Positions 1-64,000 of a stretch of 64,000 nucleotides of DNA are shown here, one piece after another. The stretch is from Agreia sp. COWG (GTDB lineage Bacteria; Actinomycetota; Actinomycetes; Actinomycetales; Microbacteriaceae), in NCBI RefSeq assembly GCF_904528075.1, contig NZ_LR882035.1, forward strand, positions 930,001 through 994,000. The letters are read 5' to 3'. Position numbers and translations under genes: made by a program. Every line of letters begins with the position of its first letter. Within the stretch, counting starts at the first letter, position 1. The notes beneath the pieces are model-generated. The model made no database searches and had not been told where the DNA came from. It was given only the letters and a program-made list of their open reading frames with translations.

Positions 1-8
1 TCTGCCAT
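1..8 (-). CDS. First codons of the next gene in the minus-strand operon (partial)
   Basis: Reading leftwards, an ATG at 8-6 follows a strong ribosome binding site (GAAGGAG, complement of 16-22) at a good spacing, directly after the PP2C gene stop at 29. Only Met-Ala and part of a third codon are inside the window, so the product cannot be named. It shows that the PknG/PP2C operon continues beyond the left edge. Confidence 0.6.
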
Positions 9-28
9 GGAAAAACTCCTTCAGTGAG

Positions 29-1186
29 TCAAACGCCGGCCGCCGGGGCGGCAGTGGATACAACGCTATCGAATCGAGCGAGCGCAGCGGTGATGTTGTC
101 CTGCCCGCCCTGCTCATTCGCCCAGTCGACGAGGGTCGAGGCGATGGTGACGGGGTTCGATCCGACCGAGCCGACGATGCGGTGCACGAGTTCCTCGAGG
201 TCTCTGGCGTCGGAGCAGTAGTTCCAGAGCCCGTCGGAGCACACGAGGACCCAACCGGCGCCGGTGGGATACGTCGGCACGACCTGTGGTTTCTCATCGG
301 GCGAATCGGCCCCGAGCCAGCGGGTGATCGAGTGGGCCTGGGGCGCGTTCTCCGCCTGCTGGCGGCTCATGCCGTGCGCCATCATCTCTTGCGACCATGA
401 GTCGTCCGTCGAGAGCTGACGCGAGTGGCCCTCGTCGCCGATCCAGTAGACGCGGCTGTCGCCGACGCTGCCGACGACGACGAGGGGGCCGTCGATCACC
501 GCGGCGGCGAACGTGCAGGATGGCGGATTCGTGCGGGTGGCCAGCTCGCCGATCGCCTCGTAGATCGCGGCGCTCGCGTGCTCGCCGGCCGTGAGCATGC
601 GGCCCGACCAGCGGGCCTGCGCCTGCTCGGAGTCGAGGCCGGCCGCGGTGTCTGCCACCCGGCCCTCCGCCAGCAGCGCGGTGGCGGCGCGGGCGGCGGC
701 GAGGCTCGCCACATCGCTGCCGGGGGTCGACGAGACACCGTCGCAGACCACGAGCACGGCGAACGAACCGGCCTGCGGTTCGGCCGAGAGGGCCATCGCG
801 TCTTCATTGATCTCGTGCCGGATGCCGCGGTCGCAGACGCCGCCGACCCAGGCGGCCGGCGCCTCCTGCCAGTGGTCGCGCTCGCTCTGCGCGGGCTTGC
901 CGCAGAGCTCGCAGTAGCCGTCGTCGGCGATCGATCCGCCGCAGTACACGCAGGCGCGCCGCGCGGGGGCGGGGATCACGGCCGAGGTCGCGCGCTCCGG
1001 GATATCCTCGGGCTCCGTAGCTGTATCGCCCGACACCTCGATGAGGTCGCCGAGCTGAGTGCCGCACTCCTCGCAGAAGCGCGCATTCGGCTCGTTGATC
1101 GCGCCGCACGCCGGGCACAGCAGCGCGACGGGCTGCGCTGCCGGGGTGGCATCGCCGGAACCGGCATCCACGGTCGCAGCGCTCAC
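29..1186 (-). CDS. PP2C-family serine/threonine protein phosphatase with N-terminal zinc ribbons
   Basis: About 385 aa. The GTG start overlaps the pknG stop as GTGA. The N-terminus carries two zinc-ribbon-like cysteine pairs (CPACG with CEECG, then VYCGG with CELCG). A PP2C domain follows, with the metal-binding signatures CDRGIRHEINEDA and VVCDGVSS and a late GQDNITA motif. PP2C enzymes remove phosphate from Ser/Thr with two metal ions. Overlap with a PknG-type kinase gene suggests it reverses phosphorylation by that kinase; this is an inference. The longer open frame upstream of the GTG is only the pknG antiframe. No transmembrane segment is seen, so it is probably cytosolic. Confidence 0.88.
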   Translation of the reverse strand: MSAATVDAGSGDATPAAQPVALLCPACGAINEPNARFCEECGTQLGDLIEVSGDTATEPEDIPERATSAVIPAPARRACVYCGGSIADDGYCELCGKPAQSERDHWQEAPAAWVGGVCDRGIRHEINEDAMALSAEPQAGSFAVLVVCDGVSSTPGSDVASLAAARAATALLAEGRVADTAAGLDSEQAQARWSGRMLTAGEHASAAIYEAIGELATRTNPPSCTFAAAVIDGPLVVVGSVGDSRVYWIGDEGHSRQLSTDDSWSQEMMAHGMSRQQAENAPQAHSITRWLGADSPDEKPQVVPTYPTGAGWVLVCSDGLWNYCSDARDLEELVHRIVGSVGSNPVTIASTLVDWANEQGGQDNITAALARFDSVVSTAAPAAGV

Positions 1187-3510
1187 GACAGCGTCCAGCG
1201 ACGAATGTTGTTGGCCTGGTCGACGAGCTCGATGCGCTCGGCCTGGCTCTCTGTGAGCCCGGCGAGCTCGCGGTAGGCCCGCTCGAGGCCATCGCGCAGC
1301 GGGCCCTCCTGGGCGGGGATGCCGCCGACCATCGCCTCGGGAACGGGGCCGGAGTCTCGGACGACCGCGAGGGCCGAGGCGAGCACGCTGGCAGTGAGCT
1401 CGACCCTCGACCGGGAGTCGATCGACACGGTGGAGACGCTGTCGAGCGCCGCCGAGAGCGCGGGCAGTCCGCGCTTCGACGTGGCGAGCAGCTCTGCTCG
1501 GCGTCGGCGGGCGTCGACGTACGAGCTGCGGGTGGGCGTGACCAGGTCGAGCGCCGAGAGGGCGCCATCGAGGTCGCCGCGCTTCTCCCTGATGCGGGCG
1601 AGGCCGAACGCGGCCGCCGCAGTGTAGTTCGCGTCGCTCCTGGCGCAGATGACGTAGAGAGATTCCGCGATCTCGGGCTCGCCGCTGGCCTCGCACGCCG
1701 CCGCCAGTGCGAGCTTCGGGGCGAGTTCTCCGGGCACCTGACCGTAGACGGTGTTGAACGACGCGCGGGCCGAGCGGGCGTCGCCGCGGGCCAGCTCGGC
1801 AAGCCCGGCGAGCCAGACGGCGCGCCACTCCCACGGGTCGTCGGTGAGGATCTCACTCATCACGGCGTCGACCGCGGCGAAGTTGCCCGCCTCGATGGCG
1901 GCCCGGGCGCGCGCGAGCCGGATCTCGACGGTGACGGTGGGCGCGGACTCGAGCGCGATGAGCCGCGCGGTGGGGTCCTCCATATTGACGCCCGCCAGCC
2001 AGCTGCGGGCCGGATCGGACTCGTCGACTTTGAGCTCGGGCAGCGCGTCCCACGGCAGCGGGCGGTCGACGACGTCGGCCACGGGAGCCTCGAACAGAAC
2101 GGATGCCGCGGAGTGCAGCGCGGGGTGGCCCGCCCCGCGGTCTGTCGCCACGACCTCGCGCAGCACGCCGAGCAGCTGAGCGCGCAGCTCGTCGACCGAG
2201 GCGAAGCGGTCGGAGGGATCGAACGCGCACGCCTTGGCGAGCAGCCGGTAGAACGAGTCGTACTTCTGAAAGACGGGGGTGTCGGCGACGTCGGGCAGCG
2301 ACGACACGTAGGTGCTCTGGTTGCCGCGGAAGTCGAGCACCAGCGTGGCCAGCGTGCGGCCGACCGTGTACACGTCGGAGGCCACAGACGGGCCGAGGTC
2401 TGCCACCTCGGGGGCCTGGAACCCGACGGTGCCGAAGATCGCCGAGACGGCGTCGTCGACGCGGCGCACCCCGCCGAGGTCGATCAGCTTCACGGTGTCG
2501 CCGACCTGGATCATGTTGTCGGGCTTGAAGTCGCAGAACAGCAGGTTGATGTCGTGCAGGTACTGGAACGCGGGCAAAATCTCGAGCACGTAGGCGAGCG
2601 CCTGGTCGACGGGCAGCGGGTCGACGACACCGTTGTTCGCCGCCATCCTCTCTTTGAGAATCACCTTCAGCGACGGACCGCCCACGTACTCCATCACGAT
2701 GTAGCCGGCGCCGTTGAACATCACGAAGTTGTAGATCTCGACGATCAGCGGGTGTTCGACCTCGGCCAGGAACTGGCGCTCGGTGATCGCGGCGGCATAG
2801 GCATCCGGATCGCCCGAGTTGAGCAGGCCCTTCAGCACGACCCAGCGGCCGGAGACGTTCTGGTCGCGAGCGAGGTAGATCCAGCCGAGACCGCCGAAGG
2901 CGAGGCATCCCACCACCTCGTACTGGCCGCCGACGACATCGCCGGGGCTCAGCTGGGGCGTGAACGAGAAGGGTGTGCGGCAGTTGGGGCAGAACCCCTC
3001 GGTGCGGCCGGGTTTGTCATCGCGACCGCGGCCCACGGGCTTGCCGCAGTTGGAGCAGAACCGCTTCGACTCGGGAAGCTCGGCGACCGCCATGACCGCC
3101 TTCAGCGGATCGGTGGGCGGCTCGGTAGGAACGGTGGTGAGGCCGACACCGAGGCGCGGGCCCCGCAGCCGGGTGGAGGTCGTGCCGAAGCGGCGGGTGG
3201 CCTTCGACCCGGTGGCCGCGGTGCGCGCGGAGCCGAGTGCGGCCGTGGCCAGCCTCGCCGAGCTCGTTCGCCCGGTGCGGGTCGAGCCCGCCTGGGCCCC
3301 GTTGTCGTCGCCATCGCCGGATGCCTGCGGCCCCGTCGCGTCTGGACCGCTCGAGAAGCCGGTGCCGAGTTTGGCCGACGGCGAGGCCGCGCCGGTGCCG
3401 GATGCCGGTGGCAGCGCGCTTGCGACGGCCGGCGACCCGCAGACGTTGCAGTAGCCGTCTTCGATCACGCCCGTGCAGCCGGGCTGAGTGCAGTGCTGGA
3501 CATCGGTCAT
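1183..3510 (-). CDS. pknG: Serine/threonine protein kinase PknG
   Basis: 775 aa, close to the roughly 750 aa of mycobacterial PknG, with the same layout: an extra zinc ribbon at 7-25, a disordered region, a rubredoxin-like CxxC pair (C152/C155 and C174/C177), a kinase domain from about 190 and a helical TPR tail from about 500. Kinase residues visible are Lys227 (VVLKG), the unusual FCDFKPDN catalytic loop (D327, K329, N332) and the DLG metal motif (D344). In mycobacteria and corynebacteria PknG phosphorylates the FHA protein OdhI/GarA to control 2-oxoglutarate dehydrogenase and glutamate metabolism. The ATG overlaps the preceding stop. GlnH- and GlnX-like genes upstream match the known glnX-glnH-pknG sensing arrangement. 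Confidence 0.95.
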   Translation of the reverse strand: MTDVQHCTQPGCTGVIEDGYCNVCGSPAVASALPPASGTGAASPSAKLGTGFSSGPDATGPQASGDGDDNGAQAGSTRTGRTSSARLATAALGSARTAATGSKATRRFGTTSTRLRGPRLGVGLTTVPTEPPTDPLKAVMAVAELPESKRFCSNCGKPVGRGRDDKPGRTEGFCPNCRTPFSFTPQLSPGDVVGGQYEVVGCLAFGGLGWIYLARDQNVSGRWVVLKGLLNSGDPDAYAAAITERQFLAEVEHPLIVEIYNFVMFNGAGYIVMEYVGGPSLKVILKERMAANNGVVDPLPVDQALAYVLEILPAFQYLHDINLLFCDFKPDNMIQVGDTVKLIDLGGVRRVDDAVSAIFGTVGFQAPEVADLGPSVASDVYTVGRTLATLVLDFRGNQSTYVSSLPDVADTPVFQKYDSFYRLLAKACAFDPSDRFASVDELRAQLLGVLREVVATDRGAGHPALHSAASVLFEAPVADVVDRPLPWDALPELKVDESDPARSWLAGVNMEDPTARLIALESAPTVTVEIRLARARAAIEAGNFAAVDAVMSEILTDDPWEWRAVWLAGLAELARGDARSARASFNTVYGQVPGELAPKLALAAACEASGEPEIAESLYVICARSDANYTAAAAFGLARIREKRGDLDGALSALDLVTPTRSSYVDARRRRAELLATSKRGLPALSAALDSVSTVSIDSRSRVELTASVLASALAVVRDSGPVPEAMVGGIPAQEGPLRDGLERAYRELAGLTESQAERIELVDQANNIRRWTLS

Positions 3511-4652
3511 GACGATGAACGTCCTTCCTGTCCTGTGCGCGGCGGGGGTGCCGCGGGCAGGTCACGGGTGAGAAATTGGTACTGCTCCACGTAGAAGCGG
3601 GCGAGGCGCAGATCGCAGGGCGTGGTGTCGACGGCGTCCTTCGCTTCGACGTAGCCGGCGGCCACGGTCGGAGAGGAACTGCGGCCCGAGCTCTCGGCCT
3701 TGGCGTGGTAGCCGGCGAGGCGGTAGCGCAGCTCTGCTCGCTCGCGCAGCTGGCCGGCGTAGGCATCTTCGACGGCCTCGAAGGCGCGGTTCACGAGGCC
3801 GAGCCTGGCTGTCCAGGCGTCGAGCTGGGCGCGCGTCTCTGGCACCGGACCGAGGCGGGAGACGTCGGGGATGGCGAGGCGCGGCGGGTCGACGATCTCG
3901 CGTCGGCAGCGTTCGGCGAGGGCGCGCAGCACGGGCTCGCGCCGCTCGGCCGCGGCCTGGTCGAGCTCGGCCTTCTGGGCGTCTCTTCTGAGGTCTCGCC
4001 TCTGCGAGCTGGCCACGATCAGATCGCGCTCGAGCCGCGCAGAATCCTGCACCAACTGACCGAGGGGTCCGGTGACGTCTGCTCCGCGGCCGGCCTTGTC
4101 GGCCAGCGCCTCGAGGCGCGCACGCAGCGTGGCCACGCGCTCGGAGCTCTCCGCGTCGCCGAGGGCGAGCTCGCGGGAACGCTCCAGCTCGGCTCGCAGC
4201 CCGACGATGCGGGTCGTGACTCCGGCGGCCCGGGGGTCGAGCGAGAGTCGAGTGCGCAGTTGCGAGACGAGGGCGTCGGCGAGTCGCACGGCCTCGACCA
4301 GGGAGACCAGTTCGGCGCCCCCGCCCGAGTCGAGTCGTCCCCAGATGAGTTGCGACATGCGCTCGCGGGCCACGGAGTCGGCGCGGCCGGAGTCCCAGAC
4401 GCTCTCGAGGCTCTCGCGTCGCACGCGCGTGGCCTCCCAGAGCGTTTCGGCCAGAACGATGTCGGCCGTGTAGGAGTCGCTCTCGGTCGACGCCAGTGAG
4501 GCCCTGCCGAGCCTGTCGAGCTCGGTGCGCTGATGGTCGACCCACTGGCCGAGGCCCGCGAGGTACACCAGGAGTTCGCTCGCATCGATGGCCTGGCCGA
4601 GCCGGCCGGGCGCGACGGGAGCGGTGACGCCGGCGGTCGTGTGCGCGGTCAT
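3507..4652 (-). CDS. Coiled-coil protein of unknown function in the pknG operon
   Basis: 381 aa; the ATG overlaps the glnH-like stop (ATGA) and its own stop overlaps the pknG ATG, so it is locked into the operon. The sequence is rich in Arg, Glu, Ala and Leu, with long helical stretches (about 150-270, for example LRARLEALADKAG) that look like coiled coil. There is no signal peptide, membrane segment or recognised catalytic motif. A conserved-looking tail (about 340-365) precedes a Pro/Ser-rich end. The mycobacterial glnX-glnH-pknG operon has no such gene between glnH and pknG. A scaffold or adaptor role is possible but speculative. Confidence 0.85.
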   Translation of the reverse strand: MTAHTTAGVTAPVAPGRLGQAIDASELLVYLAGLGQWVDHQRTELDRLGRASLASTESDSYTADIVLAETLWEATRVRRESLESVWDSGRADSVARERMSQLIWGRLDSGGGAELVSLVEAVRLADALVSQLRTRLSLDPRAAGVTTRIVGLRAELERSRELALGDAESSERVATLRARLEALADKAGRGADVTGPLGQLVQDSARLERDLIVASSQRRDLRRDAQKAELDQAAAERREPVLRALAERCRREIVDPPRLAIPDVSRLGPVPETRAQLDAWTARLGLVNRAFEAVEDAYAGQLRERAELRYRLAGYHAKAESSGRSSSPTVAAGYVEAKDAVDTTPCDLRLARFYVEQYQFLTRDLPAAPPPRTGQEGRSSS

Positions 4653-5656
4653 CAGCGACCGTAGACGGCGGCGGGCGGCGCCGGCGCCGGGCCGAGCACG
4701 CTCAGCCACTTGTTGTAGATGCTGGTCCAGGTGCCGTCGGCGCGCATGCGGTCGAGCACGCCGTTCACGAACGACACCAGGTCGAGGCTCGCGGCGGGCA
4801 TACCGAGGCCGTAGGGCTCGGAGCTGAACGCAGGGCCAACGACCTTCGCGTAGGGGTCCTGCGCCGCGAAGCCCGCGAGAATCGTGTCGTCGCCGGTGAT
4901 GGCGTCGACCTTGCCCTGCTGGAACAGCACGAGGCACTCGGTGTGGGTGGAGGCAGAGACCGGTTCGATGCCGGGATAATCGCCGAGCTTCGTCAGCGTG
5001 GTCGTGCCGGCCGGAGCGCAGACCTTGTTCTTCTCTCCGGTCTTCGCGTTCTCGCTCTGAAGATCTTCGATGCGTGTCGCCGGGCTGTCACTCGGCACGA
5101 GCACCTTCTGACCGGCCGCGTAGTACTCCGTCGAGAACGCGATCGACTGCCAGCGTGCGCAGTTGATGGTCAGTGCGCGGGCAACGATGTCGACCTGCGT
5201 CTTGCCCGACGCATCTGGGGTGAGGGCCGGTAGGCGCTGGGCCGAGGTGAGCACGACGAACTGCAGCCTGTTCGGGTCGCCGAAGATGGCGCTCGAGATC
5301 TGGTGCAGCACGTCGATGTCGAAGCCCTCGATCTGGCCGGTCAGAGGGTTGCGGGATCCCATGAGCAGCGTGTCCGCAGACACGCCGACGCGCAGCACGC
5401 CGCTTTCTCGGATGGCCGCCACGGTGCTGCCGGCGGGGATGGAGTCGGGCGAGTAAGACGGCTCGACCTGTCCCTTGACGTCTGTGCACGTCGACGCCGC
5501 GGGCGCGGTGGTGGGCGCGACCTCACTGGGGGCGGGCGTGGGCGTGAGACCGAGATCGTCTGCTCCGGAGCGGGGAGCGCAGGCGGTGAGCGCCAGCGTG
5601 CCCACGAGCGTCGCTATGAGGGCGAAGCGTGCGGAACGTGAACGGAGGGCACTCAT
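4652..5656 (-). CDS. GlnH-like substrate-binding lipoprotein (amino-acid sensor)
   Basis: 334 aa. A lipoprotein signal peptide ends in LTAC with Cys26 as lipidation site; the rest is a family 3 periplasmic binding fold (GVLRVGVSADTLLMGSRNPLTGQIEGFDIDVL near the start of the domain, QQGKVDAITGDDTIL near the hinge). In actinobacteria such proteins encoded next to pknG bind glutamate/glutamine or aspartate and report to the kinase through the membrane protein GlnX rather than feeding a transporter. No ABC permease or ATPase gene is adjacent, which agrees with a sensor role. AAGGAG precedes the ATG. Confidence 0.88.
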   Translation of the reverse strand: MSALRSRSARFALIATLVGTLALTACAPRSGADDLGLTPTPAPSEVAPTTAPAASTCTDVKGQVEPSYSPDSIPAGSTVAAIRESGVLRVGVSADTLLMGSRNPLTGQIEGFDIDVLHQISSAIFGDPNRLQFVVLTSAQRLPALTPDASGKTQVDIVARALTINCARWQSIAFSTEYYAAGQKVLVPSDSPATRIEDLQSENAKTGEKNKVCAPAGTTTLTKLGDYPGIEPVSASTHTECLVLFQQGKVDAITGDDTILAGFAAQDPYAKVVGPAFSSEPYGLGMPAASLDLVSFVNGVLDRMRADGTWTSIYNKWLSVLGPAPAPPAAVYGR

Positions 5657-6969
5657 CGGTACTCCTTGAGTCGAAGGGACACGCCGCGCCAGGCCAGCGC
5701 CGCCGCCGCGAGGCCGGTGACGAGGAAGAGCCAGCCCAGCAGCTGCGACAGTGCGCCGCCACCGTCGAGGGCGTTCGTGGTGGCCGCGGCGCCCGCGGTC
5801 ACGTCTTGCTCGGCATTGTCGCTGAACGTGGCGAAGGCGGCGTTGGCCTTACCGGCATCCGGGCTGATCGCGAGTTGAACGGCCGCATCCCAGTTGCCGG
5901 CATCGTCTTGATCACGGATCTCCTTGTGCTTCTCGACCCAACTGTTCAGCTCGTTGCGCAGATCGGCGCCGATCTCGTAGCGCTTACCGCTCGAGTCGAG
6001 GCGGGACTGAGCGTCGGCGATGGCTGCCTGCGCCTCGGTCTCGAGTGCAGCGCCAGAGCCGCGCTTGATCAGGGTGAAGCTCTCGAGCGACTTGGCCTCG
6101 GTCGCCGAGGTATACGCCTGCGAGATGGCCAGGGTCTTCGCGTAGGAGTTCTGCCGCGCGTCGATGGCGCTCGATGCCGTGTTCGAGAAGGTGATCACTC
6201 CGATGACGCCCACGACGAGCATGGCTGCCGCCGCGATCAGCAGAGGCAGGTTGAGATAGCGGTGCGTGCGCCGGGTGATCCAGAGATGCACCCAGACGAG
6301 GGCGACGAGGGCGACGAGGGCGATGACCAGCCAGACGAGGGAGACCGTCGTGGCGGTGAAGCTGCCGGCCGCGCGGTCGGCGCTCGCCAGCACCAGTGCC
6401 TGCAACTGGGGGAGCGTGCTGTCGTTCAACAGTGTCGAGGCCTGCGACAGATAGGCCGCGCCCACAGGAAAGCCCTGGCGGTTGTTCGCCCTGGCCTGCT
6501 CGATGAGCCCGGTGTACACGGCGATGTCTGCGTCGACCTGCGAGAAGTCTGTCGTGCCGGCCGCGTCGTCGGCGGCCAGCGTGGCGAGCTGTTTCGTGGC
6601 GTCGGCGATGGCGGTGTCGTAGTCGGCACGCTGATCGGCCGGCTCCAGGCCGCCGACCAGAAAGGCGTTCGCCGCGATGGCATCGGCCCGAACCAGATCG
6701 TTGCGCACCGATTGGATGCCGATGAGTTGGGTGGCCTCGGCGCTCGCATCCGCGGTCGCGCGGGCCTGGGAGGTTCCGGTCTGAAAACCCGCCGCGCCGA
6801 ACGCCAACCCTGCCAGCACGCCGAGCGTGAGCAGCAGCCTGAGCATGCTCGGCGTAGAGCGGGCCTTCTTCTCGGGCGCCTTCGCCGTCGAGGTGAGGAC
6901 CCCGGCGGGTGCCCCTGCGGAGGCAGTCGGCGTTGCTGCGCCCGGGGCGACGGCTGCGATGGTACTCAT
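5653..6969 (-). CDS. GlnX-like transmembrane sensor protein
   Basis: 438 aa. A Pro/Ala-rich cytosolic N-terminus is followed by a membrane helix (about 43-62), an extracellular helical domain, two closely spaced helices near the middle, a second extracellular helical region and a final C-terminal helix ending in RLKEYR. This four-helix architecture with two outside domains matches GlnX, which couples the lipoprotein GlnH to PknG in mycobacteria. The stop overlaps the glnH-like ATG and the start overlaps the AAA ATPase stop. Assignment rests on topology and context rather than a catalytic motif. Confidence 0.8.
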   Translation of the reverse strand: MSTIAAVAPGAATPTASAGAPAGVLTSTAKAPEKKARSTPSMLRLLLTLGVLAGLAFGAAGFQTGTSQARATADASAEATQLIGIQSVRNDLVRADAIAANAFLVGGLEPADQRADYDTAIADATKQLATLAADDAAGTTDFSQVDADIAVYTGLIEQARANNRQGFPVGAAYLSQASTLLNDSTLPQLQALVLASADRAAGSFTATTVSLVWLVIALVALVALVWVHLWITRRTHRYLNLPLLIAAAAMLVVGVIGVITFSNTASSAIDARQNSYAKTLAISQAYTSATEAKSLESFTLIKRGSGAALETEAQAAIADAQSRLDSSGKRYEIGADLRNELNSWVEKHKEIRDQDDAGNWDAAVQLAISPDAGKANAAFATFSDNAEQDVTAGAAATTNALDGGGALSQLLGWLFLVTGLAAAALAWRGVSLRLKEYR

Positions 6970-8456
6970 TCGGTGTCCTTCGACGGGGTCGGTTGAGCGT
7001 CTTGCTCGGCGGGGCCGCCATCTGACGAGTCGTTCAGGTCGGCCGCGATCAGAAGGCGCAGCTCGTCGAGGGTCGGTGCCTCGACGTCACGCAGTCGCCA
7101 GGCATGCCGGGCGATCGCCTTGTCGAGCAGGTTACGGGCGTAGCGGCCGTTTCCGAAGCCCTCGAGCCGGGGCTCGGCCGAGACGATCTCTGTGAAGCGG
7201 GTCAGGGCATCCGGTGTCGGCTCGAAATCACTGGCCGTGGCGAGGCGCACGAAGATGTCGCGCAGCTCGTCGTCGGAGTAGTCCTGGAACGTGATCGACG
7301 TCGAGAAACGGCTCGCGAGGCCCGGGTTCGTCTGCATGAAGCCCTCCATGGGCTCCGGATAGCCGGCGACGATCACCACGAGGTCGTCGCGGTGGTCCTC
7401 CATGTCTTTCACGATGGTGGTGATGGCCTCGGCGCCGTACTGGTCGAGCGCGAGCCCATAGGCCTCATCGATGAACAGCACGCCGCCGATGGCGCCGGCG
7501 ATCACCTCAGACGTCTTAGTGGCCGTCTGGCCCAGGTAGCCGCCCACCAATTCAGAGCGGTCGACCTCGACGAGGTGCCCTTTAGACAGGATGCCGAGGG
7601 CCGCGTAGATGCCGGCCACGAGGCGGGCCACCGTGGTCTTGCCGGTGCCGGGGTTGCCGAGAAACACGAGGTGACGGGTGAGCGTGGGGGTGCTGAGCCC
7701 GGCGGCGGTGCGCAATTGGTCGATGCGCAGCAGCTGGGTCTGCCGGTGGATCTCGCGCTTGTCCCGGTCGAGCCCGATCAGTCCGTCGAGTTCGGCGAGC
7801 AGCTCCTCGACGCTCTTCTCGGGCTTCGGCGGAGCGGTCTCGACCTCGGTGCCGTCGACAGGGGCCGGGGCCTCTGCGGTGGGCGTCTCGGCACTCGGCA
7901 GTGGCTCGCCCGCAGGCGTGAGTCCAGCCTTCTCGGCGAGCTGCTGCAGCGTTGCGTCGCCGGGGCGGGCGAAGTCGGGGTTCGGCGAAGACATCGATCG
8001 CGGGGCGGCAGCGAATCCTGCGGGCCACACCCGGTCGGGCGCGAGCGCCGAGCCCGCGCGAGCACCCGCCAGCTGGGCCGCCGCCGTGGCCGATGCCGCG
8101 CCGAGCACGCCGATGGAGGGCTCGCCGAGCTCACTCGCTGCGGCCACGACGGCCGTGAGCGCTTTGGAATAGGTGTCAGCGGCGGCGGGGGACTCGGCCG
8201 CCAGCGCCGTGAGCAGATCGGTGGGCGACGCGCGCCAGCGGCGGGCGCTCGAGGCCGCCTCGAAGAACTCGTCGGCACTGGATGCGCCGGTCTGCTGCAC
8301 CCACGCGATGGAGGCCCCGATGGCGGACTCCGCGACGGCGGCGGCGATTCGCACACCCTCGTCTCGAGCTGCGACGGCGTCGATGCCCGCGCCGCGCGCG
8401 GCGGCCTCCAGCGCATCGAGGGCCGCGCCCAGGCTGTTCTTGTCAGAGGTCGTCAT
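6966..8456 (-). CDS. CbbX/SpoVK-type AAA+ ATPase
   Basis: 496 aa. The N-terminal 200 residues are Ala-rich and helical, then a low-complexity Pro/Glu linker, then an AAA+ module with GLDRDKREI entry motif, Walker A GNPGTGKTT (about 264-272), Walker B VLFIDEAYGL (about 325) and a sensor region (ASRFSTSITF). This subgroup (CbbX, SpoVK, EccA-like) remodels protein complexes. Its substrate here is unknown. The end overlaps the glnX-like start, so it probably acts in the same process as the PknG module or TelA. Confidence 0.87.
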   Translation of the reverse strand: MTTSDKNSLGAALDALEAAARGAGIDAVAARDEGVRIAAAVAESAIGASIAWVQQTGASSADEFFEAASSARRWRASPTDLLTALAAESPAAADTYSKALTAVVAAASELGEPSIGVLGAASATAAAQLAGARAGSALAPDRVWPAGFAAAPRSMSSPNPDFARPGDATLQQLAEKAGLTPAGEPLPSAETPTAEAPAPVDGTEVETAPPKPEKSVEELLAELDGLIGLDRDKREIHRQTQLLRIDQLRTAAGLSTPTLTRHLVFLGNPGTGKTTVARLVAGIYAALGILSKGHLVEVDRSELVGGYLGQTATKTSEVIAGAIGGVLFIDEAYGLALDQYGAEAITTIVKDMEDHRDDLVVIVAGYPEPMEGFMQTNPGLASRFSTSITFQDYSDDELRDIFVRLATASDFEPTPDALTRFTEIVSAEPRLEGFGNGRYARNLLDKAIARHAWRLRDVEAPTLDELRLLIAADLNDSSDGGPAEQDAQPTPSKDTE

Positions 8457-8467
8457 GGTCTCTTCGC

Positions 8468-8986
8468 TCAGCTCAGGGGTGGGGACGGAAGGGTGAGAGA
8501 GGTCGACGTCTGAAACTTCTCGGCCAGAAATTGGCCGTGCGCGACGAGGGCGGCGGCATCGGCGCGGGAGACGGCATCCGAGATCTTGTCGAGCGTGGCG
8601 CCGAGAAGGTCGAGCTGGTCGCAGAGCAGCATGAGCGACGTCTTGCCTTTGTAGACCGCACGCCGATCGGCGAACTCGCGTGGCAGCCGCAGGTAGCCGC
8701 CCACGGCCTCGGGCAGATAGCTCGTCGCGGTGGAGACGACCGTGTGGGCCTGCGCGCTGCCGCCGCCGAGCTGGTCGAGCCGCGGAACCATCACCGCGAC
8801 CACTCCCGCGATGCGATTGATTCGTGCCGTCACGATGGCCGGAACCTTGCCTGCGGTGTCGGCCTGAACATCGGCGATCGACGCCAGGATGTCGGCGCTC
8901 GTCGGCGCCGGAGGCAGCTCGAACGGGGTGCTGCGCTCAGCGGGGCGACCCGTCACCGAGTCGAGAAGGTTCTGCCACCAGCCCAT
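8468..8986 (-). CDS. Conserved hypothetical protein between telA and the AAA ATPase
   Basis: 172 aa, starts MGWWQNLLDSVTG. Mostly alpha-helical by composition, with a central segment of conserved look (about 80-150: YLPEAVGGYLRLPREF, then KTSLMLLCDQLDLLG). No signal peptide, membrane helix or catalytic motif. It lies about 25 bp downstream of telA and 11 bp upstream of the AAA gene, so it is co-transcribed. Function not recognised. Confidence 0.8.
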   Translation of the reverse strand: MGWWQNLLDSVTGRPAERSTPFELPPAPTSADILASIADVQADTAGKVPAIVTARINRIAGVVAVMVPRLDQLGGGSAQAHTVVSTATSYLPEAVGGYLRLPREFADRRAVYKGKTSLMLLCDQLDLLGATLDKISDAVSRADAAALVAHGQFLAEKFQTSTSLTLPSPPLS

Positions 8987-9011
8987 TACGTGACGCGTTG
9001 TCCTTCGGGGC

Positions 9012-10223
9012 TCAGCGCTTGGCCAGGTCTAGCGAGCTGGCGGCTTCGTTGGATTCGGTGCGACGGGCTCGCTCGATGTAGGGCTTGGCCTTCTCTGTCT
9101 CGGTCTCGAGCACGCCGATGGTCTGCGCCATGCTGTCGAGGGCCTGCACCTTGAACTCCGAGATGGAATCCATGGTGGCGTAGATGTTGGCGAAGGCCGC
9201 CTGCAGCTGAGGCAGCCCGACCGTGGCCGACGCCGCCTGCGACTGGATGCTTGCCGACTGCTCGGCGAGCATCTTCGAGGTGGACTCGATCATGTTCGAC
9301 GTGGTGGTGTTGAGTGCCGTGATCTGGTCGAGCACGAGCCGCTGGTTGGCCAGCGCCTGCGCGACGATCACGGCGGTGCGCAGTGCGGAGACCGTGGTCG
9401 TGGTCGCGCGGTCGACGCCCTTGATGAGCTCGAGGTTGTTCTTGATGATCACGTCGATGGCCAGGTAGCCCTGAATAGACACGGCGAGCTGGGTGAGCAG
9501 ATCCTGGTGCTTCTGGCGCACGTAGAACAGCACGTCTTCGCGGAGCGCCTTGGCCTTCTCGGGGTCGGTCGCGTCGAGCTCGGCGATCTTGGCCGACAGC
9601 TTCACGTCGAGGCGCTCTGCCACGTAGATGTATTCGTTGAGCCGCTGCATGGTCTGCCACAGCTGCTGCTTCTCGAGGTTCAAGGCGGCGTTGTCTTTGC
9701 GCAGCTCGTCTTGCCCGTCGTAGAGCGCCTTGATGATGGCGTTCAGGTGCGACTGCGCGCTCTCGTAGCGACGGAAATAGTCGCCGATCTTGCGGCCGAA
9801 CGGGATGAAGCCGAGGATCTTCTTCTGCATCGACTGCTCGCTGGGGTCGAGATCTTCGACCGTGCGGCGCAGCTCGAGCAGGGTGGTGCCGATCTTCGAG
9901 CCCTCGGAGAGGCCACCCGACTGGAGGGCTTTGACCGGCGTCGCCAGCAGACGGTTCGAGGAGTCGGCGGCGCTCTTGATGTCGACGTCGCCCATGGTGC
10001 GCACGTCGTTCGCCTTGGCCGCGAAGGCGGGGGAGCGGGTGTCGGTGGTGAGCAGGCCGTCGAGGTAGGTATCGACCTTGGCATCGAGGCCGGGAAGCGC
10101 GGCCGGGTCGACCTTCGGAGCCATCTTCGGCGCGGAGGTGGCGGCCACGGGGGTGATCGGAGCGGGTGCGGTGAGCGTGAGCACACTGTCGGCGGGGGCC
10201 TCGAGGGGAGCGGCGTCGGTCAT
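9012..10223 (-). CDS. TelA-family protein (toxic anion resistance)
   Basis: 403 aa, all helical, with hallmark TelA stretches: FIPFGRKIGDYFRRYESAQ (about 130-150), LQMW-type segment KQQLWQTMQRLNEYIYVAERLD, and IIKNNLELIKGVDRATTTTVSALRTAV. TelA proteins were first linked to tellurite resistance and to envelope stress; their biochemical activity is not settled. It is the first gene of the minus-strand operon; a TATAGT box (complement of 10273-10278) lies about 50 bp upstream. Confidence 0.9.
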   Translation of the reverse strand: MTDAAPLEAPADSVLTLTAPAPITPVAATSAPKMAPKVDPAALPGLDAKVDTYLDGLLTTDTRSPAFAAKANDVRTMGDVDIKSAADSSNRLLATPVKALQSGGLSEGSKIGTTLLELRRTVEDLDPSEQSMQKKILGFIPFGRKIGDYFRRYESAQSHLNAIIKALYDGQDELRKDNAALNLEKQQLWQTMQRLNEYIYVAERLDVKLSAKIAELDATDPEKAKALREDVLFYVRQKHQDLLTQLAVSIQGYLAIDVIIKNNLELIKGVDRATTTTVSALRTAVIVAQALANQRLVLDQITALNTTTSNMIESTSKMLAEQSASIQSQAASATVGLPQLQAAFANIYATMDSISEFKVQALDSMAQTIGVLETETEKAKPYIERARRTESNEAASSLDLAKR

Positions 10224-10272
10224 GGTGTCCTCTTCAACGGTGGCGGTGCCAGAAGTTCAGCGGAATCGCTTC

Positions 10273-10278
10273 ACTATA
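10273..10278 (-). promoter_or_regulatory. Likely -10 box of the telA-pknG operon
   Basis: TATAGT on the minus strand about 50 bp before the telA start, in the 105-bp gap to corA. No convincing -35 hexamer is seen 17 bp upstream. Confidence 0.4.
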
Positions 10279-10328
10279 TCTTCTGGCCCACGACGGCCGG
10301 CCGCGCCGAGGGGGGCGAGACTGGCCTG

Positions 10329-11306
10329 TCAGAGCCAGCCCTTGCGCTTGAAGACCGTGTAGAGCACGCCGCCCATTGCGACCATGGCGAGCACGGCCAG
10401 GGGGTAGCCGAAGGTCCAGTGCAGCTCGGGCATGTTGTCGAAGTTCATGCCGTAGATGGTTCCCACCAGGGTGGGGGCGAACAGGATCGCGGCCCACGAC
10501 GAGATCTTCTTCACCTGGTTGTTCTGGTCCTGACCCACGAGGGTCAGGTGCGTGGTGAGGGCGTTCTCGAGAAGCGCGCGCGAGGCATCCACCCTGTCGA
10601 CGATGCGGTGCGTGTGGTCGAGCACATCGCGCAGGCCCCGAAAGATCTCGAGGTCGACCGCGGCGTCGGTGACCGAGCCCTTGAGATCGTTGACCAGGTC
10701 GACGAGTGGATGCGTCGCGCGCTGGAACAGCATCACCTCGCGACTGAGCTCATAGATGCGCCGAGACAGCTCGTTGGTGGTGCGGTCGAACAGCTGATCC
10801 TCGATCTCGTCGATGTCGTTCTCGAGGCCGCCCGCCACCGGGGCGTAGTCGTCGACGATGCGATCGAGCACCGCGTAGAGAACGGCCTGGGGTCCGCGCG
10901 CGAGCAGCTCGGGGTTCTCTTCGAGGCGCCGTCGCACCGACGAGAGATCGGGCGTCTCGGCGCGGCGGACGGTGACCACGAACGTCTCGCCCACGAAGAG
11001 GTGCACCTCGCCGAAGGCCACCTTCTCGACGTCGTCGAGGTAGGTGGCGGGGCGCAGAACCACGAAGCGGCTCTTGCCGTAGCGCTCGAGCTTCGATCGT
11101 TGGTGGCCGGCGAGGGCGTCCTCAACCGCGAGGGGGTGGAGCTCGAATTCGTCGGCGACGGCCTGCAGCTCTTCGGGGGAGGGCTGATCGAGGTCGATCC
11201 ACGCGAAGCCGTTGCGCGCGGTCAGCGTCTCGAACGTCTCCTCGAGGCTCTCGGGGTTGTCTGTGCGGCGCCCATCGACATAGATGGCGTTGTCGATCAC
11301 GGTCAT
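10329..11306 (-). CDS. corA: CorA-family magnesium/cobalt transporter
   Basis: 325 aa, normal CorA length. A large N-terminal cytosolic domain is followed by two C-terminal membrane helices; the first ends with the signature GMN (about 286-288) and the protein ends with a positively charged KRKGWL tail, as in CorA. CorA pentamers conduct Mg2+ (also Co2+/Ni2+) inward. GGAG lies 7 bp upstream of the ATG. The gap to the DUF3515 gene is about 40 bp, so the two may be co-transcribed. Confidence 0.93.
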   Translation of the reverse strand: MTVIDNAIYVDGRRTDNPESLEETFETLTARNGFAWIDLDQPSPEELQAVADEFELHPLAVEDALAGHQRSKLERYGKSRFVVLRPATYLDDVEKVAFGEVHLFVGETFVVTVRRAETPDLSSVRRRLEENPELLARGPQAVLYAVLDRIVDDYAPVAGGLENDIDEIEDQLFDRTTNELSRRIYELSREVMLFQRATHPLVDLVNDLKGSVTDAAVDLEIFRGLRDVLDHTHRIVDRVDASRALLENALTTHLTLVGQDQNNQVKKISSWAAILFAPTLVGTIYGMNFDNMPELHWTFGYPLAVLAMVAMGGVLYTVFKRKGWL

Positions 11307-11345
11307 GCGCGTACTCCGTCGTTCGCGGAAGGGGAGAGGGGTGGG

Positions 11346-11879
11346 TCAGCCGGCCGACGGTGCGTCGGTGGGGATGGTCAGCGCATCCTCGGGACCGACG
11401 CACTTGTTGGTCTGGGGAATCTTCGAGATGGAGGGTCCGAGGTCGACCAGTGTCGATGTGCCGGAGACGACGGTCGAATCGATGATGACCTCTGTCGTCG
11501 GAACGCGCCCATAGGTGACGTACCGATAGCTGGGCTTCTTCGAGTCGTCTTCGACCCAGTCGATGCCGTTGATGTTCGTGCAGGGCAGCGTCGTCGGCCC
11601 CTGCGGCGGTATCCCGCAGCGAAGCAGGATGCTCGCGGGCGTTCCCCAGGCGGCCGTCGCCTGGGCATCGGTCTGGCGCATCCCCTGGTTGTCGGCGTCG
11701 GTCGGCAGATTCAGCGGGAGGCTCACGATGATGTCGGCGCACCCCGGGTCGGTGGCCGACTCTGCGGGTTCGAGGGACACGGTCTGGGCGCAGGCGCTGA
11801 GCGAGACCGCGACGAGCGCGGTTGCGGCGAATGCGGTGATGCGAACGGCAAGCCGGCGCGCGAAGGGAGGTCGAGACAT
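11346..11879 (-). CDS. DUF3515-family lipoprotein
   Basis: 177 aa. The start MSRPPFARRLAV opens a lipoprotein signal peptide with lipobox LSAC (Cys30). The mature part contains the DUF3515 pattern: CADIIVSLPL, TAAWGTPASILLRCG and a C-terminal INGIDWVEDDS region. Function of DUF3515 is unknown; in actinobacteria it is frequently next to thiL, as here, where it is divergent. Its predicted leaderless promoter overlaps that of thiL. Confidence 0.87.
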   Translation of the reverse strand: MSRPPFARRLAVRITAFAATALVAVSLSACAQTVSLEPAESATDPGCADIIVSLPLNLPTDADNQGMRQTDAQATAAWGTPASILLRCGIPPQGPTTLPCTNINGIDWVEDDSKKPSYRYVTYGRVPTTEVIIDSTVVSGTSTLVDLGPSISKIPQTNKCVGPEDALTIPTDAPSAG

Positions 11880-11886
11880 CCCCCAC

Positions 11887-11896
11887 AGGCTACCGT
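11887..11896. promoter_or_regulatory. Overlapping divergent leaderless -10 boxes (DUF3515 and thiL)
   Basis: On the plus strand TACCGT at 11891-11896 is 6 bp before the thiL GTG. On the minus strand TAGCCT (complement of 11887-11892) is 7 bp before the DUF3515 ATG. The two hexamers share two base pairs, so polymerase can probably open only one promoter at a time. Confidence 0.6.
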
Positions 11897-11902
11897 TTGG
11901 GA

Positions 11903-13009
11903 GTGCAAGAAACCTTCGCGTTCCCCCTCTCGCCCCCGACCGACACCGTCGCGGCACTCGGCGAGCTCGAGACGCTGCGCAGAATCGTGCGCCGCCTTCC
12001 GCGGTCGGCGGCCGAGCTGCTCGGGCCCGGAGACGACGCCGCGGTCGTCGCCGCCCCCGACGGTCGTACGGTCGTGACGACAGACATGATGATCCAGGGC
12101 CCCGACTTTCGTCTGGCCTGGTCGAGCCCGTACGAGCTCGGCTGGAAGGCCGCGGTCTCGAACCTCGCCGACGTGGCGGCGATGGGCGCGATTCCGACCG
12201 CCCTACTCGTGGCGCTCGCGGCACCCTCGGCCACGCCGGTCGCCACGCTCGAGGGCTTCGCCGACGGAATGCGCGACGCGTGTGAAGCGCTCGCCCCCGG
12301 CTGCGGCGTGGTGGGAGGAGACCTCTCGACATCCGATGCCCTCACCATCGCGGTGACCGCGTTCGGTGACCTCGGCGGGCATGCCCCGGTGCTGCGTTCG
12401 GGCGCCCGCCCCGCAGACGACGTGGCCATCGCCGGCCCGCTCGGCCTGGCGGGCGCGGGCATCTGGCTGCTGTACCGCGACGGCTCGGGCGAACCGGATG
12501 CCGCGGGCCGGCGCGAGCCCGACGCCGGGCGCGGGCAGATGGTGCGGCAGCGGCATCCGGCACTGGTGGGGGAGCAGGTGGCGCCCTCGTCGCCGATCGC
12601 GCTCGGGGTTGTGGCGCGAGAGGCGGGCGCGACCGCGATGCTCGACGTATCGGACGGGCTCGTGCTCGATGCCTCGCGGATCGCCAACGCCAGCGGGGTG
12701 ACGATCGAGCTGTCGGAGCAGGCGATCGCTGCCGAGGCGGCGGCGCTTGTCGGTGTCGACGCTGTCGTGGGGGAGCGCGCGCGGGACTTCGTGCTCGCGG
12801 GTGGCGAGGATCACTCGTTGCTGGCGACGTTCCCGGCGGGTGGGGTGCCCGACGGGTTCCGCGTGATCGGCAGGGTGCACACTCGGGCGGCCGAGGGTGG
12901 CGCCTCGACTGCAGGCGCTGCGGATGCCGTGGTCACGGTCGGCGGCGTCGCCTACGCCCGTCCGGGCGGCTGGGACCCGTACGCGGACTGGGACGGTGCC
13001 GCGGGCTGA
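11903..13009 (+). CDS. thiL: Thiamine-monophosphate kinase
   Basis: 368 aa. ThiL phosphorylates thiamine monophosphate to thiamine diphosphate. Motifs seen: GPGDDAAVVAAPDGRTVVTT near the N-terminus (Mg/ATP-binding aspartates), WKAAVSNLADVAAMGA, GGDLSTSD and LDVSDGLVLDASRIA, in the order expected for the family. The GTG at 11903 is chosen because a TACCGT -10 box ends 6 bp before it, fitting a leaderless mRNA; a TTG two codons upstream is the alternative. An insertion rich in Arg/Gly/Asp (about 200-215) is not typical but is in a loop. Confidence 0.94.
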   Translation: MQETFAFPLSPPTDTVAALGELETLRRIVRRLPRSAAELLGPGDDAAVVAAPDGRTVVTTDMMIQGPDFRLAWSSPYELGWKAAVSNLADVAAMGAIPTALLVALAAPSATPVATLEGFADGMRDACEALAPGCGVVGGDLSTSDALTIAVTAFGDLGGHAPVLRSGARPADDVAIAGPLGLAGAGIWLLYRDGSGEPDAAGRREPDAGRGQMVRQRHPALVGEQVAPSSPIALGVVAREAGATAMLDVSDGLVLDASRIANASGVTIELSEQAIAAEAAALVGVDAVVGERARDFVLAGGEDHSLLATFPAGGVPDGFRVIGRVHTRAAEGGASTAGAADAVVTVGGVAYARPGGWDPYADWDGAAG

Positions 13010-13025
13010 GGCGAGCTGACCGGGG

Positions 13026-13595
13026 TTACGCGGGGGAGATCCACCAGAGGGTGGTCTCGCCGTAGTCCTTGCGGCGGTCGAGTTCGAGAGCGGGCGGGAG
13101 CGTGGGCTCTGGGGAGCGGGAGCTGCGCTCGACGACGACCACGGCCTGAGGCGAGAGCTGCGGCGCGAGGGCGGCCAGGTTCGCGGCCAGCTCGTCGTCG
13201 CCGAGATCGTAGGGCGGGTCGAGAAAAGCGATGTCGACGTTGCCCCTGTCTGCGGAGCCGGCGAGGTAGCTCGCCACGGACTGGGGCTGCACGTCGATGC
13301 GGGGGCCGGGCTTCGGGGCTCCCTGCATCAGCAGCCGCGCGTTCTCGCGGCACACCTTCGCCGCGGCGGGGTTCTTCTCGACCAACACCACGGTCGCCGC
13401 ACCTCGGCTCGCCGCTTCGAGGCCGAGGGCGCCGGAGCCGGCGTAGAGGTCGACGACGGTGGAGCCCGGCAGCACGTCGCGCGCCTCGAGGGCTGAGAAC
13501 ACGGCCTCACGAACCCGGTCGCTGGTGGGGCGAGTGCCCGTGCGAGGAACGGCGATGCGTCTCGATCCCGCGTAGCCGGCGATGATGCGCGTCAC
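13026..13595 (-). CDS. rsmD: 16S rRNA (guanine966-N2)-methyltransferase RsmD
   Basis: 189 aa, normal length. SAM-binding motif VVDLYAGSGALGLEA (about 46-60) and catalytic DPPYDLGDDE (about 125-134; the family has NPPY or DPPY) identify an RsmD methyltransferase that modifies G966 of 16S rRNA in the 30S subunit. N-terminal RIIAGYAGSRRIAVP and RPTSDRVREAVF are family signatures. GTG start. Convergent with thiL and divergent from recG. Confidence 0.93.
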   Translation of the reverse strand: MTRIIAGYAGSRRIAVPRTGTRPTSDRVREAVFSALEARDVLPGSTVVDLYAGSGALGLEAASRGAATVVLVEKNPAAAKVCRENARLLMQGAPKPGPRIDVQPQSVASYLAGSADRGNVDIAFLDPPYDLGDDELAANLAALAPQLSPQAVVVVERSSRSPEPTLPPALELDRRKDYGETTLWWISPA

Positions 13596-13671
13596 GAGAG
13601 GTGCGCCGTCGTGGTCGCGGAACGAAGAACGGGAGGCATCCCAGCATGCTAGCGGCGTCGGGGGTCGCGCC

Positions 13672-13677
13672 TAGACT
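13672..13677 (+). promoter_or_regulatory. Predicted leaderless promoter of recG
   Basis: TAGACT is followed after 7 bp by the recG ATG at 13685, the spacing expected when transcription begins at the start codon. No Shine-Dalgarno sequence precedes that ATG. Confidence 0.55.
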
Positions 13678-13684
13678 CAGGCGC

Positions 13685-15988
13685 ATGACAGGTTCGGCCC
13701 CGGTTTCGCCCCACGGCGTCAGCATCCTCGATAAGAAGCTCACCGCCCCCGGGGTGGGCGTCGGCGGCAAGACCGCGACGCCGCTACAGAAGTCGCTGGG
13801 CATCGTCACAGTCGGCGACCTGCTGAGCCACTACCCGCGGCGCTATGCCCTTCGCGGTGAACTCACGGCGCTCGACGCGCTTCCGCTCGGCGAGAACGTG
13901 ACCATCGTGGCCGAGGTGCGCCAGGTGCAGAAGCGCACCATGAAGTCGAAGCGTGGCTCCATTCTCGAGGCTCGGCTCAGTGACGGTCAGGGGTATCTCA
14001 CGATCACCTTCTTCAACCAGGCGTGGCGCGAGGCCACGCTGGTGCCGGGCGCGCGTGGCGTCTTCACGGGCAAGGTCACCGACTACCGCGGAGCCCTGCA
14101 GCTGGCGCACCCCGCCTACGAGCTGTTCGACGACATCGAGCTGAAAGACGGTGCGGCAGCAACGTCGAAGTGGCTGAACCAGCCGATTCCGATCTATCCG
14201 GCCACCTCGGCGATCACCAGCTGGGAGATCGCGGCCACGGTGAAGCTGGTGCTCGACAATCTGCTCGTCGGCGGCGCCGCGAACGTGCCCGATCCGGTTC
14301 CCGACGAGGTGGCTCTCGAGCGCGGGCTGCTCGGCTACGGTCGGGCGCTCGAACTGCTGCATCGCCCCGAGCAGACGCGCGACTGGCAGAGAGCTCGGGA
14401 TGCGCTGCGCTTTCAAGAGGCCTTCGTTCTGCAGGCGGCCCTGCTCGAGCAGCGCCGGCTCACCCACGAGAGCAGCGCCACTCCGCGCGTGCCCAAGCCG
14501 GGCGGCTTTCTCGAGCGCTTCGATGCGCGGCTTCCGTTCGAGTTGACCGGCGACCAGAAGCTCGTGGGCAGCGAGATCGCCGCCGACATGGCCAAGACCG
14601 AGCCCATGAACCGCCTCGTGCAGGGCGAGGTCGGCTCGGGCAAGACCATCGTGGCGCTGCGGGCGATGCTCGCCACCGCCGACTCTGGAGGGCAGTCTGC
14701 GCTGCTCGCCCCCACCGAGGTGCTCGCCAGTCAGCACCTGCGCTCTATCGTGCGGGCGCTCGGTCCCGACCTGGCGGCAGAGCTCATCCCCACCCTGCAC
14801 ACCGGGCAACTGCCCACCGCCGACCGACGTAAGGCCCTGCTGCGCATGGTCTCTGGACAGTCCCGCATCGTGGTCGGCACGCACGCACTGCTCGGCGACA
14901 AGGTCACGTTCTACGACCTCGGCCTCGTGGTGGTCGACGAGCAGCACCGCTTCGGCGTCGACCAGCGCGACGACCTGCGGCGCAAGGGCGCCACCCCGCC
15001 GCACGTGCTGGTGCTGACTGCCACGCCCATACCTCGCACGGTGGCCATGACCGTGTTCGGCGACCTCGACGTGTCGACCATCGCCGAGCTTCCCGCGGGA
15101 AGGCAGCCGATCGAGACCTTCGTGGTGCCGCTGGCCGAGAAGCCCGGCTGGAGTGCGCGCATCTGGACCCGCATGGCCGAGGAACTCGCGCTCGATCGGC
15201 AGGCATTCGTGGTGTGCCCGGCCATCGACGCTGCCACTTCGGATGAGACCGGCGACGGCGATCCCGACGGCGACGATCTTCTCGTCGAGGCGACCACCCC
15301 GGCCGGCAAGAAGACCGCGCGGACGGTGGCGAAGCCCGCGCCCACCGAGGCCGCGGCGCCGGCGCCCGGCCGGCCCATCGCATCCGTCGAGGCCATCACA
15401 AAGCTCGTCAAGACCAACCCGGCGCTCGCGGGCGCGCGGGTCGCCTCGCTGCACGGTCGCATGCCGAGCGAAGAGAAGGAGCAGATCATGCGCGCCTTCG
15501 CCGACGGCGACATCGACGTGATCGTGGCGACCACCGTGATCGAGGTCGGTGTCGACGTTCCGAACGCCTCGACCATGGTCGTGATGGATGCCGAGCGGTT
15601 CGGCGTCTCGCAGCTGCATCAGCTTCGGGGTCGCGTCGGCCGCGGCGGGGTTCCCGGGCTGTGCCTGCTGGTCACGAACGCCGAACTCGAGACGGTGGGC
15701 CGTGAGCGGGTCGACGCGGTGGCCTCCACCCTCGACGGCTTCGAGCTGGCCCAGATCGACCTGGAGCTGCGCCACGAGGGCAATGTGCTGGGCCGAAACC
15801 AGTCGGGCGGCAAGTCGAGCCTGCGCCTGTTGCGCGTGACCACCGACGGCGACCTGATCACCGACGCCCGCATGGCCGCGTCGCTGATCGTTGACGCCGA
15901 CCCCGGATTCGGCGAGCACCCCGCGCTGCGCGAGGCCCTGGATCGCAGGCTCCGCGAGGTCGAGGCGGAGTTCTTGGTGAAGAGCTGA
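13685..15988 (+). CDS. recG: ATP-dependent DNA helicase RecG
   Basis: 767 aa. RecG regresses stalled replication forks and branch-migrates Holliday junctions. N-terminal wedge/OB domain, then helicase motifs: Walker A GEVGSGKT (about 314), DEQHRFG (about 417), LTATPIPRT, and RGRVGRG (about 648) near the C-terminus, ending with the family-typical QSGGKSSLRLLRV region. An acidic then Ala/Pro-rich segment of roughly 45 residues (about 517-563) is inserted between the two RecA-like lobes. The ATG at 13685 is chosen over an upstream start because of the leaderless -10 box. It is the last core gene before the accessory region. Confidence 0.95.
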   Translation: MTGSAPVSPHGVSILDKKLTAPGVGVGGKTATPLQKSLGIVTVGDLLSHYPRRYALRGELTALDALPLGENVTIVAEVRQVQKRTMKSKRGSILEARLSDGQGYLTITFFNQAWREATLVPGARGVFTGKVTDYRGALQLAHPAYELFDDIELKDGAAATSKWLNQPIPIYPATSAITSWEIAATVKLVLDNLLVGGAANVPDPVPDEVALERGLLGYGRALELLHRPEQTRDWQRARDALRFQEAFVLQAALLEQRRLTHESSATPRVPKPGGFLERFDARLPFELTGDQKLVGSEIAADMAKTEPMNRLVQGEVGSGKTIVALRAMLATADSGGQSALLAPTEVLASQHLRSIVRALGPDLAAELIPTLHTGQLPTADRRKALLRMVSGQSRIVVGTHALLGDKVTFYDLGLVVVDEQHRFGVDQRDDLRRKGATPPHVLVLTATPIPRTVAMTVFGDLDVSTIAELPAGRQPIETFVVPLAEKPGWSARIWTRMAEELALDRQAFVVCPAIDAATSDETGDGDPDGDDLLVEATTPAGKKTARTVAKPAPTEAAAPAPGRPIASVEAITKLVKTNPALAGARVASLHGRMPSEEKEQIMRAFADGDIDVIVATTVIEVGVDVPNASTMVVMDAERFGVSQLHQLRGRVGRGGVPGLCLLVTNAELETVGRERVDAVASTLDGFELAQIDLELRHEGNVLGRNQSGGKSSLRLLRVTTDGDLITDARMAASLIVDADPGFGEHPALREALDRRLREVEAEFLVKS

Positions 15989-16015
15989 TCGCGCTTCGGA
16001 GACGATCTCTGGGGT

Positions 16016-16077
16016 GTCTCATAACTAACGTCTAGCACCCGGAATCAGGGCTGAAGTTTCGAGACATAGTTATGAGA
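16016..16077. repeat. Degenerate copies of the GTCTCG element after recG
   Basis: 28 bp after the recG stop. GTCTCATAACT at 16016 and TTTCGAGAC at 16057-16065 resemble the 16-bp module of the 42-bp elements. There is also an 11-bp perfect inverted repeat, TCTCATAACTA (16017-16027) and its complement at 16067-16077. It marks the left edge of the accessory region. Confidence 0.5.
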
Positions 16078-16142
16078 ATCGCGCCGTTGCTGCGCGGAGC
16101 AGGAACTGCCTCAAAAGCTGGTTCTTCGGCGCCGTTGCTGGG

Positions 16143-16184
16143 CTGAGCCGGATGATACGTCTCGTAGCTCTAGGGATACGAGAC
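16143..16184 (-). repeat. 42-bp GTCTCG element E1 (degenerate)
   Basis: Read on the minus strand: 16-bp module GTCTCGTATCCCTAGA, then a 26-bp half in which an AT sits exactly between two 12-bp arms (16155-16156). The dyad arms are poorly conserved. Separately, ACGTCTCGTA and TACGAGACGT form a perfect 10-bp inverted repeat around 16159-16186. Confidence 0.45.
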
Positions 16185-16282
16185 GTCCTCCCCCCCCTTG
16201 GGAGGTTGCGTAGAGCGGCGTGCTACTGAAGGGTGAGGACGGGCACTCTCAGCCGAGTGATGTTCACGTGTTGGGGGAACAA

Positions 16283-18733
16283 ATGAATGAACTATCCGAA
16301 CTGACGCTTGAGGATCTCGCCGCATCTCTTCGCGCCGAGGCGGGATCAGGAAAAAAGGCCGACACGGCGGCGTGGGACACCCTCATACAGATAGCTGACG
16401 ATCTAAACAGCGGCGATCGAGTGGACCTACTGACGAGAAATCGGAGGTGGCTTTTGCGCCAGGTCTCGGTCATCGGATTCCGGGGAGCGAAACATGAAGT
16501 CAATCTCACGATCGACAACCTCCAGGGAGTCACCGTCTTGTTCGGCGAGAACGGCTCGGGTAAGTCCAGTCTTGCGGAAGCAGTGCGTGTAGCCCTCGAA
16601 GGACGGACGGGTGCGACCCATCTTGGAAGCAGCGGACATGTCCATGAACTTTGGGGCGCTCATGATCAGCGAAGTCAAGGCGTTGAAGAGTCGACCGTAA
16701 AGGTGGTTCTCGTCGACGAGGCGACGACCGACTCTCTATCGATATGCGCAACAATCACCGAATCTGGGGTTAAACGAACGGGGGTCCTCGAAAGTGGCGC
16801 AGAGCAGTTCGAGCTGAACGACACATCCGCGGCATGGAGGGCTTGGGCAGACTCCGTTCGAGCATCGCCTCCGGTACTTGCCTACGCGGAGCTCGCCGAT
16901 GAACTGCAGAAAAAATCGGATCTTCAGATCTGGCTTACGTCGTGCCTGGCCATGGACAACGCGAGCCGCGTTTTTGATTCCCGGGTTAAGGCACAGGTCG
17001 AGGCGGCTTCAAATGCGGAGAAGGCCATAATCGCTGCCAAACAGACCGCAACTCGCGCGGTCGGCGAAGTCGATGAAGAAGCGTTACGTCAGGGCCTGGA
17101 GGGAATCGACCCGCTTGAGTGGATTGAATTGAACTCTCGCGAGGAGCTAGCGGGTTGGCTTGACGCTCGTCAGCTCGCAGAACGGCAAAAACTCGGCAAC
17201 CACCTTGATTCTGGATTTCTTATTACGGTCCCGGCCTACGGCGCGGCGTTCCTAGCAGCTTGGGATGCGTGGTCAACGGCTGCAACTAAGGCGCTATTAA
17301 CCGCACAGGTAACGGATTCTCTTGTTGAGATGAATTCCCGAGTCATCAGCTCCGGACAGGGCGACAACGAGGGGATTTGCCCGACCTGCGGTACCTCGCA
17401 CACTGATTGGCGGCGTCACCTGCGGGATGAAGCAGCAAGGCTCACTGAAGCGCAGAATGCCGCTGCTGAGCTTAAAAATCTTGTCCGCCGAAGCCGGACC
17501 GATTTGATAATCCCACTCAGTACCTGCCTGCTTGTACTGCCTCCTGAATTCGATGCCGGTCAAAAGTCAGGCCTAAAAACTTTGCTCGATGAAGCGGTAG
17601 CTGTTCTTCAGAGCACCGATGATTTGAACATTAATCTCCTCACCGCGATCCACAGTCTGGCTAAGTGGAGCGAGCGGCCCGAAGCGCTCCCGCTAATGGA
17701 GGCGGCCTTGGCGGCTTCCGGCCTCGAACACGAGTGGCGCTGCAACCGTTGGGACGCGGTCAGTCCCTACCTGGCAGCCTTTGACGCGAACATCGATCTT
17801 GCCGGCAAAACTGCAACCTTAAAGAAGGCGCGGGGGAAGTGGAATAGTCATCTCGCCCGGATTAGGGGAGAACGAAGCTCCAGTCTTCAAGCTCTCGTGG
17901 GACCGGCTGTCGCGTCACTGCTGGGAGACGTCGGAATTTCCGTGTCCGCGATCGACATCACCAAATCGGAAAGCAGACTTGAGCTTCAAAACGCGAAAGG
18001 GGAGAGCGTAGAGCTCGCACATCTCAGCGCCGGTCAAAGAAATGCACTGATTCTCGGACCAGTGATTGCGACGGCGGAGTCAGGGATCTTCGCTTTTTCC
18101 ATTTTGGACGACCCCGTGCACGCCTTCGACGATTTCCGAGTCGACAAGCTGTCTTCAACGTTGGCTGAAATTGGAAGAAACCAATCACTTGTGCTCACCA
18201 CGCATGATGCACGCTTTGTCGAGTACCTGCGAGTCCACGCAACTCTAGCCTTCGTTGTCCTCGCGACAACTCGAGACGAAGACGGCCAGATGACACTAAC
18301 TCCGACGCTGGACCCCCCGGCGGAACTCATAAAATTCGGCCGCAAACTCGCAAACGAGCTACGCAAATCACAGGCATCCGAGGGCCGCGCTGAAATCACG
18401 GCACTCCTTCGCATGGCCCTAGATGAAGCGCTTGAGACTGTTGCTCTCCGCCATTTTGCGAGACTCACCGCGGTCGCGGCAAAGACCGACCGTGAAGTTT
18501 TCGACCAGGCGATGTTCACCTCGGAGAGGAAGCAAGTTCTAAGGGGCTTTCTTGCCGACAGCCCCCCACAGTTGGGCTTACTAACGATGGCCTGGCAGAA
18601 AGTCTCAACCTCAGCTCGACGCTGGTCTGATTCAGTCCATGACCCATCTGCGGTCCCTGACCCCGATCAGTTGGATTCAGATTTCGACACCGCTGAGGAA
18701 GCGATCGAATTACTTCGGGGGATCCATTGGTGA
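16283..18733 (+). CDS. SMC/Rad50-like AAA ATPase, possible defence protein
   Basis: 816 aa from an ATG preceded by GGGGGA. Motifs: FRGAKHEVNLTID, Walker A GENGSGKSS (about 87-95), one CPTCG zinc-hook-like motif (about 365) flanked by helical coils, ABC signature LSAGQRNALIL (about 580), Walker B FSILDDPVHAFDD (about 606-618) and H-loop TTHD (about 638). This is the ABC-type head-hook-head layout of RecF/Rad50-like ATPases found in many phage-defence loci. About 170 extra helical residues follow the ATPase head. Third codon positions are clearly less GC-rich than in flanking core genes, a sign of transfer. The stop overlaps the start of a small partner gene. Confidence 0.85.
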   Translation: MNELSELTLEDLAASLRAEAGSGKKADTAAWDTLIQIADDLNSGDRVDLLTRNRRWLLRQVSVIGFRGAKHEVNLTIDNLQGVTVLFGENGSGKSSLAEAVRVALEGRTGATHLGSSGHVHELWGAHDQRSQGVEESTVKVVLVDEATTDSLSICATITESGVKRTGVLESGAEQFELNDTSAAWRAWADSVRASPPVLAYAELADELQKKSDLQIWLTSCLAMDNASRVFDSRVKAQVEAASNAEKAIIAAKQTATRAVGEVDEEALRQGLEGIDPLEWIELNSREELAGWLDARQLAERQKLGNHLDSGFLITVPAYGAAFLAAWDAWSTAATKALLTAQVTDSLVEMNSRVISSGQGDNEGICPTCGTSHTDWRRHLRDEAARLTEAQNAAAELKNLVRRSRTDLIIPLSTCLLVLPPEFDAGQKSGLKTLLDEAVAVLQSTDDLNINLLTAIHSLAKWSERPEALPLMEAALAASGLEHEWRCNRWDAVSPYLAAFDANIDLAGKTATLKKARGKWNSHLARIRGERSSSLQALVGPAVASLLGDVGISVSAIDITKSESRLELQNAKGESVELAHLSAGQRNALILGPVIATAESGIFAFSILDDPVHAFDDFRVDKLSSTLAEIGRNQSLVLTTHDARFVEYLRVHATLAFVVLATTRDEDGQMTLTPTLDPPAELIKFGRKLANELRKSQASEGRAEITALLRMALDEALETVALRHFARLTAVAAKTDREVFDQAMFTSERKQVLRGFLADSPPQLGLLTMAWQKVSTSARRWSDSVHDPSAVPDPDQLDSDFDTAEEAIELLRGIHW

Positions 18734-19068
18734 CGATGCTGCCCTACGAAATCAAGCGAGAGGCTCTTCATCTGAGACGCGCAGTCGAAGCAATCTCAGT
18801 GGACATCTGGGTCACTTCTTCCGGTCTGCCTCGAACTCAAGTATCGACAGGCGTCGTCGAAACTCGGCTACTCCTGCTCGTCTCGAAGGCGGACGACCAT
18901 CTCCGACTTGAGGCATTCAGGGTCGCTAGACAAGCGGCGCGCGTATATAGCGAGACGTCAGATGTCCTTCATGGACGCACGCGGGCCTCACGGTTCCAAA
19001 GTGTCCATTTGGAAGAATGGAAAGCTGATTACGCCCGCCTTGAAGCCCTCTGGACGATCTTGAGATAA
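18730..19068 (+). CDS. Small partner of the SMC-like ATPase (HEPN-like helical protein?)
   Basis: 112 aa from a GTG overlapping the ATPase stop (GTGA); an ATG two codons on is an alternative. Helical by composition. The segment ARVYSETSDVLHGRTRASRF (about 77-96) has the hydrophobic-then-LHGRT pattern seen in some HEPN-like domains, but I cannot confirm the fold. The translational coupling implies a complex with the ATPase, as in two-gene ATPase-effector defence systems. No membrane segment. Confidence 0.7.
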   Translation: MTMLPYEIKREALHLRRAVEAISVDIWVTSSGLPRTQVSTGVVETRLLLLVSKADDHLRLEAFRVARQAARVYSETSDVLHGRTRASRFQSVHLEEWKADYARLEALWTILR

Positions 19069-19127
19069 ATCTCTCGAGGGAATGAGACCGTGCGTTCAGC
19101 CGTAACGAGCTGCTGATGTTCGAGAGT

Positions 19128-19169
19128 GTCTCGAAACTTATGTGTGCCGGAACCCATAGGTTGTGAACC
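19128..19169 (+). repeat. 42-bp GTCTCG element E2
   Basis: 16-bp module GTCTCGAAACTTATGT followed by the 26-bp dyad: left arm GTGCCGGAACCC, centre AT (19156-19157), right arm AGGTTGTGAACC. It lies 60 bp after the ATPase-partner stop. Confidence 0.65.
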
Positions 19170-19334
19170 TCTGTCACTCTCCTGTTTGATCAGCCATAGG
19201 GCGGACGATGGTGCGGAGGTATCGAGGATGCGCCGGCTCCAAGATATCTCCGGACGGCCCGGCTGCACCGATTTTCGTGCCGACGTAATTGGTGTGAACA
19301 GCGATCTAGCCAATTCGACAGCAGTCTCCAGGAG

Positions 19335-19340
19335 TAGGTT
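19335..19340 (+). promoter_or_regulatory. Predicted leaderless promoter of the 160-aa gene
   Basis: TAGGTT ends 6 bp before the ATG at 19347; no ribosome binding site is placed to serve that ATG. Confidence 0.45.
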
Positions 19341-19346
19341 CGCCGT

Positions 19347-19829
19347 ATGAGTGAGCTGCGCGATGAGTATCTGCTGAACCTCGACGCATTAGAACTCGCA
19401 TCTCAGCGAGTGCAGCTCGCCTACACGGGAAAACGAATCGAAGCCGCGGCGATTGAGGCACACTTTGGTCTTCACGCCGTCTACGACCTTCACGAGGCTT
19501 ATTTCAAGCATCAGGGCATCGCGGACATGCGCGCCCAGGACGACCACCTCGACTCAACCCAGGGAGGTCAATCAGTCGGAGCACTGGCTCTAGCACGCGG
19601 CGCTCGAACGCACCAGCTGGTGACGGTGGCCAGAACGGGTGGATTCGGCGATCTGCCGTACGGTATGGGACCTTACGGTGGCGGGTGGATATGGAAAGAA
19701 AACACCTGGAAGTCGCAAAGATTTGCACGCCGAGCTGCCTGGTACGAGCAGCGCGTTAGATGGCGGTACCTTCATAGTCCGCTCGACGACGCCTGGGGTT
19801 GGTTTCTTGATCGCATTCCCTCGGTGTGA
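19347..19829 (+). CDS. Hypothetical protein
   Basis: 160 aa, not recognised. N-terminal half is helical (LNLDALELASQRVQLAYTGK); the middle is Gly/Tyr/Trp-rich (FGDLPYGMGPYGGGWIWKEN), then Arg/Trp-rich (RRAAWYEQRVRWRYL). No signal peptide or membrane helix. It stands alone between elements E2 and E3, each within about 180 bp, so it looks like a single-gene insert. Codon use fits a real gene. Confidence 0.65.
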   Translation: MSELRDEYLLNLDALELASQRVQLAYTGKRIEAAAIEAHFGLHAVYDLHEAYFKHQGIADMRAQDDHLDSTQGGQSVGALALARGARTHQLVTVARTGGFGDLPYGMGPYGGGWIWKENTWKSQRFARRAAWYEQRVRWRYLHSPLDDAWGWFLDRIPSV

Positions 19830-20004
19830 CCGTTGCCTCCACGTCTAATAAATGGGACGGGATCGCTGTCGCTTTGACTGACCCTCACAGCGGGACTTTT
19901 AAGCCGCAAGCTGCAATGCAGGCACGGAACTGCACCAGCGCAAGAATTCCCTAAAGCGCGTCTGAAAGCTTTATCTCCGGGTTCTCAGTGCGACCCGATG
20001 AGAC

Positions 20005-20046
20005 GCCTCTAAACCTATGGCTTTCGAGGCACTGAGGATACGAGAC
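20005..20046 (-). repeat. 42-bp GTCTCG element E3 (inverted orientation)
   Basis: Read on the minus strand: module GTCTCGTATCCTCAGT, then dyad arms GCCTCGAAAGCC and AGGTTTAGAGGC around a central AT (20017-20018). The two arms match each other at 9 of 12 positions. Orientation is opposite to E2, E4 and E5. Confidence 0.6.
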
Positions 20047-20081
20047 ACCAGAACGTACCGGGAGTGCCACGAAAGTGCCCT

Positions 20082-20093
20082 TTAGACGATCGT
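20082..20093 (+). promoter_or_regulatory. TTAGACGATCGT motif, copy 1
   Basis: One of four copies of this palindrome-centred motif in the accessory region (the others are near 24139, 24209 and 25236). It resembles TetR-type operators, but could be a recombination or other protein-binding site. Confidence 0.4.
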
Positions 20094-20157
20094 CACCCGA
20101 GGCACGGCAAGACCCTCTGACTCCCTTTCCTCCGTCGACCTCCGGCAAGATGGATGC

Positions 20158-20496
20158 ATGGTCGACACCGGTCCGCACACCGTCCACTTCCACCAGAAGC
20201 ACCACGAAGCGATCATCAGCGGAGAGAAGGTCACCACCGTCCGGTGGAACGAGTCCGTGCAGGTCGGCGCGGCGACGTTCGTCTTCGACGACCACCCAAC
20301 GGCCGAACCGGTGGCCGGCACCGTCACCGCCGTGCAGCGGTACCGGCTCGACACCCTCACGGCCGAGCAGGCGCACCAGCCCGCGGGGACCGACATGCAG
20401 CGCTTCGGGCAGCAGGTCCGGGAGAACTACTACCCCGACATGCCGGACGACGCCGTCGTCGAGGTGGCCGAACTCGCGACCAGACGGTCTCGATAG
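20158..20496 (+). CDS. ASCH-domain protein (copy 1)
   Basis: 112 aa. ASCH core residues: FHQKHHEAIISGEKVTTVRW (about 11-30), a FVFDDHP turn and a C-terminal YYPDMPDDAVVEVAEL helix. ASCH domains are PUA-like folds that bind RNA or nucleosides; some hydrolyse modified cytidines. A close paralogue is encoded in inverted orientation at 36458-36823. Both have CAAGATGG starting exactly 12 bp before the start codon, suggesting leaderless expression. This copy ends about 9 residues earlier, with an unrelated TRRSR tail. Confidence 0.82.
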   Translation: MVDTGPHTVHFHQKHHEAIISGEKVTTVRWNESVQVGAATFVFDDHPTAEPVAGTVTAVQRYRLDTLTAEQAHQPAGTDMQRFGQQVRENYYPDMPDDAVVEVAELATRRSR

Positions 20497-20699
20497 CCGA
20501 CCGCTCTGCGGGCAGGCGCCTCAGAGGCAGGGTCTTCATCGGCCAGTGCCGATATTTTTGCTCTTATTGGACCGGGGTCGTAGAAGATACTGCCGCTTGG
20601 TTGGTGTAAGTCGACGTCCAGAAGGTTCGGCAGTTTCGACAAACGAAGATCGTGTACCCGATGCGGCTTTGCCGTTCTAGACCTGAAAGGAGCAGATAT

Positions 20700-21182
20700 A
20701 TGTCCAGCCTCGAAATCCGGGCCGCTCAGAGATCTGATTCCGCGAACATCCTGCAATTCATTAAAGAACTCGCGGCGTACGAAGAGTCCGAGAGCGAAGT
20801 CGTCGCCACGCTGGAAGGAATTGAGAAGAGTCTGTTTGGCGAATCCGCCACGGCTCACGCCCTGATTTGCCAAGTCGAGGACGGGCCGATCGGCTTTGCA
20901 GTCTACTTCTACAACTACTCGACCTGGCAGGCCCGGAACGGACTCTACTTAGAAGACCTGTGCGTCTCACCCGACCGCCGAGGACTCGGCGCCGGCAAGG
21001 CGATCTTGCGCCACCTCGCAAATCTCGCGCTTCAGAACGACTGCGGGCGATTCGAATGGAGCGTCCTCGTGTCGAACTCGCCCGCCATTCGCTTCTATGA
21101 CGGAATCGGAGCCAGACCAAAGACCGAATGGCTCGGCTATCGTCTCGCCGGAGACGATCTTGAAGGGTTCGCTCGCGGTTGA
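20700..21182 (+). CDS. GNAT acetyltransferase, diamine (SAT1-like) type
   Basis: 160 aa from the ATG with GAAAGGAG upstream. N-terminal RAAQRSDSANILQFIKELAAYE, the YLEDLCVSPDRRGLGAGKAI acetyl-CoA loop (Q/RxxGxG/A as RRGLGAG, about 94-113) and VSNSPAIRFYDGIGA match spermidine/spermine or thialysine acetyltransferases. Likely acetylates a small amine; the substrate is not shown by sequence. Its stop is followed immediately by a degenerate dyad and a 66-bp tail repeat shared with the 27.9-kb site. Confidence 0.86.
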   Translation: MSSLEIRAAQRSDSANILQFIKELAAYEESESEVVATLEGIEKSLFGESATAHALICQVEDGPIGFAVYFYNYSTWQARNGLYLEDLCVSPDRRGLGAGKAILRHLANLALQNDCGRFEWSVLVSNSPAIRFYDGIGARPKTEWLGYRLAGDDLEGFARG

Positions 21183-21273
21183 CTGTGATCGCCATGCGCT
21201 GCACGACGGTTCCAACTCCCACCGCGCCACCGAGCGATCTCAGAACACAGCCATCTATCGATCAAGTCCACAG
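21182..21273 (+). repeat. Degenerate dyad plus 66-bp tail repeat, copy 1
   Basis: From the last base of the GNAT stop: a 26-bp stretch with central AT (21194-21195), then a 66-bp tail beginning GGTTCCA and ending ATCAAGTCCACAG. The tail matches 27938-28003 without gaps, with about 12 visible mismatches. The serine recombinase gene begins 78 bp downstream. Confidence 0.6.
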
Positions 21274-21350
21274 TGGGCGTCGGAGGTTTCCGGTAGACCT
21301 GTTCCGGTGATAGTTCCGGTGACGGGGCCATAAACGGAAGGGTGCGGAGC

Positions 21351-21974
21351 ATGACGGGTCTACTGGTGGGGTACGCGAGGGTATCGACCGACAAGCAAGA
21401 CTCGACGTCACAGCGGGATGCGCTGACGGCCGCGGGCGTCGCTCCTGGCCTGTTGTACGTCGATGAAGGGCTTACCGGCTCCACCAGGGCGCGGCCGGCG
21501 CTGCGGGAAGCCATGGCGGCCTGCAGGGCCGGCGACACCCTCATGGTGACTCGGCTCGATCGTCTGGCGCGCTCAGTGCCGGACGCTCGCGACCTGGTCG
21601 ACGAGCTCACGCGCAAAGGTGTGCGGTTGCGTATCGGTGAGAGCGTGCACGATCCCGAAGATCCCACGGGCTGGCTGCTCTTCAACGCCCTGGCCATGGT
21701 CGCGGAGTTTGAGGCCGATCTCATTCGAGCTCGCACTCGAGAAGGCATGCGCGTGGCCAAAGCGAAGGGGAAACTGCGGGGAAAGAAACCGAAGCTGACC
21801 GCTGCCGTTGAAGGGCACCTGGTCGCGGAGTATCACGGCGGGGACTACTCGATCAATGAGCTCGCCCGCCGGTACGACGTCGGCGTGGCCACTGTGTACC
21901 GGGCGGTGGAACGAGCGGCACAGAAGACGCCAGCTGCTGCTGTCACACTCGCGCTCCCCCGCGCCGACATCTAA
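21351..21974 (+). CDS. Small serine recombinase (resolvase/invertase family)
   Basis: 207 aa. YARVSTDKQ carries the catalytic serine (Ser12), followed by the RLDRLARS arginine motif (about 69-76), a long E helix (AEFEADLIRARTREGMRVAKAKGKLRG) and a C-terminal helix-turn-helix (SINELARRYDVGVATVYRAVER). Size and domain order match Hin/Gin invertases and Tn3-type resolvases, which cut two-base-centred inverted repeats. Upstream, GTTCCGGTGA is present twice in tandem (about 21300-21325). No transposase gene is adjacent. The 26-bp dyads with AT centre around this locus are candidate targets. Confidence 0.92.
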   Translation: MTGLLVGYARVSTDKQDSTSQRDALTAAGVAPGLLYVDEGLTGSTRARPALREAMAACRAGDTLMVTRLDRLARSVPDARDLVDELTRKGVRLRIGESVHDPEDPTGWLLFNALAMVAEFEADLIRARTREGMRVAKAKGKLRGKKPKLTAAVEGHLVAEYHGGDYSINELARRYDVGVATVYRAVERAAQKTPAAAVTLALPRADI

Positions 21975-21975
21975 G

Positions 21976-22245
21976 TTATTTGCGCTGGCGTACGGCGGCG
22001 ATATGAGCGTTGACGAGGTCGGCAAGCGCTCCCAGCTGCTCGCCCTCCCATACGCGCTGCTCATCGGTGATGTATTCACCCACCAGGGCGCCGTTAAGAA
22101 CCTCGTCCCGGATTTTGCGGATCACCTGGAAGATCAGTTCGCCACGCTGTTCGGGCGAAATGAGCAAGGCTGCGAAACGGGCCTTATCAATTGCCTCGGC
22201 AGTGAACTGGGCGCCGAAGTCTGGGATTTCTGGGGTGTTTGTCAT
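21976..22245 (-). CDS. Hypothetical protein convergent with the recombinase
   Basis: 89 aa, starts MTNTPEIPDFGAQF, acidic and helical, ends VRQRK one base from the recombinase stop. Not recognised. It fills the interval between the intact recombinase and the duplicated recombinase fragment, so it probably travelled with it. Confidence 0.6.
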   Translation of the reverse strand: MTNTPEIPDFGAQFTAEAIDKARFAALLISPEQRGELIFQVIRKIRDEVLNGALVGEYITDEQRVWEGEQLGALADLVNAHIAAVRQRK

Positions 22246-22373
22246 TGTTTGAGTATGTCGGCGCGCACACTCGCACCATAGGTGTTGACCTCAACACGTG
22301 TGGATATGTTGGGACGCGGAGTCCCGCCCCCGCCTCTAGGAACATCTCGACCGTGGCTATTCTTTCGGCATGT

Positions 22374-22619
22374 ACGCGAGAAGGCATGCGCGTGGCCAAA
22401 GCGAAGGGGAAACTGCGGGGAAAGAAACCGAAGCTGACCGCCGCCGTTGAAGGGCACCTAGTTGCGGAGTTCCGCGGCGGTGACTACTCGATCAATGAGC
22501 TTGCCCGCCGGTACGGCGTCGGCGTGGCCACGGTTTATCGCGCCGTCGAACGCTCAGCGAAGAACGATTCTGCTACAGCCGTCGCCGTCGCTCTCCCCCG
22601 AACGGATGCGCTGGGCTGA
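22374..22619 (+). pseudogene. Duplicated 3' fragment of the serine recombinase gene
   Basis: From 22374 the DNA matches the recombinase gene from 21735 almost base for base for about 180 bp, covering the end of the E helix and the helix-turn-helix (TREGMRVAKAKGKLRGKKPK onward). The catalytic domain is absent and upstream codons are unrelated. The frame is open and could yield a DNA-binding-only peptide, but no good start signal is seen. The two copies are offset by 639 bp. Confidence 0.8.
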
Positions 22620-22644
22620 TCGTGTGACCATCGGCCGCCCGAAA

Positions 22645-22860
22645 CTACTTCGAACGGATCACTTCTTGCCAGGCGCCGGGGCCGAATGCGCGGATGCGCT
22701 CCGGGGTGATGATTCCCGGATGCAAGTACAAGACAGACAAGACGCCGTCCTCGATGGTTTCGAGCTCGTTGATCCTAAGGACCCGGGCTATGGAGCTCGG
22801 CCGGGCGAGGGGCGGTGCCAATGGCGGATCAGGATGCGCGAGCTTGTCCGCGGTGTGGTC
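22645..22860 (-). pseudogene. Unidentified coding remnant
   Basis: An open stretch of 71 codons without a start, bounded upstream by a stop. It has protein-like composition toward its end (RINELETIEDGVLSVLYL, then HPGIITPERIRAFGPGAWQE). It looks like the 3' part of a gene whose front is lost; the family is not recognised. Confidence 0.4.
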
Positions 22861-22888
22861 CTATTTCGCAGTGAGTGTCTAAACGTCG

Positions 22889-23407
22889 CTATGGTCGCCG
22901 TCTGGCCAGCTGTACTGTGCCGTTGGAATTGTCTAACCGTAATTCGTCTCCACTGAGTGTGTAGTCCATGGGTGAGGAAACAAATTCCGTGGTCCACGCT
23001 TCGTCGTCTGCAGCAAGTGACACACAACCCCGGGTTCCAAGGCTCAGACCGCTCATGTCAGGCACAATCTGTGTTGCGGTGATCGTGACGGGAACGTTGA
23101 TGGCGTTGCATGTCGTCGAAATGATCATTGTGGGAGCGCCGTTCTGCATATCGAAGGAAACGGCTATCGGATCTGAGGCAAGCCAGCGAACCGTTCCTGA
23201 GACGTCGACATCTCCGTGGGACTCAAACGTGACACACCCGAGCGGGGCGAGAGCGCTGCTGGAGCAGGACTGCTCGGTGTTGGTGGGCGGCATATTGGCA
23301 CGAGGGGTTGGTGTGGGATTCACCGTCGCACAACCGGCGACGGTTAAGGCCGCTGCAACAGCGAGGACGCCGCTCGCGATGTATTGAAGTTTGAATGGCG
23401 CAGTCAT
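22889..23407 (-). CDS. META-domain-like lipoprotein
   Basis: 172 aa. Lipoprotein signal with VAGC (Cys26), then a Thr/Pro-rich spacer. The C-terminal half (about 95-170) follows the META/HslJ layout: a CNAINVPVTI strand, a RGCVSLAADDEAWTTEF strand-helix and a YTLSGDELRLDNSNG hairpin. HslJ-like proteins are small surface or periplasmic proteins, some linked to stress or novobiocin resistance. Anchored outside the membrane; role here unknown. Confidence 0.72.
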   Translation of the reverse strand: MTAPFKLQYIASGVLAVAAALTVAGCATVNPTPTPRANMPPTNTEQSCSSSALAPLGCVTFESHGDVDVSGTVRWLASDPIAVSFDMQNGAPTMIISTTCNAINVPVTITATQIVPDMSGLSLGTRGCVSLAADDEAWTTEFVSSPMDYTLSGDELRLDNSNGTVQLARRRP

Positions 23408-23661
23408 TCTGACTATTTCTTCTGCGTCAGAAGCGTGTCGGGAGAGGGCCGCGCGTCAACGGGATGCCTCGTACTCGTGGGACGCTCGCAGCTGAGCCAC
23501 GGTGGCACCGGCGTATGACACGGAAACCACCCATGTTTAGCGAGGCCTGGAAATAGCATCCTCCACAGGAGGCTCAAGGTGCAGCCAGGTGGCCGCGACC
23601 ATTGTCGCGATATCGAGGATTGCTGCGTCGGAACGGCGCCGGAAGATTCGAGGCACGGTCA

Positions 23662-24099
23662 TCACTTCTGAATCACCGGCTGCCACGGTGTGTAGCTCGG
23701 GGCGCTCGGGTACAGCTTGTCGTGCAGCGAGGTGTACTTGTAGAACTTGCCCGGGGTGAGCTGGTAACAGGGGTCGTTCTTATCTCCGATGCCACTCGCG
23801 AAGTCCTCGCAGGTCAGCTGTCCGGTTTCGACGGTGTCGAAGGAGCCCTTATAGGCCTGGTTGTAGTAGTTGTGCATGACGGCTGATGCACTGCCACATG
23901 CGCTCTCGTCGCCCTTCTTGACCTTCATCAGGATTCCCGTGCCTAGGCCCGAGCCGTTGTTGGAATTGTAGGCAGCACAGACCCGGTAGCCCGTTTGTGC
24001 TTGCGCGGCCATCGGAGCACCGAGCGCTAAGCCCACGCTTCCCAGGACGACAACGGCGGCAGTGACCGCTTTGCGGGTGATGTTCTCGATTTTTCGCAT
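23662..24099 (-). CDS. Secreted protein of unknown function
   Basis: 145 aa. Signal peptide with Arg/Lys N-terminus, hydrophobic core VVVLGSVGLALGAPM and AQA cleavage site near residue 34. The mature part (about 110 aa) has five cysteines and many Tyr/Asn/Gly (YRVCAAYNSNNGSGLGTG). No family recognised. Divergent from another secreted-protein gene at 24292; the shared 190-bp intergene holds two inverted TAGACGATCGT motifs, suggesting joint control. Confidence 0.72.
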   Translation of the reverse strand: MRKIENITRKAVTAAVVVLGSVGLALGAPMAAQAQTGYRVCAAYNSNNGSGLGTGILMKVKKGDESACGSASAVMHNYYNQAYKGSFDTVETGQLTCEDFASGIGDKNDPCYQLTPGKFYKYTSLHDKLYPSAPSYTPWQPVIQK

Positions 24100-24138
24100 A
24101 ATACAGAGCCCTCCATATCTGTGATTAATGAGCTTTCG

Positions 24139-24220
24139 TTAGACGATCGTATGAGATGGGGTCACAGCTGCTGTGGGTTTGTCAGGACATTCTAAGAAAG
24201 TTAGCTATACGATCGTCTAG
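24139..24220. promoter_or_regulatory. Pair of inverted TAGACGATCGT motifs between divergent secreted-protein genes
   Basis: TTAGACGATCGT at 24139-24150 and its inverted counterpart at 24209-24220 (ACGATCGTCTAG), about 58 bp apart, in the divergent intergene. Placement suggests an operator for both genes. Confidence 0.5.
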
Positions 24221-24291
24221 GAAATGTTGCTTCGGCACTTTTCCAGATAGCCGTGATCACCCGACCAGCCATCACAGAACCTGAGGTAACC

Positions 24292-24783
24292 ATGTCTTCT
24301 CTCAAACCCCGCCTGCGCAGCTTTCCGAACAGTGCCGTACTTGCCGTCTCCACACTGACGCTTTTGGCCGCGTTCTTCGGCGGAGCAGCGCCAGCACAGG
24401 CGCACGTTGTGGATAGCGACGAAACCTCGACCGCCTCCTCCGAGTTGACTGCAAACTCAGGCACAGTACTTGCGCACTTCCAGTCGCCGATTCTTCATGA
24501 ACGCAGTGATGTCCAGGCGATCGAGTTCTCCGTAAAAGATCCTCGAACCACGAGCGAACTGCCCCAAACCGCGTGCATTCCGTTCAACCCGCGGATAAGC
24601 GATGCAACGACACGCAGGTGGGTCGTTAAGCTCCCCGCCCAATCCATACGGTGGGTTCAGAGCTTTGCTGACCGTACGTGTGCGCCGGGAACTGGCACCG
24701 TCGGTGGTGTAGGAAAGATTCTGACGACCTCGTATGGGTCTTACATCGTCACCGCAGGCAACCCGCCGAAGTACACGCCCTGA
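24292..24783 (+). CDS. Secreted protein of unknown function
   Basis: 163 aa from the ATG with GAGG 5 bp upstream. Signal peptide: LRSFPNSAVLAVSTLTLLAA then APAQA cleavage near residue 37. The mature domain of about 125 aa has two cysteines and alternating strand-like stretches (VQAIEFSVKDPRTTSELPQT; GKILTTSYGSYIVTAG). Not recognised. Divergent from the other secreted-protein gene at 23662-24099. Confidence 0.7.
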   Translation: MSSLKPRLRSFPNSAVLAVSTLTLLAAFFGGAAPAQAHVVDSDETSTASSELTANSGTVLAHFQSPILHERSDVQAIEFSVKDPRTTSELPQTACIPFNPRISDATTRRWVVKLPAQSIRWVQSFADRTCAPGTGTVGGVGKILTTSYGSYIVTAGNPPKYTP

Positions 24784-24849
24784 CTCACCAGCCGCGATGC
24801 TCGCGGACCTTCATTGAACGCAGCTCAGGACCAGTGCTTTTAGTCAGGA

Positions 24850-24865
24850 GGGGGAGCGCTCCCCC
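24850..24865. terminator. GC-rich palindrome downstream of the secreted-protein gene
   Basis: GGGGGAGCGCTCCCCC, 66 bp after the stop of the upstream gene. It could form a strong hairpin, but no U-run follows, so termination is only likely. Confidence 0.4.
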
Positions 24866-25016
24866 CTGCACAAGTTATTGACCGACCCACTCGAATATCA
24901 AGCGAAAAGCTCGACGTGAACACAATGTTCACGCGACGTAACCTCCCGTTCACACAAGACCACGGCCTGCGATGGACGGGTGGAGCACGCATTCTCACCG
25001 GAGTGAAACATCGCTC

Positions 25017-25206
25017 AGCAGCATCGCGACCAGGACGGCTCGGGAACGGCAGCGTGTGCGAGTCGAATCAGCAGACCTGAAAGAAACTCACTCGTTTGAG
25101 CCCATGTCTGGACCAATTGTGTGAACGCGTTCTGGTTGAGTGCTGGCAGTCTGTACACCATATAGAAACCACAAAACACCGCCACCGAGCGATCAAATCC
25201 ACAGGT
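25017..25206 (+). repeat. 190-bp direct repeat, copy 1
   Basis: Nearly identical to 25800-25989, with four visible mismatches in 190 positions. The right end (ACCGCCACCGAGCGATC, then AATCCACAGG) resembles a shortened form of the 66-bp tail repeat found at 21208 and 27938. Confidence 0.9.
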
Positions 25207-25275
25207 CTACGATTTCGCGTCAGCTATGCCGGGGAACGATCGTCTAACGGGACACGCAGGCTTGCCCGTGGATGG

Positions 25276-25728
25276 TCAGGCGCTCTCTAACTGCTTCTCG
25301 AAGCACCGCACTGCCGGGTCATCTTTCCAGTACCCATAGCAGGGGATCGGGGCGTAACCAGATCGGGCATACAGGCCCATTGACTCCGGTTGCTCGGTGC
25401 CTGTTTCGAGTCGCAGAGTAGTGATCTCCTCGCGGCGCGCGAGGTCTTCCGCGGCACTGAGTAGGAGCCGGCTGTAACCCTTCCGCCGCGCCGGTTCCTC
25501 GACAAACATTCGCTTGATTTCGCCGAACTCATCACCTGGGGCCATGACGACGCAACCGACCGCATCGTCACCCACGTAGAGCAGCAACGTGGGATCGGTG
25601 GCAGCTGGCCTGGGCCCAGGGTCATCTTCGCCGTATCGTCGCATCACTTCTTGTTCCTGAGCAGCAAAGAGCACAGCGGCGGTGGGATCGTCGGCGGTGC
25701 ATTCAACTAGGCGCGGTTCAAGGAGCAT
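25276..25728 (-). CDS. GNAT-family N-acetyltransferase
   Basis: 150 aa. Acetyl-CoA-binding segment IKRMFVEEPARRKGYSRLLL (about 80-99; the R-R-K-G-Y variant of the usual Q/RxxGxG/A loop) and C-terminal LETGTEQPESMGLYARSGY with YGYWKDDPAVRCFEKQL mark a standard small-molecule acetyltransferase. The substrate is unknown. The gene lies exactly between two direct copies of a 190-bp repeat, so it could be deleted or amplified as a 783-bp unit. Confidence 0.85.
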   Translation of the reverse strand: MLLEPRLVECTADDPTAAVLFAAQEQEVMRRYGEDDPGPRPAATDPTLLLYVGDDAVGCVVMAPGDEFGEIKRMFVEEPARRKGYSRLLLSAAEDLARREEITTLRLETGTEQPESMGLYARSGYAPIPCYGYWKDDPAVRCFEKQLESA

Positions 25729-25799
25729 GACAGCACTCTAGAACAGCACCGCCCGGCCGAGCCGGCTACCGGAACGTCAGGGCTTGCTCCGAGTCGCGT

Positions 25800-25989
25800 A
25801 GCAGCATCGCGACCAGGACGGCTCGGGAAGGGCAGCGTGTGCGAGTCGAATCAGCAGACCTGAAAGAAACTCACTCGTTTGAGCCCATGTCTGGACCAAT
25901 TGTGTGAACGCGTTCTGGTTGAGTGCTGGCAGCCTGTACGCCATATAGAAATCACAAAACACCGCCACCGAGCGATCAAATCCACAGGT
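25800..25989 (+). repeat. 190-bp direct repeat, copy 2
   Basis: Second copy, 783 bp downstream of copy 1. It ends 35 bp before the start of the next GNAT gene, so it probably supplies that gene's upstream region. Confidence 0.9.
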
Positions 25990-26024
25990 CGTGAGGGCGA
26001 TGAGGGTGCTGTCAAGCTGATCGC

Positions 26025-26492
26025 ATGCCGATCATCCTGGTGCCAATCAACGCGCAACGGTTCCCCGCGTGGAAGGAACGATGCCACGCCGAGTACAAAG
26101 CAGACTTAATCGCGGCTGGTGAGGCGCTACACGTTGCCGACCAGCACGCCACCGGCTCTCTCGAGCGCGCCTTTCCCGATGGCGCACCCGCCGCGGACAA
26201 CGCTGTGTTCGATCTCGTCCACGACGAAGATGGCACCGTTGGATACGTCTGGATCGGTCGCGACAGCTCAGGTGACCCCACTTCGTGGTGGGTCTGGGAC
26301 GTTCTAGTCGAGCCTGAGTACCGCGGCAAGGGCTACGGACGAGCGGCGATGCGGCTCGCTGAGCGCCATGCCCGAGAGGCAGGCGCACGGACGCTGGGTC
26401 TGAGTGTGTTCGGCCACAATGAGGCCGCGCGCGGACTGTACGAGTCGGTTGGGTATGAAACAACGACCGTCAAGATGCGAAAACAGCTCTGA
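26025..26492 (+). CDS. GNAT-family N-acetyltransferase
   Basis: 155 aa. VWDVLVEPEYRGKGYGRAAM (about 90-109) contains the canonical RGKGYG acetyl-CoA loop, and FGHNEAARGLYESVGYETT follows as the beta-5/alpha-4 segment. N-terminal half holds a negatively charged strand (FDLVHDEDGTVGYVWIG). Substrate unknown. It is the third acetyltransferase gene within 6 kb. Confidence 0.87.
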   Translation: MPIILVPINAQRFPAWKERCHAEYKADLIAAGEALHVADQHATGSLERAFPDGAPAADNAVFDLVHDEDGTVGYVWIGRDSSGDPTSWWVWDVLVEPEYRGKGYGRAAMRLAERHAREAGARTLGLSVFGHNEAARGLYESVGYETTTVKMRKQL

Positions 26493-26650
26493 TGCCAGCA
26501 TGAACGGGCCCGGGCGCCTTTTGAGCGGAGCGTATACGGGCATTAGCTCGATGCCTCATGGCTACGTGCCGGCTGAGGGACGCACGCGACTTTGAGACGG
26601 TGGGAGCCCTTTCTGTCATGTCCTAGGTAAGGAACGATGGCGAGGACGTT

Positions 26651-27262
26651 ATGACTGAGAATCTGAAGTCAGAGCTCGAGGCGGCAGATCCCACGCGCGG
26701 ATCTAAGCGATCGAACACGCACGACATTGTGCGGCGCATGTCGGACGAAGCCCATCGAGCCACTGTCCTTGACAGCAGCCCTATGAGAGCGCGGTGGTGG
26801 CGCAGCCGCCGAGGAATGGCCCTTCTCGCGTTTGCTGGAGCGTTGGCGCTCACTGGAGCAGCGGTAGCGATTCCGCTGACGATGTGGGCTGATGGCGCTC
26901 CAGTGAAACTTGATGTGGAAATTCCTATCGCTTACACAACTGACACTGGCGTCGACATAACTTGTGAATATGGGATCTACTTCGGTACCCCAGCGAACAG
27001 GACCGATTCTGACGAGAAACTCGCCGACTTCGTATCTGAACACGATTGGGTGGGTATTGGACAGCGCATCTACGACAAAGCGATCGAGAACCCGTTCACC
27101 CCCGGCCCAACCGACGCCTGGGAAGTCGACACCCAGGCCCTCCGCGACAAAACGTCCTTCATTCAGGCAACTGACTTGATATGGGACGAGATCCCAGCCG
27201 AGCTTCAACAAGACGGTCAATCAGCCAACGCCACGATGAATTGCACAGGGCAACTTCACTGA
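26651..27262 (+). CDS. Single-pass membrane protein, putative anti-sigma factor
   Basis: 203 aa. A charged cytosolic N-terminus of about 55 residues, one membrane helix (GMALLAFAGALALTGAAVAI, about 55-74), then an external domain of about 125 residues with two cysteines. Overlap with the ECF sigma factor gene (TGATG) implies an anti-sigma role by context, though no zinc-binding HxxxCxxC motif is visible. GAGG precedes the ATG. Confidence 0.7.
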   Translation: MTENLKSELEAADPTRGSKRSNTHDIVRRMSDEAHRATVLDSSPMRARWWRSRRGMALLAFAGALALTGAAVAIPLTMWADGAPVKLDVEIPIAYTTDTGVDITCEYGIYFGTPANRTDSDEKLADFVSEHDWVGIGQRIYDKAIENPFTPGPTDAWEVDTQALRDKTSFIQATDLIWDEIPAELQQDGQSANATMNCTGQLH

Positions 27263-27867
27263 TGCGCCGCCGACCAATTACTTCTGAGCAGCGCGCCTGG
27301 GTCGAGAGCGTCGTCGAGGACCAGGCCGATGACCTTCTCCGCTATCTGAGGCGTCGAGTGAACCAGCCCGAAGATGCGGCGGATCTGCTCGGCCAGGTGC
27401 TGCTTACGGTCTGGGCGGGCGCCGATCGAGTGCCGGCGACAGCACAAGACGCTCGAATGTGGTGCTTCGGTATAGCCCGTAACGTGAGCCGAGAGTCCTA
27501 TAGGCATGCTGCCAAAAAACTGGCTCTCGCGGACGAGCTGCGGGATGACCTTCGACTCACCGCGGGCGAGGACAACTCTGCAGCGATCGTCGCAGAAGCT
27601 GGTCTGAGGGCAGAAAATGTGCGTCGAGCGGTAGGCACCCTAGATGAGCGGTCTCGTGAGCTCATCAGACTCGTGCATTGGGACGGGTTCAGCATTGCAG
27701 AGGCTGCTCGTCTGATGGCAATGAACGAGTCCACCGCCCGCACTCGCTACGGACGAGCGCTGCGGAGAATCGAGGGCCAGCTCCACAATGTGCCGGCTAA
27801 CACCGGCCGCCGAGACCCGGCGTCCGTGCAGGATCGACCGAATCCTGCGCTCGATGGCGGGCAGTAG
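27262..27867 (+). CDS. ECF-type RNA polymerase sigma factor
   Basis: 201 aa. Region 2 is seen as LLRYLRRRVNQPEDAADLLGQVLLTVW with the FGIARNVSRESYR end, and region 4 as LDERSRELIRLVHWDGFSIAEAARLMAMNESTARTRYGRALRRI. This is a compact sigma-70 family protein lacking regions 1 and 3. Translationally coupled to the upstream membrane protein. Its regulon is unknown; the gene ends 28 bp before element E4. Confidence 0.85.
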   Translation: MRRRPITSEQRAWVESVVEDQADDLLRYLRRRVNQPEDAADLLGQVLLTVWAGADRVPATAQDARMWCFGIARNVSRESYRHAAKKLALADELRDDLRLTAGEDNSAAIVAEAGLRAENVRRAVGTLDERSRELIRLVHWDGFSIAEAARLMAMNESTARTRYGRALRRIEGQLHNVPANTGRRDPASVQDRPNPALDGGQ

Positions 27868-27895
27868 CCATTTGCTCAATTCCACCGGGCCCCCA

Positions 27896-27937
27896 GTCTC
27901 GTAATCTAAGTGGCTGGAAACCCATGGGATACGAGAC
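27896..27937 (+). repeat. 42-bp GTCTCG element E4
   Basis: Module GTCTCGTAATCTAAGT, then dyad arms GGCTGGAAACCC and GGGATACGAGAC around AT (27924-27925). Located 28 bp after the sigma-factor stop and directly continued by a 66-bp tail repeat. Confidence 0.65.
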
Positions 27938-28003
27938 GGTTCCACTTCTCACCGCGCCATCGAGCGGTCACAGAACGCCTCCATGTACCAATCAAGTCCA
28001 CAG
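27938..28003 (+). repeat. 66-bp tail repeat, copy 2
   Basis: Follows E4 without a gap. Same length as 21208-21273 and about 80 percent identical by eye, with the block ATCAAGTCCACAG fully conserved. No recombinase gene is attached here. Confidence 0.65.
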
Positions 28004-28088
28004 ACGCGGCAACGGTCGAGGCGTGCTTTGGCCGAGCGTCTTGCGGGCATGTGCGTCGTGTGGCGTGGATTGGTGAACCACTGATCGG

Positions 28089-29324
28089 CTAAGGCGAAAC
28101 GGGCCGTGGCGGGGAGGCGCTGGCGCCATCCGGAACCCCCGCAGCCTGATGACGGGTCCTGACGAGACCAGCAACGATCGCGATCACAACCAGAGCGACA
28201 TCCAGCGCCCCGTACACGATCGCGGTGGGTTCGAGGCCGAAGCGCTCGACGGCGAGGCCCGCCACCAGCGCCGGGACGCTGAAAGCGATATAGCTGACGA
28301 TGTACATCGTCGAGAAAACTTGTCCACGCTCGGCATCCGGAGCTGCCTCACCCAGCGCGCCGACGGCGAGGCGGAAGGTCGCACCGAAACCGAGACCCGC
28401 GATCGCCGAACCGACGATATACAGCGGCGTACCGGCCATGACGAGTGCCGCGATCGTGATCAGCACCCCGAGAACCAGTGTTCCGTAGCCGAACAGCGTG
28501 CCCAGGCGCGGGGGAAGAAATGCCGAGATGGCTGTGCCGACCGTACCGGCGATGAAGAAGACCCCGAGCACGAGGCCGATGGTGAAGTGGCTCTGCACGC
28601 CGAGTACGGTGCCGAGGATCGACGACCCGAGTGACAGGTAAAGGCCGCCCAGGGCCCAGGTCGCGGCGATCGACGGGACAAGGGCGAAGAAGATGCTTCT
28701 TGCAGCGGGAGGAAGCCCGATGCTCGGCAGGAGCGACCGCCAGATCGAGTGGGCTGTGGGGCTGTCTGGGCGGACGCGTTCTGGAACCAGCCAGATGAGA
28801 GCGGCGATGACCAGATAGCTGACAGCCAAGATCCAGAACACCAGCTGCCGAGGGAAGGGCGCGAATTCGACCAGCGCGCCGGCGAGCACGGCTCCGATCG
28901 CGATTCCCAATGACGGGATCGCGCTGCTGACAAGCGAACCGGAGCGGGCGCTCGGCGCTTTGTCGATGATCATCGCCGTGAAGGTGCCGGTGGCGGCACC
29001 GACCGCAAAACCCTGCACGAGTCGCGCCGCTACCAGAGCGCCCGTACTGTCGGCCATTGCGAAGAGAACCATGCCGAGGGTCAGCAGAACAAGAGAGGCC
29101 GACGCGACGGGGCGGCGCCCGATCCGGTCGCTCAGAGAACCGACCGTGAGCAGAGCGACGAGCAACGCGACGACGTAGGCCGCGAAGATAACCGTCAATA
29201 TGAACGATGAGAAGCCCCAGAGCCGTTGGTAGACGGGGTAGAGCGGAGACGGAGCCGATGCGGCGGTCAGCGTCGCCGCACCGGCGAGGCCAGCGAGCGC
29301 AAATGACATGGGGCGAGAAAGCAC
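28089..29324 (-). CDS. MFS drug/metabolite efflux transporter
   Basis: 411 aa from a GTG with GGAGG 5 bp upstream. Twelve hydrophobic helices are apparent; the MFS loop signature is GSLSDRIGRRPVA (helix 2-3) and motif-C-like glycines occur in helix 5 (SSAIPSLGIAIGAVLAGAL). Likely exports a toxic compound. It is divergent from a TetR gene, with a 22-bp palindrome in the shared region overlapping the transporter leader, so TetR repression is the natural model. Confidence 0.87.
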   Translation of the reverse strand: MLSRPMSFALAGLAGAATLTAASAPSPLYPVYQRLWGFSSFILTVIFAAYVVALLVALLTVGSLSDRIGRRPVASASLVLLTLGMVLFAMADSTGALVAARLVQGFAVGAATGTFTAMIIDKAPSARSGSLVSSAIPSLGIAIGAVLAGALVEFAPFPRQLVFWILAVSYLVIAALIWLVPERVRPDSPTAHSIWRSLLPSIGLPPAARSIFFALVPSIAATWALGGLYLSLGSSILGTVLGVQSHFTIGLVLGVFFIAGTVGTAISAFLPPRLGTLFGYGTLVLGVLITIAALVMAGTPLYIVGSAIAGLGFGATFRLAVGALGEAAPDAERGQVFSTMYIVSYIAFSVPALVAGLAVERFGLEPTAIVYGALDVALVVIAIVAGLVRTRHQAAGVPDGASASPPRPVSP

Positions 29325-29337
29325 GGTACCTCCGTCG

Positions 29338-29359
29338 TAAAGCAATGATCTTTGCTTTA
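29338..29359. promoter_or_regulatory. Probable TetR operator
   Basis: A 22-bp dyad: TAAAGCA, 8-bp spacer, TGCTTTA. A half-site-like repeat (TTAAAGCAA, 29382-29390) lies 30 bp further on, nearer the TetR promoter. Both sit between divergent tetR and MFS genes. Confidence 0.65.
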
Positions 29360-29400
29360 GAAACATAAGCACTGCCGTTGGTTAAAGCAAATTTTGTTGC

Positions 29401-29406
29401 GATAAT
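29401..29406 (+). promoter_or_regulatory. Predicted leaderless promoter of the TetR gene
   Basis: GATAAT, extended by TGC just upstream, ends 6 bp before the ATG at 29413. Confidence 0.55.
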
Positions 29407-29412
29407 TTGGTC

Positions 29413-29976
29413 ATGTCATCTGCTGAAGCGTCGACTCGGCCCGGTGGTCGGAGTGCGAGAGTTCTGAACGCGATCTACACCTCCGTGGGCGAGCTCGTCG
29501 GTGAGGGAACCGAGAAGATCACCTTTCCACTCATCGCCGAGCGCGCAGGAGTCAACCCGACCACGCTGTATCGCCGATGGGACGATATCGACGCTCTGCT
29601 CGAAGAGGTCGCCGTCGCGGCGCTGACGCGAGAGGGTGACCCGATTCCCGACACGGGCACCCTCGAGACGGATCTCACGGAGTGGGCACTCATCATCACC
29701 AAGGACATCTCGCGGCCACACCGCACACGGTATCTGCGAGCGATGGTGGCAGCGCGCGCTGAGATCGTCTCGAGTTGCTCTGTGATGGAGCGGCGGCGCG
29801 AGCAGGCGGCGGAGATGGTGCGTCGGGCATCAGGGCGTGGACAAGAAGCTCCGACCGTCGGGCAGATCCTTGACCACATCGTCGCACCGCTCTATCACCA
29901 TGTCGTCTTCGCCCTTCCTGTCGACGAGGATTATGCACGGCTACTCGTTCGCGACGTGCTCTCGATGGTGCGCTGA
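29413..29976 (+). CDS. TetR-family transcriptional regulator
   Basis: 187 aa. The N-terminal helix-turn-helix reads ARVLNAIYTSVGELV, then FPLIAERAGVNPTTLYRRWDDIDALL (about 45-65), typical of TetR. The ligand-binding C-terminal domain is helical. It probably represses the divergent MFS gene and itself through the TAAAGCA dyad, with the transported compound as inducer. The start at 29413 is preferred because of the leaderless -10 box. Confidence 0.9.
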   Translation: MSSAEASTRPGGRSARVLNAIYTSVGELVGEGTEKITFPLIAERAGVNPTTLYRRWDDIDALLEEVAVAALTREGDPIPDTGTLETDLTEWALIITKDISRPHRTRYLRAMVAARAEIVSSCSVMERRREQAAEMVRRASGRGQEAPTVGQILDHIVAPLYHHVVFALPVDEDYARLLVRDVLSMVR

Positions 29977-30306
29977 GTCCGAGTCGACCCTCGACGAAGG
30001 GTAGGGTTTCGAGACGCTCAATCGTGTTGCAGAGAGGGCACCTTTTCGGGCAATGAAGTCGGGCGGGGTAAACGTTCATCCCGGCACTGGCGTGCCGGCA
30101 GCTTTGCAGAACAGACGATGACGCCCGTTGAGGGACCGTCTTTCGGGCGTGGATAGTGAATCGGTATGCGGCAGGTCTGGACGCGTCCAGCTGAACACAG
30201 ATGCGGTAGCTTTATCGCAGAGGGAAAAATCCCGCCAGGCTCCGGCCGGCGGAAACGTACAAGCGTCTCGTGGGAGTCGCCACTTCTTCATCGAAGGAGT
30301 GCGCCC
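29977..30306. other. Gene-free stretch with half-element and palindrome
   Basis: About 330 bp. At 30004-30015 GGGTTTCGAGAC matches a dyad arm of the 42-bp elements, just after the tetR stop. A perfect 14-bp palindrome (CTGGACGCGTCCAG, 30177-30190) may be an operator for the downstream transporter. ACGCCCG (30121) and CGGGCGT (30144) form a small hairpin. Confidence 0.5.
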
Positions 30307-31776
30307 ATGTACGAACCCACCACCTCTCCAGCCGCAGCGGCCCCACCGCAGCGTCTCCGCGACGCGTGGATTCCGCTGGCCGGCCTCTCGGCGGTGTTCC
30401 TGTTCGAGATGCTCGATAACTCCGTCTTGAACGTGGCGCTTCCGACCATCGGGCGCGAGCTGACGGCGTCCACTGCGTCGCTGCAATGGGTCTCGGGCGC
30501 GTACTCGGTCGCGTTCGGCGGTCTGATGCTGCTTTTCGGCGCGGTCGCAGACCGTGTCGGCCGACGTCGGGTGATGCTCGTCGGCCTGACGCTGCTCGCG
30601 GTCGTGAGCATCCTGACCCTGTTCGTCACCTCGGTGGAGCAGCTGATCCCCGTGCGGGCGCTGATGGGGCTCGCCGCGGCGATGACGACGCCGGGATCGA
30701 TGGCGTTGGCGTTCCGCCTGTTCGATGACGACGACCTGCGCGTGCGCGCCCTGACGGTCATCTCGACCGCGGGGCTGGTCGGCTTGGCCGTCGGGCCCAC
30801 CATCGGCGGGTTCGTGCTCGCCGTGGCACCGTGGCAGGTGCTCATCCTCGCCAACGCGCCCATCGCGGTGGTCGCCTTGCTCGGGATCCGAGCCGGGATC
30901 GCTGCCGATCATCGAACCGGCCTCCACCTCGACCCCGTCGACGTTATCGGCGCCGTCCTGGGCACGGCGACCGTCGTCGGCATCCTTCTCACACCGACCC
31001 TGTTCGTCGCCGGCACCGACGTCGCTCTGGCCTGGGGCGCAGCGGTGGCCACCGTGGCCGCAGCGGTCGGCTTCGTCGCCCGACAGCGCACCGCGCGCCA
31101 CCCGCTGCTGGAGCGGCGTCTCGTCGCACAGCCGCTGGTCGCCAGCGGCCTGGCCTACAAGGCGGCGGCCGGGCTCGCGATGGCCGGGCTGTCGTACATG
31201 GTCACGCTGCAGTTGCAATTCGCCTGGGGGTGGACACCGGCCCTCGCCGCCGTCGGCACGCTGCCGCAGGTCGTGGTGCTTCTCGCGAGCGGCCGCTTCG
31301 TCGGTCCGTTCGTGAAACGGGCGGGCCTCGATCGAGCGGCCTGGATGAGCGCTGCCGCCGTGATTGCCGGACTCGCCGTATTCGCACTCCTCGGCCGATT
31401 CGGCTACCCCTGGGTGCTGGTCGCCCTCGTGCTCGTCGCCGCAGGGATGCGGGTGGTCGGAGTCGTCGCCGGAAACAACGTGCTGCGCGGCCTTCCTGGG
31501 GATCGCACCTCCGTCGGGGCGGCTCTGGTCGATACGGCCAGCGAGATCGCGACCGCTGTCGGGATCGCCGCGACCGGCACGATCCTCGCCGCTCTCGTCG
31601 GCAGCGGTATCGCGACAATGACCTTCACCTCGGATCAGCTCGCGTCATTCCAGCAGGCGATCCTCATCGCGGGCCTGACCATCACCGCCCTCGCGGCCGC
31701 GCTCGTCTGCATCGGTATCCACCGTTCGCGCCGCACCCCCGCCCAGCCCACCACCCAGGAGCCTTCCTATGTCTGA
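30307..31776 (+). CDS. MFS transporter, DHA2 (EmrB/QacA-like) family
   Basis: 489 aa, about 14 membrane helices. Signatures: FLFEMLDNSVLNVALPTIG in helix 1 (motif D1), GAVADRVGRRRVMLVG in the 2-3 loop (motif A) and AGLVGLAVGPTIGGF (motif C), all of the drug:H+ antiporter type. GAAGGAG precedes the ATG. The stop overlaps the hydrolase gene start by 8 bp, so the two are co-translated; the pair may detoxify and expel an ester compound (inference). Confidence 0.9.
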   Translation: MYEPTTSPAAAAPPQRLRDAWIPLAGLSAVFLFEMLDNSVLNVALPTIGRELTASTASLQWVSGAYSVAFGGLMLLFGAVADRVGRRRVMLVGLTLLAVVSILTLFVTSVEQLIPVRALMGLAAAMTTPGSMALAFRLFDDDDLRVRALTVISTAGLVGLAVGPTIGGFVLAVAPWQVLILANAPIAVVALLGIRAGIAADHRTGLHLDPVDVIGAVLGTATVVGILLTPTLFVAGTDVALAWGAAVATVAAAVGFVARQRTARHPLLERRLVAQPLVASGLAYKAAAGLAMAGLSYMVTLQLQFAWGWTPALAAVGTLPQVVVLLASGRFVGPFVKRAGLDRAAWMSAAAVIAGLAVFALLGRFGYPWVLVALVLVAAGMRVVGVVAGNNVLRGLPGDRTSVGAALVDTASEIATAVGIAATGTILAALVGSGIATMTFTSDQLASFQQAILIAGLTITALAAALVCIGIHRSRRTPAQPTTQEPSYV

Positions 31777-32761
31777 CCTCATGCCCCGCCCTCCGTTCGA
31801 TCCTGAGCTCGCCACATTCCTCGCCGCCCTCGAGGCACGCGGGCCGTTGACCCTGACCACCGAGATGCTGCCCCGGATGCGCGTACTCGACATCACCGAA
31901 GAAGCGCTCGACGAGCGGCTGCGGTCCCGCGGATACGAGCGGCGAACGCTGACGGTGCCCGGCCACCTCGGGGATCCGATCACCCTCGCGGTCATCCAGC
32001 GGATCGGCCGAACCGGAGTCACGAGCGCGGTGTACACGATTCACGGCGGCGGGATGATGTTCGGCCACTACCTCGGCAACCTCGACTTGTACGACGACTG
32101 GCTGCTGGACGACCACGACATCGTGCTCATCAGCATCGACTACCGCCTTGCCCCTGAGTACCCCGACCCTTATCCGGTCGAGGACTGCTACGCCGGGCTC
32201 GTCTGGGTGCACGCCCACGCCCGCGAGCTCGGCATCGACCCCGAGCGCATCGTGATTGCCGGGCAGAGTGCCGGCGCCGGGCTCGCCGCCGGCACCGCCC
32301 TGCTCGCTCGCGACCGGAAAGGGCCGGCGCTCCTGGCGCAGATCCTGGTGTCACCCATGCTCGACGATCGCGACTCCACCGTGTCGACAAGGCAAATCGA
32401 CGGTGTAGGGGTCGCGGATCGGCAGATGACCTGCTTCGGCTGGGACGCCTACCTCGGCGCCCGACGAGCAGGCGGGGACGTGTCTATCTACGCAGCACCC
32501 GCGCGAGCGACCGACCTCTCCGGACTCCCGCGCACCTACATCGACTGCGGAAGCGCGGAGGTCTTCCGCGACGAGACGGTCGCCTATGCCACCGGGCTGT
32601 GGGCTGCCGGTGGTGACGCGGAGCTGCACGTGTGGCCGGGAGCATTCCACGGCTTCACGAGCATGATGCCGACCGCCACCATCTCGGTGAGCGCAACCGC
32701 AGCGCTGGCCGACTGGACCCGGCGACTTCTCGGTTCAGGTGCCCGCCAAGGGATGATCTAA
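31769..32761 (+). CDS. Alpha/beta hydrolase, hormone-sensitive-lipase type esterase
   Basis: 330 aa. HGGGMMFGH forms the oxyanion hole, SIDYRLAPEYPDPYPVEDC precedes the nucleophile elbow GQSAG (Ser near 168), and GAFHGF near the C-terminus supplies the catalytic His; the Asp is in the DETVAYA region. This is the family IV carboxylesterase/acetyl-hydrolase group. No signal peptide, so it is cytosolic. Overlap with the MFS gene implies a shared substrate. Confidence 0.88.
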   Translation: MSDLMPRPPFDPELATFLAALEARGPLTLTTEMLPRMRVLDITEEALDERLRSRGYERRTLTVPGHLGDPITLAVIQRIGRTGVTSAVYTIHGGGMMFGHYLGNLDLYDDWLLDDHDIVLISIDYRLAPEYPDPYPVEDCYAGLVWVHAHARELGIDPERIVIAGQSAGAGLAAGTALLARDRKGPALLAQILVSPMLDDRDSTVSTRQIDGVGVADRQMTCFGWDAYLGARRAGGDVSIYAAPARATDLSGLPRTYIDCGSAEVFRDETVAYATGLWAAGGDAELHVWPGAFHGFTSMMPTATISVSATAALADWTRRLLGSGARQGMI

Positions 32762-32796
32762 CGGGCACCTGCCTCGCACTCCCTGATGGTTCCGGT

Positions 32797-32838
32797 GTCT
32801 CGAAACTTATCCGTCTCGAAACCCATGGAATACAACAC
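32797..32838 (+). repeat. 42-bp GTCTCG element E5
   Basis: Module GTCTCGAAACTTATCC, then dyad arms GTCTCGAAACCC and GGAATACAACAC around AT (32825-32826). The first 10 bases occur twice, 16 bp apart. It is 35 bp after the hydrolase stop. Confidence 0.65.
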
Positions 32839-32890
32839 CACCGTGTTGCAGACCCGGTGGGTGGAGATCTATCGCTTGATCACGCTTCTC

Positions 32891-32896
32891 TAGACT
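32891..32896 (+). promoter_or_regulatory. Predicted leaderless promoter of the CynX-like transporter
   Basis: TAGACT ends 6 bp before the ATG at 32903. The same hexamer precedes recG. Confidence 0.5.
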
Positions 32897-32902
32897 CGGG
32901 GG

Positions 32903-34123
32903 ATGCCCGATAGTCGTCGCCTCCCACTATGGGCAGGGCGCACGGCAGCGCTCGTTGGCATCGTTCTCGTTGCCTTCACACTGCGCCAGGCGGTGGCGGC
33001 GATATCGCCGATCGTCGGCGACATCCGCGTGGACATTCCCCTTTCGAACCTCGACGTCGGCTGGCTCGGAACCCTGCCACCTCTTCTCTTCGCAGCATCC
33101 GGGTTCATCGCGCCTCGTGTCGCTCGCAGGCTCGGTCTTGACGGCGGCATCGTTCTCGCCCTGCTGCTCATGACCGTGGGCCATCTCCTTCGCGCGTTCG
33201 CACCAGGAGTCGCGGTGCTGCTCGTCGGCAGCATCATCGCGTTCGCCGGGACGGGGATCGGCAACGTGCTTCTACCCTCTGTTGTCCGGCGCTACTTCCC
33301 CGACCGGGTGGCCCTGCTGACCGCGGTCTACGCCTGCATCGTCGGGGTGAGTACCGCGGTGCCAGCCGCCCTCTCGGCGCCGATAGCCCAGCAGGCCGGC
33401 TGGCGATTCTCCCTTGGCGTCTGGTCGGTGACGTCGATCGCCGCGCTCATTCCGTGGCTTGTCATCTTCGTGCAGGAACGCCGCAAGCGAGCGTCGGATG
33501 CCACTATCGACGAGCCTCCGCGTCCCACCCTCGTCACGGGTCTGTGGCGGTCCCGAGTGGCGATGTCGATAACCCTCGTGTTCTCGACCAGCACGATCCT
33601 CACCTATGCGAGTTTCGCGTGGCTGCCCGAGATCCTTGGTGACATTGCTGGGTCGACACCGACTGAGGGTGGCGTGCTGCTCGCCGTCACCGGTCTCATC
33701 AGTGTGCCCGGCGCGCTCCTCGCCCCTCTTTTCGTCGCACGGCTAAGGAATGTCGGCTGGCTGATCGCCGCCGGCACCGTCAGCTTCGTGATCGGCTACC
33801 TCGGCCTCCTGCTCGCGCCCGCGCCACTCACCCTGCTCTGGGTACTGCTCATCGGCTTGGGATCGATACTCTTTCCGGTCTGCCTCGTGCTCATCAATGC
33901 CCGCACCCGAACCCCCGCCGGCACTGTCGCACTCAGTGGCTTCGCCCAGGGGGTCGCGTATGCGCTCGGCGCGCTCGGCCCGCTGCTGGTCGGGCTGTTC
34001 CACGACCTCAGTGGCGGGTGGACCGTGCCGCTGCTGTTTCTGCTCGCTGTCGCCCTTGCGGCAATCATCCCCGCGATCACGCTTGCCAAACCCGCTTTCG
34101 TCGAGGATGAACTCGCCCGCTAG
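32903..34123 (+). CDS. MFS transporter, CynX/NimT family
   Basis: 406 aa with 12 apparent helices. N-terminal FTLRQAVAAISPIVGDI and GTLPPLLFAASGFIAPRVARRLG, plus GTGIGNVLLPSVVRRYFPDR, are characteristic of the CynX/NimT (cyanate or 2-nitroimidazole transporter) branch. Substrate unknown. The leaderless -10 box sets the start. Followed after about 200 bp by a MerR-type regulator gene. Confidence 0.87.
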   Translation: MPDSRRLPLWAGRTAALVGIVLVAFTLRQAVAAISPIVGDIRVDIPLSNLDVGWLGTLPPLLFAASGFIAPRVARRLGLDGGIVLALLLMTVGHLLRAFAPGVAVLLVGSIIAFAGTGIGNVLLPSVVRRYFPDRVALLTAVYACIVGVSTAVPAALSAPIAQQAGWRFSLGVWSVTSIAALIPWLVIFVQERRKRASDATIDEPPRPTLVTGLWRSRVAMSITLVFSTSTILTYASFAWLPEILGDIAGSTPTEGGVLLAVTGLISVPGALLAPLFVARLRNVGWLIAAGTVSFVIGYLGLLLAPAPLTLLWVLLIGLGSILFPVCLVLINARTRTPAGTVALSGFAQGVAYALGALGPLLVGLFHDLSGGWTVPLLFLLAVALAAIIPAITLAKPAFVEDELAR

Positions 34124-34190
34124 CGCTGCCGTCATACCGCGAAGAGCGCGGCAAGAGTAAGACGTGCTGACGGCGAGATAATCACGAGCC

Positions 34191-34225
34191 GCCCGCCCGC
34201 CCGCCCGCCCGCCCGCCCGCCCGCC
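34191..34225. repeat. GCCC tetranucleotide tandem repeat
   Basis: Eight full GCCC units plus GCC, flanked by a further GCC on the left, in the intergenic region 95 bp before the MerR-type gene. Such runs slip during replication. Confidence 0.95.
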
Positions 34226-34319
34226 TGGCGTCGGCGTGCTGCGCGAGAGCGAGTTGCACCTGCCGCAGCGTCATGTGGTCTGCTGGAAGCACATCACGTC
34301 CCACGCCGAAAGGTCAGCT

Positions 34320-35219
34320 ATGCACCCGTTCCCGACCCCGCCCCGAGAGGTCCTGATCGGCGACGCCGCAGCGTTCGTCGGCATCACTCCCCGCGCCATC
34401 CGCCACTACCACCAGTTCGGTCTGCTTCCGGAGCGCGAGCGGGGTGGCGACGGGCGCCGACGGTACGGCTACGAGGAGATCATCCGGCTGCTCTGGATCA
34501 GGCGAATGGCCGACGCGGGAATAGCCCTCGACGATATCCGCGACGCATTCGCTGGCGCCGCGCCGGGTGGCGTCGGGAACGGCGATGACGTCGCAGACGT
34601 GCTCGCGCGGCTCGAGGACACTCTCGCCGCCCAGGAGACCGAGCTGCGAAGGAAGCGTGCGTCTGTGCAACGCATGCGCACCCTCGGCAGTCGGCTGGGA
34701 CTGCTCGACGACATCGTCTCCCACCGACTCGAGGCCGCACCCGAGGGCTCGCTGCGCCAGGCCGACCTCGACACCCTGTTGGTCACTGAACGAATCTTCG
34801 GTCCGCTCGGTGCCGTTATGCAGGCGGGCCGCTTCGTCGCGCTGGCTCTCGATCCTGCGCTGCGCGCCGAGTCCGACCGTGTCGACGCACGTGAGGAGGC
34901 GCTTGATGACACGGTCGCCGTCGACGACCCGCGGGTGGCGCAGGTGGCCGCCGAGCGGCATGCCTTCGAGACCGCGCTGATGCGGCTCATCGAGGAGTCC
35001 GGCCAGCTGGAGGAGGACGACGCCATCTTCGACGCCTGGGACGAGTCGCACCCGCCAGAGGCGGCCCGTCCGGTTCCCGACCCCGACACCGTAAGAAGCG
35101 CCGGAGCGAGGAGCGCGGCGGAGATCATCTGGAGTATGCCCTACGACTTCTCCCCGGCGCGCAATCGCAGCATGGAGCTGGCGGTGCAACTCGGCGCGGC
35201 GGCAGCGGCGACACCCTGA
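34320..35219 (+). CDS. MerR-family transcriptional regulator
   Basis: 299 aa, long for the family. N-terminal winged helix: EVLIGDAAAFVGITPRAIRHYHQFGLLPE, then GRRRYGYEEIIRLLWIRRM, the classic MerR DNA-binding layout. A coiled dimer helix (about 95-125) and a long effector domain of about 170 residues follow. No metal-binding cysteines, so it probably senses an organic ligand. GAAAGG precedes the ATG. A slipping GCCC repeat lies upstream. Confidence 0.88.
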   Translation: MHPFPTPPREVLIGDAAAFVGITPRAIRHYHQFGLLPERERGGDGRRRYGYEEIIRLLWIRRMADAGIALDDIRDAFAGAAPGGVGNGDDVADVLARLEDTLAAQETELRRKRASVQRMRTLGSRLGLLDDIVSHRLEAAPEGSLRQADLDTLLVTERIFGPLGAVMQAGRFVALALDPALRAESDRVDAREEALDDTVAVDDPRVAQVAAERHAFETALMRLIEESGQLEEDDAIFDAWDESHPPEAARPVPDPDTVRSAGARSAAEIIWSMPYDFSPARNRSMELAVQLGAAAAATP

Positions 35220-35312
35220 TTGAGTTCTACAGCCACGGCGCGAAGGCTTCGTGCCAGATAGTGACAGCCGTCTGCCGAGGAATCGGTGTTCGCCCGGGTT
35301 GTGTCGGTCTGT

Positions 35313-35756
35313 TTACTGCGCCGCTAGAAAGACGCCGCGGTCTTCGATGAGTTTCTGCAGGTAGCGCCTGAGAACCAGCTTCTCTGTAAGGCGACCGACC
35401 GCACCGAACGGTGCGGCGAAGCGGATGCGGTCGATCATCACGGATCCGTTCGTCGTGTCCTCGAAGCGATGCTCGTGGTGAAACGACGTGAAAGGACCGC
35501 GGGTCTGCTCGTCGACGAAGCGGAGCGGGGCTTCAAATTCGGTGACCGTGCTCGTCAGGGTGAAGTTGACCCCGAAGTGGCGAGCGCTCCACGTCACCTC
35601 CTGCCCCAGCCCGATGAGTCCACCCGTGACTCCGGCCACGGCTCTTTCCGCGGAGGCGGCCTGGGACTCGGTGTGGGCGTCGATGTTCCTCGCCAGATCG
35701 AACATCACCGCGGCCGGTTTGCTCGAGCGGGTCACGCATTCGAAAGAGGACACCAT
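35313..35756 (-). CDS. SRPBCC-fold (START-like) protein
   Basis: 147 aa from ATG at 35756. FECVTRSSKPAAVMFDLARN, VTEFEAPLRFVDEQTRGPF, SFHHEHRFEDTTNGSVMIDRI and a C-terminal helix (LVLRRYLQKLIEDRGVFL) match the polyketide-cyclase/dehydrase-like SRPBCC group often annotated as cell-division inhibitor-like. Binds a hydrophobic ligand in related proteins; ligand unknown here. The longer frame upstream is spurious. Confidence 0.8.
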   Translation of the reverse strand: MVSSFECVTRSSKPAAVMFDLARNIDAHTESQAASAERAVAGVTGGLIGLGQEVTWSARHFGVNFTLTSTVTEFEAPLRFVDEQTRGPFTSFHHEHRFEDTTNGSVMIDRIRFAAPFGAVGRLTEKLVLRRYLQKLIEDRGVFLAAQ

Positions 35757-35833
35757 GGCTCCATCTTGGGCTATCCGCTCCGAGAAGCGGGGAGAACCAA
35801 TCGCTGCCTGCTGAGTGATCGGCTTATGGGCAG

Positions 35834-36073
35834 TCAGCGTCGTTTGTCTCGGAACGTCCTTATGGCCCCGATGATGATCAAGATGATTCCGGCCGGAACA
35901 CCGACGATCATGAGAGTGGTACTGCGTCCTCCGGCGGGCCCGGTCTGCGAAACTATCGACCACCCGATGATGATCAGCGACAGCGCGGCTAGCCCGATGC
36001 CGAGGTAGATGACGGAGGGTCCCCACCTCTGATCTTTCGACTGAGACGACGCTGCGGTCTTCTTGATAAACAT
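35834..36073 (-). CDS. Small two-helix membrane protein
   Basis: 79 aa with two hydrophobic helices (VIYLGIGLAALSLIIIGWSI and TLMIVGVPAGIILIIIGAI) separated by a Gly/Pro/Arg turn, ending in TFRDKRR. No family recognised. Lies 77 bp upstream of the SRPBCC gene on the same strand. Confidence 0.7.
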   Translation of the reverse strand: MFIKKTAASSQSKDQRWGPSVIYLGIGLAALSLIIIGWSIVSQTGPAGGRSTTLMIVGVPAGIILIIIGAIRTFRDKRR

Positions 36074-36125
36074 GAGCGCAGGCTATATGGGGCTCTTCGC
36101 CAGTAGCAATCCGGGGTCGCACTGC

Positions 36126-36404
36126 TCAGAGAAGTTCGTCTTGAGCCATCGCTTTGAATCTTCCGCTGGAGTCCTCGACCGCTTGCCCTGATGTCAGGGC
36201 CTCTAGCAGCGGGGGAGAGAAGTTGTGCTCCCCAATACCGGTGACCAGTCGGAGTATGTCCGCGTGGGTTCGATGGCGAAAGTGCTCAACCTGAGCGGCG
36301 CCGTGCCCCGACCAGTCGGCTCCTTTGTCGTTGTAACCCGCGATCATGCCGAGCACTTCGACGAGCTGTTGTCTGGGCCGCCGGCCGTGAAAGATTGCTC
36401 TCAT
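36126..36404 (-). CDS. Hypothetical protein
   Basis: 92 aa, begins MRAIFHGRRPRQQLVEVL. Soluble, His-rich middle (VEHFRHRTHADILRLV), ends AMAQDELL. Not recognised; composition is consistent with a real small gene, but it may be a truncated remnant. Confidence 0.5.
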   Translation of the reverse strand: MRAIFHGRRPRQQLVEVLGMIAGYNDKGADWSGHGAAQVEHFRHRTHADILRLVTGIGEHNFSPPLLEALTSGQAVEDSSGRFKAMAQDELL

Positions 36405-36457
36405 TGAGATCCGAGCATCGCATCAACACACGAAATATTCACGCCGCGGCGCCGAGC

Positions 36458-36823
36458 TCAGCGACCGACGATCTTGGGATGCACGAGCTTCTTTCCGACG
36501 CAGATCAGTTCGGCGACCTCGACGACCGCATCGTCGGGCAGGTCCGGGTAGTAGTTCTCTCGAAGCTGTTCGCCGAACCGTGTCATGTCGGTTGCGGCCG
36601 GCTGATGCGCCTGCTCTGCTGTGAGCTCGTCGAGGCGATACCGCCGCACGACGGTGATGTACCCCTCGAGTGCCGCGGCGGTGGGATGGTCATCGAACAC
36701 GAATATGGATGCTCCGACCCTTATCGATTCGTTCCACCGCACCGTGGTGACCTTCTCTCCGCTCACGAGCGCGTCGTAGTGCTTTCGATGAAAGCGAACG
36801 AGGTGTGGAGTGTTGTCAGTCAC
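36458..36823 (-). CDS. ASCH-domain protein (copy 2)
   Basis: 121 aa from a GTG. Same ASCH pattern as the copy at 20158: FHRKHYDALVSGEKVTTVRW, FVFDDHP, YYPDLPDDAVVEVAEL. It has a longer tail (ICVGKKLVHPKIVGR) that is probably the native end. CAAGATGG starts 12 bp before the start codon, as in copy 1. The two copies face each other across the accessory region. Confidence 0.82.
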   Translation of the reverse strand: MTDNTPHLVRFHRKHYDALVSGEKVTTVRWNESIRVGASIFVFDDHPTAAALEGYITVVRRYRLDELTAEQAHQPAATDMTRFGEQLRENYYPDLPDDAVVEVAELICVGKKLVHPKIVGR

Positions 36824-36979
36824 GCGACCATCTTGTCGCAGCCTCATCCGATTCCACGCAGGGGCACCTGGATGCCCGGGGGTGCACCACGCGTACGACC
36901 GCGATGCACAGCTCTGGCACGCTGTGACTGCCCGGTGGGCCGACTCGCCGGCGGCCCGCGCTCCTGCGAACATGGAGGC

Positions 36980-38635
36980 ATGACCGCAACACTCGTGGCC
37001 AAGGGCCTGGCCGGAGGCCACGCTCACCGCACACTCTTCTCCTCACTCGATCTCACCGTCGCACCCGGCGACGTCGTCGGCGTCGTCGGCGCTAATGGCG
37101 CGGGCAAATCCACGCTGCTTCGCATTCTGGCCGGCATCGACGCGCCCCTCGAGGGCGCCGTCACGCTCGCCCCGGGCGATGCCTTCGTCGGCTGGCTGCC
37201 GCAGGAGCACGAGCGCGTCGAGGGGGAGACCGTGGCCGCGTACGTCGGCCGGCGCACCGGCACGACGCTGGCCACCGCCGAGATGGATGCGGCCGCCGAG
37301 GCGCTCGGGGAGACGGCGCCCGCCGCATCCGGTGCCGAAGACCCCGCCGACGTCTATTCGGCGGCGCTCGAGCGCTGGCTCGCCAGCGGTGCGGCCGACC
37401 TCGACGACCGGCTGCCGGTGGTGCTCGCCGAGCTCGGCCTCTCGCTGTCGGCGGATGCGCTGATGACCTCGCTCTCGGGCGGCCAGGCGGCCCGCGTCGG
37501 CCTCGCGGCGCTGCTGCTCTCTCGCTTCGACATCGTGCTGCTCGACGAGCCCACCAACGATCTCGATCTCGACGGGCTCGAGCGGCTGGAGTCGTTCATC
37601 CGGGGCCTGCGCGGGGGAGTCGTGCTCGTCAGTCACGACCGCGAGTTTCTGGCATCGAGCGTCACCCGCGTCGTCGAGCTCGATCTGGCGCAGGGCTCCA
37701 ATCGGGTCTACGGCGGAGGGTACGACTCCTTTCTCGAGGAGCGCGAGACGGCGAAGCGGCACGCCCGCGAGGAGTACGACGAGTTCGCCGAGAAGAAGGC
37801 CGACCTCGTGGGCCGGGCGCGCACCCAGCGCGAGTGGTCGAGCCAGGGCGTGCGGAACGCGATGAAGAAGTCTCCCGACAATGACAAGATCCGCCGCAAG
37901 GCCGCCGCCGAGTCCAGCGAGAAGCAGGCGCAGAAGGTGCGGCAGATGGAGAGCCGGATCGCGCGGCTCGACGAGGTCGAGGAGCCGCGCAAGGAATGGC
38001 AGCTGCAGTTCACGATCGGCTCTGCGCCGCGTTCGAGCTCGGTGGTCTCGACGCTGTCGGCCGCGGTACTGCACCAGGGCGACTTCACCCTCGGGCCGGT
38101 CTCGCTGCAGGTCGACGCCGGCGACCGCATCGGCATCACCGGGCCGAACGGGGCCGGAAAGTCGACGCTGCTGCGGCTGCTGCTCGGTCGCACGGAGCCC
38201 GACGCGGGATCGGCCAGCCTCGGCGCGAGCGTGGCCATCGGCGAGATCGACCAGGCGCGGGCGGTGCTCGCGGGCGCCGACACCTTGGCCACGAGCTTCG
38301 AGGCGCAGGTGCCGGATTGGCCGGTGGCCGAGGTGCGCACGCTGCTCGCCAAGTTCGGGCTGAAGGCCGACCACGTGTCGCGCTCGGTCGACGAGCTGTC
38401 GCCCGGCGAGCGCACCCGCGCCGGGCTCGCGCTGCTGCAGGCGCGAGGCGTGAACCTGCTGGTGCTCGACGAGCCCACGAACCACCTCGACCTGGTGGCG
38501 ATCGAGCAGCTCGAGCAGGCGCTTGAATCCTACGAGGGAACGCTGCTGCTGGTCACTCACGACCGCCGCATGCTCGAGACCGTGCGCCTGAATCGCAGCT
38601 GGCACGTCGAATCCGGCTCTGTGACCGAGCGGTAG
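36980..38635 (+). CDS. ABC-F family ATPase
   Basis: 551 aa with two ABC domains and no membrane helices. First Walker A is GANGAGKST and signature LSGGQ; second Walker A is GPNGAGKST and signature LSPGER; both Walker B motifs are LDEPTN. The charged linker between them (about 245-340) is the ribosome-contacting P-site tip region. ABC-F proteins act on stalled or antibiotic-bound ribosomes; some give resistance. Substrate class is not deducible. The stop codon is embedded in the coaD promoter. Confidence 0.92.
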   Translation: MTATLVAKGLAGGHAHRTLFSSLDLTVAPGDVVGVVGANGAGKSTLLRILAGIDAPLEGAVTLAPGDAFVGWLPQEHERVEGETVAAYVGRRTGTTLATAEMDAAAEALGETAPAASGAEDPADVYSAALERWLASGAADLDDRLPVVLAELGLSLSADALMTSLSGGQAARVGLAALLLSRFDIVLLDEPTNDLDLDGLERLESFIRGLRGGVVLVSHDREFLASSVTRVVELDLAQGSNRVYGGGYDSFLEERETAKRHAREEYDEFAEKKADLVGRARTQREWSSQGVRNAMKKSPDNDKIRRKAAAESSEKQAQKVRQMESRIARLDEVEEPRKEWQLQFTIGSAPRSSSVVSTLSAAVLHQGDFTLGPVSLQVDAGDRIGITGPNGAGKSTLLRLLLGRTEPDAGSASLGASVAIGEIDQARAVLAGADTLATSFEAQVPDWPVAEVRTLLAKFGLKADHVSRSVDELSPGERTRAGLALLQARGVNLLVLDEPTNHLDLVAIEQLEQALESYEGTLLLVTHDRRMLETVRLNRSWHVESGSVTER

Positions 38636-38638
38636 GGT
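38633..38638 (+). promoter_or_regulatory. Predicted leaderless promoter of coaD
   Basis: TAGGGT ends 6 bp before the coaD ATG; its first three bases are the stop codon of the ABC-F gene. Confidence 0.5.
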
Positions 38639-38644
38639 CGAAAG

Positions 38645-39127
38645 ATGACCAGCGTCGCCGTAGTGCCCGGTTCGTTCGACCCCGTGACCCTCGGTCACCT
38701 CGATGTGATCGAGCGTGCCGCCAGGCTGTTCGACGAGGTGCACGTTCTCGTCGTGCACAACCCGGCGAAGACCGCGCTGCTGCCCATCGTGAACCGCGTT
38801 CAGCTCATCGAACAGTCGATCGCCGAGAGGCAGCTGTCCGGCACCATCGTGGTCAACTCGTGGAGCGTGGGTCTTCTGGTGGACTACTGCACCGAGGTGG
38901 GTGCGAGGGCCCTGGTCAAGGGCATCCGGTCTCAGGTCGACGTGGCCTACGAGACGCCCATGGCCATCGTGAACCGCAATCTGGCGGGGGTGGAGACGAT
39001 CTTTCTGCTGCCCGACCCGGCCCACGCGCACGTGTCGAGCTCGCTCGTGCGGCAGGTGTCGTCGCTCGGCGGCGACATCTCTCCGTACGTTCCCGACGTG
39101 GTCAAGCGCTTCCTCGACACGCAATAG
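38645..39127 (+). CDS. coaD: Pantetheine-phosphate adenylyltransferase
   Basis: 160 aa, normal length. [20 protein letters not shown] holds the nucleotidyltransferase TxGH motif (about 15-18), and VSSSLVRQ near residue 130 the second ATP-binding motif. CoaD transfers AMP to 4'-phosphopantetheine to make dephospho-CoA. In related actinobacteria coaD usually lies near recG, rpmF and rnc; here it is separated from both by inserted DNA. Confidence 0.96.
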
Positions 39128-39153
39128 AAACGTGCGGGTGGGAGAATGGAGAC

Positions 39154-40155
39154 ATGTCTGATCTCTCCATCGGCTACGCCGCCATGCTCGAGCAGTTCCA
39201 CCCCACCGAGGCAGTCGCACTGTCGGCTCTGGCCGAGCAGCACGGCTTCACGGGCGTGATGGCGGCTGACCACTTTCAACCCTGGGTTCCCCAGCAGGGC
39301 CAGAGCGCCTTCGTGTGGGAGGTGCTCGCCGCCCTGGGAGAGCGCACCACCGGCGACTTCGGCCCCGGGGTCACCGCGCCCACGTTCCGCTGGCACCCCG
39401 CGATGGTGGCCCAGGCATCCGCGACCCTGGGCGCCATGTACCCGGGTCGGCACTGGCTCGGGCTCGGCTCGGGCGAGGCGCTGAACGAGCACATCGTGGG
39501 CGGTTACTGGCCAGAGGCTCCCGAGCGCATCAACCGCATGTTCGAGGCCATCGAGATCATCAACAAGCTCTTCACCGCGTCGATCGCGGGCAAAGACGTG
39601 AAGCACTCGGGCCAGTTCTACAAGCTCGAGTCGACTCGCCTGTGGACGATGCCGCCCGTCGCCCCCGAGATTCTCGTGGCCACGGCGGGCCCCGTCACCG
39701 CCAAGCGCGCGGGGCGCCACGTCGACGGGCTCATCACCGTCGGGGCTCCGCTGTCGAAGATCGAGGGCCTGTTCGCCAAGTTCGAAGAGGGCGCCCGCGA
39801 GGCCGGCAAAGACCCGTCGACCATGCCGCGCGTGCTGCAGCTGCACATGTCGTGGGCAGAGACCGACGAGATCGCCCTGGTCAACGCCATGACCGAGTGG
39901 CCGAACGGCGGCATGAAGTTTCCGAAGGGCGACATCCGCTCTCCCTTCGAACTCGAGCAGATGGCCAAGCTGGTGCGCCCCGAGGACTTCGAGGGCCGCC
40001 TCGTGATCTCGAGCGACCCCGACGTGCACCGCGCCTACATTCAGAGCTTCATCGACCTGGGCTTCGACCGCGTCTACCTGCACAACGTTGGCCGCAACCA
40101 GAAGGAGTGGATCGAGGTCTTCGGCCGCGACGTTCTGCCGAAGCTGCACCGCTAG
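39154..40155 (+). CDS. F420-dependent oxidoreductase, glucose-6-phosphate dehydrogenase-like (FGD family)
   Basis: 333 aa luciferase-like (LLM) TIM barrel. [50 protein letters not shown] and YLHNVGRNQ match the F420-dependent G6PDH-family subgroup; the DHFQPW His-Trp region is part of the active site in that family. Probably reduces or uses F420 with a sugar phosphate or alcohol. GGAG sits just before the ATG, and GAGAAT 6 bp before it could serve as a leaderless -10. cofE overlaps its stop. Confidence 0.88.
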
Positions 40156-41045
40156 TGAATACCGGCGCCGCCGCCGAGCTCAGCGTCTACGGCGTGCCCG
40201 GCATCCCCGAGATCACGCCGGGCGACGACCTCGCGGGCCTGATCGGCGCGGCGCTGGATGCCCGGGGCCTCGTTCTCGAAGACGGCGACATTCTCGTGGT
40301 CACCTCGAAGATCGTCTCGAAGGCCGAGGGGCGCATCGTCGCGGCCGCAGACAGGGAGTCCGCGATCACGGCCGAGACCGTGCGCGTCGTGGCGTCGCGC
40401 GCGTACCCGGGCGGGATGACTCGCATCGTCGAGAACCGCCAGGGCATCGTGCAGGCGGCCGCGGGCGTCGACGCCAGCAACACTCCCGCCGGCACCGTGC
40501 TGCTGCTACCCGAAGACCCGGATGCGTCGGCTCGCGAGATCTGCGCCTCGGTGCGCGAGGCATCCGGTGCGCAGATCGGCGTCATCGTGTCGGACACCCT
40601 CGGCCGGGCGTGGCGCGAGGGCCAGGTCGACGCGGCCGTCGGCGCGGCGGGGGTGCTCGTCATCGACGACCTGCGTGGCAGCACCGACACGTTCGGCCAG
40701 ACCCTGTCGGTGACCCAGGCCGCCGTCGGCGACGAGCTCGCATCGGCGACCGACCTCGTGAAGGGCAAGGCCTCCGGCATGCCGGTGGCACTGGTGCGCG
40801 GCCTCGGCAGGCTCGTCACGGCGTCGCTCGACACGCCGGCCCGGGCGCTCGTCCGACCGCCGCAGGGGGACATGTTCCGCCTCGGCACCGACGAGGCGAT
40901 GGCGGAGGGATACGCAGAGGGGCAGGCCGCGGGATACGCCGCCGGCCACCTCTCGGGCTATGCGCGGGGCGCAGCGGATGCGCTCGCCGTGCGTCGCATC
41001 CCGACCCGCCCGTCGCGAGTGCGGCTGAGACGGCACGTGCGATGA
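40155..41045 (+). CDS. cofE: Coenzyme F420-0:L-glutamate ligase
   Basis: 296 aa from a GTG overlapping the previous stop (TAGTG). Motifs: [55 protein letters not shown] and [16 protein letters not shown]. CofE/FbiB adds gamma-linked glutamates to F420-0 using GTP. The C-terminal flavin reductase domain of mycobacterial FbiB is absent; instead there is a Gly/Ala/Tyr-rich repeat tail (about 240-275) before a basic end. First gene of a cofE-cofC overlap pair. Confidence 0.93.
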
Positions 41046-41683
41046 GCCCCGACGGCGAATGGGTGGTCGTGATGCCCGTGAAGGGCACCTCGGGGTCGAA
41101 GAGCCGGCTGCTCGGCGGCCTGGCCGATTCCGACCTCGACGAGGGGCAGCGAGCAGAGCTCGCCCTCGCTCTGGCGCTCGACGCTGTCGACGCGGCGCGG
41201 GCGTCCCTGAGCGTCGTGCGGGTCGTCGTGGTCACGAGCGACGAGGTCTCCGAGCGCTTCGAGGCGCTGGGCGCCCTGGTGCGGCGCGACCCGGGAACGG
41301 GGCTGAACGCGGCGTTCACCCGGGGCATCCGGGCGGCCATGGAGCTGAACCCCGGACGCCCCGTCGCCGCCATGATGACCGATCTGGCGGCGGTCAGACC
41401 GCGCGACGTGACGGCGGCCCTCGACCTGGCCGCTCAGCATGCGCTGGGCATGCTCACCGACAAAGACGGCACGGGCACGACGTTCATCTCGGCGCTCTCG
41501 CCCCGCGATCTCACGCCGCGCTTCGGGCTCGGCTCGGCCCGGAGGCACCGCGAGGCCGGGCACGTCGAGCTCGACCTGGCGCGGGGCGACCGCATGCGCC
41601 ACGACATCGACACGGCAGACGACCTGACGGCCGCGCGGGAACTCGGGCTGGGGCCGCGGGCCCGGGCCGTTCTCGGGGGCTGA
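41042..41683 (+). CDS. cofC: 2-phospho-L-lactate/phosphoenolpyruvate guanylyltransferase
   Basis: 213 aa; the ATG overlaps the cofE stop (ATGA). N-terminal [15 protein letters not shown] is the nucleotide-binding loop and [10 protein letters not shown] the metal-binding motif of CofC/FbiD; GTTFISAL and [13 protein letters not shown] form the substrate side. It makes the guanylated three-carbon donor that CofD attaches to Fo. In mycobacteria the donor comes from phosphoenolpyruvate. Confidence 0.92.
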
Positions 41684-41685
41684 GC

Positions 41686-42135
41686 ATGACGGTTCCGGGC
41701 GGGGTGTGGGTTCCTGGCGGCGGGACGGTTCCCGGCGGGGTGTCGACGGGGCGGTTCGGGCGGATCAGCCCGTACGAGATCGCGTTGCTGCTGCTCGGCG
41801 TCGCGTTGATCGTCGCGGCCGTGCTGGGCTCTGCCTGGGCCAACAACGCCATCTCACTGGCGAACGCCGGCTACTATTGCGACGCCTCCGGCCACTGCGC
41901 CGAGCTCTACGACTTCGTGCTGACGAAAACCATCCTGAACCTCGCGCCCGGGGTGGTCGGCGCCGGCATCCTCGCCATCATCGTGGTGATCGCGCTGCGG
42001 GCGCTGTCCATCATCACGCAGCGCCGCATCCGGGCAGCCGCCGGAATCGGGCCGCGCACGGCCGGCTCCGCCTCTTCAAAGCGGGCGGCATCAGGCACCG
42101 ACCACAGCCCGTTCATGCGGCCGCCCGGAGACTGA
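41686..42135 (+). CDS. Two-helix membrane protein with C-terminal FMRP motif (copy 1)
   Basis: 149 aa. Pro/Gly-rich N-terminus, then YEIALLLLGVALIVAAVLGSAW and a second helix (LAPGVVGAGILAIIVVIALR), an external loop with two Cys (YYCDASGHCAELYD) and a cytosolic tail ending DHSPFMRPPGD. The start lies 2 bp after the cofC stop. The downstream gene is a paralogue in topology and tail. Function unknown. Confidence 0.75.
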   Translation: MTVPGGVWVPGGGTVPGGVSTGRFGRISPYEIALLLLGVALIVAAVLGSAWANNAISLANAGYYCDASGHCAELYDFVLTKTILNLAPGVVGAGILAIIVVIALRALSIITQRRIRAAAGIGPRTAGSASSKRAASGTDHSPFMRPPGD

Positions 42136-42176
42136 CCGTCTCACCACGGTTCGCCGCGGCATGCCACAGTGGGGGC

Positions 42177-42692
42177 ATGACGCTCAGCGACGACGACGCA
42201 TTCGGCCTTTTCGATGAGCAATCTCCTGGCCAGCAGGGTGTGAAGCGGTCTCGTTTGCCCTTCAACGGTTACGAAATTGCGTTGTGGGCCGTGGCGGTCG
42301 CGTTGATCGCCGCCGGCATCGTGGCCTCGCTGTGGGCCTACGACCTTCAGACCAGTGCAGGTGCCCAGATCGGCCCGGCAAATAATGAGGTCTTCAAGTT
42401 CGCACAGCTGGCCTTCATGTTCGCTTCGGCGGCGTTCACGGCGGGACTCATTGCGGGTGTCGTCGCTATCGGCTTGCGGGCTTTCTTGCTTCATGCGGGC
42501 ACCCGTGCTGCAGATATGGAGGCTTTGAGTTCCGCTATCGTCACCTCGCTGCAACGCAGCGTAGTGCAGGCGTCGTCTGCGCCGGAGGGGGTCGCTCTCG
42601 GCACGCCACAGCAGAGCGACCGCTTCGACCTGTCCCGTCGGTCGTCTCAGGGCCGCGCCGACAACACCGCGTTCATGCGGCCGAACGACTGA
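42177..42692 (+). CDS. Two-helix membrane protein with C-terminal FMRP motif (copy 2)
   Basis: 171 aa, start MTLSDDDAFGLFDEQ. GYEIALWAVAVALIAAGIVASLW corresponds to the first helix of copy 1 (same YEIAL entry), then QLAFMFASAAFTAGLIAGVVAIGLR, and a long tail ending DNTAFMRPND. The outside loop lacks the cysteines of copy 1. CACAGT ends 6 bp before the ATG, so it may be leaderless. Function unknown. Confidence 0.75.
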   Translation: MTLSDDDAFGLFDEQSPGQQGVKRSRLPFNGYEIALWAVAVALIAAGIVASLWAYDLQTSAGAQIGPANNEVFKFAQLAFMFASAAFTAGLIAGVVAIGLRAFLLHAGTRAADMEALSSAIVTSLQRSVVQASSAPEGVALGTPQQSDRFDLSRRSSQGRADNTAFMRPND

Positions 42693-42749
42693 CTACAGGA
42701 ACGCTGGATATCGGCGCCGGCAAATTTCTATGCCCTAGTCTGCACAGCG

Positions 42750-43751
42750 CTACGCCGAGATGTCTCTCGCGGTCTCGAGCGCGACCGCGGCGAGAACGCC
42801 CGACGTGGCGTCGTCGAGCATCCAGAGCGGCACCGCGCGTGACCTGATGCCTGCGGCGTGCAGGGCGGGCACGGCATCGGCATCTTCTTTGTCGACGAGC
42901 CAGGCGTCGAGAATGCCGCCGTCGGCACGCGAGCCGTAGTGCAGTCCGACGGCCTCGGCTGTGGTGCCGACCCCGATCGCCGTGAGGCACGCTGCGGCCA
43001 TTCCGCGCACGGCAGAGCCCTCGATGATGGGGGAGACGCCGACGACGGGAGCCTCTGTCGCTGCCAGTGCGTCGCTCACGCCGGGGATGCCGAGAATGGT
43101 GCCGATCGAGACGACCGGATTCGACGGAGCGATGAGAACGACGTCGGCGCTGAGGATCGCGTCGCGGGCCTCGTCAGTGATGCCGGACGCCTCGATGCCG
43201 CGCTGCACGAATGCCTCTGCCGTGAGCGCTGCCCGATGCTTCACCCACCACTCCTCGAAGTGGATCTGCGTCTGCATGCCGTTCTCTTCGACGGCGACGA
43301 AGGTGGGAACATCCGCGTCGGTCACCGGCAGCAGGCGCACGCCGATGGCGGGCCAGCGGGCCTGGATGCGCGCGGTCGCCTCGGTGAGGCTCACCCCCTC
43401 GCGCAGGTGGTGTGACCGGGCGATGTGGGTGCCGAGGTCGAGATCGCCGAGCGTGAACCAGGGCCAGCCGACGCCGAACGCGGTGAGTTCCGCGCTGACC
43501 CGCTCGCTCTCGCCGGCGCGACCCCAGCCGCGCACCTCGTCGTTGGCCCCCGCGAGCGAGTACATGATGGAGTCGAGATCGGGGCAGACCTTGAGGCCGG
43601 TGAGCCACACATCGTCGCCGGTGTTCACGATCGCGGTCACCTCGTCGGTGTGGCCGCCGTCGCCGTCGGGGTGGATGGTGGTCAGGTGGTGGCGGAGTCC
43701 CCGCAGGAACTTGGCCCCGCCGACACCTCCCGCGAGTACGGCGATTTTCAC
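42750..43751 (-). CDS. cofD: 2-phospho-L-lactate transferase (F420 biosynthesis)
   Basis: 333 aa from a GTG. AVLAGGVGGAKFLRGL (GDP-binding loop), VNTGDDVWLTGLKVCPDLDSIMY, GDLDLGTHIAR and SNPVVSIGTIL are CofD/FbiA signatures. It transfers the phospholactyl (or phosphoenolpyruvyl) group from the guanylated donor to Fo. The gene is on the opposite strand to cofE/cofC, separated by the two FMRP membrane-protein genes. fbiC (Fo synthase) is not in the window. Confidence 0.94.
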   Translation of the reverse strand: MKIAVLAGGVGGAKFLRGLRHHLTTIHPDGDGGHTDEVTAIVNTGDDVWLTGLKVCPDLDSIMYSLAGANDEVRGWGRAGESERVSAELTAFGVGWPWFTLGDLDLGTHIARSHHLREGVSLTEATARIQARWPAIGVRLLPVTDADVPTFVAVEENGMQTQIHFEEWWVKHRAALTAEAFVQRGIEASGITDEARDAILSADVVLIAPSNPVVSIGTILGIPGVSDALAATEAPVVGVSPIIEGSAVRGMAAACLTAIGVGTTAEAVGLHYGSRADGGILDAWLVDKEDADAVPALHAAGIRSRAVPLWMLDDATSGVLAAVALETARDISA

Positions 43752-43757
43752 CTGTCG

Positions 43758-43763
43758 AGCCTA
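43758..43763 (-). promoter_or_regulatory. Predicted leaderless promoter of cofD
   Basis: Minus-strand TAGGCT ends 6 bp before the GTG at 43751. The same hexamer and spacing precede the gene at 58456-58953. Confidence 0.55.
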
Positions 43764-43786
43764 TCCCGACCCCGCCGATGAATCTT

Positions 43787-43824
43787 GGAAAGTACTTGCC
43801 TGAACGGAAAGTACTTTCTATGAT
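43787..43824 (+). promoter_or_regulatory. Promoter with duplicated GGAAAGTACTT operator
   Basis: GGAAAGTACTT occurs at 43787-43797 and 43806-43816 (19 bp apart, each with a palindromic AAGTACTT core). They overlap a promoter with -35 TTGCCT (43796-43801), 17-bp spacer and -10 TATGAT (43819-43824). The layout predicts repression by a dimeric regulator, probably the winged-helix protein encoded downstream. Confidence 0.75.
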
Positions 43825-43864
43825 GGAGAAAAGCACGACACCCACTTCTCACATCGGAGTTCTC

Positions 43865-44302
43865 ATGACCTCGAGTTCCCTTCCCACCCCGACGCCTCAC
43901 GAGGCTCGCGAACTGCTCGACCGGGCCGACGGCCTCGGCAGGCAGGCCGTCGCCCGTGCCAGCTGGCCGTCGATCGCCTTCCTCCTCGGCCTCGGCGCCA
44001 TGTCGTCGATCGGATGCCTCGGCCTCGGCGTCACCACGGGCACCGCCTACTTCGCGATCATGTTCGGCATGATCGCCTGGCTCGCGGTGCTCATGACCTT
44101 CTTCCTCGTCTTCAAAAGCTCCGCGAAGCGCGGCTTCACCAAGCGCTGGAACACGTACATGGGCATCTGGTCGGTGAGCTACCTGATCGCTGTCGTGGCC
44201 AACGCGGGCGCCGAGGGCACGCGGCTCTGGCTGTCGTGTCTCACCGCCGCGCTGCTGCTCGTTGCCACCACCACGTGCGCCTGGTACGAGGCCCGCCGAT
44301 GA
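43865..44302 (+). CDS. Membrane protein paired with a winged-helix regulator
   Basis: 145 aa from the ATG with GGAG 5 bp upstream. A helical N-terminus (PHEARELLDRADGLGRQAVARASW) is followed by four hydrophobic helices. No transport motif recognised. The stop overlaps the regulator start (ATGA). Membrane protein plus small MarR/ArsR-like regulator pairs of this kind are common in actinobacteria; function unknown. Confidence 0.78.
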   Translation: MTSSSLPTPTPHEARELLDRADGLGRQAVARASWPSIAFLLGLGAMSSIGCLGLGVTTGTAYFAIMFGMIAWLAVLMTFFLVFKSSAKRGFTKRWNTYMGIWSVSYLIAVVANAGAEGTRLWLSCLTAALLLVATTTCAWYEARR

Positions 44303-44616
44303 GCGACGACGCGCGCAACCCCCTGGCCCACCCGAGACATCGCCTCAACGAGCTCATCCACCAGCCGGTGCGGTTCTCGATCATGGCCGCCCTCGCGGCG
44401 GCGGATTCGCTCGACTTCAAAGACCTGCGCGACGCCGTGCAGGTGACAGACTCGGCCCTCAGCAAGCAGCTCAGCACCCTCGACGACGCCGGCTTCGTCG
44501 AGGTGAAGAAGGCGTTCGCGGGCAAGCGGCCGCGCACCTCGCTGAGCCTCGCCAAGGCAGGGCGCGAGGCCTGGACACAGCACCTCGAGACCCTGCGCGA
44601 GATCGCCGGCGCGTAG
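44299..44616 (+). CDS. Small winged-helix transcriptional regulator
   Basis: 105 aa. RLNELIHQPVRFSIMAALAAADSLDFKDLRDAVQVTDSALSKQLSTLDDAGFVEVKKAF contains the recognition helix (TDSALSKQLSTL) and wing of the winged-helix 'transcriptional regulator' family related to MarR/ArsR. No cysteines for metal sensing. It probably represses its own operon through the two GGAAAGTACTT sites. Confidence 0.85.
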   Translation: MSDDARNPLAHPRHRLNELIHQPVRFSIMAALAAADSLDFKDLRDAVQVTDSALSKQLSTLDDAGFVEVKKAFAGKRPRTSLSLAKAGREAWTQHLETLREIAGA

Positions 44617-44656
44617 TCCCGGTGCCGGGGTGCCGGTGCCGGGCTGCCTCGCAAGC

Positions 44657-45994
44657 TCAGTCGGCGCGGGCCGCGCGCGCGAGCAGCGCGCCGATCTGGT
44701 CGAAGTCGTCGTGCACCCGGCCCACGGTGATACGCACGAACTGTTCGGCCTCTCGCGGTACCGCGTAGAACGTGCTGCCCGCTGCGACCCTGATGCCGCT
44801 CGCGGCGAGCGACACGATCGCGGCGCGCTCGTCGGCGACGCGCAGCCAGGTGTTGATGCCGTCGGAGGGGGTGTGCTCGGCGCCGTGCCGCACCAACGCC
44901 TCCGACAGGGCCTTCTGCCTCGCGTGATAGACCCGTCGTGCCTCGGAGATCTGGGTCACACTGGGCGCCGCGGTGAGCAGCTGGAACAGGATCGTCTGCA
45001 GCATGCGCGAGGTCCAGCCGGGGCCGAGCATGCGGCGTGACACGACCCTGTCGACGATGGAGGTAGGGCCGCCCAACGCGCCGATGCGCAGATCGGGACC
45101 GTGCGACTTGGCGAAGCTGCGCACGTGCAGGGTGCGGTTCGGCAGCCACTCGCCGAGGCTGAACGCGGGCGCGGTCGTGATCTCGCCCGAGTGGTCGTCC
45201 TCGATCACCACGGGGTCGGTCAGGTGCGACTTCGACCGGATGACCCGCGCCAATTCACGCGCGCGCTTGGCGGTCAACGAGACTCCCGTGGGGTTCTGCG
45301 CACGGGGCTGGATGATGATGGCCGCGGGATTCGCATCGAGCGCGGTCGCGAGAAGGTCGGGCCTCATGCCCTCGCCGTCGACCGCGACGGGGATGGCCTC
45401 GACCCCGAGCTGGTCGAGCAGGTCGAGGAACGCAGGGAATCCGGGGTCTTCGACGACGACCCTGTCTCCGTAGCGCGCGACGACCTCGAGGCAGCGACTG
45501 ATCGCATCCAATGCCCCGTCGAGAATGGTGAGCGCCTGCGGCACGAACGGCCACGAGGAGCGGAGCGTGCGCTCGAGATCGGGCAGCACGCGCATGTCGA
45601 GATAGCTGGCGGTGTCGGCGCGGGTGGGTACCTGGCCGAGGGCGAGGGCGAGATCGGGCAACAGCTCCGGATCAGGTGTGCCCGTCGAGAGATCGAGCCG
45701 CGCCGTCACGTGGGAGCCCGCGAGCTCGCCGAAGTGCGGTGGCATCCAGGCGGTCGACGCCTCGAGCACGAAGCTGCCCGCCCTGCCCCGGGAAGCGATG
45801 AGCCCGACTCTGCCCAGCGCCTGCCACGCACTGCTCACCGTGGCAGGGCTCACGCCGAGGGCGGCAGCGAGGTCTCGGACGGTCGGAAGCCTGTCGCCCG
45901 CACCCAGCGCGCCGCCGCGGATCAGGCGGGAGATGCCCGCGGCGATTCCCTCCGGGCTGCGGGACTCGACCGTCGCGACGATGAGGTCGATCAC
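44657..45994 (-). CDS. MocR-type regulator (GntR helix-turn-helix fused to aminotransferase)
   Basis: 445 aa. N-terminal GntR winged helix (LPTVRDLAAALGVSPATVSSAWQALGRVGLIASRGRAGSFV, about 36-75), then a class I aminotransferase fold with IIQPRAQNPTGVSL, EDDHSGEI and the PLP lysine in SFAKSHGPDLRIGALG. MocR proteins use PLP as a sensor rather than catalysing turnover. GTG start with GGGAGA upstream. It is divergent from the pyrimidine/hydantoin catabolic genes and is their likely regulator. Confidence 0.88.
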   Translation of the reverse strand: MIDLIVATVESRSPEGIAAGISRLIRGGALGAGDRLPTVRDLAAALGVSPATVSSAWQALGRVGLIASRGRAGSFVLEASTAWMPPHFGELAGSHVTARLDLSTGTPDPELLPDLALALGQVPTRADTASYLDMRVLPDLERTLRSSWPFVPQALTILDGALDAISRCLEVVARYGDRVVVEDPGFPAFLDLLDQLGVEAIPVAVDGEGMRPDLLATALDANPAAIIIQPRAQNPTGVSLTAKRARELARVIRSKSHLTDPVVIEDDHSGEITTAPAFSLGEWLPNRTLHVRSFAKSHGPDLRIGALGGPTSIVDRVVSRRMLGPGWTSRMLQTILFQLLTAAPSVTQISEARRVYHARQKALSEALVRHGAEHTPSDGINTWLRVADERAAIVSLAASGIRVAAGSTFYAVPREAEQFVRITVGRVHDDFDQIGALLARAARAD

Positions 45995-46022
45995 GGGCGT
46001 TCTCCCTTCGAGCGGCGAACGC

Positions 46023-46062
46023 TTGACTTATTAACGTCGGCGTCACAATCTGAAATCTCAGA
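46023..46062 (+). promoter_or_regulatory. Promoter and palindromic operator of the pyrimidine/hydantoin cluster
   Basis: TTGACT (46023-46028), 17-bp spacer, CAATCT (46046-46051), overlapped by the palindrome TCTGAAATCTCAGA (46049-46062), in the region shared with the divergent MocR gene. Likely MocR target. Confidence 0.5.
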
Positions 46063-46129
46063 GAAATGTTCAACCCCGACAATAACAAAACGGGATCGAG
46101 CAGCAATGCCCCAGCGAGAGGACGATGCA

Positions 46130-46978
46130 ATGACCGTAGTACGTTCGGCACTCACCCAGGCGACCTGGACCGGTGACAAGGAATCCATGATCGCCAAGCA
46201 CGAGCAGTTCGTGCGAGACGCCGCCGCCCAGGGGGTGCAGGTGATCTGCTTCCAGGAGCTGTTCTACGGCCCCTACTTCGGCATCATCCAGGATGCGAAG
46301 TACTACGACTACGCCGAGGCCGCCGACGGCCCCACCGTGCAGCGCTTCCAGGCCCTCGCCAAAGAATTCTCCATGGTGATAGTCCTTCCCATCTACGAGG
46401 AGGAGCAGCCCGGCGTGCTCTACAACACCGCCGTGGTCATCGACGCCGACGGCACGGTGCTCGGCAAGTACCGCAAGCACCACATCCCGAACCTGCAGCA
46501 GTTCTGGGAGAAGTTCTACTTCCGCCCCGGCAACCTGGGCTACCCCGTCTTCGACACCGCGGTCGGCAAGGTCGGCGTCTACATCTGCTACGACCGGCAC
46601 TTCCCCGAGGGCTGGCGCGAGCTCGGCCTGAACGGCGCACAGATCGTCTTCAACCCGTCGGCCACGAAGCCCGGGCTGTCGAACAGGCTGTGGGAACTCG
46701 AGCAGCCGGCCGCCGCCGCCGCCAACCAGTACTTCGTGGGCGCCAACAACCGCATCGGCACCGAGACCGAGGAGTTCGGCGACGAGGCCGTGACGTTCTA
46801 CGGCAGCTCGTACTTCGTCGACCCGCGCGGCAACTACGTAGGCGAGGTCGCCTCCACCGACACCGAGGAGATCGTCGTGCGCGACCTCGACCTCGACGTG
46901 CTGCGCGAGGTGCGCAACTCCTGGCAGTTCTACCGAGACCGCCGCCCCGACTCCTACGCGGCCACGGTCGCACCGTAG
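46130..46978 (+). CDS. Nitrilase-superfamily amidohydrolase, beta-ureidopropionase type
   Basis: 282 aa. The catalytic triad is Glu43 (FQELFYGPYF), Lys116 (YRKHHIPN) and Cys153 (YICYDRHFPE), and the sequence around it fits N-carbamoyl-beta-alanine amidohydrolases. It would hydrolyse N-carbamoyl-beta-alanine (from dihydropyrimidinase) to beta-alanine, CO2 and ammonia. The ATG at 46130 is preferred because GAGAGG precedes it; an in-frame ATG at 46106 is possible. The next gene starts 13 bp after the stop. Confidence 0.88.
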   Translation: MTVVRSALTQATWTGDKESMIAKHEQFVRDAAAQGVQVICFQELFYGPYFGIIQDAKYYDYAEAADGPTVQRFQALAKEFSMVIVLPIYEEEQPGVLYNTAVVIDADGTVLGKYRKHHIPNLQQFWEKFYFRPGNLGYPVFDTAVGKVGVYICYDRHFPEGWRELGLNGAQIVFNPSATKPGLSNRLWELEQPAAAAANQYFVGANNRIGTETEEFGDEAVTFYGSSYFVDPRGNYVGEVASTDTEEIVVRDLDLDVLREVRNSWQFYRDRRPDSYAATVAP

Positions 46979-46991
46979 GGCTGGGCCGACA

Positions 46992-48413
46992 ATGGCAACG
47001 ACACTCATCACGGGCGGCACCGTCGTCTCGGCGACGGGCCGCGGCAGGGCCGACGTGCTCATCGATGGCGAGACCATCGTGGCGGTTCTCGAACCGGGCT
47101 CGGTGCTGCTCGGCACCGACCTCACCTCGGCCGTCGACACCGTCATCGACGCCACCGGCAAGTACGTGGTTCCCGGCGGAATCGACGCCCACACCCACAT
47201 GCAGATGCCCTTCGGGGGCACCGAGGCATCCGACACGTTCGAGACCGGAACCCGGGCCGCGGCCTGGGGAGGCACAACGACGATCGTCGACTTCGCCATC
47301 CAGTCGTATGGCGAGAAAGTGCAGGATGGCCTGGCGGCGTGGCACGAGAAGGCCGCGGGCAACTGCGCCATCGACTACGGCTTCCATCAGATCATCGGCG
47401 ATGTGAACGAGGAGTCGCTGAAGGCCATGGACGGTCTGCTCGACGAGGGTGTCTCGAGCTTCAAGCTGTTCATGGCCTACCCCGGCGTGTTGCTGAGCAA
47501 CGACGGACAGATCCTGCAGGCGATGCAGAAGTCGGCGGCCACCGGGCTGATGACGATGATGCACGCCGAGAACGGCTCGGCCATCGACGTGTTCGCCCAG
47601 CAGTTGGTGAAAGACGGCTACACCGAGCCCTACTACCACGGCGTGTCGCGGCCCTGGCAGATGGAGGAGGAGGCGACGCACCGCGCGATCATGCTGGCGA
47701 ACCTCACCGGGGCCCCGCTCTATGTGGTGCACGTCTCCGCGAAGCAGGCCGTGGGCCAGATCGCCACGGCCAGGGACAACGGTCAGAACGTCTACGGCGA
47801 GACCTGCCCGCAGTACCTCTATCTCTCGCTCGAAGACAATCTGGGCGCCGAGGGCTTCGAGGGCGCCAAGTGGGTGTGCTCGACACCTCTGCGATCGAAG
47901 CACGAGCACCACCAGGACGAGCTCTGGCAGGCGCTTCGCACCAATGACATCCAGATGGTCTCCACCGATCACTGCCCGTTCTGCATGAAGGACCAGAAGG
48001 AGCTGGGCGTCGGCAACTTCACCAAGATCCCCAACGGAATCGGCTCGGTCGAGCACCGCATGGACCTGCTGTACCAGGGCGTCGTCAGCGGTCACATCAC
48101 GCTCGAGCGCTGGGTGGAGATCACCTCGACGACACCGGCGCGCATGTTCGGCATGTACGGAAAGAAGGGCGTCATCCAGCCCGGAGCCGACGCCGACATC
48201 CTCATCTACGACCCGAACGGCCACACGTCGATCGGCTACGAGAAGACGCACCACATGAACCTCGACTACTCGGCCTACGAGGGCTACGAGATCGACGGCC
48301 ATGTCGACACCGTGATCTCGCGCGGCAAGGTCGTCGTCGACGACAACCAGTACCTGGGTGCCAAGGGCGACGGACGGTTCATCAAGCGCGGCCTCTCGCA
48401 GTACCTCATCTAA
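46992..48413 (+). CDS. Dihydropyrimidinase / D-hydantoinase
   Basis: 473 aa, typical length. Metal-site motif DAHTHMQM (His67, His69), SSFKLFMAY with the lysine to be carboxylated (Lys158), MMHAENG, HVSAKQAVG and STDHCPF, in family order. It opens the ring of 5,6-dihydrouracil, dihydrothymine or hydantoins in the cytosol. The nitrilase upstream is the next enzyme of the reductive pyrimidine pathway. Confidence 0.93.
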   Translation: MATTLITGGTVVSATGRGRADVLIDGETIVAVLEPGSVLLGTDLTSAVDTVIDATGKYVVPGGIDAHTHMQMPFGGTEASDTFETGTRAAAWGGTTTIVDFAIQSYGEKVQDGLAAWHEKAAGNCAIDYGFHQIIGDVNEESLKAMDGLLDEGVSSFKLFMAYPGVLLSNDGQILQAMQKSAATGLMTMMHAENGSAIDVFAQQLVKDGYTEPYYHGVSRPWQMEEEATHRAIMLANLTGAPLYVVHVSAKQAVGQIATARDNGQNVYGETCPQYLYLSLEDNLGAEGFEGAKWVCSTPLRSKHEHHQDELWQALRTNDIQMVSTDHCPFCMKDQKELGVGNFTKIPNGIGSVEHRMDLLYQGVVSGHITLERWVEITSTTPARMFGMYGKKGVIQPGADADILIYDPNGHTSIGYEKTHHMNLDYSAYEGYEIDGHVDTVISRGKVVVDDNQYLGAKGDGRFIKRGLSQYLI

Positions 48414-48422
48414 AGGACCCTC

Positions 48423-49439
48423 ATGGAATTCGGTGCAGTACTCCAGACCAACCCGCCCGCCTCGCGCACGGTGCATCTCGCCAAGCTCGCCGAGCAGCAC
48501 GGCTTCGAATACGTGTGGACGTTCGACTCGCACCTGCTCTGGCAGGAGCCGTACGTCATCTACAGCCAGATCCTCAACGAGACCCACCGCGTGAAGGTGG
48601 GGCCCATGGTCACGAACCCGGCCACCCGGGATTGGACCGTGACGGCGTCGCTCTACGCCACGCTCAACGAGATGTACGGCAATCGCACCATCATGGGCAT
48701 CGGTCGTGGCGACTCGGCGGTGCGCGTCACCAACGGTTCGCCCACGACGCTCAAGTCGCTGCGCGAGTCGATCCACGTCATCCGCGAGCTCGCGAACTCC
48801 CGCGCCGTCGAGTACAACGGCGCCGAGCTGCGCTTTCCGTGGAGCGTCGGCAGCGAGCTGGACGTCTGGGTCGCCGCCTACGGTCCGCTCGCCTTGAAGC
48901 TCACCGGCGAGGTCGGCGACGGCTTCATCCTGCAGCTGGCCGACCTCGACATCGCCGAGTGGATGATCAAGACCGTGCGCGCGGCAGCAGAGAACGTGGG
49001 TCGCGACCCCGACGAGATCGCGTTCTGCGTCGCCGCCCCGATGTACATCGGCGACGACTGGCAGCACATGCGCGACCAGTGCCGCTGGTTCGGCGGCATG
49101 GTGGGAAACCACGTGGCGGACATCGTGTCGAAGTACGGCTCCGACTCGTCGGTGCCCGCGGCGCTGACCGATTACATCAAGGATCGCGAGGGCTACGACT
49201 ACAACGAGCACGGTCGGGCGGGTAACAGCCACACGGCATTCGTGCCGGATGAGATCGTCGACCGCTTCTGCCTGCTCGGCTCGGCCGATGATCACATCGA
49301 GAAGCTGAAGAAGCTCAAGGACATCGGGGTCACCCAGTTCGCCGGCTACCTGCAGCACGACAACAAAGAGGAGACCCTCCGCGTCTACGGAGAGACGGTC
49401 ATCCCCGCTCTCAAAGAGCACATCACGGCCAAGGCATGA
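48423..49439 (+). CDS. LLM-class oxidoreductase in the pyrimidine cluster, probably F420-dependent
   Basis: 338 aa luciferase-like TIM barrel. VLQTNPPASRTVHLAKLAEQ, WTFDSHLLWQEPYVIYSQIL, NRTIMGIGRGDSAVR, and WVAAYGPLALKLTGEVGDG are subgroup signatures of LLM oxidoreductases adjacent to hydantoinase genes. The cofactor could be F420 or FMN. Tight spacing (9 bp after the dihydropyrimidinase gene; ABC permease overlaps its stop) places it inside the pathway operon. It may carry out an oxidation/reduction of the pyrimidine or hydantoin ring. Confidence 0.85.
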   Translation: MEFGAVLQTNPPASRTVHLAKLAEQHGFEYVWTFDSHLLWQEPYVIYSQILNETHRVKVGPMVTNPATRDWTVTASLYATLNEMYGNRTIMGIGRGDSAVRVTNGSPTTLKSLRESIHVIRELANSRAVEYNGAELRFPWSVGSELDVWVAAYGPLALKLTGEVGDGFILQLADLDIAEWMIKTVRAAAENVGRDPDEIAFCVAAPMYIGDDWQHMRDQCRWFGGMVGNHVADIVSKYGSDSSVPAALTDYIKDREGYDYNEHGRAGNSHTAFVPDEIVDRFCLLGSADDHIEKLKKLKDIGVTQFAGYLQHDNKEETLRVYGETVIPALKEHITAKA

Positions 49440-50317
49440 CCCGAACCGGCTCTCCGCTCGCTCGCCGGATCCTTTTCGGGGTGCTCGGCGTGCTGGCGTT
49501 GGCCGGCGTCTGGGAGCTCTACAAGGCGCTCGGCCCCGCCACCGGCGTGATGATCGGCGACCTGACCGTGCTTCCGCGCACCAGCGACCTGGCCATGCCG
49601 CACGTGTGGGACATGATCGCGCGGCTGTTCCGGCCGGTGCGCTCGGGCGACGACGAGCAGATGTGGCAAGCGGTCCTGGCCGCCTCGTTCTTCAGCCTGG
49701 GCGTGGCCGCGGTCGGCTGGCTGGTCGGCGTGGTCGTCGGCCTCTTGCTGGCCATCGTGATGCAGCGCTTTCGCACGGCCGAGTCGGCACTGCTGCCCTG
49801 GATCGTGCTGAGCCAGACGGTGCCGCTGATCGCGATCGCGCCCTTGGTGAAGCGCTGGGGTTCCCAGATCGAGATCGGCTCGTTCAGCTGGGAGAACTGG
49901 ATGTCGGTGGCGCTCATCGCGTCGTATCTCGCCTTCTTCCCGGTGTCGATCGGTGCCCTGCGCGGCCTCGCCTCGCCCGACGCGAACCACGTGGAGCTCA
50001 TGCGCACCTACGCGGTGGGCTGGTGGGCCACGCTCGTTCGACTGCGGCTGCCGGCCAGCGTTCCCTATCTGCTGCCGGCGCTGCGGCTGGCCGCGGCCAA
50101 CGCGGTGATCGGCACCGTGGTGGCCGAGGTCTCGATCGGGCTGCGCGGCGGCATCGGTCGCATGATCGTGGACTATGCCGCCGCGGCCGGGGGAGACCCC
50201 GCCAAGCCGTGGGCACCTATCTTCGGGGCCGTCGTCGTCGGCCTCCTGGCCGCGGGCGTCGTCGCCCTCATCGGCCTCACCCTGCGCCGCTACCGACGAG
50301 GAGAGACTCCCGCATGA
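49436..50317 (+). CDS. ABC transporter permease (SsuC/ThiX-like), first
   Basis: 293 aa; overlaps the preceding stop (ATGA). Six or so membrane helices; the EAA loop is seen as YAVGWWATLVRLRLPASVPYLLPALRLA (about 185-212). BPD_transp_1 family. With a second permease gene downstream it probably forms a heterodimeric channel for a pyrimidine-like substrate. Confidence 0.88.
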   Translation: MTRTGSPLARRILFGVLGVLALAGVWELYKALGPATGVMIGDLTVLPRTSDLAMPHVWDMIARLFRPVRSGDDEQMWQAVLAASFFSLGVAAVGWLVGVVVGLLLAIVMQRFRTAESALLPWIVLSQTVPLIAIAPLVKRWGSQIEIGSFSWENWMSVALIASYLAFFPVSIGALRGLASPDANHVELMRTYAVGWWATLVRLRLPASVPYLLPALRLAAANAVIGTVVAEVSIGLRGGIGRMIVDYAAAAGGDPAKPWAPIFGAVVVGLLAAGVVALIGLTLRRYRRGETPA

Positions 50318-51177
50318 GCACAGCACCACTCGCATCCGGTTCGACCACGACCCCGACCATAGACGCCGTTCGTGTCGATGGCGTCGGCAAGATCTTTCCA
50401 GCCCGCAAGGGTGCCGGGGTCACCGCTCTCGAGGCGGTCGACCTCACGATCGCGCCGGGCGAATTCGTCTCGCTGATCGGGCCGTCCGGATGCGGAAAGT
50501 CCACCCTGTTGCGCCTCATCGCCGACCTCGACGTGCCCACGACGGGCTCGATCCAGGTGTTCGGCAAGACCGCTCGCCAGGCACGCATCGACCAGGCCTA
50601 CGGCATCGCCTTTCAACAGGCCGGCCTGCTGCCGTGGCGCTCGGTGCGGGCCAACATCGAGCTGCCACTCGAACTGCATCGCGTGGGCAAGGCCGATCGC
50701 GCCGCACGCTCGACGGAACTGCTCGCGCTCGTGGGGCTCACCGACTTCGCCGACAAGTACCCCGACCAGCTCTCGGGCGGCATGCAGCAGCGGGTGGCCA
50801 TTGCCCGCTCGCTCGCCGAGAGTCCCGGGCTGCTTCTGATGGACGAGCCGTTCGGCGCCCTCGACGAGATGACCCGCGAGCGTATGCAGACCGAGCTCGT
50901 GCGCATCTGCGCCGAGACCGGCGCGGCGGTCGTCTTCGTCACCCACTCCATCCCCGAGGCCGTGTTCTTGTCCAACCGGGTCGTCGTCATGTCGCCTCGC
51001 CCCGGCCGCATCCGCGACGTCATCCCGGTCGACCTCGGAAGGGGCGCCGCCCGCGCGGAGGGCCTCCGTGAGGCGGACAGCTTCTTCGAGGCCGTCGTCG
51101 CCGTGCGCGAGAGCCTGCACGGTGAGTCGACAGCCACCGCAGCGACGCCCTCGGCGCGCGGGGTCGACATCCGATGA
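50314..51177 (+). CDS. ABC transporter ATP-binding protein (SsuB/ThiZ-like)
   Basis: 287 aa. Walker A GPSGCGKST (about 54-62), Q-loop FQQAGLLPW, signature LSGGMQQRVAIARS, Walker B LLLMDEPFGALD and H-loop VTHSIPEA. Drives import through the two flanking permeases. Overlaps both neighbours by four bases. Confidence 0.92.
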   Translation: MSTAPLASGSTTTPTIDAVRVDGVGKIFPARKGAGVTALEAVDLTIAPGEFVSLIGPSGCGKSTLLRLIADLDVPTTGSIQVFGKTARQARIDQAYGIAFQQAGLLPWRSVRANIELPLELHRVGKADRAARSTELLALVGLTDFADKYPDQLSGGMQQRVAIARSLAESPGLLLMDEPFGALDEMTRERMQTELVRICAETGAAVVFVTHSIPEAVFLSNRVVVMSPRPGRIRDVIPVDLGRGAARAEGLREADSFFEAVVAVRESLHGESTATAATPSARGVDIR

Positions 51178-51956
51178 ACCGCTCCGCGTCGCTCTCGCGC
51201 ACGATCCTCGCCCCGCTTCTGTTGGGGGTGCTCGTCATCGTGCTGTGGCAGCTGGCCGTCGTGGTGCTCGAGATCAAGCCGTTCGTGCTGCCGTCTCCCT
51301 CGTCGATCGCCGCGCAATTCTCGGGCAGCATCGCGACTGTCTGGAGCGCGAGCCTCGTGACCGGGTCGAATGCGGTGATCGGGCTGCTTCTCGGCGCGGT
51401 CGTGGGCATCGTGGCGGCCATCGTGGCCACCGTGCTGCCCCTCACCGACGAGCTGAGCGCCCCCCTTGTGGCCGCGGCCTCGGTGATCCCGATCGTGGCC
51501 CTCGCGCCGGTGCTCTACACGATGTTCGGTGCCGACAAAGAGACCGCTCGCCAACTCGTGGCGGCCCTCGCGGTCTTCATCCCCGTCTACCTGAACACCC
51601 TGCGGGGCCTCCGCCAAGCCCGGCCCGTTCATCGAGACCTGATGCGGGCGTACGGGGCATCCGGATGGCAGGCCACCCGGGCGGTCACCCTGCCCGGCGC
51701 CGTTCCGTTCCTCTTCATCGGGCTGCGCATCGCGTCGAGCCTCGCCGTCATCTCCGCGCTGATCGGCGAGTACTTCGGCGGTCCGATCGGGGGGCTCGGC
51801 AAGAGCATCACGTCGGCGGCCGCCTCGAGCAACTACTCCCTCGCCTACGCCTACGTGCTGGGCGCCATCATTCTCGGCCTCGTCTTCTACGTCGTGACCC
51901 TCGGGGTCGAGAGGCTCGTGTCGCCGCATCGCGCTGACGTGCGGGGGGCCGCGTAG
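51174..51956 (+). CDS. ABC transporter permease (SsuC/ThiX-like), second
   Basis: 260 aa with about six helices; EAA loop MRAYGASGWQATRAVTLPGAVPFLFIGLRIA (about 155-185). Only distantly similar to the first permease, consistent with an asymmetric channel. Overlaps the ATPase gene. Confidence 0.88.
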   Translation: MNRSASLSRTILAPLLLGVLVIVLWQLAVVVLEIKPFVLPSPSSIAAQFSGSIATVWSASLVTGSNAVIGLLLGAVVGIVAAIVATVLPLTDELSAPLVAAASVIPIVALAPVLYTMFGADKETARQLVAALAVFIPVYLNTLRGLRQARPVHRDLMRAYGASGWQATRAVTLPGAVPFLFIGLRIASSLAVISALIGEYFGGPIGGLGKSITSAAASSNYSLAYAYVLGAIILGLVFYVVTLGVERLVSPHRADVRGAA

Positions 51957-52028
51957 CGACGAGCCCCATCGATGTCCGCCGATCCTGGCGGCCCTGCACC
52001 ACACCACCGCACCATTACAGGAGGAACA

Positions 52029-53177
52029 ATGAAACACAGCAAACGCCTCATTGTCACCGGCGCCATCGCGGCGGTGAGCGCACTCGCGCTCGCCGGCTGC
52101 AGCTCGAGCGGCTCCACGGAATCCACGGATGCGGCCGGCGGCGGTCTCACGCCGGTGACCCTGCAACTGCAGTGGTTCGCCCAGGCGCAGTTCGCGGGGT
52201 ACTACGCGGCCGTCGACCAGGGCTATTACAAGGACGAGGGCCTCGACGTGACGATCCTCGAGGGCGGTGCAGACATCGTTCCTCAAGACGTGCTCTCCGC
52301 AGGCGACGCCGACTACGCGATCTCGTGGGTGCCCAAGGTTCTCGGCTCGATCGAGCAGGGGGCCGAGATCACCGACGTGGCGCAGATCTTCGAGCGCAGC
52401 GCCACGACGCAGATCTCGATGAAAGACAAGAACATCACGACCGCGGCAGACCTCGAGGGCAAGAAGGTGGGCAGCTGGGGCTACGGCAACGAGTGGGAGC
52501 TGTTCGCCGGAATGCAGAAGGCCGACGTGCCCGCCGACAAGATCTCGCTGGTGCAGCAGGCCTTCGACATGAACGGCTTCCTGGCGGGTGACATCGACGC
52601 GGCCCAAGCGATGACCTACAACGAATACGCGCAGGTTCTCGAGGCCACCAACCCGGCCACCGGCAAGCTCTTCACTGCCGACGACCTGAACGTGATCGAC
52701 TGGAACAAGGAGGGCACAGCCATGCTGCAGGACGCCATCTGGGCCAACTCGACGAAGCTGGCCGATGACGACGCCTACGCAGACCAGACGACCAAGTTCA
52801 TCAAGGCATCCATCAAGGGCTGGATCTACGCGAAGGACAACCCGGAGGAGGCCGCGAAGATCGTGACAGCCGCCGGCTCGACCCTCGGAGAGAGCCACCA
52901 GCTCTGGATGACCAACGAGGTCAACAAGCTGATCTGGCCGTCGACGTCGGGCGGCATCGGCATGATCGACGAGGGCGCCTGGAAGCAGACGGTCGACATC
53001 GCGATGGGCACGAAGAACGAGACCGGTGCCACCGTCATCTCGACCGAGCCCCCGGAGAGCGCACACACCAACGAGTACGTCACCAAGGCGCTCGACGAGC
53101 TCAAGGGCGAGGGGGTCGACGTCGAGGGCGCCGACTACACGCCCATCGAGGTCACCCTGAAGGCGGGCGGCGAGTAG
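52029..53177 (+). CDS. ABC substrate-binding lipoprotein, NMT1/THI5 family
   Basis: 382 aa from an ATG with AGGAGG upstream. Lipobox LAGC (Cys24), then LQLQWFAQAQFAGYYAAVDQGYYKDEGLDVTI, the NMT1/THI5-like start seen in binding proteins for pyrimidine or riboflavin-type compounds (ThiY, RibY). Supplies the adjacent ABC importer. Context suggests uracil, hydantoin or another pyrimidine as cargo; the residue set alone does not prove it. Confidence 0.9.
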   Translation: MKHSKRLIVTGAIAAVSALALAGCSSSGSTESTDAAGGGLTPVTLQLQWFAQAQFAGYYAAVDQGYYKDEGLDVTILEGGADIVPQDVLSAGDADYAISWVPKVLGSIEQGAEITDVAQIFERSATTQISMKDKNITTAADLEGKKVGSWGYGNEWELFAGMQKADVPADKISLVQQAFDMNGFLAGDIDAAQAMTYNEYAQVLEATNPATGKLFTADDLNVIDWNKEGTAMLQDAIWANSTKLADDDAYADQTTKFIKASIKGWIYAKDNPEEAAKIVTAAGSTLGESHQLWMTNEVNKLIWPSTSGGIGMIDEGAWKQTVDIAMGTKNETGATVISTEPPESAHTNEYVTKALDELKGEGVDVEGADYTPIEVTLKAGGE

Positions 53178-53276
53178 CCACCCTCATTGCCTCTCGGGTG
53201 CCCAGGGCGTTGAATGACCCTGGGCCCCGAGGGGCTCCATCCGTTGAACGAAAACAGAAAGCACGAGCACCACACC

Positions 53277-54608
53277 ATGATCCCCACCTCTGAAGACGGC
53301 AAGCGCGCGTACGACCTCGACCGGGCGCACGTGTTCCACTCGTGGTCGGCCCAGGCTGCCCTCGAGCCCATGGTCATCGCCGGTGGCAGGGGATCGACGG
53401 TCTGGGACTACGACGGCAACGAATACCTCGACTTCTCGAGCCAGCTCGTCAATGTGAACATCGGCCACCAGCATCCGGCCGTTCGCGATGCCATCAAGGC
53501 GCAGGCCGACGTGCTCACGACGGTGGCACCGGCGCACGCGAACCTGGCCCGTGGCGAGGCGGCCCGGCGCATCCTGGAGCGCGCCGGCAGCGGCTTCGGC
53601 AAGGTGTTCTTCACCAACGGTGGGGCCGATGCCAACGAGAACGCCATCCGCATGGCGAGGCTGTTCACGGGCAGAGACAAGGTGCTCTCCACCTACCGCT
53701 CGTACCACGGCAACACCGGCGCGGCGGTCGTCGCGACGGGGGACTGGCGCCGCGTTCCGAACGAGTACTCCCGAGCCCACGTGCACTTCTTCGGACCGTT
53801 CTCGTACCGCTCGGAGTTCTGGAGCGACAGCCCGGAACAGGAGAGCGAGCGGGCACTGCACCATCTCCGCCGCGTCATCCAGAGCGAGGGCGCGTCGTCG
53901 ATCGCCGCCATCCTCATCGAGACCGTGCCCGGCACGGCGGGGGTTCTCGTTCCGCCGCCGGGCTACCTGGCGGGCGTGCGCGCCCTCGCCGACGAGTTCG
54001 GCATCGTGCTCATCTTCGACGAGGTCATGGCCGGCTTCGGCCGCACAGGCGACTGGTTCGCCTTCCAGTCGCTGCCCGACGACGCGGGCGAGGTCGTCGC
54101 TCCCGATCTCATCACCTTCGCGAAGGGCGTCAACTCGGGCTACGTGCCGGTGGGCGGCGTCATCATCTCGCCGGCCATCGCGGCCGCCTTCGACGACTCG
54201 GTCTTTCCGGGCGGGCTCACCTACTCCGGACACCCCCTCGCGATGGCATCCATCGTGGGCGCGCTCGATGCCATGCAGAGCGAGGGGATCGTGGCCAACG
54301 CGAAGCGCATCGGCGCGGACGTGATCGGGCCGGGCCTGCGAGAGCTGCAGGCGAAGTATCCGGGCATCATCGGCGAGGTGCGTGGGCTCGGCGTCTTCTG
54401 GGCGCTCGACCTGGTGGCCGACGCCTCGACGCGGGAGCCCGTGGCGCCCTCCGTCATCGGTGCGCTGAAGTCAGCGCTGCTGTCGCGCGGGCTGCTGCCG
54501 TTCTTCGCCGACAACCGCCTGCACGTCGTGCCGCCGTGCGTGGTCACCGACGACGAGGTGGCCCGGGCCCTCGCGATCTACGACGAAGCGTTCGCGAGCC
54601 TCGCCTGA
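53277..54608 (+). CDS. Class III aminotransferase (omega-amino acid, beta-alanine type)
   Basis: 443 aa, start MIPTSEDGKRAYDLDRAHVFHSWSAQ. PLP lysine Lys283 in LITFAKGVNSGYVPVGG, preceded by IFDEVMAGFGRTG, as in class III omega-aminotransferases. Converts beta-alanine (product of the nitrilase) to malonate semialdehyde with pyruvate or another acceptor; this is from family and context. No strong ribosome binding site is seen. Confidence 0.88.
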   Translation: MIPTSEDGKRAYDLDRAHVFHSWSAQAALEPMVIAGGRGSTVWDYDGNEYLDFSSQLVNVNIGHQHPAVRDAIKAQADVLTTVAPAHANLARGEAARRILERAGSGFGKVFFTNGGADANENAIRMARLFTGRDKVLSTYRSYHGNTGAAVVATGDWRRVPNEYSRAHVHFFGPFSYRSEFWSDSPEQESERALHHLRRVIQSEGASSIAAILIETVPGTAGVLVPPPGYLAGVRALADEFGIVLIFDEVMAGFGRTGDWFAFQSLPDDAGEVVAPDLITFAKGVNSGYVPVGGVIISPAIAAAFDDSVFPGGLTYSGHPLAMASIVGALDAMQSEGIVANAKRIGADVIGPGLRELQAKYPGIIGEVRGLGVFWALDLVADASTREPVAPSVIGALKSALLSRGLLPFFADNRLHVVPPCVVTDDEVARALAIYDEAFASLA

Positions 54609-54670
54609 CCCAGACGCGGTACCGCCCGTTCTCATTGGCGTCGGTACCGAGTAGCGCGACTTCGGTGACT

Positions 54671-54676
54671 TACACT
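54671..54676 (+). promoter_or_regulatory. Predicted leaderless promoter of the LysR gene
   Basis: TACACT, then 7 bp, then the ATG at 54684. Confidence 0.5.
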
Positions 54677-54683
54677 CGACGCT

Positions 54684-55619
54684 ATGGACGTCGGACGACT
54701 CAATCTTCTTCGCGAACTCGCCGAGCGCGGCAGCATCACCGAGGTGGCCAAGGCGACCCACCGCACGGCATCGGGTATCTCGCAGCAGCTGCGCAAGCTC
54801 GAGGCCGAGGCGGGGCTTCCGCTCACCGAGAAGGTCGGTCGGGGCATTGCCCTCACCGACGCCGGCAGGGCACTGGCTCGCAGCGCGACCGACGTCGCCA
54901 TTGCACTCGAGAAGGCCGAGGCAGTGTGGGATGAGTTCCGAAACGATCCCACGGGCACCGTGACCCTGGCGACGTTTCCCACGGCGGGCCAGATGCTGCT
55001 GCCGGGCATGCTCAAGCGAGTGGCGGAGACAGGCGGTCTCACCGTGCACTGCTCCGACAGGGACCCGGAGTCCGAAGGCTTCCCTGCTCTGACGAGCGAC
55101 TTCGACATCGTGCTCGCCCACTCGCCGAAGCCGGCGGCGTTCTGGAACGACAAGAACCTGCTCGCGGTGCCGCTCATGACCGAGCCGCTCGACATCGCGC
55201 TGCCCCCCGGTCATCGTCTGGCCGACAAGGAGTTCCTCGTGCCGAGCGACCTCATCGGCGAGCAGTGGATCGGCGTTCCCTGGGGCTACCCGTTCGAGCG
55301 CACGCTGAACGACATCTTCGAGGCCGCCGGCGTGCCCGTGAACTTCTTCCAGCGCTTCGGCGATACCCGTGTGATCGAGGCTCTCGTCGCCGCCGGCCTC
55401 GGCATCGCCGTGCTGCCCTGCTACACGGCGGCGGGCGCCTACCGCGACCGTATTCTGCTCAAGAACCTTCAGGGCGTGGTCGCCGAGCGACACATCGCCA
55501 TCCTGATGCGACCGGATCGGGCCGAGCGCCTCGCGGTTCGCACGGTCGTGGATGCGCTGCGGGCCGAGGCGACGGCCGTCGTCGAGGCGAACCGGTACCG
55601 AAACCCGCCGGCCGCCTGA
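54684..55619 (+). CDS. LysR-family transcriptional regulator
   Basis: 311 aa. Helix-turn-helix LNLLRELAERGSITEVAKATHRTASGISQQLRKLEAEAG (about 5-43) and a periplasmic-binding-like effector domain starting near 92. It follows the aminotransferase gene on the same strand, so it may control the catabolic operon together with the MocR protein at the other end. Confidence 0.9.
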   Translation: MDVGRLNLLRELAERGSITEVAKATHRTASGISQQLRKLEAEAGLPLTEKVGRGIALTDAGRALARSATDVAIALEKAEAVWDEFRNDPTGTVTLATFPTAGQMLLPGMLKRVAETGGLTVHCSDRDPESEGFPALTSDFDIVLAHSPKPAAFWNDKNLLAVPLMTEPLDIALPPGHRLADKEFLVPSDLIGEQWIGVPWGYPFERTLNDIFEAAGVPVNFFQRFGDTRVIEALVAAGLGIAVLPCYTAAGAYRDRILLKNLQGVVAERHIAILMRPDRAERLAVRTVVDALRAEATAVVEANRYRNPPAA

Positions 55620-55723
55620 CCCCGAGCCTGACCTGTCCCGCGCCTGCCGGGCACCGAGGTGGATCCGCTTCGCGCCTCTGAGCACCCTCGACCGCCCCGA
55701 TCTCCGCGGTTGCGGCCGTTTTC

Positions 55724-55782
55724 GTGCCCGAACCTCCTCTTCTGTGCCCATCCGAAGCACCCAGACGAAGGAGTTCGGGCAC
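55724..55782. repeat. Imperfect long inverted repeat downstream of lysR
   Basis: GTGCCCGAACCTCCT (55724-55738) pairs with AGGAGTTCGGGCAC (55769-55782), 14 bp with one bulge, around a 30-base loop. It may terminate lysR transcription or insulate the following core operon; there is no U-run. Confidence 0.5.
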
Positions 55783-55880
55783 AAACGCGGCGGCGGCGCG
55801 CATGAACGCAGCGGGCCGGGGCGGGCCGGGGCGGCCGCGGTCGCAGGGACGGGGCAGGGGCAGGTGCGCGTTGCCGCGGG

Positions 55881-55886
55881 TACAAT
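55881..55886 (+). promoter_or_regulatory. Likely promoter of the DUF177-rpmF-rnc-mutM operon
   Basis: TACAAT, then 8 bp, then the GTG at 55895; consistent with a leaderless or nearly leaderless transcript. Confidence 0.5.
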
Positions 55887-55894
55887 CGAACGTT

Positions 55895-56437
55895 GTGAAC
55901 AAATTCAAGAAGACGCCCTACACCGTGGGAGCGCACGACCTCATCCACCGTCCCGGTGAGATGCGCGAGTACGAGCTCGAGATCGTCGTTCCCGAGAAGC
56001 TGGGCGAGGGTCTCGTCGCCGCGCAGAAGGACTCGATCCTCGATGTCGACCTGCGAATGGAGGGCCTTCACGACGGTATTCTCGCGTCGGTTCACGTCTC
56101 CGGAACGGCCGATGGCGTCTGCGGTCGGTGCCTCACCGACATCCATCTGCCGGTAGAAGTCGAATTCCAAGACGTTTTCGCGTATTCTCTTGACGAAGCT
56201 TTTGATTACTCGGTTCTCGACGATCACGTCGACCTCGAACCGTTGATCAGGGATGCGGTGGTACTTTCACTGCCGTTCCAACCGGTCTGTCGGCCGGATT
56301 GCCCAGGACTCGACCCGGAAACGGGCGAGAAGCTGGCCGATCAGCCGCATGGCGAACCCCAGCAGGTCACCGATCCTCGCTGGGCCGCGCTCGCGGGCTT
56401 CGAGCCCGAAGCCAAGACCGAAACCACCACAGACTGA
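55895..56437 (+). CDS. DUF177 (YceD-like) protein
   Basis: 180 aa. DUF177 pattern: PGEMREYELEIVVPE, then GTADGVCGRCLTDI and VCRPDCPGLDPETGE, giving four cysteines for a zinc site. YceD-like proteins are linked to 23S rRNA or L32 biogenesis; rpmF is the next gene, as usual. GTG start set by the TACAAT box. Confidence 0.88.
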   Translation: MNKFKKTPYTVGAHDLIHRPGEMREYELEIVVPEKLGEGLVAAQKDSILDVDLRMEGLHDGILASVHVSGTADGVCGRCLTDIHLPVEVEFQDVFAYSLDEAFDYSVLDDHVDLEPLIRDAVVLSLPFQPVCRPDCPGLDPETGEKLADQPHGEPQQVTDPRWAALAGFEPEAKTETTTD

Positions 56438-56501
56438 CCAAGCAGACACCGACGCGTGCGCGCGACCCGAGTGACCTGAACGATAGAGAAAAGAGAAGAT
56501 C

Positions 56502-56705
56502 ATGGCTGTTCCCAAGAGAAAGATGTCGCGGGCTTCCACCCGCATGCGTCGCGCTCAGTGGAAGGCTACGGCCCCCACCCTCGTCAAGACCATCGAGAAC
56601 GGCAAGACTGTCTACAGCCTGCCGCACCGCGCCAAGGTCGTCGAGGACTCCGCAGGAACCCCCCTGTTCATGGAGTACAAGGGCCGCAAGGTCGCAGACG
56701 TCTAA
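56502..56705 (+). CDS. rpmF: 50S ribosomal protein L32
   Basis: 67 aa; [22 protein letters not shown] is the universal L32 start (KRK-S-R). There are no cysteines, so it is the zinc-free form, which stays functional under zinc limitation. GAGAAGA precedes the ATG. Confidence 0.97.
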
Positions 56706-56755
56706 CACCGCAGTCGTCGGCAACGACGATACGAGTGTCACCAAGGAGCGCCTCG

Positions 56756-57508
56756 ATGGTTTCCACATTTGAAACCGACGGGTCGCTCCTTTTGGCGCGC
56801 CTCGAGATCGACATCCCGACCGATCTCCTCGAGCTGGCGCTGACCCACCGCTCCTATTCGTACGAGCACGGCGCGATCCCCACGAACGAACGCCTCGAGT
56901 TCCTCGGCGACTCGATCCTGGGCCAGGCCGTCACGGTGATGCTCTACACCCGCTTTCCCGACCTCGAAGAGGGCGACCTGGCGAAGCGTCGCGCGAGCCT
57001 CGTCTCCACTGTGGCGCTCGCCGAGATCGCCCGCGGCATCGGGCTTGGCAGCTTCGTGCGACTCGGCCGCGGAGAAGAGCTCACCGGAGGCCGCGACAAG
57101 GCCTCGATCCTCGCCGACACGATGGAGGCCATCATCGGCGCCAGCTACCTGGGCGCTGGGCCGGATGCCGCGACCGCGCTGGTCTTGCGATTGGTCGCTC
57201 CTCTCGCCACGGCTCCCGGCCACTTCGGAATCTCGATGGATCCCAAGACCTCTCTGCAGGAGCTCGCGGGCCACCAGGGCCTCTCCGCCCCGGTGTACGA
57301 GCTCACCGAGTCGGGACCTGATCACCAGAAGGTCTTCGTGGCCACCGTGTTCGTTCGGCGGCCCAAGACCGATGCGGTGGTGGTGACCGCCACTGGCGAG
57401 GGTCCGTCGAAGAAGCAGGCCGAAGCATCCGCCGCCCGGCAGGCGTTCGCGGCCCTCTCTGCCGCACCGCAGGCGGGCCCCGCCGCATCCGGCCCGGCGT
57501 CGAGCTAG
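56756..57508 (+). CDS. rnc: Ribonuclease III
   Basis: 250 aa from ATG with AAGGAG upstream. Signature NERLEFLGDSIL (about 43-54) with catalytic Glu/Asp, partner DTMEAIIGASYL (about 119-130), and a C-terminal double-stranded RNA-binding domain (DPKTSLQELAGHQGLS to EGPSKKQAEASAARQAF). Processes rRNA precursors and structured mRNAs. Ala/Pro/Ser tail is an extension. Confidence 0.97.
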   Translation: MVSTFETDGSLLLARLEIDIPTDLLELALTHRSYSYEHGAIPTNERLEFLGDSILGQAVTVMLYTRFPDLEEGDLAKRRASLVSTVALAEIARGIGLGSFVRLGRGEELTGGRDKASILADTMEAIIGASYLGAGPDAATALVLRLVAPLATAPGHFGISMDPKTSLQELAGHQGLSAPVYELTESGPDHQKVFVATVFVRRPKTDAVVVTATGEGPSKKQAEASAARQAFAALSAAPQAGPAASGPASS

Positions 57509-57516
57509 AGGCGCGG

Positions 57517-58425
57517 GTGCCAGAACTCCCCGAGGTCGAGGTCGTTCGCGCGGGCCTCGAACGTGCCGTCTCCGGCGCGACGATCACCGCCGTCGAGGTC
57601 TTCGACCAGCGCTCGCTCAAGCGGCACAGCCCCGCGGCCGGCGCGTTCGTCGATCTGCTCGAGGGGCGCCGGATGCTCAGCGCGGTTCGCCGGGGAAAGT
57701 TCCTGTGGTTCCCGCTCGGCTCTGCTGCCAGAAGCGATTCGCGGCAGGCGCTCGTGACCCACCTCGGCATGAGCGGGCAGGTGTTGCTGCGCACGCCAGG
57801 CGTCGAGGAAGACGGGTTGCTGCGTATTCGGCTGCACATCGAGAACCCGGCACACGGCGAGTTCTGGGTGAACTTCGTCGACCAGCGCATCTTCGGCTCG
57901 ATGGCCGTGGACTCGCTCGTCGACACCCCGGACGGCCGCGCCGCCGGCCTCGGCAGCGACCTCGCCGCCGTGCCGAGCCAGGTCGCTCACATCGCGAGGG
58001 ATCCGCTCGACCCCGCCTTCGACGACGCCGCCTTCTTCGCGGCGCTCGCCAGAAAGAACACGGGCATCAAACGGGCGCTGCTCGACCAGAGCCTCGTCAG
58101 CGGAATCGGCAACATCTACGCCGACGAGTCGCTCTGGGCGGCGCGCATCCACTACGCGCAGCCAGCCTCGTCGCTGTCGAAGGCCAAGGCGAGGCTGCTT
58201 CTCGCCGAGGTGCGGCTCGTGCTCGACAAGGCCCTCGCCGAGGGCGGAACCAGCTTCGACGCGCAGTACGTGAACGTGAACGGCGCCTCGGGCTACTTCT
58301 CGCACAGCCTCAACGCTTACGGACAGCAGGGAAAGCCGTGCCCCCGCTGCGGCAGGCCCATCGTGCGCGAGAGTTTCATGAACCGCGGTTCGCACTTCTG
58401 CCCTCACTGCCAACGGTTGCGCTAG
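57517..58425 (+). CDS. mutM: Formamidopyrimidine-DNA glycosylase
   Basis: 302 aa. N-terminal PELPEVEVVRAGLE (Pro2 nucleophile, Glu3) and a C-terminal zinc finger CPRCGRPIVRESFMNRG then CPHC. NIYADESLW and the GGTSF region complete the family. Removes 8-oxoguanine and Fapy lesions. GTG start, 8 bp after rnc. Confidence 0.96.
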   Translation: MPELPEVEVVRAGLERAVSGATITAVEVFDQRSLKRHSPAAGAFVDLLEGRRMLSAVRRGKFLWFPLGSAARSDSRQALVTHLGMSGQVLLRTPGVEEDGLLRIRLHIENPAHGEFWVNFVDQRIFGSMAVDSLVDTPDGRAAGLGSDLAAVPSQVAHIARDPLDPAFDDAAFFAALARKNTGIKRALLDQSLVSGIGNIYADESLWAARIHYAQPASSLSKAKARLLLAEVRLVLDKALAEGGTSFDAQYVNVNGASGYFSHSLNAYGQQGKPCPRCGRPIVRESFMNRGSHFCPHCQRLR

Positions 58426-58455
58426 CACGGCTGCTCCGTTACCGCAGCGTCTGCG

Positions 58456-58953
58456 TCAGCCGGCGACTGCTCCGCCGCGGCGTGCGCCGAACGCAACCCG
58501 CACGACGCCGATGACGAGAGCGGCAAGCGCGACGGCAGCGGCAGAGAGACTGGCCAGGTACAGGGGCGCTTCGAGCGCGAGCGTCGCCTCGGAGTTCCAG
58601 TCGAGGTAGGTGTCGCCGACAGAGTTCAGGTTGCCGAACGAGGCGAAGAAGAATGCGGGCGCGCCGAAGGCGATGATCGCCGCCCATATCGCGACGATTC
58701 CCCACGTCGTCATGCTGGCGCGTGCTCGTCGGCTGAGCACAACCCAACCGGTGGCGAGCGACACTCCGATGGCGGCGAAGACGATTCCGCCGGCGGCGGA
58801 GTGCGGCTGCCCGGCGGCGTCCATTCGGGCGATCGTCGTATCGAGCGGCTGCTCGCTGGCCGCGACGACGGCCCAATCGTTCACAAGCAGCGCGCCGACG
58901 ATCGAGTAGGCGACGATGGCTGTGAACCCGAGCAGTGTGAGTGTCAGACGCAT
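58456..58953 (-). CDS. Four-helix membrane protein of unknown function
   Basis: 165 aa. Four hydrophobic helices (near 5-25, 55-75, 85-110 and 130-155) and a short polar loop with Asn/Gly/Asp (NLNSVGDTYLDWNSE). Not recognised. Minus-strand TAGGCT ends 6 bp before its ATG, fitting a leaderless mRNA. Convergent with mutM. Confidence 0.75.
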   Translation of the reverse strand: MRLTLTLLGFTAIVAYSIVGALLVNDWAVVAASEQPLDTTIARMDAAGQPHSAAGGIVFAAIGVSLATGWVVLSRRARASMTTWGIVAIWAAIIAFGAPAFFFASFGNLNSVGDTYLDWNSEATLALEAPLYLASLSAAAVALAALVIGVVRVAFGARRGGAVAG

Positions 58954-58959
58954 GCCGGA

Positions 58960-58965
58960 AGCCTA
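58960..58965 (-). promoter_or_regulatory. Predicted leaderless promoter of the four-helix protein gene
   Basis: TAGGCT on the minus strand, 6 bp from the ATG at 58953. Confidence 0.5.
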
Positions 58966-59116
58966 ACGACCGGCCGCGACGGCGCCTCGCCGGGCGGCCG
59001 ACCCGGGCGTCTGCGCTTGGCGGATTGAGAGCAAGTTCACCGGATGCTGTCGGAGGGGTCGTTCATACTGTGCGCTGGCCTGCCATCGCAGGCCTTCACT
59101 TTTTGGAGGACTCTGA

Positions 59117-60736
59117 GTGAGCGACAACGACGAATCGACCGGCCCCCAGCTGGAGCCCTGGTTCAGCGAGGCACCCCGGCCGCGCAAGAGGGCAGAGGCC
59201 GAGACGGTTCCCGTCGACACGGTATTCGGCGGGCCGGATGCCGTGGGCACACCCATCGAGCAGATGACCGAGGTCATTCCCCCGTATCAGGGCGAGCCCG
59301 ACGACGAGGGCTACGACCACGATGGCCTCGACCACGACGGACTAGAGCAGATCGAGCTCGCGCCGATCGATGCTCAGCCAGCGGCCGCGGCAGGCGCCCA
59401 GAAGCCGCCTCGCGCGAAGCTCCGGCGTCGCGTGCCGCGCAACGCCCTTGCCATCCTCGGTGGAGCCCGAGCAGACGCCGTCGCAGCCGCGCCGGGTGAC
59501 AAGCAGGCGTACTCGGCGATGGCGCTCATCCTCATGTTCACGGCAACTGTTGCCGCTCTCAGCATGTCGTTCGCGCTCGGCATGGTGTTCCACGCCGACT
59601 GGTTCTGGTTCATTCCCATCGGCATCTTCTGGGGCGCTGGCATCTTCGCCATCGACCGCGCGCTCACGATTCAGCTGTCGAACACCAAGGGCGCGTGGAA
59701 GACCATCTTCGCCGTGGTACCCCGGGTGCTGCTCGCCGCCGTGCTCGGAGCGGTGATCTCGACGCCGGTCACGCTGCAGATCTTCGCGCCCGAGATCGGC
59801 GCCCAGATCCTGGTGATGGAGGCGGATGCCCGCACCTCCTTCGCCGACAAGCTCGCGAACGACCCGGTCATCGCCACCGAGGCCGACGTGCGCGCCTCGA
59901 TCGCGAGCAACCAGGCCATCATCGACAAGAGCGACGCGATCGATCCGACCACGGACCCCACCTACGCGGCCGCGAAGAAGGCCGAAGACGCCGCCCTCGC
60001 CGATCTCAACGCCAAGACGGCAGCGTGGCAGGCCGAGGCGAACGGCACAGGAGGCACCGGCGAGGTGGGTGATGGAGCGGTGACCCAGATCGCCAAGCAG
60101 GCCGTCGATGCCGCCCAGGTCATCTACACCCAGGCGCAGAAGGCGACCCAGGCTGCGCTGACCACAGCCCAGTCCGCGCTCGGCTCGCAACTCGACCAGT
60201 CGAAGACGGCGGCGCAGGCTGCCCTCACGAAGGCCCAATCCGACCTCGCGACCATCGAGCAGCGCAAGGCCGACTTCCAGGCCCAGAACGATGCCGCGGT
60301 GTCATCGAGCGACGGCATCAGCAACAGGCTCACGGCCCTCGACAGGCTCAGCGCGTCGAGTCCGTCGGCGGGCCTCGCCCACGTGATGGTGTTCTTGCTG
60401 TTCTTCGCGATCGAGTTGCTGCCGGTCATCATCAAGCTGCTGCGCAACCTCGGAAACAAAGAGAGCGTGCACGACGCCACCGCGCGCGAGCACGACAGCA
60501 CCGAGATCAACCGCGTGCGCCAGGAGTACGCGCTCGAACGCGATCAGGCGTTGCTCGAGGCGCAGATCGCCACGGGCAGGCTCGCCACGCTGCGCGAGCT
60601 GGCCGCGCACGAAGAGGAGCTCGCGCTCGCGACCGGGCGTGAACGCAATGTGGGCCTCGACGCCCGAGTGCGCCGCAAGAGCCGCGAGTTCTTCAACGAA
60701 TGGGACCGAGAAGAGACGGAGCAGCGCCGGCGCTGA
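59117..60736 (+). CDS. DUF4407-domain membrane protein
   Basis: 539 aa from GTG with TTGGAGGA upstream. Acidic N-terminus (about 1-110), two membrane helices (near 137-155 and 160-180), another pair around 200-220, a long Ala/Gln-rich coiled coil (about 250-395, e.g. TQAALTTAQSALGSQLDQSK), a further helix (HVMVFLLFFAIELLPVIIKLL) and a charged cytosolic tail. DUF4407 matches this layout. Function unknown. Confidence 0.8.
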   Translation: MSDNDESTGPQLEPWFSEAPRPRKRAEAETVPVDTVFGGPDAVGTPIEQMTEVIPPYQGEPDDEGYDHDGLDHDGLEQIELAPIDAQPAAAAGAQKPPRAKLRRRVPRNALAILGGARADAVAAAPGDKQAYSAMALILMFTATVAALSMSFALGMVFHADWFWFIPIGIFWGAGIFAIDRALTIQLSNTKGAWKTIFAVVPRVLLAAVLGAVISTPVTLQIFAPEIGAQILVMEADARTSFADKLANDPVIATEADVRASIASNQAIIDKSDAIDPTTDPTYAAAKKAEDAALADLNAKTAAWQAEANGTGGTGEVGDGAVTQIAKQAVDAAQVIYTQAQKATQAALTTAQSALGSQLDQSKTAAQAALTKAQSDLATIEQRKADFQAQNDAAVSSSDGISNRLTALDRLSASSPSAGLAHVMVFLLFFAIELLPVIIKLLRNLGNKESVHDATAREHDSTEINRVRQEYALERDQALLEAQIATGRLATLRELAAHEEELALATGRERNVGLDARVRRKSREFFNEWDREETEQRRR

Positions 60737-60749
60737 CTGTAACCGGCAG

Positions 60750-61475
60750 CTACGCGGAGGTCTGTGCGGCGGTCTCCGCCGGTGCCGCCGGAGCGTGATG
60801 CGGACGACCGGCGAGGTGACCGATCAGCGCGACCATCAGGGTGATGAACGCCGAGAGGGCCACCCCAAGGCCGATGTGGAACATCAGTAGTAGCGCGCCC
60901 ACGGCGGCACCCGCGCAGATCAGCAGGATGGCGCCGGCTCGCCGGAACCACGGCTGGCCGCGGCCGCCGGCCAGCCGGGAGTCGGCGGCGAGGCCGGTGA
61001 TGGTGGAGGTGACCACGACCGTGGTCACGTCTTTCACCCCGATGTGCCTGGCCGTGGCGGCCTGGATGCCCATCACCACGGCGAAGAATCCGGTGAAGAT
61101 GTACTCGTAGGGCCGGGGCGGTGGCCCGTCGTTCACGAACAGGGCCACGGTGAGGCCCACCATGACCACGCCGACGAGGGTGAAGAGCACGGTGCTGTGC
61201 GTGGTCCAGCCCACCTTCACCGGTCGCAGCACTCGTCCGCCGATGGCGGCGCCGAGCATGAACGCGAAGAGGGCGACGAGCGGTCCGATCACGGGCAGCC
61301 CGTCCGCTCCCGCGATGGCCATTCCGAGGATCACGACATTGCCCGTCATGTTCGCCGTGAAGACCTTGTCGAGCCCCAGATAGCCCACCGCATCGGCGAT
61401 TCCGGTCGAGAAAGTGAGCGCGAGCATCAGCGACAGGTGCAGGTTGGCGGGATTGCTGCGAAGTCTCGTGAGCAC
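60750..61475 (-). CDS. DUF1275 (YoaK-like) membrane protein
   Basis: 241 aa from a GTG with AGAGG upstream. Six or seven helices; N-terminal LALTFSTGIADAVGYLGLDKVFTANMTGNVVILGMA is the YoaK signature, and GIQAATARHIGVKDVTTVVVTSTITGLA the second conserved stretch. Function unknown. Confidence 0.85.
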   Translation of the reverse strand: MLTRLRSNPANLHLSLMLALTFSTGIADAVGYLGLDKVFTANMTGNVVILGMAIAGADGLPVIGPLVALFAFMLGAAIGGRVLRPVKVGWTTHSTVLFTLVGVVMVGLTVALFVNDGPPPRPYEYIFTGFFAVVMGIQAATARHIGVKDVTTVVVTSTITGLAADSRLAGGRGQPWFRRAGAILLICAGAAVGALLLMFHIGLGVALSAFITLMVALIGHLAGRPHHAPAAPAETAAQTSA

Positions 61476-61605
61476 GGATGCACCTCTTGCTAGGGATCGG
61501 GTCGGGCGCGACCGGGATCGGCGCGGCGGGACGTGATGCGGGCGCACGATACTCTCGAAAGCGACCGCCCCCATCTTTTCAGACTTCGGAAGGTGCGCCG
61601 CCTCC

Positions 61606-62703
61606 ATGCCCCTCGATGCTCCGCTCCAGCCCGGCCAGGGTGTCATCCAGGCCGCCCACTATCTGCCGGCGTCGATCGGCAACGTGCTGTGGGGGAGGCT
61701 GCCCTGTTCCACCGATGCCGCCGTGCTCGAGATCGACTCCGGCGACGAGGTGACCATCGACACCCTGAGCCACGAGGGCGTGCTCGAAGACCAGGGTCGC
61801 GATCCCGCTGGTTTCTTCGCGGGCCACGGTGTCGCACGCGACGGGGTTCTCGACGACGCCGTCGCGCTCGCGGCATCGGGAGTGAGGCGCGATACGCGCA
61901 CCGACGGGCCGCACGTCGTCACCGGGCCCATCCGCATCCGGGGCGCCAGGCCGGGCGATCTGCTCAGGATGACCGTGCTCGAGGCGACCCCGCGGGTTCC
62001 CTACGGCGTGATCTCGAACAGGCATGGGCGAGGGGCGCTGCCGGGGGAGTTTCCGCGGGTCGAGGGCTCGGTGAGCGTCTTCGCCGCCGTCGACGTCGAC
62101 GCCGATGGAACGCAGGTGGGAACGCTGCCGTTACTCGCCGGAGGTGAGAGAACGGTGCGGTTCCCGCTGAATCCGTTCCTCGGCATCATGGGGGTCGCCG
62201 TCGCGGGCGATGCCCGGCCGCACTCCGTTCCGCCTGGTCCGCACGGCGGCAACATCGACATCAACCTGCTCACCGTCGGCAGTTCCCTCTACCTGCCCGT
62301 GCAGGTCGACGGCGCGCTCGCGTACGTCGGCGACCCGCACTTCGCCCAGGGCGACGGAGAGGTGGCGCTCACCGCGATGGAGGCCTCGCTGCGCGTGACC
62401 GTGCGCTTCGAGGTCGTCGAGCAGGCCGACGCGCTGGCGAGATTCGGCCGCCTCGTCGGGCCTCTGGCGGAGACGACCGAGTTTCTCGTGCCGACAGGCA
62501 TGAACGAAGACCTCGACGAGGCCGTGCGCGACTGCGTGCGGGCGGCGATCTCGCTGCTCGAGGCGCGCTACGGCATGCAGCCGGAGCTGGCCTACGCCTA
62601 CCTCAGCGCGGCCACCGATTTCAACATCTCGCAGGTCGTCGACCTCGTGAAGGGCGTGCACGCACGCATCCGCGTTTCCGATTTTGGAGGAAGAAATGCC
62701 TGA
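61606..62703 (+). CDS. Acetamidase/formamidase family protein
   Basis: 365 aa. FmdA/AmdA signatures: SCDSxD-like DSGDEVTIDTLSHEG, VTGPIRIRGARPGDLLRMTVLEATPR, FPLNPFLGIMGVA, PPGPHGGNIDINLLTVGSSLYLPVQVDGALAYVGDPHFAQGDGE. Hydrolyses formamide, acetamide or similar short amides. The next gene starts within its last 8 bases, so the two amide hydrolases are coupled. Confidence 0.9.
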   Translation: MPLDAPLQPGQGVIQAAHYLPASIGNVLWGRLPCSTDAAVLEIDSGDEVTIDTLSHEGVLEDQGRDPAGFFAGHGVARDGVLDDAVALAASGVRRDTRTDGPHVVTGPIRIRGARPGDLLRMTVLEATPRVPYGVISNRHGRGALPGEFPRVEGSVSVFAAVDVDADGTQVGTLPLLAGGERTVRFPLNPFLGIMGVAVAGDARPHSVPPGPHGGNIDINLLTVGSSLYLPVQVDGALAYVGDPHFAQGDGEVALTAMEASLRVTVRFEVVEQADALARFGRLVGPLAETTEFLVPTGMNEDLDEAVRDCVRAAISLLEARYGMQPELAYAYLSAATDFNISQVVDLVKGVHARIRVSDFGGRNA

Positions 62704-64000
62704 CACCACCGCGTCTGCCCCCCTCGCCCCGACGACGATCGTGGGGGAGCTGCCCGCGGGGCTGCTCGAGGCCTTCTGGGGGTACGAGCGCGCCCTTGTC
62801 GAGAACGACATCGCTGCGCTCGACGCGGCCTTCGCCCCGGGTGACACGACCATGCGCGGCGACGCCGGCGGCCTGCTGGTGGGCCACGATCGCATCAGCG
62901 CCTTCCGCGGTGCGCGCGGCGGAGCTCCTGTTCGACGCATCGTGAGCGTGCACGTGCGGGTGCTCTCTGGCGAGTACGCCCTCATCGTCAGCGAGAACGA
63001 ACCGGCCTCGGGCGGCCGCGGCCTCGTCACGCAGCTCTGGGCCCGACACGCGGATGCGGCCCGCTGGGTCGTCGAATCGGCCCAGGTGGCCGGCGCCCCG
63101 GCCGCCATGAACACCTCGATCTGGCGCGTGCTGGGCGCACCGCTCGTTGCGGGGTCGGCCGAGGCCGGATCCCTGACGGGCGAGAGCATCGCGGTGAAGG
63201 ACCTCTTCGATGTCGAGGGCTTCGCCGTGGGCGGCGGCGTGCCGCAGTATCTCTCCGAGTCTCAGCCCGCAGGGCAGAGCGCCCCCGCCGTGGCGGCGCT
63301 GCTCTCGGCCGGCGCGTCCGTGCGTGGCATCGCCCAGACAGACGAGTTCGCCTATTCGATCGCGGGCAAGAACGCGCACTACGGAACGCCGCCGAACGTG
63401 CGGGTGCCGGGCGCTATCCCGGGCGGATCGTCGAGCGGTCCCGCATCCGCCGTCGCGCTCGGTCACGCCAGCATCGGCCTCGGCACAGACACGGCGGGTT
63501 CCATCCGCGTACCCGCGTCGTACCAGGGGCTGTGGGGTCTTCGCAGCACGCACGGCGCCGTCGACTCCGGCGGGCTCCTGCCGTTGGCTCCGTCGTTCGA
63601 CGCCATCGGGTGGATCACGCGATCGGCCGATGTGCTTCACCGGGCGGCGGCCGCGTCGCTCGATGCCGAGGCGCAGCATGCGGTCGAGCCGCAGTTCGTC
63701 ATGTCGACGCAGCTGCTCTTCGCTGCCGATCAGGGTGTGCAGGCAGCCGTCGTCGAGGCCGTCGGCCGGCTCGAGGCAACCGGTGTGATCGGCCAGACCG
63801 GGTTCGTCGATCTCGGCGACACCTCCGGCTTCTTCGGTGCCTTCCGCACCGTGCAGGCGGCCGAGGCCTGGCGCCGGCACGGAGAGTGGATCGCGGCGCA
63901 CCCCGGGGTGCTCGGCGACGACATCGCCGCGCGCTTCGACGATGCATCGCGCATCACCGGCGAGGCGGAAGACGAGGCGCGCGCGGTGCTCGCGGCCGCT
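62696..64000 (+). CDS. AtzH-like domain fused to amidase-signature hydrolase (partial, runs off right edge)
   Basis: 435 codons without a stop inside the window. Residues 1-135 form a SnoaL/NTF2-like AtzH domain (LLEAFWGYERALVENDIAALDAAFAP, GHDRISAFRG). From about 160 it is an amidase-signature enzyme: SIAVKDLFDVEG (catalytic Lys), GGSSSGPASAVA (Ser-Gly-rich) and GTDTAGSIRVPAS (cis-Ser and nucleophile). TTGGAGGAAG precedes the ATG, which overlaps the FmdA-like stop by 8 bp. AtzH domains accompany AtzE-like amidases of cyanuric acid/biuret breakdown, so a nitrogen-scavenging substrate is likely. Confidence 0.88.
   Translation, partial: MPDTTASAPLAPTTIVGELPAGLLEAFWGYERALVENDIAALDAAFAPGDTTMRGDAGGLLVGHDRISAFRGARGGAPVRRIVSVHVRVLSGEYALIVSENEPASGGRGLVTQLWARHADAARWVVESAQVAGAPAAMNTSIWRVLGAPLVAGSAEAGSLTGESIAVKDLFDVEGFAVGGGVPQYLSESQPAGQSAPAVAALLSAGASVRGIAQTDEFAYSIAGKNAHYGTPPNVRVPGAIPGGSSSGPASAVALGHASIGLGTDTAGSIRVPASYQGLWGLRSTHGAVDSGGLLPLAPSFDAIGWITRSADVLHRAAAASLDAEAQHAVEPQFVMSTQLLFAADQGVQAAVVEAVGRLEATGVIGQTGFVDLGDTSGFFGAFRTVQAAEAWRRHGEWIAAHPGVLGDDIAARFDDASRITGEAEDEARAVLAAA

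Follow-up and report, generated by a model that had tools for sequence, protein, structure and literature searches.

The stretch of DNA analyzed here (the window; 64,000 nucleotides of contig NZ_LR882035.1 from Agreia sp. COWG) contains a variable locus between recG and an ABC-F gene (positions 15989–36994), which is 21.0 kb long in this genome and holds a res-like recombination site together with all four copies of a 42-bp sequence, the type A element. The same locus measures 8.4–21.0 kb in four congeners that have sites there and 1.4–6.8 kb in four that do not. The type A element is genuine: the copies at 19128–19169 (plus strand, with a decayed right arm), 20005–20046 (minus strand), 27896–27937 (plus strand, the best copy), and 32797–32838 (plus strand, 3' of an alpha/beta hydrolase gene) were recovered both by a weight matrix and by a pattern made of the first 33 bases of the element, and they stand where a preliminary description of this DNA had placed them, on the same strands, with 20 of the 42 columns invariant among the four. 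At up to three mismatches, the 33-base pattern finds only these four in the window, where shuffles predict 0.00, and the weight matrix, built from 12 copies, gave no match of at least 10 bits in 20 shuffles of the window. The build described earlier, namely a half-site followed by a 26-bp dyad of two 12-bp arms around a central AT, likewise holds, and across 79 copies (overlapping lower-scoring matches within 16–20 bp having been removed from the site lists) conservation is confined to the 42 bp, with little beyond. A position 28–60 bp 3' of a stop codon is confirmed for the copies at 19128, 27896, and 32797, but not for that at 20005.

Three weaker copies had also been described. The one at 16016–16184 is real but a different object: it is a full res site of three parts on the minus strand, which lies 28 bp 3' of recG and consists of site III (16016–16030), site II (16056–16080), and site I (16159–16184, with a TA core). 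It aligns through all three sites with the leader of the a-class recombinase gene of the same genome, discussed below, and with nine other copies; its I–II spacer is 23 bases longer than in gene-linked res sites, and an orphan site is found at the same position 3' of recG in genomes G002 and G006. The copy reported at 21182 survives as a decayed right half with its flank: an 82-bp homology, 79% identical and beginning at the AT core, relates the sequence to the right of the 27896 core to 21192–21273 (plus strand), upstream of the P0001 recombinase gene. The right-flank block itself (27938–28003, plus strand), which ends in CACAG, is common to this segment and to the flanks of copies in other genomes. 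Some homology blocks stop about 60 bp beyond the core at CACA(G), which weighs against the cassette reading proposed below. The sequence near 30004 is a lone half-site, whose second arm matches at 4 of 12 positions and whose total falls inside the shuffle range.

The element is rare. At up to three mismatches, the 3.44-Mb genome holds five copies, four of them inside 14 kb, and a survey of 398 genomes of the family at up to two mismatches found it in 22, at 49 places among the matches listed (a reversed-pattern control gave 1 match), with 376 genomes showing none. Type A sites also occur on plasmids of Micrococcales; a phage collection yielded no match at E values up to 1, and a plasmid megablast with the 20-kb region returned two weak and uninformative matches. 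The preliminary description had kept a REP-like family as its alternative, that is, a REP/BIME-like or MITE-like intergenic repeat family with no recombination function, and the element is indeed intergenic in the cases read, partly palindromic, and present at some isolated loci as a single copy. Against this, a REP or BIME family typically has its copies dispersed over the genome in numbers from tens to hundreds, and with five copies in 3.44 Mb the element is therefore not REP-like; its arms, furthermore, covary with the res sites of a recombinase. We consider such a family highly improbable and reject it on copy number.

Several genomes carry same-strand copies in tandem, spaced 0.4–4 kb. 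Neighboring sites less than 4 kb apart share a strand in 36 cases and are opposed in 4, so that inversion is not likely to be the usual outcome of recombination, and the arrangement expected of a serine invertase, two inverted sites around an invertible segment, is not what these neighbors display. Same-strand intervals (n = 34) have a median of 1,085 bp, and same-strand arrays comprise 7 sites at locus L142, 8 at L140, and 6 at L139; an annotated Cryobacterium plasmid carries 6 sites in tandem. Among the array passengers are acetyltransferases, toxin–antitoxin pairs, and transporters, and an annotated aminoglycoside 6-adenylyltransferase gene directly follows the final site in one of the plasmid arrays. 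The sites thus recur in tandem with a common one-way orientation, as integron cassettes do, whereas no uniform orientation was found for the genes within the intervals (26 on the site strand, 18 opposite; p = 0.29), which were called with a rough, home-made caller that placed no gene in 8 of the 34 intervals and also missed the 122-aa open reading frame of the L101/L102 unit. A table of shared gene families leans to recombinases, some loci having been fetched for one, and is not used as evidence. One unit of about 670 bp is common to G002 and G003 (94% identity over 723 bp, including both sites); in both genomes it lies in the recG–ABC-F locus, yet at a different place, in the opposite orientation, and between unlike flanks. 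Two contigs of G281 share an identical (100%) segment of 106 bp, which at the central dinucleotide abuts the left half of a type A element on one of them and a site I on the other; as read from the sequences, flanks have been exchanged at the core.

The small serine recombinase encoded in the middle of the locus, P0001 (21351–21974, plus strand; Resolvase and HTH_7 domains), had been put forward as the enzyme acting on the element. We set it aside as an unlikely cognate enzyme and probably a passenger, since the 420 bp upstream of its gene contain no matching dyad, an element lies within about 6 kb in 4 of 80 close relatives, and the P0001 class shows a weak association with the element (present in 7 of the 22 element genomes, counted by reading the match table, vs 59 of 398 overall; p = 0.03). 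A second small serine recombinase of the same genome, the a-class protein P0002 (C1:2526206–2526811, 1.56 Mb from the window sites), also has both domains (PF00239, 4e-36; PF02796, 3e-10), and the solved structure closest to the a-class protein is 4m6f, named a DNA invertase, which we take to be Gin. Its leader contains, upstream of the gene, a res-like site I–II–III built from the type A half-site, in which site I is a 12-2-12 dyad, usually with a TA core, site II consists of two direct half-sites, and site III is an inverted half-site; res thus lies beside the gene, although in some of the 43 a-class leaders it is decayed or missing.

The a-class gene is present in 12 of 22 element genomes against 30 of the 376 others (42 of 398; p = 1.2e-7, not corrected for relatedness), these 42 having been read by hand at E of at most 1.2e-46 and identity of at least 53%, with G173 (a 67% partial match) and matches at 41–47% left out; G148 gave zero Resolvase-domain matches. 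The preliminary description had itself named scattering of the element through hundreds of unrelated loci in genomes lacking the recombinase as telling against its reading: the lack of the recombinase holds for P0001, whose class is missing in 15 of the 22, and in part for P0002, missing in 10 at the threshold used. Of the 22 element genomes, 10 have a Resolvase-domain gene less than 10 kb from a site, a count that includes gene fragments (G001, G251) and a broken gene (G203). Of 40 a-class loci chosen solely on their protein, an A site lies upstream of the gene in 5, always antiparallel to it, and none has one downstream over a similar length (p = 0.06 for the side test alone), while 35 have none in the fetched flank (up to about 9.5 kb per side, less at contig ends); at L140, all 8 sites are downstream of the gene. 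Site and res also covary, in few cases: near a site III with the sequence GGGAC, all 3 A sites (from two genomes within a single genus) begin with GTCCC, against 4 of 25 comparison sites (p = 0.01; the 25 include 7 from L150, where site III was not recognized), and all 4 A sites of genus g74 have a right arm reading GCG, vs 3 of 69 others. GGGAC is also found in site III of L239, L241, and L258, from other genera, with no A site detected nearby.

On this evidence, the type A element is probably a cassette-end recombination site, with the a-class P0002 as its most likely cognate enzyme and the res of P0002 as the platform. Of the serine-recombinase cassette system suggested at the outset, the 12-2-12 geometry and the cassette-like arrangement are therefore kept and P0001 as its enzyme is given up. 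In the mechanism that we infer from sequence, type A elements would bound gene cassettes linked in tandem arrays and for the most part facing the same way. P0002 would bind the dyad of A (arms GTCTCGAAACCC and GGGATACGAGAC) and cut at its central dinucleotide, and orientation may be set by the extra half-site, which lies 16 bp upstream and would serve as an accessory site. Two A sites in direct repeat would recombine to delete a cassette as a circle, and such circles could be inserted again, either at A or at site I. The recG–ABC-F locus of the window would then be a cluster of cassette sites with an orphan res site, the cognate gene not being nearby. Serine recombinases normally require matching cores, and site I mostly has TA where the type A element has AT, so that recombination between A and site I would not be straightforward.

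The same observations could arise if transposons or plasmids that carry a resolvase had inserted repeatedly and left behind res sites that are now partial or decayed; the units would then be ordinary flanking DNA, with no exchange of cassettes. This would accommodate the occurrence of res I–II–III both beside a-class genes and as orphans, the second TA-type dyad found 58–86 bp downstream of many array sites, and the confinement of the G002/G003 unit to one variable locus. Decay would not, however, be expected to produce one-strand arrays of 6–8 sites, nor a unit that keeps its two sites while its surroundings change, and type A is no broken res but a defined 42-bp form, with 58 dyads that have a CATG centre; we judge this origin unlikely. 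It is also conceivable that the arrays are real and are moved by another enzyme, be it the b-class small serine recombinase (MRLLGYTR...), P0001, or a tyrosine recombinase that reads the site as 10-6-10, since b-class genes are located past the LW097 plasmid array and next to the a-class gene of the Agreia genome itself, the site can also be read as 10-base arms around a CCATGG spacer, and tyrosine recombinases occur about 2 kb or less from a site in G128 and G197. The b-class recombinase was set aside because its leader arm (GTCTCAGAAAAG) is unlike the type A arm; P0001 is weakly associated, 2 of the 22 element genomes have a tyrosine recombinase less than 10 kb from a site, against the 10 with Resolvase-domain genes, and it is with the a-class res that the arms covary, which makes a different mover distinctly improbable.

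The proposed system resembles known ones in part. As in Tn3-type resolvases, a small serine recombinase has a three-part res upstream of its gene, with site III nearest the gene. In Tn3 itself, dimers bind res at three sites, and cleavage is restricted to site I (PMC9943657); the present system differs in having additional dispersed sites (half-site plus dyad, AT core) that bound gene units. Its likeness to integrons lies in a recombinase gene that points away from the sites, the platform site lying between them (L161, L162, L139, L166, and L150, of which L166 has one A site and L150 a broken gene), in tandem small gene units that each have a site, with toxin–antitoxin and acetyltransferase passengers, and in site clusters without a recombinase. 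It differs in employing a serine rather than a tyrosine recombinase, in its 42-bp site, and in a gene orientation that is not uniform. A search with the general tyrosine-recombinase domain PF00589 gave no sign of an IntI-type enzyme associated with the arrays, matches lying less than 10 kb from a site only in G128 and G197 among the 22 element genomes. The attC boxes RYYYAAC and GTTRRRY occur together in 0 of 66 sites (element plus 10 bp per side; 13 of the 79 sites, scoring below 40 bits, were left out of this set and its matrix), while inside the 42 bp GTTRRRY is present in 0 and RYYYAAC in 6; identity with attC is rejected on the lack of these boxes. DNA folds of three sites on both strands gave z from -1.3 to -4.05 and showed no common structure.

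Whether the system is a serine-recombinase counterpart of the integron, with a res-derived platform (site I comparable to attI), a double-stranded cassette site (A comparable to attC), and a cassette pool shared by chromosomes and plasmids of Actinomycetota, we regard as about evenly balanced. According to the IntegronFinder 2.0 paper (PMC9024848), Actinobacteria have no complete integrons, just one lone integrase, and a few site clusters. If the counterpart is real, a platform for cassettes based on an unrelated recombinase would account for the small accessory-gene arrays of these bacteria and represent a convergent solution to gene capture in Actinomycetota, where true integrons hardly occur; it would also raise the question of how AT-core and TA-core sites exchange partners, and would supply a 42-bp mark with which genomes can be searched. 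Term searches of the open-access literature, outside which most subscription papers and all preprints fall, brought up no such system among the papers listed. The hix, gix, and cix sites of the serine invertases Hin, Gin, Cin, and Min have 12-2-12 geometry, which the present system shares, and the solved protein closest to its recombinase is named a DNA invertase; its neighboring sites are by contrast mostly direct, and no single invertible segment was seen. The pdif modules of Acinetobacter plasmids are similar in placing small gene modules between short recombination sites, and differ in that they use the tyrosine recombinases XerC and XerD at 28-bp dif-like sites.

All four 42-bp copies of the type A element (19128, 27896 and 32797 on the plus strand, 20005 on the minus strand), each consisting of a half-site and a 26-bp dyad of 12-bp arms around a central AT, were confirmed in the window sequence, with 20 of their 42 columns invariant. 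A 33-base pattern allowing up to three mismatches matched only these four copies in the window, where none was expected, and gave five matches across all 3.44 Mb of the genome, the additional one (C1:3245434, a full 42 bp) having TetR and MFS genes on either side; so low a count excludes the REP-like family that the preliminary description had retained as an alternative. Across a collection of 79 sites, conservation is confined to the block GTCTCgtAACCTnngTGtCTCGaAACCCATGGGaTacGAGAC and the GT that precedes it. At up to two mismatches the element occurs in five of eight genomes of the genus, and in 22 of 398 genomes and 10 of 85 genera of the family (49 places listed versus 1 for a reversed-pattern control), the family figure being an undercount, since diverged copies beside a-class small serine recombinase genes in three genomes (G332, G205 and G249) were missed. 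With E up to 1, the element was found on 11 plasmid records from Arthrobacter, Cryobacterium and Paenarthrobacter, seven of them with query coverage of at least 80%, and phage records searched likewise gave no match.

Of the 22 element genomes, 10 have a Resolvase-domain gene within 10 kb of a site and two a tyrosine recombinase, overall totals of both gene types being similar. The small serine recombinase in the middle of the locus (P0001, 21351), initially proposed as the enzyme of these sites, is not favoured: no matching dyad was found in its leader, 4 out of 80 close relatives lie within about 6 kb of an element, and its class, present in 7 of the 22 element genomes and in 59 of all 398, is weakly associated with the element (p = 0.03). 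The 3' part of its gene is duplicated just downstream (22374-22600, 85% identical).

The evidence points instead to the a-class recombinases, represented in this genome by P0002 (C1:2526206), which has Resolvase and HTH_7 domains and, as its nearest solved structure, a DNA invertase (4m6f, 1e-33). Their leaders carry a res-like site made up of a dyad at about -160 (site I, e.g. GTCTCGTATCCC-TA-GGGATACAAGAC), a direct pair (site II, GTCTCATAACTACGTCGCATAACC) and an inverted half-site adjoining the gene (site III), all composed of the type A half-site; many of the 43 leaders compared show this layout clearly, others have it in decayed form or lack it, and the core of site I is TA, TT or AT. An a-class gene is present in 12 of 22 element genomes versus 30 of 376 others (p = 1.2e-7, genomes treated as unrelated), and in 11 of 17 versus 30 of 373 once the own genus is removed. 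Ten element genomes have none at the threshold used, one of which (G148) yielded no Resolvase match at all; element clusters without an enzyme could be relics, like integron-less site clusters. The a-class gene of this genome is convergent with one for another small serine recombinase class, the b-class (C1:2526206-2527562; L105:6207-7569), each having a separate res-like leader; leaders related to the b-class one show a 28-bp dyad of different arm sequence.

Among 40 a-class loci selected by protein alone, a type A site precedes the gene in five, always antiparallel to it and once with an AC core; none was found downstream over a similar length (side alone p = 0.06), and 35 loci have no site within the fetched flank. 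Adding seven array loci, whose selection was not independent of the sites, brings the count to 28 upstream (25 antiparallel) and 8 downstream, the latter all from one locus (L140). Where site III reads GGGAC, nearby type A sites begin GTCCC in 3 of 3 cases (two genomes of one genus) versus 4 of 25 (p = 0.01), and in the genus g74 the right arm has GCG in 4 of 4 sites versus 3 of 69 elsewhere, three out of four leaders there having GCGA at site III; GGGAC is likewise present in leaders from other genera that have no type A sites nearby. The counts being small and the sites related, we take this covariation as support for the a-class assignment, not as proof.

Type A sites form tandem arrays of eight (L140), seven (L142) and six (L139), each on a single strand, while two further sets (L150, L161) are mixed, mostly on one strand; neighbours less than 4 kb apart share a strand in 36 cases and oppose in 4. 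The median length of the 34 same-strand intervals is 1,085 bp; eight contain no called gene, and no uniform gene orientation was found in those examined. A Pfam family was found for 9 of 19 array proteins tested, covering an AFG1-like ATPase, tautomerase, GNAT, winged-helix regulator, LysE, sigma factor, CAAX protease and YoeB/YefM pair. A Cryobacterium plasmid carries six sites in tandem amid annotated 2'-5' RNA ligase and AAA ATPase genes, with GNAT, Fic/VbhA and VOC genes ahead of the first, an annotated aminoglycoside 6-adenylyltransferase after the last, and a recombinase gene of a class other than a-class farther out. In five arrays (L142, L150, L140, L161, L191) many type A sites are followed, 58-86 bp downstream, by a second dyad with a TA-type core, scored mostly in the opposite orientation. 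On an Arthrobacter sp. NicSoilB8 plasmid, about 1 kb separates a type A site from the end of genes annotated as Mu-type transposase and TniB (L194:4347-8041), an arrangement reminiscent of transposons that use res sites as targets.

We consider it probable, on comparative sequence grounds, that type A sites bound gene cassettes, moved most likely by the a-class recombinase. Two genomes of the family (G002 and G003) share a unit that contains a 122-aa ORF and has a type A copy at each end; the two versions are 94% identical over 723 bp including both elements, with unlike flanks, opposite orientations and different neighbours (MFS and ABC-F, respectively). Both lie in the recG-to-ABC-F variable locus, which somewhat weakens the case for movement and counts in favour of a rival reading that we judge unlikely, namely that the sites are decayed or partial res left by resolvase-carrying transposons or plasmids, with no cassette exchange. 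This locus spans 21.0, 16.5, 10.7 and 8.4 kb where it holds sites (this genome, G002, G003, G006) and 2.5, 3.6, 1.4 and 6.8 kb where it does not (G004, G005, G007, G001). In G281, an identical 106 bp (100%) occurs on two contigs, each of which ends within it; its junction, at the central dinucleotide, is with a type A left half (AT) on one contig and with a recombinase site I (TA) on the other; in L142 and L143 one flank is likewise common to AT and TA sites, at lower identity.

Recombination by small serine recombinases involves cleavage of both strands and an exchange of halves through subunit rotation; of the three Tn3 res sites, I alone is cut, II and III being architectural (PMC9943657). 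Type A would be the cutting site and its extra half-site the accessory part; direct sites would release circles, which could re-enter at a type A site or site I. Mismatched cores are expected to ligate poorly, which makes exchange between type A (AT) and site I (mostly TA) problematic; against such a barrier, the same flanks occur with both cores, and three a-class leaders (L238, L257, L259) have an AT site I. Whether res-derived platform, type A cassette site and exchangeable cassette pool together make a serine-recombinase counterpart of the integron is a suggestion we hold tentatively, with nearly even chances. Term searches of the open-access literature listed nothing on serine-recombinase cassette arrays.

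The feature after recG at 16016-16184, previously taken for a weak copy, is real but is a complete res-like site on the reverse strand; it aligns with the own a-class res over all three sites, I to III, has a longer I-II spacer and lacks the gene, and the same gene-less layout is present after the recG copies of G002 and G006. We accordingly read the window locus, from its sequence, as four type A sites, one in inverted orientation, preceded by a putative orphan platform site. Both P0001 and the block upstream of it, the latter common with the right flank of 27896, look like passengers; others are a RecF/SMC-type ATPase with a 113-aa partner (16283-19068), the ATPase having no more than weak matches to defence ATPases, two GNAT genes, a sigma factor, an MFS transporter and a hydrolase. 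The recG 3' end is also present as a partial second copy in G002 (L268:14892-15124), G006 (L272:5153-5376) and G001 (L267:3800-4380), which suggests that islands integrate at recG and restore its end. A right-flank block (GCGATCACAGAACACCGCCA...CACAG) that contains direct repeats and often terminates at CACA(G) is shared by 27938-28003 and 21192-21273 and recurs in right flanks at seven loci (L099, L100, L102, L103, L104, L122, L159). A separate 197-bp direct repeat (25011-25207 and 25794-25990) is 97% identical.
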